Source: Albugo candida (Eukaryota; Oomycota; Peronosporomycetes; Albuginales; Albuginaceae). From it: 64,000 nt of DNA. Below the pieces are notes generated by a model, which ran no database searches, was not told the origin of the DNA, and saw nothing but the letters and a program-made list of their open reading frames with translations. Made by a program: the position numbers and the translations under genes. This document shows positions 1-64,000 of the stretch, one piece after another. The DNA is taken from the NCBI GenBank assembly GCA_905220665.1, contig CAJNAR010000181.1, positions 62,001 through 126,000 on the forward strand, written 5' to 3'. Position 1 is the first letter of the stretch. Every line of letters starts with the position of its first letter.

Positions 1-325
1 CGGTAGTCCGAGGGCCGTCTCTGCGTCGAGCTTGTCTGTCCAATAGGTTATGAGCCCAACAGGCGTGGCCGATGATGACACTGCTGTTCGAGGTCGAGCT
101 TCTGTTGAACAGACAAGCTCGACGCAGAGACGGCCCTCGAACCGCTCGTAGTTCTCATAGGTGGAAAATTGGAGTATGTTAGAGAAAAATTAATGTATCC
201 GCCAATCGTTCTAAACCTAAGTACTTGCATGATTATGCTCCTTGATAGGTAGAAAATACGGCACGCATCAAACTAACCGTGAAATCTCCTCCAGACTCCA
301 CATGCACAAACTTCAACGTCAGTCG
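1..325 (-). repeat. Inverted partial copia LTR
   Basis: Read on the minus strand, this stretch matches the LTR region downstream of the copia remnant (about 4,465-4,690). Shared blocks include GAAGTTTGTGCATG, TCTGGAGGAGATTTC, GCGTGCCGTATTTTCTACC and GAGCATAATCATGCAA. The neighbouring copia coding remnant runs on the plus strand, so this LTR piece lies in the wrong orientation for a normal 5' LTR. That points to a rearrangement or a second insertion at the left edge. The window starts inside it. Confidence 0.75.
9..139. repeat. 31-bp perfect inverted repeat
   Basis: Positions 9-39 and 109-139 are exact reverse complements over 31 bases (arms begin CGAGGGCCGTCTCTGCG), separated by 69 bases. 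It lies within the inverted LTR piece, and a single, more diverged copy of the arm sits in the other LTR near 4,652. One arm was therefore probably duplicated in inverted orientation. Confidence 0.85.
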
Positions 326-429
326 ATTTCCAACAGCTTCGTCACCAAGTGCTGCGTCGAGGCGCAGGCGAATTGGTGAGGTAGAAGAAAATGATGAAAT
401 GATTGCGTACGGTGCTGCGGGCAACGGAG

Positions 430-3400
430 ATTAATATTCGGTGTGTGTGGGATCCAAGGAGAGACGCACTGAAGATAATGAGATGTTACAACTCATGCGT
501 GGATTGATCGGACGATTGGATCGCTTGGAAGAATCACAGAGCAAGAGCAAGGTATAAGGACAGCTGTCTGGAGGGCCCCAGGTAAACAAAATTGTGGAAG
601 ATGTAAGGATGTCACCGATAGAAGAGTTATTTCGGTCGGGACTGGGAGGTGGGCCACGAATGCAGATCAATGCGCTTAGTGGGTCGCCTCAAGGGAACAA
701 GACGGAACGGCCAGCGGAGCCCCCAGGATATAATGGACACCGGCAACATGGTCATCAATTACCACGGTCGCAACTGCAGAGACGTTATGATGCCGCTATG
801 AACGACCACCAGGCTGGTTCACCAGTGTATCATCAACATATGGATGATCCTAGAAAACCGACACCACGTATGGAGCAGGTTGTGTGGTATCCTGACGCAA
901 GGCAGAAAAAGCTTGCAATTCGTATGTTTGATGGAGCGGAATTGTACGAAGGGCTTGGCTGTGGGTTTTGGAGTGGGGGCGTCGTTTCGAAAGACAGGTA
1001 AATTTGGCCCAGTCAGCGTGTGGCTTTTTATGGACGGAAGACGTTAAATTGGACCTTCTTGGGCCCTACCTTCAAAGCATGGCCGAGCGATATTATCATA
1101 AACAACTGGAAACTTTTTTTTTGGTGGAATCAAATTCCTACCCTTTACTACGCGATGGAAAAAGTGCTTAAGGCCTTCAAACCTCGTATCACTCCGGCAC
1201 AGCCGCTAAGATTGCTTGCCAAGCCAAAGGACCCGAATAAAAACATGGACTGCACATTTCCTCTACCTGGTGGCTGTAGCGGAAGTGTCGGAAGGCGCTG
1301 TGGAATATCTGGTCCTCAACAACATACTACAAATACGCGTAGGGTAGTACTGATGACGAAAGTAGATGGCAGTAGAACGGATTATTTGCAACAATCCGAA
1401 GAGCTGACCCATTTAGCCCAAGCTTGGGAATCCGTAACGAAGAAACAACTACCGAGAGGCGTTGCGAGCGCCACCCGAGAGCCGCGATTTTGTAAGACTC
1501 GAAGATGTCACGAATGTGGTGAGGGTGGGCATTTAAGACGGATGCGTCCCAATCGCAGCAACGGGGTTTCATATTAGACAGTGGATCAAGCCGTCATTTA
1601 TGCAGCGATGAGTCGTGTTTGGAAGATGTCAAAGACGTCAAAAGCGTGTGCATCCGGCCTAATGGAGAAGAGCTGATGATCAGCAAAGTCGGAAACGTGA
1701 CACTACAAGTATGTGTGGACGGCAAGGTACACACTGTGAAGCTTGCCGAAGTCTATTTCGCGGTGGGACTTGCTCAAAATTTGTTTTCGTATGGAAACTG
1801 GATGCCAAAGGGTATGCGCTCGGTCGTCGCGGTGCCCAGCGTAATCGAAAATGCGGGATGAAAAATGTGTGCTTTTTAACTTGGAGCTATCAGAAAGTGT
1901 GCTTATGGTTAATGCTCAAGTGATGCGCACACTGCAGCACCTCTTGATTTGTTTTCAGCCGCACTTAAGGTCCCATGAAGCCGAGGAACAGAATGGGGAA
2001 CCGCTACATGATGAATTTGTCGATCATAAGAGTAATTACGTGAAGCTTTTTCTCGCCCGCACCAAGGATCAAGCGGCCAGATTATTCGATACTTTTTTGG
2101 TGTTCTTCGAGAAGCGTTTCAAATGTCGAATTCACGTTTTGAGTACCGACTCCGGGTGGTGAATACGCGAATGTCGATTTATTTTCTCAAAAGTTCGGCG
2201 TGGCTCGTCAGCGAAGTGAAGCAAGAAACCAAGCTAGCAATGGGACGGAGACGCATATGCATCGTACCAATATGAATATGGCACGGTGGATGGTTTTTGC
2301 CAGCGGTTTGCCGCTTAGTTTCTATGGGAATGCGGTTCAATACGCTGCATACGCGTTAAATCGGTCACCGAAAATGCTAATACGAGTAAGGTATCTCCGA
2401 TCGAGATACTTACAAATGTGCCAGTTACCCTTAGTGCAATTGTGGTTTTTTTAAAAAAAAAAATACATCAAAAAAATAATGGCTCTCCATGCTCGGTTTA
2501 CAGAATCCGAAGAACAACAACGTGGTCTTAACATTGGGATTGGTGATGACACTAAATGCTATTAATTGTTTTTACCCAAGGATCGCATCGTAATCACAAC
2601 ACAGCATATACGTGACATCGGGACGCTCGATAAAGAGCAGAATGTATTTCTTTGGCGTCACAATTGGTCGTTATAAAGCTGCGAAAGGTATTGCGTGAGA
2701 CGAGATCAATGAAAACCCGTCGGATACTCGCCGATGTTTGAGCAACCCTGTTTGGCCAAGGGAGTGTCCAGTGACAAGATCTATGCATACTGAGTCGGCT
2801 GTCACTCAAGGAGTATGTATGGGGGTGGATGTTGATTCTGGAGTGATGAACAGCGTGACCGATACGGACCAATCAAATTATTGTGAGGCAATTTAGCGTA
2901 AACTAGTTCAATTAGAAGAGGCGATGCAAGAAGAAATTCAAGCTTCAAATGACAACCACATGCGGAACATGGCGGTGACACCGACAAAATACAAATTGTC
3001 TACTTACAAAATGGGTGTATAAGACTAAACGTGACGCAGATGGGAATTTGGAGCGATACAAAGCCGTTTAGTCGCGTGTGGTAACAAACAAGGTTTTGGT
3101 CGTGATTATAACGTCCCTTTTGCAGCTGTAATGGTGATTTCGAGCGTAAAATTAATCTTGGCTTTGGCGAGAGTATAGAGAGTCCCGGCGTAGCATGGCG
3201 ACATACCAAAGGCGTATGTCAAAGATGAAAACGAACCGGAGCTCGACACTTTCTAGAAACTTCCGCAAGGAATGAATGTGGATCACGCCCCACTTCAGTC
3301 GTATTAGGTAGAAACGAAAGATGAGATGTCACTTGGATTGGAGAAAGCGTTGTATCGATTGAAATAAGAAATAAGACTTTGGTCTGAGTTACTACACAAG

Positions 3401-4451
3401 GAGTTAATGTTGGTAGGATTCACGCAGTGTCTTAAGGACATGTATGTGTGCTGAAAGCGAGATGATACACGGCTTAATGTTGTGGGAGTTGATGTTGATA
3501 GCCTTTTGGTAACGGCTACTACATCATCGCTGGTCGACATATTTTGGAAAAGTTGTCTGTAAAAAACTTGGGTGGTGCGTATGAATTAATTGTGATATGC
3601 CCAAGGATCTGAGTCTAGAAAATGCGTATGGAACGTGAAATCCCATGGATGATACCAATAACGAAGTTGTCGAAAATGACGTTATGCTCCATGTTTGTGC
3701 CACACCGGATGGAATTTCCGTGTGAAAATTTCAATCACTGGTGGGCAGTTTTCTATGGATATCACGATGTACTCGTCCGGGTAGCTTGTTTGAGGTACAT
3801 CGAGAGACCAGACGTACGCATTGACCGACGGAAGAAGATTGGAAACTTGCCGCGAAAATAGAAAGATATCTCCAAGGGTCGAAAGGGATTCGCCTGCGAA
3901 TGAAAGAACACAATGATTTGAATGCACCACTCAACCTGTTGGGATATAGCGAAGCAGAATTTTATGCAGATAAGAACGAACGCAAACTCGTCACTTGGAA
4001 ATATATTGAGGTTGCGGGTATGCCAGTTGCATACCCGCAAACAAGGTGGCGTTTCTATCTCGACAATGGAAGCAGACTTCACTGCCGCATCGATCGTTGT
4101 TGCAGAGATGATTGTCATCAAAGAATTGCTCGGAGAGATGAGTCTTGATTGTGTGATTCCTATGTTACTAAAGGTCGATATGAAGCAGCTCTCAAGCAAC
4201 TTGACGGAGAGTCTTCATCAAAAGCAAAACACATTGACGTGAGAATTAAATTTGTGGGATCGTACGTCGAACGTGGAATTCTCAAGACCGAATTTTGCGA
4301 AGGCTCTCGCATGACAGCTGACATGATGACAAAGGCAACTCATGCGCCGAGATTGGAGGAGATGAAGGCTCCTGTCGGTATGCACCACAATGGGTAAGAT
4401 TTGTCAGGACCGGGATGTGTACTTGAGAAACAAAAAAACGCACGATGGAGG
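430..4451 (+). mobile_element. Degenerate Ty1/copia retrotransposon (copia-1)
   Basis: The frames are broken by many stops and shifts, but the copia gene order is readable. A gag-like part lies at about 594-1,560, ending in a damaged zinc knuckle (CHECGEGGH, final Cys lost). A protease-like LDSGSSRHL follows at about 1,575. Integrase pieces at about 1,980-2,440 include an NMARWMVFASGLPL segment. A reverse transcriptase stretch at about 2,960-3,560 includes KWVYKTKRDADGNLERYKA. An RNase H remnant lies at about 4,065-4,400 (MEADFTAASIVVAE). A purine-rich tract just before 4,453 fits a polypurine tract. The element is inactive. Which copia lineage it belongs to cannot be told from this sequence alone. 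Confidence 0.88.
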
Positions 4452-4452
4452 A

Positions 4453-4700
4453 GTGTTCGAAATAGACTGAAAGTGAAGTTTGTGCATGTCGAGTCTGGAG
4501 GAGATTTCTTTTGTGACTTTATGCGTGCCGTATTTTCTACCTATCGAGGAGCATAATCATGCAACTACTTAGGTTTACGAAGATTGGCATACCCTTAAAC
4601 TTTTCTCTTATACACTCTAATCTTCACCTATGAAAAGTACCGGTGATCCGAGGGCCCTCTCTGATTCGCGCTTGGCTGTCTAACAGACACAACGCCTTGC
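4453..4700 (+). repeat. 3' LTR region of copia-1
   Basis: The sequence begins TGTTCGAAATAGACTG directly after a purine-rich tract and matches, in opposite orientation, the piece at 1-325. The 3' limit is not clear; similarity fades around 4,700. Confidence 0.65.
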
Positions 4701-4869
4701 TTTTTTGCCATACGCGACATGGGCAAATACTCAGAAGTGATGCAACCACCCGTAATCTATTCTCCACCCGTCCGCAGCAAAATCAACAGCGCTGCAACCA
4801 ATATTCTAACACTCTGTATCTAATTTCAATCACATTGTTTTCCGAACCTTGTAATACCTTGTAACTTGT

Positions 4870-5640
4870 ATGACTAATTTGGAATCAACAAGGTTGGAGA
4901 ACGAGTTTGTCTAAATACTCGTTGAACCACCAAGGATATATCCGGCCAGCTGCATCTCGAGAATCCGAGCAACCTTCCCACCTGGGATTAAATATCGTTA
5001 ACAGTAGCTGTACTTGCCCGACTTTTGCAAGGTAATTTAACATTTTCCTGTCGAACATGTTTCTATTCTTCACTAATTGGACTGCAAACGACGCACGCCT
5101 CCTCTAAACCATTGTCTCGTAAGCTTTTAACGAATAGTCACCTCTTGGTCAATACCGTACCCATCGTCATTGTCATAAGCGATGCGCATTTCTAGAATTT
5201 GTTTACAGCGATTAGATCCGTGACATAAAAGTCCTTCATGTCACCAAGAAACACATTTACCAGATGCGATTAAGCTGCTGTCACAAGAAAAGCGTCGACG
5301 TATACTCACACCCCTACGAAAGTGTGTTCGCAATACACACATGTATCCGTAAGACACTGAGTGGAGTACAAGCTCCTATGTACAATCTACGACATAAAGA
5401 TACGGACAACCATTTATCTGCTGAATTGTGCTCGACTATCGTTTGTGTCGAGTTTCCTACGCTGAGTCAGGTATTCTGGTGGTTAGTTTGTTTAGTTTGG
5501 TGGACCAAATAGGTGGAAGTGAGAAAGTTGGCGGGAAGGTACACGGACCTCCGCGACATACTGATAGGGTACATCACTAACCCTCGACCAAAAAGATAGA
5601 TAACGCACTGTGTTCGCCTCCAAAATACATGGCTGCATGC
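4870..5640. other. No gene recognised
   Basis: There are short open frames here, but none shows a recognisable domain or a conserved partner elsewhere in the window. It is probably decayed flanking DNA between the copia-1 LTR and the Tc1 remnant. Confidence 0.5.
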
Positions 5641-6629
5641 TCTTGCATGTTTTTTGCGTGCTCATTGTCGAATTACGTGTTTTTTCTGCATCGAAGCCAT
5701 GGAGCGAAAGCCGACTCTGACCGATCGAACGAAGAAACTCTCCGGGTGATTAGCGAGATCCTTGCGCGCTCCAGAAACGTCGTCCACGCTTACTCAAGAA
5801 ATTTTGATGGCTGGGAGAAAGCCCAAACTCGGTCCGCGTGATCTGCGGTGCATCATCAAGACCGCAATCAGCAGCGATTTCTCCACTGCCACCATCACCA
5901 ACACCGTGACACCACGCGTGAGAAAGAGGACCGTTCAGCACTTGCTCTAGAGAACGCCTTTTCTTGTGTACAAGAAAATGAAGCCCGCGTTCAAACTCAC
6001 GAAGCGCTACCACACGGCACGGCTTGCATGGGTAATATAGAAGCTCAAGGATTGCACTGACTGGGACCGAATCATCTTTTCGGAGAGATGCGATTCACGC
6101 TCAATGGTTCGGATGGTGGTTGCGAATATTATTGGCACTACGTTCGGCTTGAAGCAGGGTAATTTAACACCCGTCAAAGTGAATGATCGTCTGGGGCGGT
6201 TTCTCTGCAAAAAGGTTGACAATCCCTAGTCACATTGAGTGGTGGCCAGAACTCGTTCGACTACAAAAATACATTAACCAATCATCACTTAACTGACACA
6301 AATCGTGAACTTCAAGATGGCTTCGAATTTCAGCAGGATAACGCAAGTACCCTTGCATATAAATTGACCAGTGGGTTTCCCAATAACCTCAACATTAACG
6401 TGAAGTGGCCTTCTCTTTCACCGGACCTAAATCCAATATAGAATCTCTGGGGAGACATTGCGCGTGCTATTTGCGGTAATGGGTGCCTATGTCACTCGGT
6501 TGGCGAGCTTGAAGAGGCAGTCAGGAAAGCGTGGTCAGAATTAGTCAAGAACGAGTATATGCTCTCTTGCAATCGATGAGCGATCGCTGCTTGGAGTTTA
6601 TAGAGATGAAGGGGTTTGAGGTGTATTGA
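5640..6629 (+). pseudogene. Tc1/mariner transposase pseudogene
   Basis: This is a broken DDE transposase of the Tc1/mariner superfamily. The N-terminal DNA-binding part is visible at about 5,710-5,950. The middle reads as KDCTDWDRIIFS followed by VWGGFSAKRLTIPSHIEWW across frameshifts (about 6,050-6,270). The catalytic segment near the end has FQQDNA and the hallmark SPDLNPI followed by a stop in place of Glu (about 6,330-6,440), then LWGDIARAI. The last segment, QSMSDRCLEFIEMKGFEVY, ends in a stop at 6,627-6,629. Several stops and shifts make it non-functional. Terminal inverted repeats were not found. Confidence 0.85.
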
Positions 6630-6999
6630 AAACTTCAATTCTGACTTTGAGTGAAGATTCGGAACCAACGCGCTGATTTCGATCTTATGGATGAAAATGG
6701 CACTCTCTTTTAACATTTCCTTCAAAGGAAAAAACGTGCTCCTATCTACATGGCTTGGAGTGTAGCAATTCACTCCACAAGTGTAATTGCTGTTTGATCC
6801 CGGATAGGGACTTATGAATCCAGACCGTTGTACTGTCCGCGCCCAGATTTCTTCGCACTTCACATTTTATCTTCAGTACTTGAGGTACACGAAGAAAATC
6901 CTGAAGTCATGTTCTTTCCCTGCTTTTACATATGCATCCGATATGGCTCCATTCTTTGCTGGCATTCACCATTTTCAAGCCAGAGCACGTATGAGCTTG

Positions 7000-7930
7000 G
7001 CATTCGACATACACATAAGGAAAAAAACCATGATTTTTTACAATCAAAGACTTGCTAGGCTACCAGCCTGGCCTTGTAGCGCTCGATGTTACCGTTTGCG
7101 TCTCATTTAATTTTATAGAGCCACTTGGAATGCAGACTGTGTGCTCTCCATCCTTCGGCGATAGTACCACGTTTCCAGACCCCATTTTCTTTTAACGCAC
7201 GTACTTCTTAATTATTGTCGTTACCCACGCATCTTTTTGCATACAAGGAATATTTTTTCCGTAGTCTTTCGGGTCCAGATCATGCGCGGTGTTCAGACTC
7301 CAACTACCGCCTCTTTGTTTGAGCTTTATAGAAAACACGGTTATTCCTCCGTGTACTGAGCGTGTCACCAGCCTTTCCCGCTCCACACACGCTTTTTTGT
7401 AACCTGTTATTCATGTTGTAGATAGCTTTGTTGATCTAACTCATTCTGTTCATCCAAAGTTCTGATGTTTTTGACTATTGCGGTACTAGCCACTAGGTTC
7501 TTCGGTAGATAGACATAATATTACTATATGGATTTAATAAAAGCAACAATAAGTCCGCGTTGGTCTCTCTGCACCTAGTTTTTTTATTGCGTCTTGAAAG
7601 GCTGTAAAAGAAGATGTGTAGTTCACAATCTCATCAAGAGTGGGCTATTTCTCCGTCAGCAGTTGTAACGTAAAAAACGTTCAGCGTTCGCATTTGTGGT
7701 TGAGCGGTCAAGCACAAATGCCGCATAATGAATCAAATCACCCCAGATAATCAACGGCAATCCGCAAGAGAAGATCATGCATCTGGCCATGTTCATAATA
7801 TTGCTTCAACTTACCTCACTTGCTTGGTTTATCATCTCATTTTGTTGTCTAGAGACACCTTGGTTCTTCCAAAACAAGTCAATAATTTCATGCTTTCAAC
7901 CCAATTCGATGCGTAGGATTTAAATTCTGC
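7000..7930 (-). mobile_element. copia fragment (integrase to RT), copia-2
   Basis: On the minus strand, 7,900-7,680 reads as a copia integrase C-terminal part (NMARCMIFSCGLPL, then IWGDLIHYAAFVLDRS). 7,390-7,000 reads as the start of a reverse transcriptase (LKENGVWKRGTIAEGW, then SKWLYKIK and GNIERYKARLVA). The order is right for copia. Gag, protease and RNase H are not seen, so this is a truncated remnant with stops. Confidence 0.8.
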
Positions 7931-8310
7931 AATTAAATCCACTACTCCAGATACACTAGAAATTTTTTGAATTGTTTTAGGGTATTGATGTCTCCACAAC
8001 TTGATATTAAATTACATTCTTATTTAGGGCATTGACGTATTGTCCTAATATAGATTATTTTAGATTTGCAATATGATCTTAGACCATTTCAATTGAGGCT
8101 GGAGTGTATTTCATAACTTTATTTATCAACCCTCGTTCATATCCCTGTCAGCAATTGATAACGAACTTCTTAAGGCTGTCGAATTATTCAGCGTGTAGGA
8201 TACCTTCCAAAGAGAAGCTGGTCAAGGCTGATCTATAAGTATCACGTTAATAGTTGATCACAGGGAATCTGCTTCCACCGTCGCAAAAGCGGGGAGAACC
8301 GTAGCAAGCC
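7930..8310. other. No gene recognised
   Basis: AT-rich sequence between a copia fragment and a hAT-like remnant. No coding signal or clear structural element is seen. Confidence 0.5.
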
Positions 8311-8316
8311 CACATG

Positions 8317-10540
8317 CTAGTTTGAAGAGATCTGGAAACGACGATAGATTGAACTCCAGGCTATGCTAAAATTGAAATAACCAGAGGCATTGCTGCCTGC
8401 CTTTTGCAGTGAACGCTTCAACGTGGGCTCCTTGGATACTGTCCCCACCAGTGTATGCAACTCATGGTTGATCGAATGGTCCAAAAACTCTTTGTTAAAC
8501 ACACCTCCTTGGCGTAATCAGGTCTCCTGGTCGCTTAGAATATGAATGAATTCAACTGAAGAAAATTCTATAATTTCCAAAGGAAGGGTAGGTGGAGCGC
8601 ACGCCGAGCTATCCTAGTTCTGTATTTCCATTTCTGCAGCGATGGATGCAACAGCATGCATGGCCTGATTATAAACCCGAGATGAGATACTCACCACAGC
8701 ATCCACACTTTCATTATTCAGTTTTCGCGTGAGAAGGAGTGCAAGAAGTCTTCTCGATTGCACCTTATCAAGTGCCTTGGAGCACTTCACAGAGAAAAGT
8801 CCCCGATTTATAATTCCCGCATCCCCTTTTATCTCCACATTCGTAGTCCGAGATCCACCAATCGCGCTTTGAAGGTCTCTGACAAGACTGAATACTTGGA
8901 TGATTTGCTGACCAAGCGTCAGGTTGTTTCCCTGAAGTGATGCGCTGGTGGATTCCACCATGTCCAGGAACTTGTCAAGAGTAATCAACATCAACCATCA
9001 CTCATCGTTTGGCCGCCAGGAGACATTCTTTTCATGAGAAAGGTCATAGCACGGTCTCGATGCTTCCGAAACCTGAGCCAAAGAGGACCAGCGGAATGTG
9101 GTGTAGTAAGGGCTTTTGCTTCTTATCCCAGATATATATTTCTGTTGACGTCGAAGATAGCCGATCATGGTAGTCATAGTGCTCATGAAGTCTTCCGGTA
9201 GCAATTGCAAAGCTTTCTTCAAAGCGAGGTCAAGTTGATGAGCCCCAAACCACACCCTTCACATACCTGGCGAAGCAACAGCCTGCAAACGTAAAGCCAC
9301 CCCAAACTTTACGAATTGTGCTCATCGAAGCAGCACCATCCGTGCAACTCCTTTCTGTCTCCAACGACCATCAAGAGCTGTCAAGCAATAATCCAATTAT
9401 TCAACCATAGATTCCCCACTGTGTCCCTCATACATTGGGATCGCAAGGACGTGGAAATTGCATATGTCAGCTTCTACGGGAAGTCTTACGTGGAATTCTA
9501 GCAAAGAGTTACCATAGGGATCAGTAGAGTCATCTATCCCAGCAGAGAAGGTCCATTTTCGTCTTATTAACTCACTGAGCATTTATAGACTTGGTGCACA
9601 AGTGATTTATTTTGATTCGAGCTAACGAGGAAACGTCATTTCAAGACACGTATCCAAGCTTTAACGCTTCACCTACTGCTCTCGGACATTGTTACAGCTT
9701 CTGCACATTGAGAGAAGGATTGACCGCACGCCAAGACTCTGCACATACGTAGGTTGCGATGTATTTTTGATAAACACAGCGTACTTGGCAACGATTGGCA
9801 AAGCTTCTCCTTCTTTCGAAATCTCTGTGACCGGCGTGTAAAGGGATCTGGTGGAAGATTGCGCTTGGTTTTCTTCGTCATTGTCGTCCACGTCAAATAA
9901 TGTACCCAGAATCAAATCATCGACAATGTTCCTCGAGATTGCTATAGTAGTCTTTGACATGTTACTCTCCTTGAGGAAATCGCCGGGATGTACGAAGTTG
10001 TAAAAAATGACTTTGACTTATCAGACTGCGGCCTTGGACCAACTTTCTCGACAGCAACTGAAAGGATCTTCAAACGAACACTCTCAAGAAGCGCTGTATA
10101 CTGATACCATTTCTTTGGATGCTGCTCATGCATGTGATTACGAAATTTGTCCGTACGGAATGCATTGGTCCATTGCTTAATATCATTGGAAGGTTTGCGC
10201 CTCTTCTTTGCTGCGGCTGCTGCTTCTTCTTGCATTTTTTCCGGAGCATCCGCAATATTATCTGTCTTCTTCTCTGATTTGTCTTTCTTCCCATTCTTTT
10301 CTTCGTCAGTAAATATTTTCTCCTCTCGACCGAACGTTGCACAGAAAAACAAGAAGCCGTAATTACTGTTAAAGTCAGAGCATGTCTTCTTCAATTCCAA
10401 GCCCAAACTGCTGTACATATGCATCTTCCATTCGAATTGGCGATTTTTTACCATCGTCTCCTTGTTGGGTTGGGCCAGTCTTCTTATTCGTACTTCTTCA
10501 CGCAAATGTTTGAGCTTATATTAAGTGCTATCTGTGCTGT
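8317..10540 (-). mobile_element. hAT-like (BED/ZBED) transposase, degenerate
   Basis: Several minus-strand frames read in order as one broken transposase. An N-terminal 187-residue part (about 10,505-9,942) contains a Lys/Glu/Ala-rich linker, and a following segment (FRNHMHEQHPKKW) resembles a BED-type zinc-finger half. A middle part at about 9,582-9,397 reads FSAGIDDSTDPYGNSLLEFH. The next part (about 9,255-8,998) contains VWFGAHQLDLALKKALQLL, typical of hAT-type transposases. A C-terminal helical part (8,994-8,614) follows. The reading frame shifts repeatedly. The hAT assignment rests on these motifs only; no terminal repeats or 8-bp target duplication could be fixed. Confidence 0.65.
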
Positions 10541-11140
10541 TTGCTATGTGAATATATTACATTAGTACGATAGGACGATAGAAGAACGTGGCCTTGAGAT
10601 TACGATGTTATGATCTATAACTGATGATCTGGTGATCTGGTGATCTGTGATGAGGGGTAATGACGTAATGAAGTCATGAATGTAATAATGAAAGACGAGG
10701 AATAAAAAACAACAATCCTGAAACTTGCGCGAGTACTGAGTAATAAGGCGGGAAAGTGCAAGAAGAAGCTGCTGCAAAAAGTTAAGTCGTCGCAATTAAG
10801 CAAACAACAACAAGGTGAGCAAGCAGTGCTTCTTCCGGATCGCACATCCCATACATTATTTCTTGTGGGCAAAGTGTCTTTGTCCTAGAATAACCGAATT
10901 TGAGAATGTTTTATTCAAGGACAGTGTCCTAGAAAAACCTCCGTTGTCCTAGATAGAGCAGGGATGCTCATCACTCACCCATCACTGGTGACTCAAATTC
11001 AACGACACCTCGGCACAAACACACTAGAAATTGAACTCAACCAAGTAGCTCAACACACTCAGCACCTACACAAACTGCGCAATGCTAGAACTTGTGGAAA
11101 GAATGGTTCACACACAGAAGAGTTGATGGAATAGGACTAA
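10541..11140. other. Gene-free spacer with short tandem repeats
   Basis: It holds a short GGTGATCT-type tandem run at about 10,617-10,652 and three copies of GTCCTAGA within about 10,885-10,955. No convincing coding sequence is seen. The right part (about 10,970-11,010) may belong to the left end of the neighbouring MULE. Confidence 0.5.
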
Positions 11141-11143
11141 ATA

Positions 11144-13023
11144 TCATGTGGTGGTGGTAGTGCTGGGTGAATATTCCGGGGTGGAGCAGCGGAGCACGAC
11201 CTTCAATGCAAGTACGCGCATTATGGCCCTCTCTATTGTAGTTCCTGGGAGAAGAGCACCTAACTGATTGCTAACGCGCTCAAACAGGGAAGGATCCCGT
11301 CGCGTAGATCTTGTTGGCCTTCCTCTTGTCTGGATCATTACTGGGTCATGCATGGTACCATCCGCAACCTGCAGTACATAGTCAAGCAATACCCCCTTCT
11401 TCGATGATTGATAGCAATTGCATATTGGTGAGTAATGCCTGCCAACGCTTCATCGAATCTAAGGAAGTCTGGGACAGCAATATTCTAGAAGGCTGAGTTA
11501 GCCACCAGTGTTGATCAAATTCGTAAATGGTAAGAGGATCTTGGCGTCTGCGTATTGCATGTTGACAGGGATGGCCCATTGTCGAGGTAAGCAAGCCTCG
11601 GCTAGTTAAGTGGTTAGCTTCACCATCAGCAAAACGCTTGCTATAAGTTTGATGGGAAAGCTTCAATTCTGGCTTCGAGATTTTGTCCATGGCTTCCGAG
11701 AACACTACACCGAAATGCAAGGTCGCAATTGTTCTTTGTTTGCATTTTTCCTGAACAATTGCTGCAAGCGGGGCATCACATGCAAGTTTTATCGCAATGT
11801 AAACTGTGAGGAGATCGCCAGTGGAGACCGAAATCCATTTCTTTGAAGCCGCATGTGTACTCTCCACCCGCGAAGGTTCCCGGACCATAGTGGCGCTTAT
11901 TTCGCAAGTTGCAGTACCAATTCGATCTTTCCATGTTAGCCAGATGTCTTCTACATAGCGCATCAATTTGGTCTATTGCTGAATTCTATGCGCATTGATG
12001 CGAGCTGGGTCTCATAGTCGTCAACTTTGTCCTTTGCAATCAGCGATTTTCATTGCTTGAAAAGTTTTCAACAGCTTCTTGTGTTGCAAATGCACGTTTT
12101 TTGCATAAGAATGTTTTTGTTAGTGTGCCAGCGACAGAGCAGACAGTTAAATGTGGGAAATGACGTCAAGCGCATGCATCAGTGCGAGCTCAAGATCTGT
12201 AACAAAAGTACAGTTGTTGGCAGTCCCGTAGTGTTGAAACACATCTCGTAGAAGACTCATTGTCCACATATAATCTTCAGATCGTTCAGATCGTATAAAG
12301 CCATATACGAAGATATATATCTTATTTGTTGCTGTTATGCCAGCAATATGCACTATCAGAAGATTGATTTTGTTGGTCTTATATGTTGCGTCAATGAGCC
12401 AGACACGGCCGGCGCTAAACTTTTGACATATCTCTTTTTGTTCCAGTATATTCGAGAACAATTCATAACAGTATTTAGGCTGTCATCAATCTCCAACTGG
12501 ATGATATATCATGTGGTCATGATCGTTCGATATTCAAATCATCACCACTCATCTTATAGAATGAAGAAAACGTTGCAATCTTACCTTGGGCATGAAAGTA
12601 TCTCTCATAACACATCACAAGATGTGTTAGCTTGTGTTCATCGTGTTTTGTATAGTATTCGATTCTTGCAGCTAGGTTATCAACCAGCGCAACAGATGAC
12701 GTACGTCCTGCAAGTAATATTCTCCGATCTGTAGCACATATGTTGTAAAAATCTTGCAATGTTGATGAAACTCCGCCATTTTGGCACAGTGAGGTAACAA
12801 TGCGTGAGGGTGTTACTCCAGAGCGTCCCAATGTTATTGCCATATCACTTCGGTTTCTTGATAAATGACGTCCTTGCGGATGAGCCTTCTTTTTTATTCC
12901 CAACACGTCTAGTATGCAAACTACTAATGCATATCCTTCAGCTAGTGCATGTGCAAAAAGAGCATTATCAGCTTCCTCCAAGGATGAATAAGCAATCTCA
13001 TCCGGTGCAGTGAACACGTTCAA
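11144..13023 (-). mobile_element. MULE (Mutator-like) transposase, degenerate
   Basis: The minus-strand order is as follows. A 168-residue N-terminal part at 13,023-12,517 resembles the FAR1-like or zinc-binding head of Mutator-like transposases. A catalytic part at 12,461-12,147 contains VWLIDATYKTNKINL and CTFVTDLELALMHALDVI, two Asp-bearing MULE transposase motifs. A Trp/His-rich part follows at about 11,966-11,382. The C-terminal tail at 11,389-11,144 reads RGRPTRSTRRDPS, commonly seen after MULE transposase domains in oomycetes. Frames are broken between parts, so it is inactive. Confidence 0.82.
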
Positions 13024-13440
13024 TTGTTCGAGATGACTCTATAATTCAATATCTATGTGAGTATTCGCGATATAAGTGATTGGCTGATGAGTTGAGTGGT
13101 ACTAGGTATTACAAGTGAGTGAACATTGATTTCCGTCTAACATCAATTTGAGTGAATTTTTTTAGCCAATAAATTAGAGGGTGAGTGAATACTATCAAGA
13201 GGGAGTGAATAAAAGAGCAAGTATTATTTAGAATTCCTTATTTAATCAAATACGAAACGCGTGTGCTCAACACAAAAATGTTATTATTCACTCACGCACT
13301 TCGATATACAAACGGCAAACTAGCCAAGTTTGACCTCCTCGCCTCCAAAGTGGCTTCGTCATCACATCTTTAACATGTTCCACTTTCAACACACCTCCAT
13401 CGGGGACTTCATCCATTCGTTATCTCGCTGGCATTATCGT
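13024..13440. other. Spacer, possible MULE right end
   Basis: It contains several GAGTGAAT-type repeats at about 13,110-13,205. Read inward on the minus strand (ATTCACTCACCCTC, then ACTCAAATTGATG), they resemble the sequence at about 10,970-11,010 (ATCACTCACCCATC, then ACTCAAATTCAACG). This could be a decayed terminal inverted repeat pair. No gene is seen. Confidence 0.35.
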
Positions 13441-16400
13441 TCAGCCCGACAAAACATTTAGCTCCTCCAGTCTAGAGTGCTGTAACCACTTTCTTCATGA
13501 GATCCGCAGGCATCCGACAGCTTTCCAGGTAGGGCATCAATAATCCATTCTGTGCGTGTGAGCTCACAAAATTTGATTCTCACATGTACATGCTTCGATT
13601 TGACAGTAGGCCCATCTCCTCCAAGCTGTTTAAGCGCTGCCTGATTGTCCGCATATAGTATCTTAGGTTTGTTGCATTTTACTCCAAATTCACGTAGTAA
13701 CTCACGTACTCCAAGCGCTTGAGCCAATACCACTGATGCTGCCGTAAACTCTGCCTCCATTGTCGATGATGAGACGCCTACTTTTTTTTATCCAGGTAAG
13801 TCACCGGCATTCCGCCCACAGTACTCCAGCCTGTATGTCCACACTGTTAGCAGAAAAATCAGCGTCGCTGTAACCTATGATGCTTATTATTTCCTGAGCA
13901 AGATTTTTCTGCCGCATTTGAAGACGTACTGTCTTATCTTATTGCAGATATCTGGCAATTTTCTGAGAGTTCTAGTCATTTTTTGATGGTGAGTGTGTGC
14001 GCCAAGAGACTCGATGCACCGCATACAGCATGTCAGGTCTGCGACAGCGTGTGGCAGCCAAAGTAAAATTCCCACCGAAGATTATAATTCTTAATCGTTA
14101 TTTTTCCAACTTCGCAAAAGCCCGGTAAGGGCTTTTCATCGATCTCGTCAACTTCATTTATTTATTTTTTTTTGATTTATATTTTTTACTATATAGTAAC
14201 GTCCAAAACCATTTGCTTCCTCACCGATTTGTGTACGAACACTGCGTGGATATTCCACTCTGTTGTCCTTCAACATTTCTTGGCTAATCACTTCTGTTTT
14301 TGGTTTATATCATACCCAGTATCTTCGGTATAAGTGATACGCCTCTCTAAGAACTTGTGCATCTTTCCAAGGGTTTTGAGTGAAAGGTGTTGTGATTGAT
14401 CAACGAAAATATCCACAGGATTTGCGGTTCGTCGCTGTCATCAGTAGATCGTCCAGATAGACACCAACCACAACAATACCTCTAAAAGTGTTCTCGGTAC
14501 ACTCACATATCTCTTAGGCACTGCAAAAATCCCAAACTTTTCAAATGCATGTGAAAATAATTCAATCCACAACCGCCTCGCTTCTTTCAATCCATACAAA
14601 GCCTTCTTTAGTTCCAACGTGAGATCACTCACACGAATTTTCTCCAAATTATCGGTCACATCCTTTTCAATATCCATTCTTTTTGAAAATCGCAAGTAAA
14701 TGCTCGAATCGATACTTCTCGGCTTCAACTTAGGCATTAGAAATATTGCCGTTTTTGACTGGCACACACCACTTTCGAGCAAGTGTCAATGATATCTTGA
14801 CGCTTGACATATTCATGGTCGCCGAAAATTAAATGTTGTAGTCCCAACCGAACACTTCCTCATTTCTACATGCCGCCAACCGGGCCTTAAATCGTTAAAA
14901 AACATTGTTCGCGTCGCTTTCTGTTTTGTAAACCCACTTTGCATGTAGGCTATCTGCACCGTCCGGTAAACGAACTACATTACATTACAGAAGCCCTTTT
15001 GTTCTAGTGCACTAACCTCTTCTCACATCGCCACATCACATTCCAGTGTTCCTTTTGAAGACTTCTCATCGCTTGACCAAACTTTTGCGGATCCGCATCC
15101 CGCACAAGATTGACAATACCTGCTACAATATCTCCACTCAAAACCTTCGTACTCTGCATATTTTTTTTAATTGGTTGTGAGCAGTTCAGCGTCTCTCTCT
15201 TTTCCAGCTCACTTCATTTTCCAAGGCGTTGGTTGTCTCACATTTCTCATTGTTTGCTTCGTTTTTCTTGGTTGCTTTGATGAATCCTTCTCTTCCTCGT
15301 CTCATAGTAGACCCTGATTTAGCTGCTTGCCCTGCTCATTACTGAAGGTCTCGATGTTTTCACATGTTGCGTAGTGATCACAACGCGTTCATTCGGCAAA
15401 TACAAGCGGTAACCCTTAGTCGTTTTTTTCAATGTCAAAGATTAAACCACGCTATCCTCGCTGCGTAAAAGTTTTCCTCCTTGGGTCGAAAAATAGGTGT
15501 GTTCGGGATCCAAAAATAACGATTTCGCCAAGTTTAGCTGTGACATTCGTCAGAATTGCATTGGTCAAACTCTGCCAGGGTTCGCCTTTGTGGGCGAGCG
15601 GTTTATAATTTATGCCGCATATTGAATTGCGTCTCCCCAGAAATATAACGGCGCCTAGCACCCATAAATCATGCACCTGGCCAATTCAAAATGGTCCGAT
15701 GCATTCCTCAAAATTTCCGTTGCTTGCCTGATTCCTTGTCTCATTCCTTTGCCTTCCCACACCGGTTTTCTTGCAAAACAAATCGATGTTCTCATATACT
15801 CTACCCAGATCGGTTCGCAAAACATGAATTTTAAATTTCTAGTCTCTTCTCGAAATAAACTAAAAAAATCTCAATTTTTTTCGCACCATCCTTTGTCTTG
15901 GCTAACTTGTAAAGAGTGGAGACGGTACACATTAGTAATAGTTCCATCATGTCAAGATTTCGTTTAATCTACAAAATTTACCATGTACCTATTTCCAAGA
16001 CATTTTCTCGGTGTAGTCGGACCCTTTAAGTCAGAGCAAAAAATCCACCGATGTGGTCAACTGGAGAGCGCTCACCCGAATCAATCTTGGCCTGATGATT
16101 TCTGCTCTGCTTTCCTTGAGAACAGGTCAGCCAATTTTCAAGAATATGATCCGTATCCGTAAGCATCATTTTAGATGTAGAGTTCTTGGCTAATCGTCCA
16201 ACAGCATCATAGTTAAGGTGGTTTTATCTTCTTTGGAACTTCATTAGTGTTCCGTTTTGAACTACACTCGTGGATTAATTTTATGTTCGCAACATCCATC
16301 AATGGCCGCCAAAATGACGTCACGAACATGGCAGACGTTTCGGTGAATTTTGGCCTTTACAACGCGTGCATATTTCATCTAATCGACATGATTAGTTACA

Positions 16401-17540
16401 GTTTTGCCATCATTGCTTACAAGGACACGATTTTCTGCTTGTTTCGTTAGTGAGTATCCTTTTTCGTCTAAAATTTCATACGATATAAGATTATGTGTAA
16501 GCCTTTGCATAGTAAACGTCCGTAAGATTCACGGTTAATTGTTCTTCCGAAGCCATAAAACTCAACTTTACAGATCCTCTTTTGCTGATCTTTGAAGGAT
16601 TTCCATCTGTCTGTACGCAAGTGCCTTCAGCAACTTCCAAGTCGTCTAGCCTGTTTCATATCTAGCCAGGTGACTACTAGAGCCACTGTCCAAAATTCCA
16701 TTTTGTTCATCACTGCCCAGTAGGTCCGGAATAGAAGAGGTGAGATCTTCTTCATCCTTTTCTCGCTGATGCGCTATTGGAAAGTTGGCCTGAAATGACC
16801 CACTTTTCCACAGATATGACATCGTCTCGTATCTTGAAACTAACGGTCTGAATTGTGCTAACAAGTTCCCTCCCAGTTCGTTCATATACTGCTGTTGACT
16901 CCCACGCTTGTGCAAAGTGTGTCAACTCTTCCGCATGTTGGAGGTGTACGTTGCGATCATCCCCTTTCACCACTAAAACGATTCGCATCCCTTGAGAAGA
17001 ACATTGAACGATATTGGTTTAAATGAGGTAGTCCAACCCACCATCCGATGCCTCAGGCACTGCGTTCAAGTACATTAGGTGGTCTATCCACGACCCTCTC
17101 GCATCTTCAGGGTGAGTAAACAACTCCATTGCTTGCGTGCCGGCGTAATTGTGGTTTTACGTGCTTATAGCATCCTTTCATGGCATATTGAAGTTTCAGT
17201 ACTTGGCTCCACCAAGATTTAATCTGTTCGTTGAAATATATTCCGGCTATACTTTCCAGGTGATGGCCAAATAAATCAGCCTTGACATCTTCAGGCCACG
17301 AAAAACGCCACGTAGATTGAGCGATAACGATTTGTCTCTCAAATCGTCTCCCTCATTCCAAGAATCCAGACCCCAAACCTTAATAAAACTCCTTAGGTCG
17401 AATGGTTTGATCTTTAACTCTTTCTGTCGCGCTTCAGGATATTTGAGTACAGCTTGAAATACCGTGCAAATTGCAGGTCCTTGCATAATCATACCTGCAC
17501 CACCATTGCCTTGGATCCCCTGGATGTCCGGCACTCCACC
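13440..17540 (-). mobile_element. Degenerate Ty1/copia retrotransposon (copia-3)
   Basis: On the minus strand the copia order is preserved. Gag lies at about 17,534-17,000 (YPEARQKELKIKPFD, related to the copia-1 gag segment [15 protein letters not shown]). A zinc-knuckle-like CHICGKVGHF lies at about 16,800, then protease (ILDSGSSSHLARYETG) at about 16,700. Integrase and linker remnants follow at about 16,100-15,450. Reverse transcriptase fragments lie at about 15,000-14,440 (LELKKALYGLKEARRLW). RNase H lies at 13,760-13,458 (MEAEFTAASVVLAQALGV, then LYADNQAALKQLGG). Multiple stops interrupt it. LTR boundaries are not clear. Confidence 0.88.
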
Positions 17541-17544
17541 ATCA

Positions 17545-18730
17545 CCACCGACCTAGTAGTCGCGCACGCCGTATCCAGGCTGATGCTCGTCAATAAACTA
17601 TGTAGGTACATAGCAATGTACTCTTTTCTCCACATTCCTTTCAGGAATGTCTATTGGGATTCCCAGATGCATCCGCGTACCACTGCCCAGTACCGACTAA
17701 ACAAGTTTAGATTCCTTTCCGGGCTCATGGATTGATCTATTGAGATCCTCCTGGCCTTCCCGTTCATTTCCACATCCCTTCGAAGATCAGTCTTTGACTC
17801 TTCCAGACGATCTGAATGACCAACTAATCCATGCATGAGCTGCAACGATTCACCTTTGTCTTCTATATCATCTCTATTTCAATCCTAATCTTCTTAGTTG
17901 TCTACGCCAGCCCATTATCATGCTTTTCGCTTTTACTTCATACTACCCTGGCTCTCTCGTGGCCAGGAGTTGTCATAGGTAATGAGGCATTATTCTCGTC
18001 AACCAATTACCCATGTACAATTTCGTTCATTGAAACCATAACCTGTCAAACCCCGGTACTGTTACGGCAGACCCGACACGGGGGAAGCAGACCAGAACAC
18101 GGGCTTTACTTTCAAAAGAGAAAAGTGGTATATTGAGCTATTCTTTTTTCTCAGCTAAATACGGAACGCTGCCCTCCACGCAACAATATTATGTAGTCTA
18201 CGCACTTATAAAGACATGGAGCTGGAAAGTGATCAAAATTATAATCTATAATTTCGGCGTCAATGACAACCCCCAGAATGACTTTGAGCTCGCACGTCCG
18301 GGAAGTTGTGCTTTCTTTTTCCGAGCTAGCCGAGCAATATCCTGAGAGTGAGGTACTCAAGCTATACTAAGATCAAAGTCACTGCAAAATTTCGCTGTTT
18401 AGCGGGAAAGCGTTTGTGACTTTGGAAATGTCGGGTCGATATGAGCAATTGTGAGAGCTATAGCACATAATATGAATTATGAAAGTGAATCCAATGTATG
18501 ATACCAGCAGTCAAGAAAGCATTCGATTCTACGAATAATTAGCTTGTATGAACCTACATACCTATCTATTGAATGGATGGGAAGGAATTAAAAGCTGATA
18601 GAGATAGAGCGTCAGTAAGAAAGCCATGAGCTCCAACAAAGTGTACAATGAAAGCAACTGTAAATGCAAATGCATCGCTTCTACAATAGTGTGAAGCACA
18701 TTATTTTGATCGGAAGGGTTTTGAGCATCT
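17545..18730. other. Copia leader and upstream region of NDUFS6
   Basis: The left part should hold the 5' leader or LTR of copia-3, although I could not match it to a partner LTR. The right part (about 18,360-18,730) is the likely promoter region of NDUFS6. No gene is recognised. Confidence 0.4.
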
Positions 18731-18732
18731 CC

Positions 18733-19163
18733 ATGTATCGCTCATTGCCGACTCGATGCCGCCAACTGGCAAAACACAGCGTGGCATTACATGTGCCGAG
18801 TTATAATGCTCTCAGAGCTACAATTTCTTCTGGCTGTGAAAGATCTTTTGCAACAATATATGACGCTAAGCCGCGGAAAGAAGTAACGTAGAATCTAGCT
18901 TCGACTGGTTTGGTACAACGCTGTTAATGACTCTATTTATGTAGGATACCGTGCGCCATCGAAGTGATGCTGAGGTTCGTATAGCAAAACTACCGATAGT
19001 AGAGGTTGAAGGAAGCTTTGCGGTTTGTGATGGTGGTGGAGGTGCACTGGGTCATCCTTTGGAATACATCCAGCTTGATACTGTTGAGCGATATGAGCCT
19101 CAAACATGCAAATACTGCGGGATCCGTTACAAAATGAAGGAGGGATATCATCCTAGACATTAA
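18733..19163 (+). CDS. NDUFS6: NADH dehydrogenase iron-sulfur protein 6 (complex I)
   Basis: This is the zinc-binding 13-kDa subunit of mitochondrial NADH:ubiquinone oxidoreductase, peripheral-arm assembly. There are two exons, 18,733-18,882 and 18,945-19,163, split by a 62-bp GT-AG intron in phase 0; the product is 122 residues. An in-frame ATG also exists at 18,664. I prefer 18,733 because it begins with a basic, Ser-rich, acid-free stretch (MYRSLPTRCRQLAKHSVAL) typical of a mitochondrial presequence. Exon 2 carries the zf-CHCC domain. The zinc ligands are visible in FAVCDGG, GHPLEYIQL and QTCKYCGIRY. The gene lies convergent to the OTU gene. The identification is firm; the start is inferred. 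Confidence 0.93.
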
Positions 19164-19551
19164 GCTTGTTTGATTGAGGTATAAAACAAAGTGGTTAACA
19201 ATGACTTGCACTTTTGAATCTTTACTTTTGTTATCATGGCCATTCAAATGAGAGCAAAAGTAACAACAACACCATACAAGTGGACTTGACGATATAATGA
19301 AGTCAGGCAGATGTGTAGACAAAGAATTTCTACAGAAGATGAGATAACACAATGTCCTAAGTGCTGAGAGACTCGAAGAAGCATTCAAACTGATAGATTG
19401 CTGGTGGAGAGCATTCAAAGCCGTTTATGTACTCACGACTCAATCTCCGGATAGTATCGAGTTAGAATCTGTCAATCAAGCGTGTAGTATTTCAAATAGG
19501 CACTTAGTTGAGAACTTGTGGTCGTGACTACCCGTCATTTTATCAGTCTCA

Positions 19552-20795
19552 TTAGGGGCATCTCTCTCGTATGAGTTCCTTCTTCTTTTGACGCAACTCT
19601 TTTCGACTAGTTGCGATTGTTGGCGGCAATATATCCCGAAACCGCACCGTTTTACGCAATGAAGACGTAATTTGGTCGACATCTTGGTCACCAGACTTGA
19701 TCGGCATGACGGAGATGACTGATGGTGAAGTCTTGTGTGCTTTCGCAGTCTCAATTCGGTCTTTTTGCCTCTTTCTCCATCTCTGAAATAAAAGACGTCA
19801 CTGCAGATTCAGGTAGTAAATGGTAAAGTGACCGTTACCGCTTCAAAATCTTCAGTCCGAAATCCATCAAGTGACAAATTAATCCGTTTCGGTGGTGAGC
19901 TTGTCTCGATGTCGCCTAACGCACGAATACTATCGTAATGCTCGCTGTCGCTAAAATAAAGATGAACAAGTCGTTGCGGCCGTCCATCATACTCAATTAA
20001 CATGGGAACGCTAGCGCTCTGATCAATGCAGAACGCTTTAGCACACTCCGAACCTCACCCCATCTTCGCACCTGATGAATGAGGATATCGGCATCAAAAT
20101 ATTGAGACGCCGCAAAAATTTCCTGATTGCCTCCCCAAACTCCATCTTGACGCATTCTTTCGACATACTGTCCCAAATAATCAGATAGCTCATATGAAAG
20201 CATTGAAAGAAGTAAGTACATGATCGAAGGACTCCGTGGCTTCGAGAAAAGGCTCGAACAAGCATCTCTTTTCTATGATGTAATCCATGACTCGCTAGGG
20301 GTAGCAATACGTGTCATGTTTCCGCCGGTGTATGTCCAAAGCAGAGTTACCCTCCGAATAAGCTGATGAAGATGCTGCCCTCCATACAGTTGGTCACTGA
20401 GAGCGCTACGCTAAATGTGGAACGATTGTAAAAACCATTAAGATGAGTCGAGTTCGTCAGGCTTCCAAGAAAGTACAATCAGACCGAAAGAGGCAGTTTC
20501 CGTCAGCTTCGATATCCTGACACATACAAGGATGAAGGATGAATAATGACCAAGGATCTCATCCATGAAATGAACTATCGACGTACTACTAAATAACATC
20601 CAATACAATCCAGGTATTCTTTGATTGCTTTGTCTGTGCTATTTGAGAACTTGACTTGATTCGCTGCTTTATTCTTGTGTGTGGCGAAACGTTTTTTTTC
20701 TTTCTGTTCAGAAGATAAAGATAATCAGATGTTATTAGCTGATCGCACGAGTTCAGACAAATATATGATGCCTTTTTGTCACCCTTTTTTGCCAT
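19552..20795 (-). CDS. OTU-domain deubiquitinase (OTUD3-like)
   Basis: This is a cysteine protease expected to remove ubiquitin. Minus-strand exons: 20,772-20,795 (tentative), 20,590-20,703, 20,485-20,516, 20,351-20,405, 20,220-20,294, 20,072-20,167, 19,839-20,018 and 19,552-19,782, giving about 268 residues. The tiny 32-bp exon encodes the catalytic ADGNCLF (Cys about 54). Further motifs are ALSDQLYGGQHLHQLIRR, FEPFLEATESFDH, YVERMRQDGVWGGNQE and the His-bearing SDSEHYDSIR (His about 159). All OTU core blocks join in frame through introns of 52-79 bp. The N-terminus is basic. The first intron would need a GC-AG donor and is uncertain. The C-terminal exon is Arg/Lys-rich and low in complexity. 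A decayed copy lies at about 48,060-48,990. Confidence 0.87.
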
Positions 20796-21364
20796 TCTTC
20801 AGGAGGCTTCTATTCAAATGATATAGCCAACAACGTATCATCCTCCTCGCGAGGTACACAGATGGCAAAAAAGGCTTCAACAGCATGTGAAGTAAAATGT
20901 AACCATTAAGTCAATTCCTCAACATGGGGCGTCTAACGCATGCGGGTCCTACACAGTACTTTTACATGTGGCATCAATTTGTGCACGCCATTCCAATTTA
21001 GGCACTTCTACGTATGCCCTCTCATCACTCATATGTTTGGTGAGACTGGTCCGAGACTCATCCGCAGCGATCGTTGGCTTTTTGACTGCCGAAATTGAAC
21101 GTTCGTATGTAAATATCAGGCAACGCACGAGTGTATGTGTCATTATGCTTCAGAAAAACGAAACGCACGGGCGAGAAGGAGAATTCAAGCGGGATGATCC
21201 TTGTCTCTCGCCTTTATTCATAAAGTCGCACAATATACGGGGTACAATATGGAGTGACGTGGCAATACAATGATAGATGAACTTGTGAGATCTTCTTTTT
21301 GGGACCAAGTCTAAGTCGATCATAATACAATTCGCGGCCTTCAGACCATCTCAAAGCATTCAAT
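20796..21364. other. Divergent intergenic region, OTU / polygalacturonase 1
   Basis: This is shared upstream DNA of two divergently oriented genes. The first part aligns by eye to about 48,985-49,060 in the second block. Open frames here show no recognisable domain. Confidence 0.5.
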
Positions 21365-22538
21365 ATGTTGTCGAAACATCACGCATTATATATGTTTGTA
21401 CTGTTAAAGTGCACACTCGCACAAACTTCAGGCGATTGCGCTATTCGTGGTGCCTATGAAGCCGTAACAACGAGAGAGAAAATCAAAAAATGCACCACTT
21501 TGACATTCGGGAATTTGACGGTACCTGGCGGGGTGCAACTTGATTTGAGCAACCTCCCAGGAGGCATGACACTTGAATTCACTGGAAAGATTGTTTTCGA
21601 ATGCAAGGTGTGAAATAAGCAAGAATGCAACCATATCATCAGTAACTAATCGTGGCTGTTCACTTGCATAGGAACAAGATAAGAACTATCTAGTGTTGAT
21701 TTCCGGAAAAAATGTGCATATCACCGGTACGGGTGATAATTCGTTTGATGGGAACGGAGCATGTTACTGGGAAAAGAAGAAAGCAGGTGGCAAAAAAAAA
21801 CCTAAATTTTTCCTACTTCACTTAGTCGACTCCCACGTCGAAAACCTCACCGTTTTGAATGCGCCTATCCATGTCTTTATGATATCCAATTGTCAGAACA
21901 CGCTATTTAACAATATCAAGATCGATAATCGAGCTGGAGACGGGCTTGCCAGCAATACGGATGGATTTCATGTGACAGAGTCGACAGACATTGTGATCAG
22001 AGACTGCTTCGTATACAATCAAGATGATTGTTTCACGGCAACATCTGGAAAGAACATAACGTTCACAGAATCAACTTGTGAAAAAGGAAACGGTGTATCT
22101 CTCGGATCGATCGGTAACAAGGCTACAAATGACGTCAGCGACGTATCATTGTCCAACATCACTATCAAAAATAGCTTGAATGGGTTTCGTATCAAGACTG
22201 TACTAAACGCAGTCGGAAGTGTGTCCAACGTCAAGGTGAGCGACCTTATTCTGATGAATATAACAGATTTTGGCATCGTGGTTCGTCAAGACTACTTGGA
22301 TGCAAAAGGCAATGTGCCAAAAAGGATTCCAACTAATGGAGTTACCATCACGAATTTGACCATAACCAACATTTATGGGACAGTGTCACCAACAGGACAG
22401 CGTACCCTCGAATACTGCGGCACAACCTCGTGTTCCCGTTGGAATTGGAGCAATATACATATTCAGGGTGGTTCGGAGGAAGGACTAGCCAAATGTCTGA
22501 ATCCGCCAAAAGAATCGTCCGGCGTGAAGTGTATATGA
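21365..22538 (+). CDS. Secreted polygalacturonase-like protein, GH28 (copy 1)
   Basis: GH28 enzymes hydrolyse alpha-1,4-galacturonan of plant cell walls outside the cell. Exons 21,365-21,607 and 21,672-22,538 are joined over a 64-bp GT-AG intron in phase 0, giving 369 residues. The N-terminus (MLSKHHALYMFVLLKCTLA) is a signal peptide. Family motifs are NTD at about 176-178, QDD at 198-200 and RIK at 254-256. Motif III, normally GHG, is GNG at 220-222 (KGNGVSLGSIG), so the active-site His is replaced by Asn. C-terminal Cys residues fit the usual disulfide pairs. The length is normal for the family. Unspliced, a TGA would end it at 81 residues. It is paralogous to 49,574-50,695, which lacks the intron. 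Catalytic activity is doubtful. Confidence 0.92.
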
Positions 22539-23279
22539 ATACGTGTAGTTCTGTGTTTGTTCTGTAAATCCAAATTAAAAGATCGTAGATGCACTCCACG
22601 AGTAATCTCCCGAGAAATAAATGCATTTTGAGTAGCTCGACGTCGACTGGGAGAAGACAGTTTTCTAGTTGATTTTCAAGTGCATCTTCATAAGTAGTCG
22701 ATAAGCCAAGATCATTCCTTGCAAACAACGTCTCCACAGTAGCAAAGCTATCAGTACTTATCTCGAGTCAGGCAGCTAGTCTACTAGTTTTGAGCTTTTC
22801 TGTCCGACTCTTCTTCGGTTTTGATTCTTGAGGTATATAAGAACTGGAGTAATCGCTAGATTCTTCATACGCCCCAGATATCATTTGTAGCGACCAGATC
22901 GCAGCGCTAGTATAAGCTTTCGAAGTCTATATTTTGTTCTGACTTGGTTGCCCGTCTTCTGACCCGCCTTAGAGCTAGCTGCGACTAAACATCCATTAGC
23001 TACAAATGTCTTGCTATTAGAAATCTGAAAATCAATTTGGAATGACTGCCCATTTATAATGTATCGAACATAGACGCACAAACTACATAGCTATTGATCT
23101 ATCATGTGTTGTCGTGATTCAGATACAAATATTCTGCAGCTTTTCTGACGGCAATTGATTTGAAGGATCCAGATAGGAATACAACCAGAATTATCTTGAA
23201 CTTTCTTCGAATCACGCTGACAATTTTTCGCATAGAAAAGGACTCGAAAGCGCACATCCAATTTCAACGAGTACGATAA
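22539..23279. other. Intergenic, polygalacturonase 1 to secreted protein 1
   Basis: No gene is recognised. From about 22,985 on, the sequence aligns closely with about 51,050-51,348 of the second block. Before that, similarity is patchier. The 3' part is the promoter region of the secreted protein. Confidence 0.55.
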
Positions 23280-23295
23280 ACTCATTTTACAATTT
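23280..23295 (+). promoter_or_regulatory. Oomycete core promoter (Inr + FPR)
   Basis: ACTCATTTTACAATTT matches the oomycete consensus GCTCATTYYNCAWTTT at 15 of 16 positions and lies 15 bp before the ATG of the secreted protein gene. It is unchanged in the second copy at 51,349-51,364. Transcription probably begins inside it, giving a very short leader. Confidence 0.82.
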
Positions 23296-23310
23296 GATTG
23301 AATCTCCACA

Positions 23311-23772
23311 ATGCAAATCATCACCATCTCGATCGTCTCTGCACTCTACGTATCCATTGCAGTACAATGCGAAGAAGAAACTCATCGTACAGCTGCAGGA
23401 CTACGCGGTGGAATAAACGACATTCTTGGACACTCTACAGCGGTCATAAACAAAAACAATGCCGTGGTCGGTAACAATATTGGTGTCGTACGAAGCAATA
23501 TCTTAGCTACTCAGAACGACAAGTTTCATTTTGAACAAAGCATTGAAGACGTGATTGCGAATAATCCTAATCAAGACACTGCCACCATTTCAAAAAATAT
23601 CATCCGCGCCGTGTCACAAAAAAGTCCCAATACGTTGACGTTGTCCCGTGCACAAGCCGTTGTCGATGCCGCTCGAGGGGACCGGAGTATGCTTCGCGAT
23701 CGGATCATGGATCTGATGACCGCAGTGATTACAGAAGAAGGAGTTGACAATAAAGAAGACGTTCGGGCTTAG
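23311..23772 (+). CDS. Small secreted protein, candidate effector (copy 1)
   Basis: A 153-residue protein with a clear signal peptide (MQIITISIVSALYVSIAV, cleavage probably before or after QC at 19-20). The mature part is polar and Asn/Asp-rich, with HRTAAGLRGG just after cleavage and predicted amphipathic helices over about 75-145. It has a single Cys at the signal peptide end and no RXLR, CHXC or LFLAK motif that I can see, and I recognise no family. It differs from the copy at 51,380 at only four residues (one Ile/Val mid-protein, three in the acidic C-terminal tail). An oomycete core promoter sits immediately upstream. Secretion plus duplication in a plant-cell-wall-enzyme neighbourhood suggests a role at the host interface; that is inference. 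Confidence 0.8.
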   Translation: MQIITISIVSALYVSIAVQCEEETHRTAAGLRGGINDILGHSTAVINKNNAVVGNNIGVVRSNILATQNDKFHFEQSIEDVIANNPNQDTATISKNIIRAVSQKSPNTLTLSRAQAVVDAARGDRSMLRDRIMDLMTAVITEEGVDNKEDVRA

Positions 23773-24414
23773 CAAGAAAGTATAAGGGTGTTTAGCATCG
23801 GCTTGTGAGCGTTTATTTGCGTGTTATCAGGATTTGATTCTCGAGAATGAGATATAAATCTACTCATAAAATGTTTCGTAGTATGTTTCCTCTCTTCATA
23901 ATTCTAATCCTGCTAATCCTTTGCCAGTGAAGTTGCCTTGCAAGTCAAAAACTTTGTTTATTGTCTGTGGTGAGGGCGGCCTGCATTACCCTCGAGTTTC
24001 ACGCGGCCGAAAAGAGATGGATTGTGACTTCAAACTTCAGTCACAGACAGTCGCTCACATACTCTGAAGAATATTACCCTCTCGTCCAGCCTTAGCAGCG
24101 TCGGCGCCGGATGCATGAAGGTCTATATATTTGATAGGCGTTTGGTTTAGGTGACCCAGGTTTGGATTTACAGCCTAATGTATGGACCAAATTGCCCAGG
24201 ACGCCGATAACTGTGCATATCTTTCCAAAAAATAGAAGAAGCAGATATCTCTCGACCCTGCTGACTCGCAGTCGCCTCTCACGGAATCCGACGCGACTCA
24301 TATCCGCTCTTCTCTTATTGCGACAGTTCCAATAGGAGAACGAAAAATACATATCAACGCAAAAGAAGAGAAACTTGTGTTTAAAAGCATGCTGCATTCG
24401 ATGTGACACTCAAT
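23773..24414. other. Intergenic between convergent secreted protein 1 and IFT46 copy
   Basis: It contains the 3' regions of two convergent genes. A 105-codon minus-strand open frame (24,092-24,409) begins just past the IFT46 stop and is also open in the second copy (52,146-52,463). It has no recognised domain and is probably 3' UTR. Confidence 0.5.
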
Positions 24415-25971
24415 TTAACCTGTATCCGGCCGAAATGCGTTGGAAACGCCGTTATTGGGGTTGCTTGCTGAAATTGATGCTGGCGTAGCTTCATCGTAAT
24501 TCATAAAATGTTGATTGTTCGAAAACTCCAAAAATAATGTGAATAGTAGGTGCAGGGATTCATAAATATTCTTATACATTGGGATATCGAGAATGGCACA
24601 TATAATGCGAACGTACTTCTCTAGTGAGAGATCCAGTGATGATGTAGGAAGTGATACTTTCGTCAGCAAATCTTCAAATTCTTCTGGCCACATCTGCATC
24701 AGCATCTCTACGTCTGGCATCGTCTTCGTATAATGAACTTGCGGAGAAGGTTCGGTTCGATGCAAATCCGTGATGCTCTTTATCCACCGATCAATCTCCA
24801 AGGTTGATTTTTCAGCATTCTCAATACTGCGAACAATCACATCGCCGTGTTTTTTCTTGGACGCGGCCCGAAGTTGCAAATCCAAAACCGTCGCATCCGA
24901 CGGATTCAACCTCGGCTCATCGAGCAACTTGAGGCCAAGGTTATCTGGTTCCCCATCCGGACGAGGAATCTTGAGAAATGGGTCCATTTCACCCACGGCG
25001 GGAATGTATGCCGGTATGAAACATTTTAGCTGCGCCTCAAGCTCGATTTCTTGTAGTTTATTCCAACCTATGTACTGAAATAGTTCCCGTACTTCTGCTG
25101 AAACTTTGAGATGTGCAAAATTAGATTCTTTATATTCTAACCATCAAACAAAGCCGCTAGCTTGGCTGTATTGCCTTCTGTTGTTGAGTTCGGTTTATCA
25201 GTGTCGGAAGGTTCCTCCACATTTTCTTCATCACTTTCAGACTCAATGGAGAAAGATTTAGACGAGGAAGATGCCGATTCTTGTACTGTGCTTTTCACCT
25301 GAGGAGAAGGTCTGCTAGTCGATTCCAAATGTTGTTCAACAAATGAATCTTTCAGAGTAGCAGTCTGCGTCTTTTCCGAAGATATTGCCTTTTCTTTCAA
25401 TCCTTTACTGTCCGACATGGCGGGCTTCGGCTCTCGAGCAATAATTCCCAATTTATCCGAATCTTCTGCCGAATTGAGAGTATTATCGGGAAAAACTTGA
25501 CGTTTGTGACTCGGCACGTTCACTGCTTAATCGCTCAGCATAACCTCTTCATCAGATAATTTTTTTTATGTAAGCGCTTACCATTTCATCAGCAGAATAA
25601 ATTGGCATTCGATCAGATGGCTGTAGCTCTCGATACGGACTATTATGATCTTGAAAGCTTCCGGATAGGTCCAAGGCTTCATCAAAGGGTTGATTTTTGA
25701 CTATTTTCGTGCTTTTCGGCTCCAATATAGTATCGCTTTCTCCCGATTCAGAACTGGATTCACTCAGCTCCATTTCTTCGTCGAAAGGCTGGTTGTATAA
25801 GGCTTTATTGCCCTTGAATTTGATGGCTGTACCGGTCGCGCTGCTTTCTTCCCTTTCGACTTCGCTTTGTTCAGACTCGGAAATCTCGTCTTCGCTTTCG
25901 GATGCATCGCTATAGGATATATTATCATCGCTTTCAGTGTCTTTGAATCTATTACGCGTAGCTTTTCTCAT
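24415..25971 (-). pseudogene. IFT46: IFT46 pseudogene (left copy)
   Basis: This is a near-identical copy of the intact IFT46 at 52,469-54,058, but broken. Compared with the intact copy it has a frameshift plus a small deletion around 25,555, where one PFDEE-type repeat is lost. It also has an in-frame stop in the next acidic segment (around 25,527) and a one-base deletion near 25,138, at the start of the conserved IFT46 domain. A further segment has an internal deletion of about 18 codons or less near 25,600. The conserved C-terminal domain (GEMDPFLKIPRPDGEPDN to LHLLFTLFLEFSNNQHF) remains open but cannot be reached from the normal start. High identity outside the lesions means the loss is recent or the copy was recently homogenised. 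Confidence 0.9.
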
Positions 25972-26098
25972 CTACTAGTGCTGTCTACTTGGTAGTGGCG
26001 CGACTTAGATTATGACCTCTCAAGATCGGGCTCAGCCTGCGTGTTGACGAAGCAGCTCCGACCAGACTCAGGTCTCTTAAGAAACATTTTATATGGTA

Positions 26099-27030
26099 AA
26101 AGTTTTAACCGCCGAATCGTCACGTTTCTTCCCAAGCTTTTCTATAGTTTATCAGAATAACCAAATTACTTTTGCACTTAGAATACTGGCTCCATAAACT
26201 GACTGAGCTGAGAGCGATGCTGTTTAATCACGATCTACGCGACAACATGATATCAGAAAGTGCTCCTATCCAGCACATTGGTTGCATGCTTCTACTCATG
26301 TAAGTTCTCATATCTCAATATGTGCGCATCCAGAAAAAAGCCAATTTCTATCTCAAAAGAAGTCTAGCGCTATACATGTTATCTGGTGCTAATGGGAATT
26401 TATTTCATGAGTCTATTTTCTTCCTCACCACCCTTTTGTGGTATATCAAGATGTATCCTGTTCAATTATCGATGTACCTTATCTCGTGCACCACTTCCAT
26501 ACGCTGTTAATTGCGCGCATGTCAGGGGTCACTACTTGTCTAGCTTGATGTTGTTTTGTATCGCCTCTATCATCGATGATCATAGACTAAGGTCTCAAAA
26601 CTGCAATTATCGAGAAAGTGATAGTTGTGATAGACATTATCATAGTCTAAGATTTTGAGACGTTCCTAGTCGAGGAGTATCTGGCTACGGCAGAAGATTA
26701 GGTGGTAAAAGTTGATGTTGGATTGGAGAGTTTGGTAGAAGCAGCATGCATCAGGCAACTGCCTACTTGATATGGTATTCTGGCTGTTTGCAGCCAGAAT
26801 TTGAAAGAAGACGAATACACCGGCAACTACGTCGAAAGAAACAATACTGGATTGCTTTACTTGTCAAATTCAAAAATGCACTGGTTTATAAATCTAAGTT
26901 TGAGGAGGTTTGTACATTCGGGTCCAGTATGGTGAAAGAGGGGTATGCATAATCAGCTTTTTTATAACCCCTACAAGACTCAGTATGATATGCTTCGTTT
27001 GTACAAGGTACACTGAAGGTTTCTCAGCAA
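26099..27030. other. Spacer right of the left duplicated block
   Basis: No gene is recognised. Near 26,588-26,660 two related blocks (CATAGACTAAGGTCTCAAAAC and CATAGTCTAAGATTTTGAGAC are 21-mers given here only by their first and last bases CATAG..AAAAC and CATAG..GAGAC) form an imperfect direct and inverted repeat. Confidence 0.4.
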
Positions 27031-27035
27031 TATCT

Positions 27036-27390
27036 TTCCTCCCCTTGCGTACCTGCCTTTTCTTGTCCGTTCACTTTCTCCGCAGCAAAAAAGCCAAAAC
27101 CAACCATGTACCCTTCTGTAGCTATCTCCATTAATTGGATATCAGTACTATCTCTTAGTTCTACGGTGTAATTTGAGTCATCGTGCTGTAGTTTCAAGTC
27201 AGGTACTAATTTGTGTACCTCTAGCATCTCCTCACAAGTGTCATAACTATGGCCAAATCGAATAGCGCTTTGATGCATTGTAACTAAGGCCTTACAAACA
27301 TTAATGATGCTATATCGATATGGTTCTTTCGCTTGTACCTCTGACTCCTGTATAAGCGCTAGGTACGATGAAGAATTTTATAGTCAATGC
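27036..27390 (-). CDS. Hypothetical coding fragment
   Basis: A minus-strand frame stays open from about 27,390 to a stop at 27,024. It reads as a plausible folded protein with mixed helix and strand character (for example YRYSIINVCKALVTMHQSA, then CEEMLEVHKLVPDLKLQHDD). Upstream it is bounded by a stop, next to a possible splice acceptor. I recognise no family. It lies 70 bp left of the gypsy insertion site, so it may be the surviving 3' part of a gene cut by that element. Confidence 0.3.
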
Positions 27391-27461
27391 AGTTGTTGCG
27401 TGCTTTTCTAGACTCAATTAATTAGTGTTTCGCAAAACAATCCTGAGTCTATGTAGAGGCA

Positions 27462-27665
27462 TGTTGTGAATTAGAAGGGCGCTCACATTCCTGAAAACCT
27501 CTGCTCCGGTAGTTACGAAACAGCCACCCCCTCAAGCGCCGGTAGTTACGAAGAAACTAATTCTAGGAGTCACATAGGGGTGCCAAAGATCATAGCATGC
27601 AATTTTAATTTCTTTGATAAAATTCTCAAACTTGCCTCCAGGCGCACGGATCCGCCAAAAAGTAT
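27462..27665 (+). repeat. gypsy 5' LTR
   Basis: Begins TGTTGTGAATTAG and matches the 3' LTR at about 45,528-45,723 with substitutions and small indels. Its 3' limit is approximate. Confidence 0.75.
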
Positions 27666-30600
27666 ACTTTTGGTATAGCAATCAAGTCAAGCATAGCCGG
27701 TATCTCAACGCAAGAAGATGTCGACTTTTCGGATGGCTGATGAAGACGTCGAGATGACGCCCGCTTACATCACAGCACCGGAGCATATCACGGCGCCAAG
27801 ACTAATTAACTGGAACCAGTTATGGCTAATCCGCTGACTTCACCAGCGGAGTGGTATGAGTGACCTCTTCGCTAGAGCTTCTCTGGAACAGGAGAGCAGT
27901 ATGACACCATCGCAGTGACTATAAAAGGCTTTATCGATGCGGGAATGCTCAACAACATGGCGCTCTATGTCCTATTTAGGGATTTGGAGACGCCTACCGA
28001 CTCCGACATTTTGCAAGAGATCAATCGGCGTTGCATCACACTGAAGAATAATCATCTCCCGGACTTTGAGGCTTTTTACGCCGAGAAGCTGCGAATGGAC
28101 CTCAAAGAAGACGACGTTGAAGCCCGGTTCTGGAAGTATTTCGCCTGTTTCAACAAGATCTTGAGCAAATATGGGCTCCAACATGTTTGATGGTACACAC
28201 CAAGGCCAAAGGTCACGATGCGATAGTGCAGACAACGGACAGGACAAAGATCCTGATTGATAACCTCGCTCCCACAACGCTGAGGCGACTGGTTGCCCTC
28301 GAGTATTACAAGGCCAAGGCTAATGAAAAATCTCTATGTAATCTGATTCTGGAACGTGCTCGTGAGCAACAGCATTACTTCCTGATGACAAAAGACGATA
28401 AAGTAAAGCATACTACACAAAGAAAACCACCATCAGTAGTAATTCTCATTTCCAGAATGTTATGGGTTCCATGAAAGGCAACGACACGTCTCGACCATCA
28501 AGGCAGCTCCCAATAAAACAGCAGCTTCCCCACCACACCGCGATGACTTTCTGGTATGAAAAGGGTCCACTGGGTGTCTGAGTGTCCAACTGCATCCAGC
28601 GCACATAAGGATGAAGTCAAAGGAGCCATGCGAGAGCGCATGGCAGCACGTACTTCAGCAAAGCAAACCACACTCTCTTTGAACCAAGAATCAAAGCTAT
28701 CAGCGGTCCTAGAGGGTAATTGGGAGGTCCCCCTGTGCGCTGACTCGGGTTCAAATGTACCCATCATTCCAGCAGTCTTTTTCTTGGCCTTTCACCCGAC
28801 ACGCACGTGACGACCAACCTCCGTTACCCTGTTAGTGTGGAGTTGGCTTGTGGTGCCACGTTTGTCTACCTCGAGCGAGTGATATTGGACGTCCAAGTAC
28901 GTATTGCTGCAGAAGCGGCCAACATCAGGGGTGCTGGCTGTCTCATCCTGTACGAAGAAGAAGACCAATTTATTCTTGGCAAAGATACTCTCAGCAGTCT
29001 TGGTATCGGCGGAGGATCCATTATCGCTAATCTAGAAGAGGGACCAGCCACCGATCCAGACGGTGATGATCTTACCACCAATAGTGCTGCTGAAGTTGGT
29101 CTCGAAGTCGATTCAGACATCCTAAATCTTCTGTCTTCAATGGAGAACACAGCACTGCTGGAAGAGTGTAAGGATTGTGGACTCGCGCATGAATTATATG
29201 AACTCCCCGTCCAACACAGAGTTATTTGGTGGAACCAGCTGGTCCATGATCCACCTGCAACGGTTGAGCCCCTCTTTGGTGAAGTTCCAGGTCGACGCTT
29301 ACCCTGTAACTTCCAAGACAAGACCGTATCTAAAGCAACAAAGTGATTATCTGCGTTCCTACTTCGCCAAGCTATAGCGGCTGGGTTTCGTTCACCGCAA
29401 CAATCACAGCCACTGATCCTCGCCTGCATTAACAGTTTGCAAGGGCCTCAACAGATGAATCTCGCACTACAGTTGATTACTCTCGAGTCAACAGTCTTGT
29501 GATTCCTCTGACTGGAGCCATGCCAGATATGAAGGCAGCGACCGCTCGCCTCTCAGGATCAAAGTATTATGCTCACTTTGACAGTTTAATAGGCTTTTGG
29601 CAGCTCGCACTGCATCCGGACTGCCAGAAGCAGTTCTCAATAGTTGCTTAGGAAGCGTGTACACCCCGACCCGTATGCCGCGGGGAGCTACTGACTCTGC
29701 AATTCATTAGCAGAACCAGATGCACACGGTGTATTCTCCATTGTTGCATGACAACTTACTGTCCCAAGTTTATGATATTATCGTCTTCGCCCAAACTAGA
29801 AACAAATTTGTCGACAAGATTCGTCACTTCTATGAAGTGACTGCGCAGTATGGCCTGGAGATAAGTGTCACGAAGAGTCTACTCTTATGCCGAGAGGTAC
29901 TGTGGCGCTGCAAGGTCTTAAGTGGAACAGGTGTACGAAATGATCCCGCTCGACTTGCCGCATTTACATCCCTTCCGGCTCCCAGTAATGCAGCTGATCT
30001 GCAACGTCTACTGTGCCAGTAACTGGCTATATGATTCGGTCATAGAATTTTCTCGCACTGCAGTACCGCTCTACGACAAACTCGACGCTGTATTTTAGAA
30101 AACGAGTCACGCTAAACGTATTGCAGCCGGTATATCATTGACTTGGACATCTAATGAACTTGACGCATTCAATGCTTTCCTCGTTACCCTTCAGTCGCTC
30201 AGCTTTCGTTCCCACAAGATCAGGCAACCTTCTGTGCTCTTACTGACGCCTCCAAGTGTGGATGGGCTCTCATTGCTACTCAAGTTCGTATGTCCGGGAA
30301 GACAACCGAGTTGAAGAACAAGCCTCTGAGTTGCTTGCATGTATTGGTAGCATTTTCCGTGGAAGACAGATCAACTGGTTAGTCACGGAAAAAGAAGGAT
30401 ACTCGATCATTGAAGCATGTATTAAACTCGAGGTTCTGCTGGCTCGATTCCGTTGATTTCGTCTATTTTTCGATCACGCAAACTTGATTCAGATATTTTT
30501 GCCGGCTCAGTCCGTAAGCGTCACATCTGTGGAAAGATGCAGCGCTGGGCTCTCAATCTAGTGCCCTACCGATATGAGATTGAACATCTCAGCGGTGAGC

Positions 30601-32010
30601 GTCATGTGTTCGCTGGCATTGTTTCTCGCTGAATTGCCCCAGCCCAGCCTGTGGATGCCGCTGCCTATGCTATGCGTTTGCGCAGTAATCATAGCTCTTA
30701 ACACTCCGCCCGCTCCAATCACCGTTGTTTGTCTCCCAGTCGATCAAGGAGATCGTCACGCATCAGCTGCATTCGTCAAGCCACCCAGGTTCCCTTCCTG
30801 CAGATGGATCGCCCATCCTAGTAGCGGAGAAAGTATGGCTACCTCCGGACGCAGATCAGCTCATCATGCGTGTATCCATGGTTGCGCACTGTAGTGTGCG
30901 TGGACACCACGGCGTTCGCGCAATGGTCAACATTATCAAGCGAGAGTTCATGGTCGACAACCTCCAGCGCAAGGTGGAAGCATTTGTAAAGCATTGTTTG
31001 CTTTATCGACATGTCAAGGGTCAGTTGATCGTGCAGCGAGATTGGTCGGCAGCTGATGGCGCGACCAAGTGCAATGAAACCCTTCTCATTTACTATCTCT
31101 ACCATGGGCGATAGCATCTCAGGTTCTAAATATTGCCTAGTACTTAAGGATGCATTCAGCCACTTCTGTAAGCTAATTGCTTCCGTTACTGCAAGTGCCC
31201 GGGTTGTAGTTGGCGCAATTATGAGTTGGTATATTGTGACTGCTAAACTAGGTATGACGCACAATCTATCTCCGGTCTACGTGCCTTAGCTTAATGAAGC
31301 TGTCGAGCGCGTGAATCGCGACGTTTTACAGGTTGCACGTGCGATGTTGCTTGAAGTTCAGCTCGATGTGCGCAATTGGTACATTATACTTCCGGTGATT
31401 CAGTCCTGTGTCAACCATTCCCCCGTCGAGAGCCTGGGTGACAAGTGCTCGATGAAGATCTTCACAGTTCTACCAACGCCGCCTTTGCTGTCCTCTTTTA
31501 TCGCTTTCGATGGAGACAGCACAACCGCTATCACAGTAAATACTGACTCGGTAGCGCAGCAGTTAAAGCAAATTACGATTCGTCTACAACAGATGCACAA
31601 GTTTGTGGAATCTAGCAAGCTTGACCGTCAGCAAGATGCTCGCGATGCACCACACGACGCTGCTGCCAACCTTAAAGTGGACGATTCCGTGTTGTGGTCG
31701 CGCGTTGAACTTCATTTGTCGGACTCCAAGCTGAAAGGCCGTTGTTCGGCCCCTTTGTAGTCACTGGAATTGAGGAGCAAATTGAGAATTTCATCAATGA
31801 AGCTTTAAATGACGTGCGTGGATCTTGACTTCAGCTTTATTCAGAAACTGCACTCGAAGTCACAGAGGAACTACGTGAAAAAAACAATTTTACGCAGCGA
31901 TTGGTACTCGGTGCTCGTGAGATTTGTGACCTACGCTACAATATGATTTGGCATCTGCATGGGAGCTAAAGGTCGCCTGGGCTGGGCTTGAAGATGCTGA
32001 GGCGTCGTGG

Positions 32011-32164
32011 TGTTATTCACTAGCACTAGTTCAGTATCAAGTAAATGAAAAACGCAGTTTATTTCGAGCTTATGGTCTCTGCATTTCCACGCATGTCTGT
32101 TGCCTCCGCCCGTTCTTAGGGTCGCGTTGAGCCCTTTCACCTCACCAGTCGCTTCCTTTCAACA
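32011..32164 (-). repeat. copia-4 3' LTR
   Basis: A 154-bp LTR that is the partner of 45,242-45,395. The long shared blocks include CTAGCACTAGTTCAGTAT and TTATGGTCTCTGCAT. The two LTRs differ at roughly a dozen or more positions, so the insertion is not recent. Confidence 0.9.
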
Positions 32165-34265
32165 CTTCTTCCCACGATAACCTTAGATCAGCGAGATTAT
32201 TTCGCGCAGCTCTTTCAACAGCGGCGAAGCGAATCTCTTGGTGAGAAGGTCAGCTCGCATAAAGCGCGACTCGCAATACACCATCTTGATTACCCTTTTT
32301 TTGCTGTAAACCTTGATGAACTTGATACGTACAGCGATGCGTTTTGCTCTTCCTGCGCTCTATTCATCTTATATTTGTTTAGAAGTCGCAGCTTGATTGT
32401 CCACATGCATCAGCATCGGCTTTGAAACGCGCACACAATTTCGCCAAGCAATTCGTTGATTCCTAGCGAGTCACTCGCCACCTGCGATGCAGCTACGAAT
32501 TCGGCCTTCATTGCAGAAAAACACCACGCTTACCTGTTTTCGACACGTCCAGCCGACAACCATCCATTTGCGCACAGAACCCTTCCACTTGTCGATTTTC
32601 AATCCGCGAGGTCTGCCGCGTCATCCACGTCGCTGTATCCTCTTGGAACGACTTCTTGTGCACCATTGGCTCCAAGTGTTCCGTCCAATTTAAACTTCAG
32701 GTCGACGACTCCCTCCAAGTACCTTCTTGCCCACCTCCACTAGCGATCCCTCGGCGCATGCGCTCGCGGGCTGGCACGGTGCACAGCTAATGCAATGTCC
32801 ATCCTTGTGTATCGAGAGAACCACAGTAGGCTTCCAATGACCGATTGACAAATCTTCACAGTCGGCCGTTCTGGTGTATCATCACCGTCACCTGGCAGTA
32901 AATTGCTCTCTTCTGAGTGCAGAATTAGCTTGACCCTGACATGGTCCAGCCAGCACTTCGCGAATGCACTGCGTCTGCTCTAGTAGATACCCATTGTCGT
33001 TGGCATCAGTCAGACCAATACCCAAAAACTTGGTCACTTCACCGAGATCCTTTACCTCAAGTACCTTGATGTCACTGAAGAATTGGTTTACGTCGCGGAT
33101 CTTTTAGCAATTAGCTAAAGGTCGTTCAGGTAGACGCCCACCATCCCGATCCTTGTTGCATCACCTTTTGAGTATAAGCAACTGTCAGTGTGGCACTGTA
33201 CAAATCTAAGCTTCCCAGAAGTGTTATCATGTAGCATTTGTGCCTACAATCATCCAGTCTGCTTCAGACCGTACAGAATTTTTCTAAGCTTCAGCGCTAG
33301 CATGATCTTATCACTTGTGCCCAAGATCTTCAACTCGTCCTCTGCTAACTCCATTCCCTGCGGCACGTGAAGCACGATCTCTATGCCTTCTTCTTTATCT
33401 GCTTTAACATAATCATTAGTAACATTACCGTGTCGAGAAGGCACTTCCCCCCATACTCGCGCCAATGCCGGCACTACTTCTGCTGTCGTTATTTCCATCC
33501 CGGCACTGACAGTCATGGTGCAATTCACACCATGTGACTGCTCGTTTCCGCAGGCCAGGAGTGTCGCCTTAAATCGCACCACCGTCCCATCTGCGTGTCT
33601 TTCAGTCTTAAAGACCCATTTGGATTGTAGAAGCTTCTCACCAGAACTTCGAAGTGTTACTTCCCACGTTTCATTTGACTTGAGCGATTCAATTTCGGAT
33701 CGCATTTCTTCGCGCCGTTGCGCAGCATTTTCAGAGCTTACCGCTTCCTTGTATGTATTTCGGATCTTCTACCAAGTAGACCATCCCAACTGGTGCATGT
33801 TTGGCGCCCATTTGACGTGTGGTCATACACGTTGCATCCGAATCCTTTGGGTGGACATCGTCCTTCTTCAACAGCGGTTTATTCGTGACATTCTTCCCTT
33901 TACCGAGTGCCCCGCGCCTATACGATCTCTTCGAAATGCCGATGCATCCCTTTCGCTTTGTAGCCTTCTCCCTTTCTTCCATAACTTGGCGTAAATCAGG
34001 ATCCTTTCTGCGTAGCTGCTTCTGCAATTGACAGTTTCCGTCAATGCCCATGGTCTCCACATTTTTTACATGCTGCGTCGTTATGACCAATTGCTCGCGA
34101 GATAGATATACCTTGAACCCTTTGGTCTCATCATGCTTCCCCACGATTATGCTGACCTCGGCGCGTGGTTTCCACGATTGCTTTCCTGGATCACGATATA
34201 CCGTACACGATCTCCCAAAAACCATGGCATCAGCAATACTGGGCTTCTTACCAGTCAGGACTTCC

Positions 34266-34282
34266 ACTGGAGGCCCACTTCA
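34266..34282. repeat. LINE target-site duplication, left
   Basis: ACTGGAGGCCCACTTCA, identical to 41,322-41,338 on the other side of the LINE. Confidence 0.93.
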
Positions 34283-34374
34283 CTTCTCAATTTGCCGAAT
34301 ACCAAGTAACCCGCTAATTTAGTACAAAACAACTCGAAAAAACTACTTTTTTCAACTCTTTCCTCTCGAAAGCA

Positions 34375-36845
34375 ATGGTTCAAGTCGACATATCGACACA
34401 ACCCAGGGTGCTAGCGTCCACTTGTAGTGGCGTGGCAACCATCATGAGTCACCCTTTTTTGGGTGATTGCATGATTGTTGATGAGTCATCACCCCTATGT
34501 GATGACGTGGAAAGTACCCCCACCCCCGATGTGACGGTACAGGGTAATACCGGTACCACCGGTGTAGGATGTGGTACCGGTGGTACAAGCGGTACTGTCG
34601 TTGCCCCGTCACAGGGTGACCAAAAGGCAACAGCAACTGCAAGTGTGGACGACACTAAAAGTCCCACTCTTGCTGACCTGATCAAGTCACAGGAGTCCTT
34701 GCGTAAGGACCAGCCAAGAGCTAGAGCGAAATTTCGCGTGGAGCTCCCAAAGCCGAAAGCCTCGGACATCGAGTCTATTATGCGATTGTATGCTGATGGA
34801 CAACATCCCGCGTGGTCGGTGTTGGCTGAAAAATTGGAGGCAGCGAAGCCTTTTAAGGTCTCCAAGGCCACCTTTCCCATGATTCTGGAAACAGGTCAAG
34901 CGTTGGTGCCTACACCAAACGGGAAAATCCTGTCTTCCCTTATGAAAGATCATGGGAATCCAGTATTCGAGAGTCTACTGGAGAGCAGAGCCATTGCTCA
35001 AGTATCAAAGATGCCTGGTGGCAATCTTCGAGTGATGGTTTCCACAGAGGATGCTTGTCAACAGCTGGAGTGCCAGCCGATAACCATCCTCGGGTCTCAA
35101 TACTTTTTTCGGGAGTACGATTCTCTCGAATCCAAATACTACCTGGATATATTTGGAGTGGGCGTGGAGGAAGAACGGATTCCGATTTTACGTTCCCTTC
35201 ACAGTCTAGGATGTCCAGTAGTCTTTGCTACTTTCCGCGAAACTGTTCCGTGCAAGGGTGTCGTGATGTCGACGTGGAGAGTGTACTTTAGTACTCCTAC
35301 GTGCCCTCCACAGCTGGTCCGCATCGGTAAAGTATGCGAACAAATTGCATACGAAAAGTTGCTTTACCCTGTGCGAGGGAAACACGCTCCTATCCCATCG
35401 GAACGACCACGTTTTGGTCAACGTGGTCCTTATTGCTTGGATTTGTGTGCTATATCAACCACGGTAGCACGGCAACAACAATCGAACAAGCAAAAGAAAA
35501 AGCAAAACCACATTCAAAATCAACCGCAACAACAACCAAAACAAACAAACGCGCCAACGAAGCTCGTGGTGGCACCACAAAAAGTAGTGAAGCCAGTTCT
35601 CAGTCAAGAATTGAAAGCGAGGAAACCTGACCGAAAGCTATCCGATCAAATCTCGTTGGAGCTCAACACTCCCCCCACTATCACACCACCAGGAGCACAA
35701 GCTTTATTGCAACACACACCTCCCATCCTCCAACTGACCAGTCCGTCATACTCACAACCACGGGTAGAGCGGGATGGGGATGTATCCATGAAGTTGGCAT
35801 GGACGAGTGGAAAACGTAATCGGGTGGAGCCGTTCGACCAAATGGTCTCCAAAGCACCACCTCTTGCGCTTCCAAAACTAGCGACGAGTAACTATTTTTC
35901 TGTACTCGCAACTATGGAGGTGGAGATCGAAGAATTAAAAGCGGTTGCCAATCCGGAGAATGGAAATCGCGTTCAAATCATCCCCGTGAAAGCACGGATG
36001 CCACAAGAGGTGGCCACCTCGAAAGAGGCGGCACACTTTTATCAGAAAAGGCACACAACAATCGAGAAATCGGAGCGACCAACCCGAGTTGGTGAAATAG
36101 GGGAGATAATGGAAATCGATTCCAAAAATGCCCTCCACTCCCTCCGACCAGACAAGCTGGTTCAAGCGGATGCTTGCATCCCTCATGTGCAGAAGCTAAT
36201 CCAGTTCTAAACAAATCCGGACAAAATCATCCGAGCGGCACTTGATCATCCGATCACGATGAATGGTGTGCTACTCGCATGTACGGAGTCGAACGATAAA
36301 GCTTTGGATGAAGTGGCGCATCTACTCATGATAAATCGCGTTTTCGCAACACACCATCTCGGCGAGGATGTTACGTTTGCGACGCGATGGAGTCGCCACG
36401 TTGGTGGCAAAGTTCCCTCCAAGCGATCTGTTTTGTTCGAGAAAGTAATGTCGTGGTGGACGTCAGTGCCGGACATCGTTATCGGTTGACTCGAGCAACG
36501 AAAGCACTCGCGCTGTTGGAACTTTTATATATGTGTACTGCTCCGACATTCTACACAAACGATCACTGGATCCAATATCTCACCGATGGACCAGTGATTT
36601 GGATTCCAGGTCACCATTGTCGTTTACTCCCAATCAATGTGCTAATATTGTTGTTACGCTCCGATGTGGGCATAAAATGTTGGTCTCAATGGTTTGGTGG
36701 TAAATGGCAAGGACTTCTCTGTGGCGATATCGGCGAGCTCTCTGTCAATCTCAGCTTTTTCCCAGAGGAACACACAACACTTCACCTCTCACAACAAGAT
36801 GGTGAAATGAGGTTGATTACTGGTCCACTTCAGCGTGAATGCTAA
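34375..36845 (+). pseudogene. LINE ORF1 (gag-like)
   Basis: A 611-codon open frame starting at 34,375 ends at a TAA at 36,208-36,210. Similar-looking coding potential continues to about 36,845 in shifted frames (36,259-36,489 and 36,387-36,845). The ancestral ORF1 therefore probably reached the start of ORF2 and is now broken by one stop and at least one frameshift. The N-terminal part is Gly/Thr-rich with a tandem GTGG-like run, and a middle part (about residues 120-360) looks globular. A Gln/Lys/Asn-rich low-complexity linker lies at about 365-400. No zinc knuckle is seen. ORF1 proteins of LINEs bind the element RNA; I assign the role by position only. Confidence 0.7.
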
Positions 36846-39800
36846 GGGCTCCTCGATTATTTCGACGTGGAACAATATCTCAGCACTCACGGTGAATGTT
36901 AATGGAATTCATAAAAATGGTCATCTTTTTATCGACCACATCCTATCACAACACTCCATTTGTTATGTTCAAGAAACCAAGTTTCACGATCGCAGCCATT
37001 TGGACTCATTTCAGTTTTTATTATCCTCAAAAATGCAGCACAAAATGTTTGTCAATGACCACAATAGTGCTTTTCTCCATCCGACTCAAAACCGCAGTGG
37101 CGGCGTCATGACAATCCTTCGTTCAGACTCTCCCGGTTACTCAACAGCTGAAGAACTTACCGAACGAAGCATTCGAAATCGTTATTTGGTTTTGCGTCTT
37201 ATCATTCACGACGCACCGGTGTATATTCACAATGTATATGCACCGGTCAAGGCCGAGGAACGAGTGGGTTTTATGAGTTATTGCTTTCCAACACTTTCGA
37301 ATCGACCGCAACACATATCGTATTTGGTGATTTCAACACACCACTCGATCCAGCTATCGATGCTTCGAGTGGAACAATTCGACACGAACCAAGTCGATTA
37401 GCGTGTTTGGAATGGCTTTCACAGTTGGGTGTGGTAGACGCTTGGCGAATCCAGCATCCGACTGAAAAAGTATTTACAGGACCATTACCGCGCAAGAATC
37501 GACTTGATTATATCTGCATGTCGGAAGAGCTATTCAATATGGTATACAAAAGCTCTGCGTATTTTCGTCCACGACATGCGGGAGATCATCTGGCACAAAA
37601 AGTAACTTTTGCAAATCCAACTCAATCACCCGGTCGAGGATATTGGAAATGCTCATTACGACTATTTGAATATCCTAAAGTTGTCGAAGCTATCAAATTG
37701 GAAGCGAATTTGGTGCTCAACCAGTTACGGACAACTTCGAATCCCGGTAAAATGTGGGAAAGTTGGAAGACGAAAATCAAGAAACAGCTTCAAGGAATCG
37801 AAAAAAAGGTTGCACAAGATAGCCGACGTGATGTTGAGTCTAGCCAGCGTGTTTTGGAAGTCGCAGCAGCTCGATATCGCATCCAAGACACCAATGAGTC
37901 ACGGTATTTTTACGAATCGAGTCTCCAACAATTTAAAATTTCAGTCGAAAACAACGCGAAATACAACCAAGATGAAAGCTTCGACTATCACGTGAAGCAT
38001 ATGGAGAACTCTTCCAAGCGTTTTTTTCGCCCTCCGGATAGTTCTTGTCGTCGCGTGCCGATCGAAAATGTTACCAAAAAATGTGGTACCGTGATATCGA
38101 ACCCGAGGGAGATTATTGACGAATTCAGAGATCATTGGGGTGGTGTCATGGGCTCTGTTTATAGCTCTGAGACCGACTCAAATATTCCAAGTGAAAGAAA
38201 GCAAAAAAAGTTACTCGATTCGATTCAAGGTATACTTGCCTCAGCAGAGCAAGACCGTCTCTCCACTCGGTTAAGTACGACCGAGATGGCGGAAGCGATC
38301 AAGCACATGCGGAGTAGTTCTTCTCCAGGTATGGATGGACTACCAGCTGCATTTTATCAGCTTGATCCGGAAACGTTTGGAGAGTGTCTGAAGATCGTGT
38401 TCGAATATCAGCTGGAAAGAGGAATTTTACTTCGATCACAACGTCACTCAGCAATCACACTTTTATACAAAAAAGGATCACGAGGTGATCCTGGCAACTA
38501 TCGACCGATCGCACTGCTTTGCGTTGATGAAAAAGTACTTTCAAAAGTGTTGGCGTATCGATTGCAACGTTTTTTGCCAAAATTGATCCATCAAGATCAG
38601 AAAGCATTCGTGCGAGGAAGGTCAATGCATCACCATATTCGACATCTGACCGACATCCAAGACTTGGTCACTCATCGTGGGGAGGAAGCTTATGCGACTT
38701 TTCTCGACTTTGAGAAAGCTTATGATCGAGTCAATTGGACGTACATGTTTCGCGTTTTGGAAAAAATGAGCGTTGGAAAAAGTTTCATCGACTGGGTTCG
38801 TCTTTTGTACAATAACACAAAGGCGCAGTTGATGATTAATGGAAATATCACACCGTCCATTACACCACAACGTGGAGTGAAACAAGGTGATCCTCTCTCA
38901 GCATTACTTTTTCTGATGGCGATCGAACCTTTGGGAAATTTACTTCCTCAACATGAAGAGCATGGCATTTGGATTAATGGCACGACTGTCGCAACTGGAT
39001 TATTTTTTGTGGACGATTCGACATTGCTTTCAGAGACACCAAATGGTGTTTTGACGCAACTCGAACTCGTCCAAGTCTATTGCGATGGATCGGGTGCGAA
39101 ACTCAACTTGAGTAAATCATCTTTGCTCTCGTTGAATCGGACCAAGCCATGTCCACGTATTCCCAATTTGACCATAATGGGTCCGGAGGATTCGGTCAAG
39201 TATTTGGGTATTTCGTTCGGCCAGAAACCAACTCACTCGATGGTTATTTCAACTCTCGACAAGCGTTTTTACGATGGGTTTGGTGTATGGTTTCGACGAG
39301 CAAGAACTGTTCGTGTTCGACTACTGGTTGCGCAGACGATGATTTATCACGTTTGTGGCATTACACGATGCACGTGGACATACCAACAGTGACTATTCGA
39401 CAGTGGCAACCGATGTTAAATCGATTTGTACTTGGTCGGAAACACAAAAAAGATTCAAAACATGTTCACCTACTCAGCAAAGAGTTTTTATATCTTCGCC
39501 GACAAGATGGTGGACTACACGTTCCTTTTTTGGTGGGACGACTAAAGCTACAACGTATTCAATTCCTTCAGCAGTTCGCATCCGATGCGTCAACAATTAT
39601 TCCTGCGAGTTGGACAACTGCTTCGACGGAATTATTACAGCTTATTCAACCTTCCTTTGGACCACACAAGCCGATGGATATATTCACCATCGCGCCAAAT
39701 CGACATGGGAAAATGGTTCAATGGGAGATCATATTGTCATGGTGGAAACAAGCATTTAGAATGTGGCATCAGATGGATTGGAGCATTTCAATATCAGATT

Positions 39801-41014
39801 TAAATGTTTCACAACGCCGTCAGTACTACATGGAACAGCCGATGTGGTTTCACTGCGACCAAAAATTACATTACGAAGCTGCTACTCGTCATCCGAGTAC
39901 GCAAAACGTTTGGTACAATCTTGGCATGGTGGATGAACCACATCGAACATTTCGAAAAACATTTGCTACACTTTTCGACGTTCGAAGTGTGCAAGACTTT
40001 TTTCGTGAAAGCGACACATGGCCAACGAAGGAAGATTTCGTCGCCAACTATTACAACGACGAAGAGCTGAACACATCGGATATGGCTGAAGAAAAATTGC
40101 TGAGTCGACTTTACAATGAAGTCACTCACATTCTCCAGCGTATCCACTCGACGATTTGTATCATCACTTGGATTACACCAACCACAAGTGGCAGATCATT
40201 TTATGTGGGAGTAAAAACCAAGGAAAGGAAACATTATTTTCCTTCTATTCCACGCTCACAACTCTCACGAATCGTCTGGAAACCTCCCGAACCAACCAAG
40301 AGTCATCCGATGTCGACACATTGGTCATCACGGGAGAGATCGGACGCACTGGATTCAGAACGAGTTCGAACTTTTATGGCTACATCACGGCATCTTCGAA
40401 AACGTGTATTGCCTATTTACGAAGATCTATAGTTTCGTCTAGCCTTTCGGATGTTGCCAGTTCGATCTCGTTTCTGGTTCTTAACAAATATTCAGCCCGA
40501 CATTATATTGTGCACGCAGCCTTCGTGTGGGGCAGTGGAATCCGATCAACATATCTTTCTAGAGTGCGATCACACGGCACAGTTATGGAGGGAGTTACTC
40601 CCTAGTTGGGATCAGTTTTTCTCCTCTCGACCACGTTGGACGCATATTGCATGTGCAATCGTACCAACACTACGGTCGGACTGGAAAGACTATTTCGACA
40701 TTATCTCAGATTTATGGCTTGCATTGCAAGCGGTGACACTGCACTTCGTCTGGACAGATCGGAATCGTCGTTTGTGCGATCATCGATCAGCAACTCCGAC
40801 AGTTCCAGCACTTTCCGTGATCTACACCACGTTTAGTCCGCACGTTCGGTACTTTCGAAGACAGTGTTACGACCAAGACGAACGCATTCGGCTTGCAAAG
40901 GTGCTGGATCAACTCGCAACGCAAGGATCATTTGGTGGATTTTTCAGAAGCCGAAGATCATTACTGCGGGTACGGCACAGACAAGTCAAAATGCAAGTGC
41001 AACTCGGATCCTAG
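36838..41014 (+). pseudogene. LINE ORF2: endonuclease and reverse transcriptase
   Basis: An apurinic-type endonuclease lies at about 36,860-37,600 (LTVNVNGIHKNGH, QETKFHD, VFGDFNTPLD, NRLDYICMS, HAGDHL). Reverse transcriptase follows at about 38,280-39,250 (KKGSRGDPGNYRPIALL, FLDFEKAYDRVNW, RGVKQGDPLSALLF, and FVDD in place of the common FADD). The C-terminal part carries a Cys/His segment at about 40,515-40,600 (CGAVESDQHIFLECDH). The frame shifts near 37,275, near 39,370 and near 40,435, so ORF2 is inactive. RNase H was not seen. Confidence 0.9.
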
Positions 41015-41321
41015 TCCTAGTTGGCTGGTAATGCTCACCGTAGTGTGGCGCACACCAATTTGGAAACCACGGTACTTTTGGACCATTTTCACAACTTTAC
41101 AACCTTTTCAACTTTACAGCCTTTACAAGCTGGACACAGTCTCGTATTAAGGGTGCTGAGGCTACTACGATACGAGATTATCAACAAGACGACATAATAT
41201 CATCTCTCACAGGTATTTCACGAAACGTTTTTTATATGTATATATGTATATATGTTATTCAAGATAGCCTAGGCAACTAGAGAAGTCAGTTAGTCTAATT
41301 CTAGTAATATAGACACTTTCA

Positions 41322-41338
41322 ACTGGAGGCCCACTTCA
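41322..41338. repeat. LINE target-site duplication, right
   Basis: An exact 17-bp copy of 34,266-34,282. Confidence 0.93.
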
Positions 41339-42104
41339 AATTTGCGCTGCTTGGGCTGCGATTCAGCATATAAGTTGTGTATTGCACTGCATCACCCCAG
41401 AAGTGCAGCGACAAGCCACTGGTAAATGTCATGCGCCCCGCCATATTGAGAACAGTCCTGTGCATGCGTTCTGCTTTTTCATTGGATGCTTGATTGCCGG
41501 CTTCGCTAAGTGTCTGGTAGCCCCAATCGCCTTGCAAAACACGTCGACGTTCCAGTATTCTACTCCATAGTCCGTTCTGAGGATGTGCTATATTACCATT
41601 TATCCATTTTTGATTAAAAAAAATAATAGCCATGAAGACTTGACCTCATCCCCACTTCCTTCAATTTATCACCTTGCAAGTAAACGTGCGCTCGAAAAAA
41701 TCCAGAAATGTTCAAACATTTTCACAGCCAGATTCATCTTTCGCGAAACAGATAATCTGCAGTAGTTGGACGAGTGGTCAACAAAGTTGACCATATACCG
41801 TTTACCGCATCGGTCTGTCGGAGTCATAGTACCCTTGAGGTCACTGCAAATGACTCCTTCAATCCGATCAGTCGTAGAATGCACCCCTCTATCCTTCTTG
41901 GACTGTGCATGCTTAGATTGTTTACCTTGAGCGCAGGCAATGCAGCTTGGTCACTTCCTGTCGATAATCTCAATGCCTGAGCTCTCGCTGTCTGCCATCC
42001 TTTCAAGCGTGTCATACATAAGATGACCGAGACGCCTGTGCAAGTCCAAACCCTTGCACTTTACCGGTACACTAGGTGCATCGACAGTATCGGCAGTAAC
42101 TAGG

Positions 42105-42354
42105 GCCGCGAGGTCCGTACCCAGCTCAGTCGGTTAAGCACTTGAGCGCACGGACCCCCCTGCCGGAGGTCGTTAGTTCGATCCCCGGTAGTGTGGGTAG
42201 CGGTTTGAGCCCACCCAAGCAATAAGCTTGGAAAATATCTGCCTCCCTAGGTTTGAAGTCAGACTTAAGTGACATTCACACGGTCAGGGGCTCATGATAG
42301 GATAAGGAAGGTAGTTAAAGAACCAGATAAACAGTGTAATGAAATCCTTGACAA
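42105..42354 (+). mobile_element. tRNA-derived SINE (copy 1)
   Basis: A 250-bp insertion with an exact 10-bp target duplication AGTAACTAGG at 42,095-42,104 and 42,355-42,364, interrupting the copia-4 coding region. The head contains a pol III A-box-like block (AGCTCAGTCGGTTAAGC, about 42,122) and a B-box-like GTTCGATCC (about 42,176), as in a tRNA gene. A tRNA-unrelated body follows. The body matches 63,300-63,472. No poly(A) tail is seen. The acceptor-stem halves do not pair well, so it is not a functional tRNA. Confidence 0.85.
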
Positions 42355-42417
42355 AGTAACTAGGTCCGCACACACTGCTCCGTTACTATTCGATGCAGCC
42401 TCTCCACTCTATGTAAA

Positions 42418-43661
42418 CAGTACCCTACCAAAAAAATGTCATTTTTTTAATCCGTATTTTTCAGACCAACCAAGCGCACTTCAACCACAGTTTACACAAC
42501 CATCTTCAGCTCAATGCCTCTCAACCTTTGAACAATGGTTCTAATGCATATGAAGAAGTGTTTTCCCAAAGAATGATTGATATAGATTGAATGTTAGACA
42601 TTTCATTAATATTGGAGTATGGGTTATACTATCAACGAGTTGATCCACAATTTGAGATCAAAGGCGATGTTGGACGGATTCAAAGTTTTCATGGAGCAGC
42701 AACAAAAACAACTCATCGAGCTCAAGCACGAAGGCGATCTTAAGACGTCTGAATTAACGGAAACACAAACGACTCTTGTGGACAAGATGGAGGCAAGAAC
42801 TTCCTGAATCCTACCTTGGAGGGTGTCGACTAATCTTTTCAACCAATCTTCATCTATATTGGACCAAACATCTTAAGTTTGATGCTACAATTCTTCTTCA
42901 TTTCTCCCATGAGAAGCTTCTGGATCTGATCTTTGAGTCTCGCCCACACATGTTCGATTGGGTTTAGATCTGGCGAATTTGGTGACCAATTTATCTTTGC
43001 AACGCCTATTTTACCCCTCCATTTCCTATGGGCATTGCTTTGATGGATCGAATCGCCATCTTCTATTACCAATGGACAATTGAGCTCACCCCAAAATCTG
43101 CCCAATCCAATATCATAGACTTGTTCGACAAATTCAACTGCTGCCCGCCGATTCCGACCTGTGCGGATCGATCGACTCTTCTTTTTTCCTTGTAAGGCAC
43201 CCCAGACCATCACTGAATAGCTCCCTGATTTGAAAGAGGGCGTCAGACATTCTGGATAGTACCTCTCATAGGCTGTTCTCCAGACAAGCGGCTTGCGGAA
43301 ATCCTTGCCAATTTCAAAGCTGACTTTGCGTACCAAGTGCCTAACATCCCTTTCATCAAGTTTTTTTTGGTCATCCTGGGCTTTTCATGGGAATACCACT
43401 GGATTTATTGCGGTAGTGCTTCACAATGCGCTGTACTTGTCTTTGACTGATTCCGAAATGAGATGCAATTAAGGGAGTTTTCTGACCAGTCAACTTCATT
43501 CCGACCAGACGTCTTCTATTCTCAATAGGTAAGGTTTTAGTTTCCAGAGTTTTAGTGGCCATAGTTTTGTTTTTGGAAGTGAGACAAGTGAATGGGAAGG
43601 GAGCGCATCGTCAATTAGAATTTTAAATATAAAAAACGACAATCTTTTTGGTAGGGTACTG
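42418..43661 (-). mobile_element. Defective Tc1/mariner element inside copia-4
   Basis: It has terminal inverted repeats CAGTACCCTACCAAAAA at the left end and its exact reverse complement at the right, with looser similarity further in. A TA follows the right end; the left flank is AA, probably a mutated TA. The minus-strand transposase has a helix-turn-helix head at 43,562-43,371 (LPIENRRRLVGMKL, SHFGISQRQVQRIVKHY) and a catalytic tail at 43,336-42,854 (SVMVWGALQGKKK, WSPNSPDLNPIEHVW). The head is joined almost directly to the middle of the family's catalytic domain. The second DNA-binding half and the first catalytic Asp region are therefore missing, and the junction is also out of frame. 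It is non-autonomous. Confidence 0.9.
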
Positions 43662-45241
43662 TACACACGACTAGCACCTTATTCTTCTTTTCACCCTCTA
43701 ACACTCGTGCTCCATCACTAGTACGCTTTAAACAGCGACGCCTGTCTTAGTAGCTCAGCGCAACTCCTTTTTCTTCCAGGTAACAGTATGATAGCAGGTT
43801 TTGGGTGAGGTCCTGGGCACAGTAGACGTCTCTCAATGTAATGAAGTGGGTGACACCATCCACAGAGGCTTGCAACGAGACTCGACCCATCTTCGTGACC
43901 TTGATAGCTCGATCATAAGCGACATCATACTTGTCAAAGAAATCAACCGAGTCGATCATCATGCTAGCATCCATCACCAGATGCCTGCTAGCGCTACTAT
44001 CAAGAATCCAGGCCTGCTCCCCACCATGTATAGTGGTACCGATGCTTAAAGCATTTGAGGTGTGCTTACCACCCGGTTTTAGCTTAGCCTCTCTCCTGGT
44101 ATGCCCGAGCTTGTTGCATCCGCAGCATCTTCTCCCATCGCCGGAACTCAATGCCTATTCAGCAACATTAGCACCATGGCATTACTTCGGCCGTAAGCGG
44201 ATTGTCGCCCCCCCCACACTAAGCACATGTGCGCATACCTCGTGCTCAGACGTACTGGCGAAGTCCGCCATATCCCATGCCTGCTTGAGATAGTCAGTGC
44301 GGCGACGATCGAGTCGCGTTTGCATGGCTCGCTTCATCTCCGGTGTTGCCCCTTCGCATATGTACTGGATCACAGAACGATCCGGGAAGTTAGTCGGGTT
44401 TACCACGGCAACCGTGTATTGATAATGCTCCGTCCAGGACCGATCGTTTGGCTTACGAGCTCGTATAAATCGTTTTGCTTGCTTTACAGTGATTTCTCTG
44501 TCGTACACCTCCATCATCTTGCTCATCAAGTGTTTAACTGTAGGCACTTCGGATGCCCAGACGCCTTTCATCTTGACGAAATGCTTTCTAGAAATTTCAT
44601 CGAGATACCGATTAAGTCTCCTCATATTGTATTCTTAAGCCCATTCACCTCCTCTTAAGCGCTGGGCCGCGCCAAGTTAATCCAGGAACTGCAATCTCCA
44701 GTCCTTAAACCTTGCTCCAAGTCCTTTGTATTCTTCCTTTCCAGTGAAGCGCTCGATAGGCAGCTTCATGTCCTGGACGGTCGGCATCTTGACCCCAAAG
44801 TCCTGTGACGGGCAGAAGTTCTGTCTCGGCTTAGCGTAAGCTTGCGCTGTGGGCTGGACCGTGGGGAAATATTGCTGGTGATGCTGTTGCACACCAAACG
44901 GCACTTTCACACCCATCGCTTCACAGATCGAGTCCGCTCTGGTCCGATTCCGTTCAGCAGTCAAGAATTAACTGAAGACACTCGAACCCCTACCCAAACG
45001 GGTCTCAGGATCTGCAAGAGGCATCTGGTCCCACTCCGCGCGTTCCCGCGTCAAGTCGCGCATCAGATTAGCAATGAGCTTCTCAAGTCTATCTAGACGA
45101 TCTGCACAATGCTCGGAGTTCCCACGTTCTCTCGCTTGAGAGATGTCCGAGCTGTCGCTTGTCGTCTCGTCAATCGCATGTGGGTCGAGAGCACTTGGTG
45201 AAGCTGCTGGAAGGTCTTTCAGGGGGCTTGACCTTATGACT

Positions 45242-45395
45242 TGTTAATTACTAGCACTAGTTCAGTATGAAGTAAATGAGAAACTCTATGTATTTCGATC
45301 TTATGGTCTCTGCATTACCTCGCATGCCCGTTACCTCCGCCCGTTTTTAGGGTCGCGTTGTGCCCTTTCACCTCACCATTCCCTTCCTTTCAGCA
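45242..45395 (-). repeat. copia-4 5' LTR
   Basis: The partner of 32,011-32,164 and of the same length. Plus-strand edges are TGTTAATTACTAGC at the left and CCTTCCTTTCAGCA at the right. Confidence 0.9.
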
Positions 45396-45527
45396 CTTGG
45401 AAGCCGTTACCCGGCTTCGATGTGGATGCCCCGACTCAGTGTCTGCGTTCTTCTACGCACACCCATCGTCGCCTGATGTCATTCGCCTCCAGCGTGAACT
45501 CAAGTGATATTTGCCTTCGGAAAGGGG

Positions 45528-45723
45528 TGCGTTGTGGATTATAAGGGCTCATATTCCTGAACCCCCTGCGACAGTATTTACGAAACAACCAGCCCCTCAA
45601 GTGCCGCCAGTTACGAAACAGTTAAGTCTAGGAAGCACCCAGGGGTGCCAAAAGATCATAGCATGCATATTAACTTCTTTTATACAGTTCTTAACTTGCC
45701 TCCAAGAGCACGGATGCACCATA
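45528..45723 (+). repeat. gypsy 3' LTR
   Basis: Matches 27,462-27,665 and is followed by AGGCA, the presumed target duplication. The start is approximate. Confidence 0.75.
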
Positions 45724-45861
45724 AGGCATTGTATTTGGGAGAATTCTCTGAGAGGAGTCAGGAAACTTCTAAATGATGACTCACAGAGATTACATATGTG
45801 AGTCATGTTACTAATGAAAGTAATGCCGGTAACATTACTTCATGTATAGTTGTTATAAGGC

Positions 45862-46278
45862 TTAGGTTAGCTGACAGTGAACTAAGGACCTTAGCATTAA
45901 TATCTCTTCTATATTTTCTTTTTTCGACTCAAGTTCCACCAAATAGAAACGAATAGCTACATCAGAAAATACTGGCCACGTGCTTGTGAGATATTGCAAT
46001 TCTGACAATGTCTCAATTTGCTCCATATTTCTCGATATAATCAACAGCCTTGGGATGATGAGGTGTTTCGTGCACCGCCAAGGTTGTTCTCTATCGGTAA
46101 TGCAAAATTCCAGACAAAAGTCGTGATACCATAAAATTTGGCAACCTTGGTATGGGTACGTTGATGGCTGTATCGATACTTCTTTCGCCAGCTCTACTAC
46201 TGATCGTGTACGTAGCACAAACCTGAGGTTATCGATCCATAGCACGCTGACCCACTTCCTCGGCAACTTCCCTTTCAC
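45862..46278 (-). CDS. Hypothetical open frame right of the nest
   Basis: A 138-codon minus-strand frame with fairly normal amino-acid composition (for example ISRNMEQIETLSELQYLTST). No domain is recognised, there is no conserved copy in the window, and no splice structure is supported. It could be an exon of a gene split by the gypsy insertion (see the frame at 27,036-27,390), or chance. Confidence 0.25.
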   Translation of the reverse strand: MKGKLPRKWVSVLWIDNLRFVLRTRSVVELAKEVSIQPSTYPYQGCQILWYHDFCLEFCITDREQPWRCTKHLIIPRLLIISRNMEQIETLSELQYLTSTWPVFSDVAIRFYLVELESKKENIEEILMLRSLVHCQLT

Positions 46279-46820
46279 GACATGTGTACCAGCTAGCTAG
46301 TGAGTCGATAAATGAGTTACGTACGGTAAAAACGTTGTGTCCTGGATAGCTCCGTTTCATGTCATTATTTTAATGCTAATAGAAGAGAAAGAGGACTTTG
46401 TGAGTAAATATTTGTAAACCTAATTATACAAGATACAATCATGTATTAGATGAGCAAGTGTTGCGCTGCAAAGACTCGTGGTCCTAGACGCTAAAGCGGA
46501 AACAATAATGAAAGGAACAGAGCATACAATGGAAAAGAATGCTCCAATAAACGCAGTTTATTTCAGCAAAAATACATGATTTAGCACTCTTATGCACGAT
46601 CGCTACATCGACATCGATTCATTCGGCACGTTGGTATTTAACGGATTCGAATATCGACCCGAGGCATGTTACGCATTGTGAAATTTCATCGTATCGGAAC
46701 GCTTTTGCTTGATGGTTAGACTGCATACTCATTGAATGATTCGCAATCACATTTCTGAAAGAGAATTTACGCGAAAAAAATGTAACAAAACTGGTTGTTC
46801 CAAGTGGTTATCTTGATTTG

Positions 46821-47093
46821 TCATGCGACGGTGGCATTGTTATCGATCAAGACGTTGTATGTGTCATGTAATTCTTCCTCAGCGGTGATCGATGCGTTTG
46901 CTAATTTGCATTGTGCTATTTGCTTGAGGTCTAATTCGCGTACATTAGGACTAGTTTGATATATTTCGGATATTTCAAGGCTTCTTGCTAAGGAGACATC
47001 CAAGATTATATCTCGAAGAAAGTTATATATGTGATTGATTGCGCTTACTAGTGAATAATTCAGGGAGACAGATCGAATAGAAGATGGGCACAT
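46821..47093 (-). CDS. Hypothetical open frame
   Basis: A 90-codon minus-strand frame with a leucine-rich helical look (ISEIYQTSPNVRELDLKQIA). No family is recognised and there is no supporting context. Confidence 0.2.
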   Translation of the reverse strand: MCPSSIRSVSLNYSLVSAINHIYNFLRDIILDVSLARSLEISEIYQTSPNVRELDLKQIAQCKLANASITAEEELHDTYNVLIDNNATVA

Positions 47094-47099
47094 GAGACA

Positions 47100-48059
47100 T
47101 TTGAAACTTCCAGGATCAGAACGTTCCTGACCAGCACGACCAAACTACAGCACTTCAATGCATGCCATTATTGCTCATCCATGAGAATCTCTTGGGTCAA
47201 GTTCTGGAGTGAATAAAGAATGCAGCAGATTTGTCGGACGTGTAGTATCGTGCATCGCTACTGGCAATCAGAGAAGTGCGGCTTTGAATTGAACCAATTC
47301 AAATGTCTCAATTATACTTCTTCTCACAGCTAGCGACTCAAGAACTGGTGTCCTCGGGCAAAAGGATGCCTCCTTGGGCAGCGCAAAGTTAGGATCCTAC
47401 ATATCAAAATTACCTGTTGCTGAGATAAAATCCCCACTTCAGTTTCATCACGATATCTTCAGTGTACGCGGCCCAATAGTACTTTATCTTGGTGTTTCTT
47501 TGCTTCTATGGAACGCTCAACCTCAAAATACCAAATAATTTATAAGGCTTGCTTGCGGTGTATACCAACAAGATTACAAGCCAAAGTTATTCTTTGCCCG
47601 GCAGCAAGACTAAATAAGATTGAATCAGAAGCCCTTCTCCTGCAACATATTTTATGGATTCCAGTTGTTACATATTCTTTCTATCAAAGGTATGGCATGC
47701 GTCAATTTAGACCTTTCCAGACTCAGCAAACATACGCATTGATGCATCCTTCACAGTACTCAAGTTATCGATCTTAGAGAAAGTTCAAGGTATCGACTGA
47801 CACAAGCAAGAAACGCTTACAAGGGAGAACAAGAGTTTGCTGTTCATCACAATCAAATACACTGAAATCTTGTTACCAAAGTTCTTCGATTCATTCTAAA
47901 TACATGATTCTCTCTTCATAATGTTGAGAAGTTGCATCATGGATGCTTTCCTTCAGTCTGCACTCATGCATTCTATACAATAGTCCAGCAAGACTTAAGG
48001 AGGAAGCATTTAGACTTAATCTGGTTTTGCTGAGGTGCGGTCAAAATCCTCACTAACGT
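47100..48059. other. No gene recognised
   Basis: Only short frames without recognisable domains. The right end approaches the second duplicated block. Confidence 0.45.
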
Positions 48060-48990
48060 TTTTTTCGCGCTTCCATCTTCGACGTCTTCACGTGTTCACA
48101 TAGGCGCCAGAGATACATCAAGAAGAAATCTAAGGTGTCAACCACTCTCGCTCATACAAAATCAGGTGTCTTGTTATCATGGGAGTTGTCTCTTTGGGTG
48201 CCCAGTCGAGTCAGGACCTAAAGAAATCGCGTCGATGAGTTATCTGTCCCCTTTTTTGATTTAGAGAAAAGTTTTGTATGATTGCCTCTTATCGCCAGAA
48301 AACTATCGAAGCGCTCACTGTAGCAAGTGTACAATGTGTCCGGTCATCTAAGTATACAAAGCGTCGCGAGGTCGCAATTGTCTCCTAGAACTGCAACTTG
48401 ACGTTTCCTCTCAACATATAGTCCCATATCAAAATGGACTCCATGTCGTCGAGAGACCGGATTGAAGGATTCTCTCAATTTTATGAAATGTGAGTCCCTA
48501 GCAGCTTCTTACTTTGCGTCACGTTTGAATCCAATGCATGTCAAAAACATAATGAGCTCACTCGGAAGAATCAGATGAAGATGTTGGTCTCTAGACATGG
48601 CGTCATCGAGCGCGCAACGCTAAACTTGGAAGTAGAGTAAGTAGCATAAAGACAATTAGAGTTCATGAAATTGGTAATAATGCAACCGGACCAATATTGA
48701 CAGTTTGCAACAGCTTCGATACCCTGACATATACGAAGATGAAGAATGACGAATGAGTCTATCCATGGAAATGATCGACATACTATATTATGCCACCAGG
48801 TTTTCTTTGATGCTTTGTCTGATGCTATTTACGCACTTGTTAGTGAAATCGCTACTTGGTTCTTCTGATCGGCGAAATGCTTTTTTCTGTTCAGGAGATA
48901 AGAATAGTCAGACACTGTAAGCTGATCGCAAAAATTCACACAAATATATCATGCGATTTGTCCCCTTTTTTGTTTTTCTTCAGAAGCTTA
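48060..48990 (-). pseudogene. OTU-domain pseudogene (right copy)
   Basis: Nucleotide blocks of the intact OTU gene recur in order with many changes. Plus-strand examples are AGCTTCGATACCCTGACATA against AGCTTCGATATCCTGACACA around the exon encoding the catalytic Cys, and ACTTGACGTTTCCTCTCAAC against the YVERMRQDG exon. The N-terminal basic exon also has a counterpart near 48,860-48,985. Open frames are lost throughout. The left limit is uncertain. Confidence 0.78.
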
Positions 48991-49573
48991 TAATCCAAAT
49001 GGTGTCGACTGCAAGTGTCATCCCCCTGGGTGCTAGCAGGGTACCCACATGGCAAGTTAGGCTCCCACCTCATGTAATGCATAATATAATCTTAAAGGCA
49101 ATCTAGCATCAGGTAGCATCACCATACACGCTGATTCATTTATCTACTTCTACATACACCGCTAGTAAACGTACGCAATTTCAATCGAGAACTTCTACAT
49201 GTGCGCAGTCACCACGCACATGTTTGCTAATATTGATTCATGTCATTTAAATTCTCACAGGGAGAGTAGAAGCTGGAGTGCGCAGATGTTTTGGCTTCTT
49301 TGAAGATCAGGAAGTACACCACAATATGTGTTTGTTTTCCAGGAAAGGAAACGCACGCTCAAAATAGAGAATTCAGGGGGTTGAATTTACTCTTTTTCGC
49401 CTTTGAGCAAGAATCCAAATGGCACAAAGAAATGGTGGCAGCCCTGCTTATATTCCGTAAAGGTTCAACATTGAGTGATGCACTACTGATAGCAGAAGAA
49501 TTTAAAAGACTTTTCGTTCTTGGTCGATCATATTACGATTTGCGGCCTTAAAAACATCTTTAAGCATTAGAAA
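48991..49573. other. Upstream region of polygalacturonase 2
   Basis: Partly alignable to 20,800-21,364. A short plus-strand frame (49,291-49,551) has no recognised domain. The last 60 bp are similar to those before polygalacturonase 1. Confidence 0.5.
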
Positions 49574-50695
49574 ATGTTGTCGAAACATCAAGCATTCTAT
49601 ATATTTATGCTGCTAGAGTGCGCACTCGCAAAATTTCCAGACCCTTGCAGTATCTTTGAAATTTACGACGCCAGAGTAACGAGAGCAATACTCAAAAGTA
49701 AATGCACCACGGTCACTTTCGGAAATCTAAAGGTACCCGCTGGGAAACAACTCGATTTGCGCGACCTCCCAGAAGGCATGACACTAAAATTCACCGGAAA
49801 GATTGTTTTCGAATGCAATGCACGAAGTAAGAAAGCTGTGGACTATCTCGTATCGATCGAAGGGAAAAATGTGCATATCACCGGCACAAGGGGTAATTCG
49901 TTTGATGGGAACGGTGCATGCTACTGGGATAAGAAGAAGAAAAATGGCAAAATGAAGCCTAAATTTTTCCTATTTCACTTAGTCGACTCTCACGTCGAAA
50001 ACCTCAACGTTTTAAATGCACCTGCTCATATCTTCATGATATCCAATTCACAAAAGACAATCTTCAACAATATCAGGATCGACAATTCAGCCGGAGACGG
50101 GCTTGCCAGCAATACGGATGGGTTTCACCTGACGCAATCGACGAATATCATGATTAGAAACTGCTACGTACATAATCAAGATGATTGCTTCACGGTAACA
50201 TCTGGAAACAACATTACGTTTACACAATCAACTTGTCTCGGAGGCAATGGCGCATCTATCGGATCGATCGGTCTCAAGCGGGCAAATGACGTTGACGACG
50301 TAACTATATCCTACATTACTATCACAGATAGCCTCAACGGTTTTCGCATCAAGACTATACAATACGCGAAGGGAACTGTGTCCAACATCAAGGTGAGCGA
50401 CCTCATTTTGAACAACATCTCGGGTTTCGGCATTTTGGTTCGTCAAGACTACTTGAACGCACAAGGCAATGTACCAAGTCGAACGCCTACCAACAGAGTT
50501 ACCATCACAGGACTGATTATTAAAAATGTCGAAGGTTACGTTGCAGAAAAAGCACAGCGGGTCCTTGTTTACTGCGGAGTTGGCTCGTGCTCCAATTGGC
50601 GGTGGAGCAATATAAATATTCAGGGTGGTTCGAAGGAACGACTTGCCAAATGCCTGAATCTGCCAACAGGTTCGACCGGTGTGAAGTGTATATGA
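49574..50695 (+). CDS. Secreted polygalacturonase-like protein, GH28 (copy 2)
   Basis: An intronless 373-residue paralogue of 21,365-22,538. The signal peptide is MLSKHQAFYIFMLLECALA. Motifs are NTD at 180-182, QDD at 202-204, RIK at 258-260, and a motif III of GNG at 224-226 (GGNGASIGSIG) where the family has GHG. The key positions fall at the same numbers as Asp180, Asp201/202, His223, Arg256 and Lys258 of the well-studied Aspergillus niger endopolygalacturonase II, give or take two. Only the His is altered. C-terminal Cys residues are conserved (CGVGSCSNW, KCLN, VKCI). Protein identity with copy 1 is clearly lower than for the neighbouring duplicated genes. It is probably extracellular; activity is doubtful, and a binding or decoy role is possible but unproven. 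Confidence 0.93.
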   Translation: MLSKHQAFYIFMLLECALAKFPDPCSIFEIYDARVTRAILKSKCTTVTFGNLKVPAGKQLDLRDLPEGMTLKFTGKIVFECNARSKKAVDYLVSIEGKNVHITGTRGNSFDGNGACYWDKKKKNGKMKPKFFLFHLVDSHVENLNVLNAPAHIFMISNSQKTIFNNIRIDNSAGDGLASNTDGFHLTQSTNIMIRNCYVHNQDDCFTVTSGNNITFTQSTCLGGNGASIGSIGLKRANDVDDVTISYITITDSLNGFRIKTIQYAKGTVSNIKVSDLILNNISGFGILVRQDYLNAQGNVPSRTPTNRVTITGLIIKNVEGYVAEKAQRVLVYCGVGSCSNWRWSNINIQGGSKERLAKCLNLPTGSTGVKCI

Positions 50696-51348
50696 ATACG
50701 TGTAGTGTTATGTTTGCTTTCTTTTGATAATCCCAAGTAGAGAGATTGTAGATATACCCTACGACGCAGAATGGAAGAAGGAAATTCCCTATTCAGTTTC
50801 AAACGCATCTCTTCAACCAGTCCATTGGCTGAGACCAGTTCTTGTAAGCAAAGTCTCCGTGGAAGAATAGCTATCAGCTCTTATCTCGTTGAGTAGCTAT
50901 TTTTCATGCTTTGGTATTGCTTGTCGGTCCTTCTATAGTTCCGATGCTAACGGTATACGAAAATTGGAGGTATCGATTACATCCGCCAGATAAGTATTTG
51001 TAGCGACCAGACCGCAGCATAGTGAATGCTATAAAAGTTTATAGTTAGCTGCAACCTAACATCCATTAGCCACAAATGTCTTGCTGTTAGAAATCTGAAA
51101 ATCCATTTCGAATGACTGACCATTTATATTGTATCGAACGTAGACGCATAAACTACATAGCTTTTGATCTATCATGTGTTGTCGTGATTCGGATACAAGT
51201 ATTTTGCAGCTTTACTGACGACAATTGATTTGAAGGATTCAGACAGGAATACAACCAGAATTATCTTGAACTTTCTTCGAATCACGCTGACAATCTTACG
51301 CATAGAAAAGGACTCGAAAGCGCACATCCAATTTAACGAGTACGATAA
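50696..51348. other. Intergenic, polygalacturonase 2 to secreted protein 2
   Basis: No gene is recognised. From about 51,050 it aligns closely to the matching stretch before secreted protein 1. Confidence 0.5.
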
Positions 51349-51364
51349 ACTCATTTTACAATTT
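51349..51364 (+). promoter_or_regulatory. Oomycete core promoter (Inr + FPR)
   Basis: ACTCATTTTACAATTT, identical to 23,280-23,295, lies 15 bp before the ATG of secreted protein 2 and matches GCTCATTYYNCAWTTT at 15 of 16 positions. Confidence 0.82.
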
Positions 51365-51379
51365 GATTGAATCTCCACA

Positions 51380-51841
51380 ATGCAAATCATCACCATCTCG
51401 ATCGTCTCTGCACTCTACGTCTCCATTGCAGTACAATGTGAAGAAGAAACTCATCGTACAGCTGCAGGACTACGCGGTGGAATAAACGACATTCTTGGAC
51501 ACTCTACAGCGGTCATAAACAAAAACAATGCCGTGGTCGGTAACAATATTGGTGTCGTACGAAGCAATATCTTAGCTACTCAGAACGACAAGTTTCATTT
51601 TGAACAAAGCATTGAAGACGTGATTGCGAATAATCCTAATCAAGATACTGCCACCGTCTCAAAAAATATCATCCGCGCCGTGTCACAAAAAAGCCCCAAT
51701 ACGTTGACGTTGTCCCGTGCACAAGCCGTTGTCGATGCCGCTCGAGGGGACCGGAGTATGCTTCGCGATCGGATCATGGATCTGATGACCGCAGTGATTA
51801 CAGAAGAAGAAGATGACAATAAAGAAGACATTCGAGCTTAG
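51380..51841 (+). CDS. Small secreted protein, candidate effector (copy 2)
   Basis: A 153-residue near twin of the protein at 23,311-23,772, with the same signal peptide and core promoter. The four differences are one Val/Ile change in the middle and three in the acidic tail (EEEDDNKEDIRA here, EEGVDNKEDVRA in the other copy). No known family or effector translocation motif is seen. Both copies are open and full length, unlike the flanking OTU and IFT46 pairs. That suggests either selection to keep both or very recent homogenisation. Confidence 0.8.
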   Translation: MQIITISIVSALYVSIAVQCEEETHRTAAGLRGGINDILGHSTAVINKNNAVVGNNIGVVRSNILATQNDKFHFEQSIEDVIANNPNQDTATVSKNIIRAVSQKSPNTLTLSRAQAVVDAARGDRSMLRDRIMDLMTAVITEEEDDNKEDIRA

Positions 51842-52468
51842 CAAGAAAGTATAAGGGTGTTTAACATCGGCTTGTGAGCGTTTACTTGCGTGTTATCAGG
51901 ATTTGATTCTCGAGAACGAGAAATGAATCTACTCATAAAATGTTTCGTATCATCTTTCCTCTCTTCATAATTCTAATCCTGCTAATCCTTTGCCGGTGAA
52001 GTTGCCCTGCAAGTCTGTCCGTGGTGATGGCGGCTTGCATTACCATCGAGTTTTACGCTGCCGAAAACAGATGGATTGTGACTTCAAACTTTAGTCACAG
52101 AGCGTCGCTCACATACTCTGAAGAATATTGCCCCCTCGTTCAGCCTTAGCAGCGTCGGCGCCGGATGCATGAAGGTCTATATATTTGATAGGCGTTTGGT
52201 TTAGGTGACCCAGGCTTCGGTTTACAGCCTAGTGTAGCGACCAGATTTCCCACGACGCCGATAACTGTGCATATCTTTCCAAAAAATAGAAGAAGCAGAT
52301 ATCTCTCGATCCTGCTGACTCGCAGTCGCCTCTCACGGAATCCGACGCGACTCATATCCGCTCTTCTCTTATTGCGACAGTTCCAATAGGAGAACGAAAA
52401 ATACATATCAACGCAAAAGAAGAGAAACTTGTGTTTAAAAGCATGCTGCATTCGATGTGACACTCAAT
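51842..52468. other. Intergenic between secreted protein 2 and IFT46
   Basis: Convergent 3' regions, closely similar to 23,773-24,414. It has the same 105-codon minus-strand frame (52,146-52,463), which I treat as IFT46 3' UTR. Confidence 0.5.
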
Positions 52469-54058
52469 TTAACCTGTATCCGGCCGAAATGCGTTGGAAA
52501 CGCCGTTATTGGGGTTGCTTGCTGAAATTGATGCTGGCGTAGCTTCATCGTAATTCATAAAATGTTGATTGTTCGAAAACTCCAAAAATAATGTGAATAG
52601 TAGGTGCAGGGATTCATAAATATTCTTATACATTGGGATATCGAGAATGGCACATATAATGCGAACGTACTTCTCTAGTGAGAGATCCAGTGATGATGTA
52701 GGAAGTGATACTTTCGTCAGCAAATCTTCAAATTCTTCTGGCCACATCTGCATCAGCATCTCTACGTCTGGCATCGTCTTCGTATAATGAACTTGTGGAG
52801 GAGGTTTGGTTCGATGCAAATCCGTGATGCTCTTTATCCATCGATCAATCTCCAAGGTTGATTTTTCAGCATTCTCAATACTGCGAACAATCAGATCGCC
52901 GTGTTTTTTCTTGGACGCGGCCCGAAGTTGCAAATCCAAAACCGTCGCATCCGACTGATTCAAACTGGGCTCATCGAGTAACTTGAGGCCAAGGTTATCT
53001 GGTTCCCCATCTGGACGAGGAATCTTGAGAAATGGGTCCATTTCACCCACGGCGGGAATGTATTCCGGTATGAAACATTTTAGCTGCGCCTCAAGCTCGA
53101 TTTCTTGTGGTTTATATCTACCTATGTACTGAAATAGTTCCCGTACTTCTGCTGAAACTTTGAGATGTGCAAAATCAGATTCTTTATATTCCAAACCATC
53201 AAACAAAGCCGCTGGCTTGGCTGTATTGCCTTCTGTTGTTGAGTTCGGTTTATCAGTGTCGGAAGGTTCCTCCACGTTTTCTTCATCACTTTCAGACTCA
53301 CTGGAGGAAGACTCAGACGATGAAGAGGAAGATGCCGATTGTTGTACTGTGCTTTTCACCTGAGGAGAAGGTCTGCTAGTCGATTCCAAATGTTGTTCAA
53401 CAAATGAATCTTTCAGAGTAGCAGTCTGCGTCTTTTCCGAAGATATTGCCTTTTCTTTCAATCCTTTACTGTCCGACATGGCGGGCTTCGGCTCTCGAGA
53501 AGGAAATGCTAATTTATTGGAATCTTTTGCCGAATCGAGAATATTGTCGGGGGAAGCTTGACGTTTGGGACTCGGCACGCTCTCTGCTGAATCGCTCAGC
53601 ACAACCTCTTCATCGAATGGCTTATTTTTTATGTCAGCGCTTATCATTTCATCATCAGAGTAGGTTGGCATGGTATGCGAGGAATTATGCGGCATTCGAT
53701 CAGATGGCTGTAGCTCTCGATGCGGGCTATTAAGATCTTGAAAGCTTCCGGATAGGTCCAAGGCTTCATCAAAGGGTTGATTTTTGACTATTTTCGTGCT
53801 TTTCGGCTCCAATATCGTATCGCTTTCTCCCGATTCAGAACTGGATTCACTCAGCTCCATTTCTTCGTCGAAAGGCTGGTTGTGTAAGGCTTTATTGCCC
53901 TTGGGTTTGCTGGCTGTACCGGTCGCGCTGCTTTCTTCCCTTTCGACTTCGCTTTGTTCAGACTCGGAAATCTCGTCTTCGCTTTCGGATGCATCGCTAT
54001 AGGATATATTATCATCGCTTCCAGCGTCTTTGAATCTATTACGCGTAGCTTTTCTCAT
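52469..54058 (-). CDS. IFT46: Intraflagellar transport protein 46 homologue
   Basis: A subunit of the IFT-B complex that carries cargo, notably outer dynein arms, into flagella. It is a single 529-residue exon. Residues 1 to about 285 are acidic and Ser-rich, with three related repeats NQPFDEEMELSES, NQPFDEALDLSGS and NKPFDEEVVLSDS. The conserved IFT46 domain covers about 290-510, with IGRYKPQEIELEAQLK, FIPEYIPAVGEMDPFLKIPR, DEPSLNQSDATVLDLQLRA, KTMPDVEMLMQMWPEEFE and AILDIPMYKNIYESLHLLFT. A broken copy lies at 24,415-25,971, so this is probably the only working copy here. FCF2 lies directly upstream on the same strand. The presence of IFT46 implies flagellate zoospores. Confidence 0.95.
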   Translation of the reverse strand: MRKATRNRFKDAGSDDNISYSDASESEDEISESEQSEVEREESSATGTASKPKGNKALHNQPFDEEMELSESSSESGESDTILEPKSTKIVKNQPFDEALDLSGSFQDLNSPHRELQPSDRMPHNSSHTMPTYSDDEMISADIKNKPFDEEVVLSDSAESVPSPKRQASPDNILDSAKDSNKLAFPSREPKPAMSDSKGLKEKAISSEKTQTATLKDSFVEQHLESTSRPSPQVKSTVQQSASSSSSSESSSSESESDEENVEEPSDTDKPNSTTEGNTAKPAALFDGLEYKESDFAHLKVSAEVRELFQYIGRYKPQEIELEAQLKCFIPEYIPAVGEMDPFLKIPRPDGEPDNLGLKLLDEPSLNQSDATVLDLQLRAASKKKHGDLIVRSIENAEKSTLEIDRWIKSITDLHRTKPPPQVHYTKTMPDVEMLMQMWPEEFEDLLTKVSLPTSSLDLSLEKYVRIICAILDIPMYKNIYESLHLLFTLFLEFSNNQHFMNYDEATPASISASNPNNGVSNAFRPDTG

Positions 54059-54205
54059 CTACTAGTGCTGTCTACTTGGTAGTGGCGCGACTTAGATTGT
54101 GACCTCTCAAGATCGGGCTCAGCCTGCGTGTGGACGAAGCAGCTCCGACCAGACTCAGGTCTCTTAAGAAACATTATATGGTTAAATCTATAAATTGACC
54201 AAAAG

Positions 54206-55553
54206 CTATCGTCTCAAGTTTTTTATCTTCTTTTTGAGCTTTTTTCCTGACATATTGGCCTCTTGTATCTGGCGATAAACTCGTTTTGTGTACTTTTGAA
54301 CATCCGCGTCCGCCATAATTTCATCTGTCAAGGTCGCTTGTCTTGCTTTCTTCACGATCCGTGAAGTTTTGAACTCATGGGGCCCTTCAATGACGGTTCC
54401 TACCTGGAAATGTTTCGGAAAGCCTTTCTTGTAATCACTTGATTTGTAGAATTTTTGGGGATCCAAAAAGTTCCTTAGTCGAATAAGTTCAAAATCGCGC
54501 TTGAGCTCGGGAGTGAGTTCATCTGTCGCCATGTCGAACCACTTTCGACCCGCAATCTTTTGATTCGTGTCATGAGCACGTTGTTGTTTTGCCACCGTCT
54601 CAACGCGTCGAGCCCGTTGTAATACTCGATTTACTTCGCTGTTGACGTCACTTTTACCAGCAGAAAGTCGTATGATTGCACCTTGCTTACGAGCTTCAAA
54701 GTCTATATATTTTTTCCGAAGCCTGGTACCGCTATCGAGTTGGTCGAAAACATTGTGCATCTGTAGAATACCTTGATCTGCTTTTCCATCATGTGATACT
54801 ACTGGGTTCTCAGTTGGTTTCTTAGATGTCAGATCGATCCCTGAAGCTGCTAATCGAACCTAGACATAGATTTGGATCAACATCATCAAATGATCTCTCG
54901 AGTGTACACAATCTTACATAGTTTTCCAGTTCATCATCTTCCCCATTGTCAGACTTTGTCAACTGCTCCTGATGTGGAGGATTGCTGGCTTGGACCAAAT
55001 GTTCATCCTCAAAATCCTCAAGGGCAATCAAACTTTTCTGCTGGCTATTTTCACTAAGCTTGTCAGAGTCATCGTCCTTTAAGAGACCACGCTGGAGGTC
55101 ATTGTTTCTTAGATCACCATTTTTTTTCGCATCACTGTGAGCTTTTCTAGCAACAAAAGCTTCTGGTTCTGGTAATCTGATCGCAACTCTCGAATCGCTT
55201 TTCAGCTTCCTCTGCTTCATCTTCTCGTCATTGCTCTTGTCTGCAGATGTCTTTGATGATTTATTTGTTGTCATGAGCAGTACTCTGGCACTCCTTCTTA
55301 CTGGAGTGTTGTCTTTCTGATTCTTGCTTGCTGAGCCTTTTGCTTGTCCTTTCGAACCAGTGCTCGAACTCGACAACCTCTGCTTCTTTGGAGTAATTTT
55401 ACCACCTGGAGACAATACCATTTGATCTTCTCTTTCCGAGTTTACTACCGAGGATGATGCATTGCTACGAGCGCAAGGAGAGGCGCGAGATTTTTTATTT
55501 TCATTTAAAGAATCCTTTGATGGCGATTTGGCACTCCGCCGCGTAGTAACCAT
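54206..55553 (-). CDS. FCF2: rRNA-processing protein FCF2
   Basis: A nucleolar factor of the small-subunit processome, needed for early pre-rRNA cleavages (yeast Fcf2, animal DNTTIP2/TdIF2). There are two exons, 54,918-55,553 and 54,206-54,859, with a 58-bp phase-0 GTAAGA..CTAG intron; the product is 429 residues. The intron removes the stretch that would otherwise end at a stop near 54,822. The N-terminal half is basic and Ser/Lys-rich (MVTTRRSAKSPSK), consistent with nucleolar targeting. The Fcf2 domain is at about 315-410, with LTPELKRDFELIRLRNFLDP, FYKSSD, GFPKHFQVGTVIEGPHEF and VQKYTKRVYRQIQ. It ends in a basic tail. An upstream in-frame ATG at 55,580 exists; I prefer 55,553 by composition. 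Confidence 0.92.
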
Positions 55554-56709
55554 CCTTTTAATTATAGTGTGTAGACACAATCTGAGTCACCACATTTTGT
55601 CAGTTCTTTTCTCTAGTATCCCTTTAAGAACCCACTACAATTACAATAGATAACGCAGCAAGGCTCACCTTATCAAAGTGTATTTTTTCGTATATAATTT
55701 TCTTTCTTGTTTGAGAGTAATGTGCTCTTCAACGTTTTCAGGCAAATCGATTTGCGTCACTAGGAAAGATTACCTGATGTCTATCATTCCTGCATGAAAC
55801 TACAGCAATTTGAAGAAAGCAAAAACATCCTAGCTCGAGCATAGCGGGGTGGCACTCGCTAGGTTTTTGACAAGAAATTAATCAGCACGGATAAAACGTG
55901 ATCCAAAATAAAGTGTTTTGACCACTACTCCCTGGACTTGGCTACCAAGAAAAACTAAAAGTAGATCGTGATCAAATTCGATGATCTCACATGGAATGCG
56001 AGAAATGAGATAGATAATTTGACCACGATGTTGCCTCAGTACAGTTAGCTTTACAGGTTTTACTTCTAGAGCAACCTATTGAAGGAATACTACGTCTCGT
56101 TTCAGTGATCTCCAATTCAAGTGCGTGTATTCTTCCCAGGGTGGTATTGACACTTATTGTAGGCACCAATTTACTAAAGAGATCGCCACCATATAACGGC
56201 TACAGGCAGCAGCAGGCTTCTCGTATTAAGCAGTGTGGTCTGTTACATATAACGGCTACAGGCACCAGGCTTCTCGTCATAAGCAGTGTGGTCTGTTACG
56301 AGATCTCATATTCTGGATTGGGTACGATAAGGATCTACTCAGAGTAGACCGCACAAGAATTGCTTGCTCGAGTGTTCGACAGTATGCCCCGCCGAGATGG
56401 ACGCGGATAAAGTAGACTGGTATCGCGGTCAACTACATAGCGAGAACAATGTGCAACACCATTCATATCTTAGCGTTCCTTTCACAAACGGACATAATAA
56501 CTTCCATTGTACCGTTCGAACTTAACAACTTCGATGCCATACCGATCCTCTCCTTGCTGGTTGGATCACGCGTACTAAACGCTATTTATCCCATCCGTTG
56601 TCGCAGAACACCATAGGAGGTGGCCAAAAATCAATACAGAAATATACAGCAATCCACTGAACTACTTACCGTCGGAATCATCGCGTGCATATCCATCAGT
56701 CCGTACCGA
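55554..56709. other. Divergent intergenic region with a tandem repeat
   Basis: It lies between FCF2 (-) and the RRM gene (+). Several short frames exist without recognisable domains. It contains the tandem repeat at 56,190-56,298. Confidence 0.5.
56190..56298. repeat. Two-copy tandem repeat, 56 and 53 bp
   Basis: Unit 1 (56,190-56,245) and unit 2 (56,246-56,298) both start CATATAACGGCTACAGGCA and end AAGCAGTGTGGTCTGTTA. They differ by three extra bases (AGC-type) and two substitutions. It lies about 410 bp before the RRM gene start. Confidence 0.9.
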
Positions 56710-59336
56710 ATGGAACAAGTTTGGAAGGAAGAGCTGGACACAATATCACATTGGTTTGAAGCTCATGAGACCAGTAATAAGGAGAAGCGATGTCAAGTTT
56801 TCAGGCGTATAAATTACCAGGCATCCTATTCGATGCAGCATTTCGCATTTATGCGAAGCACATCCGAGACGTTGCAACTATCCAAGCAGAGTTCCCAAGC
56901 AGACAATACTTCTCTTGGCTCTATGATTCAAGTCATTGAGAATGAAAACGATATGGAAAACGTGTCAAGCTTCCTCGAAGGTGTCAACGCTGATGACATG
57001 CAATTATTATTATCAAATCAGGAGCTTTTACCAGGTTCACATCAGGCTCTCCAAGCGGTGATTCCAGATCACAAAAAAGCCACCTCGAATGATCCCGTGT
57101 CATGCCCAGAGTCACCGAGGAAGGATGGAAACGGAAAATCACAACGAGAGGTATTTTCTGAAGACCCTGTGCAAATCAGCCTCATGTTCCAAACTTCTGA
57201 AGGGCTGAATGATACTGGAAAGGATAAAGGCCTCAGTACAAAAATGCACGCGACTGAGTCAAGAAACTGGCAGGGAAAGTTATTGGACGCACAAAAGTGT
57301 AGCCAGTCGCTCGACGTGACATTGAAATTGAAAGAAGTCAAAATCGGGCGGAATGGACTTCCAGAGCCTGGAATAGGTCAAGATGTTCTAAGTACGCTTA
57401 GATCGAACAGACTTGGAAAGAATGTCAAGGCGTTGAGAGTTTCACATGACACATATTGCAGAAACTTTGAGAATGGCATGAATGTACAAGTCCAACCACA
57501 GGACTCGTCAAATTGCAAGGGAAAGATGGAGTACCCGCGAACCGTCAATGGAGCGCAGTCAAAAACGAATCTTTCCGAGCATTCTCAAACCTCTCGTTGG
57601 ACTCCGTCGTCACAACCACAAGTACGATTGGGGTCATCGAGTCACCTGTCGACAGAAATGGCGGTCAGGAAGTCCTCAACTTTGGGATGCAGCAAACTAT
57701 TAGAGTACAAACGACCGTGGTCGAGTGTGGAAGAAATTCCGAGCAAACCATTCTCACCTCTTTCAATCCAACGTGTGTCTTCTGAGAGCCGCTATCTCGC
57801 TGCAAGCAGCAGCGTACAAAATGAATCCGATACTACAGGGAACGAACGACTCAGTTTGTATCAAGCCCTCCATTTGGAAGACAGAGACGATACCCCATCT
57901 TACATTTCTAACGGCATGTACAAACGTCCGATCGCGTTTAACAAATATCAACGAGATACGCCAGCAAAAGCACCAAAACAACTGTCAAAAGATGACTCTT
58001 GGACCATACCGAAAAAAAGATACAGGCATCGAAGTGATCGATCGCAATACCGGGACGACACACAAAACCACCGTCATAGTACGAGAAAGCATCAAAGGTC
58101 GGATGCAGGAAAAAGGTACAATAGTGAGAAACGTCGTAAGGGATCACGAAGTCCTACAGCGCGTTCAGAGGAGAAAAGAAGCCGCTTTGGACCGTCGTAC
58201 CGGTCACGCTCACGCTCACGGTCAAGATCTCGTTCGCGTCATTCATCAAAGTACTCTTCTCGAAGCAATGGTCGTTATGCAGAAGACGATTTGTCACTTG
58301 TTCGATATACTTCCAGAAAGCAGAAACGACAGAACGCTTCAAGCCGAAAATCCAAGCCGGTCAAACCAGTGTGCAACAAATCGACAACGCCAGAAATGCC
58401 ATCAAAAGCTCTGAAAAAGCCTGTTGATGACCTCGGAAAAGAACTGGCTGTCATCGTAAATGCAAATTTTCAATCAGGCGATTCGAACACAAAAGCTCCT
58501 CAAAACGCCCCAAGTGGTCCAGCACCCAAAAGAATCAAACGCGACGAAGCTATAACTCTGCCTCTTGAGATTCAAGCGTATAGTTACTCAGAAGATGAAG
58601 ATGAAGTCGATCTCGACACGCAAGACGACCACGCTCAGTTTGACTTGACCGCTGTCCAAATCGACATGGAAACAATGAAACGTACCGCATACGTCTATGG
58701 AATCAGTCCACGGCTGACAGAATTGGACTTAGAGACCGAATTTGCTCCGTTTGGGCTCGAGGTATGTCATCTTCTGACTGCATATCGACCATCTCACGAA
58801 CAGGATTTTAGGTGCATAAAGAGACGGGTTTTGCCTGTATCGATCTATTTATTTGCAATCGATCTTTACGACCTCGTGGAGACGGTTGCATTCGTTTTAT
58901 AAGCGAATCAGCAGCCATTCGTGCGGTCGAAGAGGTCCATGGTAATATAGAATCCGTATACAAATGATGCTTGATACTCATGTATTTCACTATAGCAAAA
59001 ATAGTCTTGAATACGCAAATTTCCGTTCAGCGAATCGACGAAAATATCTTGAAAATCCTGACGGCTCAACTCGCTGCACACTACGACACCTGGCGATGTG
59101 GAAATCGTAAATGTCAACAGAGTACGAGTGTATGGAGGATAGCGTGTCAAAAGTGCGAACGACCTCGTCCATTTACTTCAAGTTCCGTCCGCATTCGATC
59201 CGACAGCTGGCTGTGTGCATTGTACGTCGCATCCTTCTGATATCATGAACTTTGCATTAATCAGGTGACTTGTAGCTGCTGGACCGCAAATGACTCAGAA
59301 AGTATTCATTGTCGCGCATGTAAAAGCACAATGTGA
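56710..59336 (+). CDS. SR-rich RRM and double RanBP2 zinc-finger RNA-binding protein (FET-like)
   Basis: Probably a nuclear RNA-binding protein in splicing or transcription. There are four exons, 56,710-58,761, 58,812-58,941, 58,996-59,221 and 59,276-59,336, with introns of 50, 54 and 54 bp; the product is 822 residues. Residues 1 to about 650 are mostly disordered, with an Arg-Ser run at about 495-520. The RRM (about 655-745) is cut by two introns and reads TAYVYGISPRLTELDLETEF, then KETGFACIDLF, then GDGCIRFISESAAIRAVEEV. ZnF1 (about 760-782) is WRCGNRKCQQ...ACQKCERP. ZnF2 (about 796-820) appears only after splicing as C-x2-C-x10-C-x2-C with the family Asn. RRM followed by a RanBP2 finger recalls FUS/EWS/TAF15. 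The start is the first in-frame ATG after a stop; a further 5' exon is possible. Confidence 0.85.
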
Positions 59337-59357
59337 GTGGAAGACAGAAGACCACAT

Positions 59358-60723
59358 TCAGAATCGATAAATGCACGAATCGCTGACGGTCAAGGACTTG
59401 AGCATTTTCTCTACGTCAGCATCAAACGCTGGTGGACCACAATGGAAGAAAGCCGTCTCTTTCCCTACAAACTGCCCAATAAACTCGTGCATTATCGAAT
59501 CATCCAGTCTCCCATGTCTAATTGCAAGCGATTCCGTCTGACACTTTGTGGAAATCTCTGCATCTTCCGAAACGATATGCCGTACACTTATCCGAGAAGG
59601 AAACATGTTGGTCAACGCCTCCAGTTGATCGAAAGCAATGACGTCCTGTATAGTACGATTGCAATATAAAAGCATGACTGTGGTTCTGTGGTCCTGAAAT
59701 GACTCAAAGGTTGCTCGTATGAGCTGCAGCATCGGCGTGATACCGCTTCCAGCAGCGATAAGCACGAGATGCTCAACATTACGCTGCTGGATCTTTCCTT
59801 CCCGTTTGACAATGCCGACAGCCGGGTATAATAAAATCCCTTTGGGTCCACGCATTTCGATCTCGGTGCCGATGGGAAGCGATTCCAAGTACCTACTCAT
59901 CAAGCCGTCTGGGTACAATCTGACGATGAGCTCGAAGAATTTCCGTTGGTTAAAGCGCGATACAGGCGTGTAAGCTCGTTCAATGACTCTTCCAGCAATA
60001 TTGGCTCGAAGCTCAAGATGTTGACCTGGTATACAAAGCCCCTACACAGAAAAGATGCTTACGTGATGCCTTGCCGATTAAAGATAACAAACCAGAGGCT
60101 TTGATTCGGGAAGTTCAAAGACGTATTTGCACGCAGTTTTGGTCACAGATTGCTTGGAGAATAAGCGGAAAGGTCGCCAAGCCGTGGTATTGAGAGCTAC
60201 AGAATCACCGATCTCGGCTTTGTGGCCAAGGGTCGAAGCCAGCTCCAAATCCCCAATATAACATTTCTGGAGGTGCAAAAGATAAGCGCTGGAGAAGAGA
60301 GAGAAAGCTACATACAGCGAGCATTGCGTGGCCATTGACCCAGGCGTGATACTCGTTGAATAGAGCGGTCCCATCGCTACCAGCAGCCATCATCAAATAG
60401 CGCATACCTCCAGGATGATACTTAAGGTAAGGCGTTATATTATAGACCTAGAGGAAACTTAATTATTGTGGATTGGTACATAAATTAGCACTACCTTTCC
60501 ATCTAGAGCCATCCATGCGTCATCTTCGCGGTTATGTGTCGCTATTTCGGCAATTGTGATGTTCTTTCGAGGTGACTTTCCTCCAAGTTGAGCCAAGTCG
60601 CGTCCCGATTGGGTTAAACGCATCCAATGCTGTAGAGGCAGTGAGAAGAAATTCCTAACATATATTGATTACCAGTTGACTGTATCCTGGTGCTAAAGTG
60701 ACTTTGCGATCGCGTTTCGCCAT
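59358..60723 (-). CDS. NCB5OR: Cytochrome b5 / b5-reductase fusion (NCB5OR type)
   Basis: A flavohaemoprotein passing electrons from NAD(P)H through FAD to a fused cytochrome b5. Minus-strand exons are 60,673-60,723, 60,495-60,629, 60,316-60,447, 60,093-60,266 and 59,358-60,041, with introns of 43-51 bp all in phase 0; the product is 391 residues. The N-terminus [18 protein letters not shown] is typical of NCB5OR. The b5 domain has haem ligands at HPGG (His 73) and NEYHAWVN (His 96). The reductase has the FAD motif RAYTPVS (186-192), the nucleotide-binding AAGSGITPM (about 260) and CGPPAF (about 364). No membrane anchor is seen, so it is probably soluble. Only about 40 residues lie between b5 and reductase, too few for the CS domain found in animal NCB5OR. 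Its 3' end is 21 bp from the convergent RRM gene. Confidence 0.93.
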
Positions 60724-60926
60724 TTTAACGGCTGAATAATGGCACTAAAGCTCTTGAGAGTGCTATAACAAAAAATGAACGGTTCCTTCAAATTTCGGAC
60801 GAGTTTTAGTCTCATCTCGCGAACATTTGTGAAAGGTATTAAATGTGCAGAAGGTGTCAATGAGCAAAATGACCATTTTTTATTTGCTGTCGTATTTGCC
60901 GAAACCTTTTATTGCAGGTTATTCAA

Positions 60927-62549
60927 CTAACACCCGCTCTTGTTCGGGCTCCTATTATTCCCATTTTCTATTGAGCCAAGAAAGGATTGAAACCAGTCAT
61001 TCTTTTTTATGTGCTGGAAATCCAATTCGAGTTCTTTATCTTCAAGAACGCCGTAGCTTTCCGCAGTTTCCAGCCACTGCAGACATTTCTGATAGAAGCA
61101 AAATAATTTAACGAAACCAGAACGCTTTTATAAAGGTTGCGTACCGTTTCGTCGCAGAATGCAGGTGTCGCATACAGTCTTGCAAGTCCATAGCATCCCA
61201 ATCGCTCATCAAATTGATGCGCCACAAACAGATACTTCTGTGCTCGATCAAAGTAAATTTTTCCAGCACTTTTCTGGATTCGAGGCTGCTTCACTAAACT
61301 GGAGACTATCAATTCACCAAGCAGATGGAGTAGATGAGGCACGGAATCATTCGCTGTTTCAGATTCTAGCAAATCCTGATACGCATTGATATCAAATCCA
61401 TTTGACAGAAGAAAATTTTGTGTCATCCCATCAACTTCCTGAATAATTGTGTCCATTCGCTCCACTGAAGGAAACCAACACCCCCAAGTCAGCACATAGA
61501 AGATAAATCTTATCCATTCCAGCAATATGACATCGCTTCTAGGATCGAGATCTAGAAGAGAAGTGAATTGCAATCAGGTTATGGTGCTTGAGATTGCAAA
61601 CTCACCTTGGGCAGTTTTGTACTGTCGATAGACTTTTTCAAAACTTGCACTATCAATATCATAGATGGATGCATAAAGTTTGGCTCGAAGCAATTCTACT
61701 TGCGCGTAGTCTTCTTCGGTGATTATGTCTTCGTCATCAGAATTTTCATATGTTGAAGCTCCCACTCGAACTTGCGTCTGGTACAAGCGCTCCAGATTCT
61801 CGCACCTCAATAAAGCTCTCTTATAATAACATTCGGCCTCCGAACTTGGTTTCTCGTTAATTAGGTACTGTTCGTGAGCTGGATATCGCATAAAATCTCC
61901 CACTTCTACTAACGCTTTTGCATGATGTAGATTTGTCTCGAAGTTATTGCCATCATCCAGCTCAGTAGCCTTCTACAATGGCAATACATGTGAGATCGAA
62001 AAAGTGAAATCGGTCATATACTTAACGTCTAATGCCTCAAAAGCCTTACTAAATAATGTGTTGTCCTGCTGCTCCTTGGCAAGAACAAGAAGACAGCTTC
62101 CCCACAATGTGTATCCGACTGCTCCTAACGCATTGGCTTCTTTGTTTGAGATTCGATCGATCTCTTCGAACTTGTCAATGGCAGCATTTGCTAGTTCGAC
62201 ATCATCGTGCTGCGACGCAAGTCGTGCCAGCGCTGTTCCCCACAGAAATAACGCGTCCATCATTTGTGACTTTTCCATATCGGGATTCTCATCAATGACC
62301 TTTTTCAGCCGTTTACCTATCTGCCAAGTCTCTATCATAATAATTTGATAATAGCTCCAGTATAATGTTGTTGTAGAAGCACGATTTGAATGAGTGCTTA
62401 CGCTTTTGTGAGAGCTTGTCTTGATGCAAGAGATCATTCACACTATCAATTGTTTCCTGGATGTCTTCTCTATCGGTGCCTTGTTTCAATGGGCATGGAC
62501 ATACTGCTGCTTTATGCTTCTTTGCCGAATACTTCTCATCGCTTGACAT
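60927..62549 (-). CDS. TPR-like helical-repeat protein (possibly ETT1/NRO1-like)
   Basis: Minus-strand exons are 62,402-62,549, 62,027-62,331, 61,606-61,972, 61,145-61,551 and 60,927-61,088, with introns of 54-70 bp. The sum is divisible by three and gives 462 residues. The sequence is helical, with repeat-like blocks such as MMDALFLWGTALARLASQ, AVGYTLWGSCLLVLAKEQ, AECYYKRALLRCENLERLY and a final KCLQWLETAESYGVL. A short acidic insert (SDDEDIITEEDY) lies in exon 3. There is no signal peptide or membrane segment. Length and the WG.AL-type repeats recall the ETT1/NRO1 family of TPR proteins in translation termination and Ofd1 control, but I recognise this only weakly. The last exon is supported by frame continuity and a good GTACGC..ATCAG intron. 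Confidence 0.75.
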
Positions 62550-63226
62550 AGTCCAGTAAAAGATGCACTGATTGGTTATCGGGATTTCATCAGAAAAACT
62601 CAGACTGTGATGCAGAAATTCAATGCCATCGATCGAGTTGTGTTACCGACCGCAATCAGTCTCCATTGCTTTCACTTAATTCTCAAATAAATAGTTTAAT
62701 CCTTTGTAAGCTTTTACAAATTGGGTGCCGTGTACATTGTACTAAGATTGTCTTCCACATGTTCGTCTTATATTGAGAGCTAGCATTTTATTGCTGAGAT
62801 TAGTTGGTGTACACAAACGACAATATTTCAGCGCTTGATTTGCACACATTTGGAAGTTGAGAGACCTTTTTTTTATTATAGTGACAGCTCTTATGTGTCT
62901 CTATACCCGTGCTACAAAAGTTTCTCAATGAATCCTGCTGAACTGAACGGAGTTTCGACGGCGCGATAAAAATGAAGGTACAGACATCAATATCATTACT
63001 GGTGTTCTTGCGGTGACATCAAATACGTAGAAGGCAATCTATCTTATTAGTCTATTTCGTGCGCACTGTCTTGCTGCTAGCTGCTATCTGCCATATATTT
63101 TTGATTAGCACTTTCCATTTGCGACGATCTTGACCGAAATGAGCCAGTTCTGAGATCTCCAGAGTTTTCTAGTTGCAGGTTAATCGGACGTCTCTGGCTA
63201 ATACCGTAGAGATTAAGTTTGTGATC
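62550..63226. other. Upstream region of the TPR-like gene, no gene recognised
   Basis: AT-rich sequence. No open frame with a recognisable domain is seen. Confidence 0.5.
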
Positions 63227-63472
63227 TGTCGCGGAAAATGGACAAGTCGTCTGATACGTTGCTTGCGAGGCATCGTGGTTTGAGCTGGAAGCCCTGGAAT
63301 CGACGCAACATGTGTGCCCGAACACGGTTTGAGCCGACTCGAGGAAAATATCTGCCTCCTCAAGTTCGAAGCAAGGCCTAAGTAATATTCACACCGTCAA
63401 GAGCTAATGATACGATAAGGTACGTAGGTAAAGAGCCAGATAAACAGTGTAAGGAAATCCTTGACGCCACTA
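63227..63472 (+). mobile_element. tRNA-derived SINE, diverged copy 2
   Basis: It aligns along its length to the SINE at 42,105-42,354. Shared blocks include GGAAAATATCTGCCTCC, ATTCACAC, AGCCAGATAAACAGTGTAA and GAAATCCTTGAC. The tRNA-like head is recognisable but more diverged, with a damaged B-box (GGAATCGACGC). The target duplication is not clear, so this copy is older or truncated. Confidence 0.75.
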
Positions 63473-64000
63473 GCAAGGTGTATTCGGAGTGGCTTTGTCC
63501 CGTTAACTACGGTATTTTGCATGCATGTCACCGGCACAACAGTGTACTGAAAGTTCCATACAACACATATACAAATAACACCAATCATCACTTGTGGCTG
63601 TAGTGTCTAGTTCCGAAGCTTTATTTCAATAAAGGTTTACTCACAGCTGACGAACACTCCGGAATCAAAGGTCTTGAATGCTTAGTCATCCGATCCAGTC
63701 CTGGTCTGATGATATAGATGAGGATTTGTTGATGCTGATAGCTAGTAGACGACATATTTGCGAAGGGTACACTCAGCAGGGATGGCAGCTCTTTGAGAGC
63801 GTTACAAATCGTAAACATCTTACGAGGGTAACCGCTCATTATTTTTTTTTTTCTTGTGTAGTGCCGTCAATATATGGTATGTTCGGACGCAAGCTGAGCC
63901 GAAACAACATTAAATGATTGTTTTGCTATTTGTCCTTACCCTTTTATCCTTCTGGACCCTTTTATCCTTCTATAAGGCACAAGAATGCGTGCAGGCATAC
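63473..64000. other. Window end, no gene recognised
   Basis: Short frames only. Near the end the block TACCCTTTTATCCTTCT is nearly repeated (about 63,937-63,972). Confidence 0.4.

What the first reader, a model, noticed from the sequence alone, without database searches (positions are those of the whole stretch)
19560..54184. Duplicated four-gene block with reciprocal gene loss
OTU-polygalacturonase-secreted protein-IFT46 is present twice, about 28 kb apart in the same orientation. OTU is intact on the left and decayed on the right. IFT46 is broken on the left (one stop, at least two shifts) and intact on the right. Both secreted genes survive twice. Each housekeeping gene therefore depends on a different copy, which locks both blocks in place and keeps the extra secreted genes. 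In populations this pattern can also give incompatible segregants if individuals carry different lesions.
Basis: partly seen in the sequence, partly recalled or inferred. Interest (0 to 1): 0.85.

Follow-up and report, generated by a model that had tools for sequence, protein, structure and literature searches.

The report
Duplicated gene block patched by copying
In the plant parasite Albugo candida, two similar gene blocks 28 kb apart each hold one working and one dead copy of a different housekeeping gene, but the halves of the blocks have different ages because one stretch was probably copied across, and the layout does not force the parasite to keep both blocks.

Summary
OTU–polygalacturonase (PG)–secreted protein (SP)–IFT46 occurs twice in the same direction (about 19.55–26.10 and 47.42–54.19 kb). 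Left OTU reads as an intact eight-exon gene and right OTU is decayed. Left IFT46 has one nonsense codon and two frameshifting deletions; right IFT46 is intact. PG and SP read open in both blocks; left PG needs one 64-bp intron. The best relatives are Albugo proteins.

The blocks are not one duplication with uniform history. OTU–PG differ by 23–35%, and there the right block is sister to a third copy (C179:145 kb) and the left to two others (C179:232 kb; C188:100 kb). From about 23.0 kb, SP–IFT46 segments differ by 0–16% and left groups with right. The tree switches between 22,927 and 23,132. A 485-bp stretch is identical, although the left gene is dead. Best reading: an old amplified OTU–PG–SP unit, with SP–IFT46 copied later from right to left by ectopic gene conversion.

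Nothing is locked. The intact genes lie at the outer ends, so a loop-out deletion between the direct repeats would keep both. No population evidence for incompatibility could be obtained.

The parts
18664..19163 (+). NDUFS6-like gene (zf-CHCC), left flank of the left block (exact start uncertain); no similarity to it found beside the right block
   Evidence: PF10276 E 2.7e-15 for 18945-19163; joined reading 100% to an Albugo candida protein whose longest contig is 42,358 bases, the contig length also given for the OTU protein P0001; right side
19552..20795 (-). left OTU gene, reads intact, eight exons; the first exon (20795-20783) is the least certain
   Evidence: GT-AG introns 52-83 bp; PF02338 over profile positions 2-128; P0001 agrees over the last four junctions but for one residue
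21365..22538 (+). left polygalacturonase-like gene (GH28), two exons, intron 21608-21671
   Evidence: intron shared with M4 and M5, absent in R and M3; PF00295 for 21672-22538
22927..23132 (.). switch point: to the left, the right block groups with M3; to the right, left block groups with right block
   Evidence: of the two competing site patterns, 37 of 156 for left+right before, 34 of 35 after; 0 of 2,000 permutations as extreme; trees
23311..23772 (+). left secreted-protein gene, open, 153 aa
24257..24741 (.). 485 bases identical to 52311-52795, covering the 3' flank and 3' part of dead left IFT46: taken as the most recent conversion tract
   Evidence: 0 of 485 mismatches
24415..25971 (-). 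left IFT46 pseudogene: one nonsense codon, two frameshifting deletions, two in-frame deletions
26104..47420 (.). DNA between the blocks, with transposon remnants (reverse transcriptase RVT_1 in the ORFs of about 36.8-41.0 kb, probably LINE-type; RVT_2 about 33.3 kb, copia-type; DDE_3 about 42.9 kb; type labels recalled)
   Evidence: Pfam RVT_1, RVT_2, DDE_3; 27.46-29.0 kb repeated on other contigs
47421..49102 (-). right OTU remnant, decayed
49574..50695 (+). right polygalacturonase-like gene, one ORF of 373 aa
   Evidence: PF00295 E 5e-83
51380..51841 (+). right secreted-protein gene, open, 153 aa
52469..54058 (-). right IFT46, intact, 529 aa; the only intact copy found in the assembly
   Evidence: PF12317 E 4e-91; two IFT46 loci matched
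54186..54190 (.). right end of block homology (left 26,101-26,103), inside the 147-bp gap between IFT46 and Fcf2
54206..54760 (-). Fcf2 gene, flank of right IFT46; the left block's similarity ends before it
   Evidence: PF08698 E 1.4e-35; blocks diverge before it

Best explanation
A cluster of at least five OTU-PG-SP units in Albugo candida arose by old duplication from the NDUFS6-OTU site (left), whose OTU stayed alive while the OTU carried along in the other units decayed. The right unit lies beside IFT46-Fcf2, where IFT46 is native. Later the SP-IFT46 stretch of the left block was overwritten, or first laid down, from the right block by ectopic gene conversion (about 3.1 kb, 23.0-26.1 kb). 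At least one more recent, shorter tract (24,257-24,741) refreshed part of the dead left IFT46. The reciprocal loss is therefore two events of different age: an old OTU death in the derived units and a separate IFT46 death in the left copy. Shown: present gene states, conflicting trees, patchy identity, outer/inner layout. Inferred: direction right to left (left SP changes partner; IFT46 sits with Fcf2 only on the right), native sites, and mechanism.
For: OTU-PG tree ((R,M3),(L,(M4,M5))) with 100/100 support and left+right rejected (AU p 1.5e-36). SP tree has left+right at 100/100, R+M3 rejected (p 4.8e-5), and split {L,R,M3}|{M4,M5} at 100/100, so left is the one that moved. Tree switch within 22,927-23,132. 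dS left-right 0.57 in PG but 0.058 in SP. L, M4 and M5 share a PG intron that R and M3 lack. Mismatches clustered in 23.1-26.1 kb (variance/mean 3.83; 0 of 10,000 simulations as high), with a 485-base identical run in a dead gene. Divergence by segment from 20,352 to 26,103: 35.1, 22.9, 30.0, 5.8, 2.2, 7.0, 0, 3.4, 16.3, 2.6%. Left IFT46 evolves without constraint: 42 nonsynonymous, 12 synonymous and 1 nonsense codon differences; of the 43 that change the protein, the A. laibachii residue agrees with right in 25, with left in 5, with neither in 13. OTU remnants also lie beside M3, M4 and M5.
Against: The 208 bases holding the nonsense codon, the 2-bp and the 24-bp deletion differ by 16%, so left IFT46 may be an old resident only partly overwritten, not a recent arrival. 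The end at 26,103 is where homology itself stops, so that edge does not by itself prove conversion. The branch that puts M3 with L and R in the SP tree is short (0.007; 0.003 for the coding part), so the direction is less certain than the conflict. The site patterns are not clean: 45 sites of the third pattern (L+M3) occur and were left out, and they lead in 22,545-22,800 (10 against 5 and 3). The clades tested were named after I had seen blastn identities. The 485-base run includes coding sequence constrained on the right. 68% of predicted genes of A. candida Ac2VRR are said to have no intron (PMC3206522, passage), so an eight-exon OTU gene is unusual there. Trees rest on five units from one assembly without reads or a second isolate's DNA.
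Confidence: 0.72

Rival explanations
1. A single old tandem duplication of OTU-PG-SP-IFT46, with random reciprocal loss afterwards and no exchange between blocks.
For: All four genes in the same order and direction in both blocks; intact genes keep their outer flanks, as expected for the outer copies of a tandem duplication.
Against: Conflicting trees for the two halves and tenfold different dS; 485 identical bases in a dead gene.
Confidence: 0.06
2. Old tandem duplication of the whole four-gene block from one ancestral neighbourhood, with IFT46 in the left block from the start, and repeated conversion of SP-IFT46 later. This is the best explanation with a particular first step; its odds overlap with those given there.
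For: 16% divergence in 25,439-25,646, where three of the five lesions of left IFT46 lie; OTU and IFT46 hits of Plasmopara halstedii report the same longest-contig length, 1,316,030; NDUFS6 and IFT46 of Pythium oligandrum report the same length, 1,775,558.
Against: In P. halstedii NDUFS6 reports another contig length. In P. cinnamomi, P. oleae, P. citrophthora, P. boehmeriae, Aphanomyces invadans and Saprolegnia parasitica the lengths reported for the genes compared differ. No IFT46 was matched beside M3, M4 or M5.
Confidence: 0.35
3. Assembly or haplotype artefact: one block is a misplaced allele.
For: The ends of C179 and C188 overlap at 99.7% over 8.5 kb, so the assembly is not fully resolved in this cluster; no reads available.
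Against: Both blocks lie on one contig with different flanks and 21 kb of other DNA between them; PG differ by 23%, far above the about 1% between races given in the abstract of PMC4384639 (listing); further divergent copies exist.
Confidence: 0.04
4. Left IFT46 or right OTU still makes a product by unusual splicing or frameshifting.
For: Left IFT46 has long open stretches (139, 129 and 242 aa); its three matched segments are 82-94% identical to right.
Against: Nonsense plus two frameshifts; nonsynonymous changes outnumber synonymous 42 to 12; right IFT46 needs no intron; tblastn with the OTU protein finds nothing in the right unit at E up to 10.
Confidence: 0.03

Closest known systems
Ectopic (interlocus) gene conversion within segmental duplications (defined from recall)
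   Same: Tree conflict within the repeat, patchy identity, sharp switch point, identical tract in dead DNA
   Different: One edge of the tract coincides with the end of homology, so template copying past the homology or a short insertion is also possible
Divergent resolution / reciprocal gene loss of duplicates (for example the Mimulus duplicate-gene hybrid lethality, PMC5896889, and rice DGS1/DGS2, PMC5555463; search listing with abstract starts only)
   Same: Different duplicates are the surviving copy
   Different: Those cases concern duplicated genes whose loss differs between species. Here two different genes are lost in complementary copies within one genome, the blocks are 28 kb apart and linked, and no second population was seen
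Mosaic genomes and possible gene conversion in Albugo candida races (PMC4384639, passages read)
   Same: Same species; recombination blocks and conversion-like loss of heterozygosity are discussed
   Different: Those passages concern exchange between races and loss of heterozygosity; this is exchange between paralogues on one contig

Membership tests
Ectopic gene conversion | Segment phylogeny conflicts with that of flanking homologous DNA | tested here: met
   AU p 1.5e-36 and 4.8e-5 in opposite directions
Ectopic gene conversion | Identity rises abruptly, in tracts | tested here: met
   Switch 22,927-23,132; variance/mean 3.83; 485-base identical run
Ectopic gene conversion | Both ends of the tract lie within homologous DNA | tested here: inconclusive
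   Left end yes; right end coincides with end of homology near 26,103/54,190
Single tandem duplication of a four-gene block | Uniform age along the block | tested here: not met
   0 to 35% divergence by segment; dS 0.57 vs 0.058
Reciprocal gene loss | Different genes survive in different copies, no further intact copy found | tested here: met
   OTU left, IFT46 right
Reciprocal gene loss causing incompatibility | Opposite lesions in different individuals or populations | not testable with these tools
   Only one assembly's DNA is held; other isolates appear only as proteins
Blocks locked in place by essential genes | Every deletion that removes one block removes an intact essential gene | tested here: not met
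   Intact genes are at the outer ends of direct repeats; a repeat-mediated deletion would keep both (reasoned from the layout)
OTU-like cysteine protease (PF02338) | Complete OTU domain with catalytic Cys and His motifs in the left gene | tested here: met
   Profile 2-128, E 1.6e-19; the reading holds DGNC and EHYD motifs (motif meaning recalled)
IFT46 (PF12317) | C-terminal IFT46 domain in an open frame | tested here: met
   Right copy, E 4e-91; left copy broken
GH28 polygalacturonase | Catalytic residues of solved endopolygalacturonases conserved | tested here: inconclusive
   NTDG, DD and RIK kept, but the His of the GGHG motif in 2iq7 is Asn in all five units (catalytic roles recalled); activity unknown

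The most novel reading that the evidence does not exclude
A single-copy flagellar gene (IFT46) is in continuing genetic exchange with its own dead copy 28 kb away, dragged along by homogenisation of an adjacent secreted-protein gene. Races of Albugo candida would then differ in which parts of IFT46 and OTU are intact, and crosses between races could yield segregants lacking swimming spores or OTU function.
Probability: 0.08. Interest if true: 0.65.

Novelty: new member of a known kind. Interest (0 to 1): 0.33.

Why it matters
It shows how amplification of a secreted-gene unit can carry along housekeeping genes, leave dead copies behind and later exchange sequence with the live one. It also corrects a tempting reading: complementary losses in direct repeats do not lock the duplication when the live copies sit at the outer ends. 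If races differ, it would be a small, easily genotyped test of divergent resolution in an obligate parasite.

Tried and rejected
Left PG looked broken in the first whole-genome search (stops inside). Inspection showed a 64-bp GT–AG intron shared with two other units, so I dropped that reading.

Left OTU looked broken by frame jumping. GT–AG introns of 52–83 bp explain every jump, and a deposited A. candida protein agrees over the last four junctions but for one residue.

A truncated right OTU was considered because blastn stops at left 20,352. A profile of the units R, M3, M4 and M5 reached left 19,901–20,011 and 20,093–20,298 (E 2.7e-9 and 9.2e-12), so the remnant is longer and decayed. The last exon was not detected.

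An RNA gene as the reason for the identical tract was not supported: 0 tRNAs (bacterial settings) and 0 Rfam matches in the window.

Ancestral linkage of NDUFS6, OTU and IFT46 from contig lengths in protein hits was inconclusive. Search terms Albugo candida, PacBio and CCG found no paper. Oomycete plus 'ectopic gene conversion' found one paper, listed as a plant gene-family study. The main text of PMC3130010 has no occurrence of polygalacturonase, pseudogene or gene conversion; that of PMC3206522 has none of polygalacturonase, pectin or flagell. I make no claim that this is absent from print.
Full report
Setting. The window lies at C179:62001-126000 of a 38.9-Mb assembly. The best protein relatives are Albugo: the OTU gene matches an Albugo candida protein, the joined NDUFS6-like reading is 100% identical to an A. 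candida protein and 81% to an A. laibachii protein. IFT46 is 76% identical to A. laibachii; its closest hit, listed at 100%, comes from an unnamed source and differs at one residue. I therefore take the organism to be Albugo candida.

Observation. Left OTU (19552–20795, minus) splices into a 264-aa protein with a complete OTU domain. P0001, a deposited A. candida protein, is the same across the last four exon junctions but for one residue, and has a different start. Right OTU is decayed: blastn finds 48561–49102, the similarity among the other units extends the remnant to 47421, and tblastn with the OTU protein finds nothing there at E up to 10. Right IFT46 is a single open frame. Left IFT46 carries one nonsense codon, a 1-bp and a 2-bp deletion, and two in-frame deletions. 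Both SP genes are open. Both PG genes are open once a 64-bp intron is taken from the left one. The genome search matched IFT46 at these two loci only. It matched the OTU family at four places: left OTU and three others, of which one shows weak similarity to this gene.

The blocks belong to a larger cluster. PG–SP units also lie at C179:144.6–146.8 (M3, reverse), C179:231.9–234.5 (M4) and C188:98.7–101.3 kb (M5, reverse), with OTU remnants beside M3, M4 and M5. Two more OTU remnants lie at C188:77.1–77.4 and 130.5–130.7 kb, 2.4 kb from more distant PG relatives. The ends of C179 and C188 overlap at 99.7% over 8.5 kb, so the SP at C188:152 kb is probably the M4 copy seen twice and the cluster one region. 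M3's SP is broken. No IFT46 was matched beside M3–M5.

The two halves of the blocks have different histories. In 20,400–22,880 the tree is ((R,M3),(L,(M4,M5))) with full support, and joining left with right is rejected (AU p 1.5e-36). In 23,040–23,890 left and right are sisters with full support, and joining R with M3 is rejected (p 4.8e-5) (the clades were named after blastn identities had been seen). Of 191 sites of the two competing patterns, left+right is backed by 37 of 156 before the break and 34 of 35 after it; the break falls between 22,927 and 23,132, and 0 of 2,000 permutations were as strong. The third pattern (L with M3) was left out of that count: 45 sites, leading with 10 of 18 in 22,545–22,800. 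The PG intron follows the first tree: present in L, M4 and M5, absent in R and M3. Synonymous divergence between left and right is 0.57 for PG and 0.058 for SP (SP of M3 not included). In the SP tree it is left that changes partner, since R stays on M3's side, though that branch is short (0.007). IFT46 has its neighbour Fcf2 only on the right. Both facts point to copying from right to left.

The copied part is itself patchy. Within 23.1–26.1 kb mismatches are clustered beyond chance (variance/mean 3.83, 0 of 10,000 simulations). The segment 24,257–24,741 has 0 mismatches of 485 although left IFT46 is dead. The 208 bases 25,439–25,646, where the nonsense codon, the 2-bp and the 24-bp deletion lie, differ by 16.3%; the 1-bp and 6-bp deletions lie outside it. 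So either left IFT46 is an old resident partly refreshed by conversion, or a younger copy was laid down and later partly refreshed. The evidence does not decide between these. No tRNA or Rfam family was found that would explain the identical stretch.

State of the dead copy. Codon differences between left and right IFT46 are 42 nonsynonymous, 12 synonymous and one nonsense, with 15 codons touched by gaps set aside. Of the 43 amino-acid or stop differences, A. laibachii agrees with right in 25, with left in 5 and with neither in 13. The left copy evolves freely and the right one is conserved.

Does the pattern lock the blocks? No. Intact OTU is outermost on the left and intact IFT46 outermost on the right of two direct repeats. 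Recombination between the repeats, anywhere between left OTU and the IFT46 lesions, deletes about 28 kb and leaves one block with both genes alive. This follows from the layout and was not observed. SP and PG read open in M4 and M5, beside which no live OTU or IFT46 was found, so their retention needs another reason. PG dN/dS ratios are 0.20–0.73 over 10 pairs of units; SP ratios are 0.20–0.26 in five of six pairs and 2.47 in M4–M5, where dS is only 0.009.

Incompatibility. The published hybrid incompatibilities of this kind (listing and abstract starts only) concern duplicates lost differently between species. No second isolate's DNA for this site was available, so this stays untested. PMC4384639 (passages read) reports mosaic genomes of A. 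candida races, evidence of clonal propagation within a race, and mentions gene conversion as a possible cause of low heterozygosity. That makes exchange plausible and segregation within a race rare.

Verdict. Real and correctly observed, wrongly explained in part: an amplified unit plus ectopic conversion, giving complementary losses of different age. Known processes, a neat example, moderate to low interest.

Noticed in passing
window 49574-50695 and 21365-22538, and units M3, M4, M5: All five PG-like proteins keep NTDG, DD and RIK but have Asn where solved endopolygalacturonase 2iq7 has the His of GGHG; four of five more distant paralogues scanned have GGGFS there (the fifth, L014, gave no match to the search pattern). 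The enzymes may be weak, altered or inactive.
   Followed up: partly
C179:233490-241993 and C188:144528-153006: Contig ends overlap at 99.7% over 8.5 kb in opposite orientation, so C179 and C188 probably join and the PG-SP cluster would be one region of about 200 kb.
   Followed up: partly
C179:230.3-237.7 and C188:95.5-102.9 kb: A 7.4-kb stretch holding units M4 and M5 is 97.4% identical: a recent duplication inside the cluster.
   Followed up: no
C146:226-242.7 and 537-547 kb; C149:56.7-57.8 and 91-95.5 kb: Tandem arrays of weak SP relatives (42-46% over about 50-70 residues) at roughly 0.8-0.9 kb steps.
   Followed up: no
window 27463-27660, 32011-32167 and 45242-45724: Repeated pieces (80% and 88%) within the DNA between the blocks, possibly ends of transposons.
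   Followed up: no
window 101-335 and 4454-4687: Inverted repeat pair, 81% over 236 columns, also matching just left of the window; may flank a mobile element.
   Followed up: no
P0001: The deposited A. candida OTU protein starts in another frame and so lacks the DGNC motif that the spliced gene here encodes; likely an annotation error at its 5' end.
   Followed up: partly
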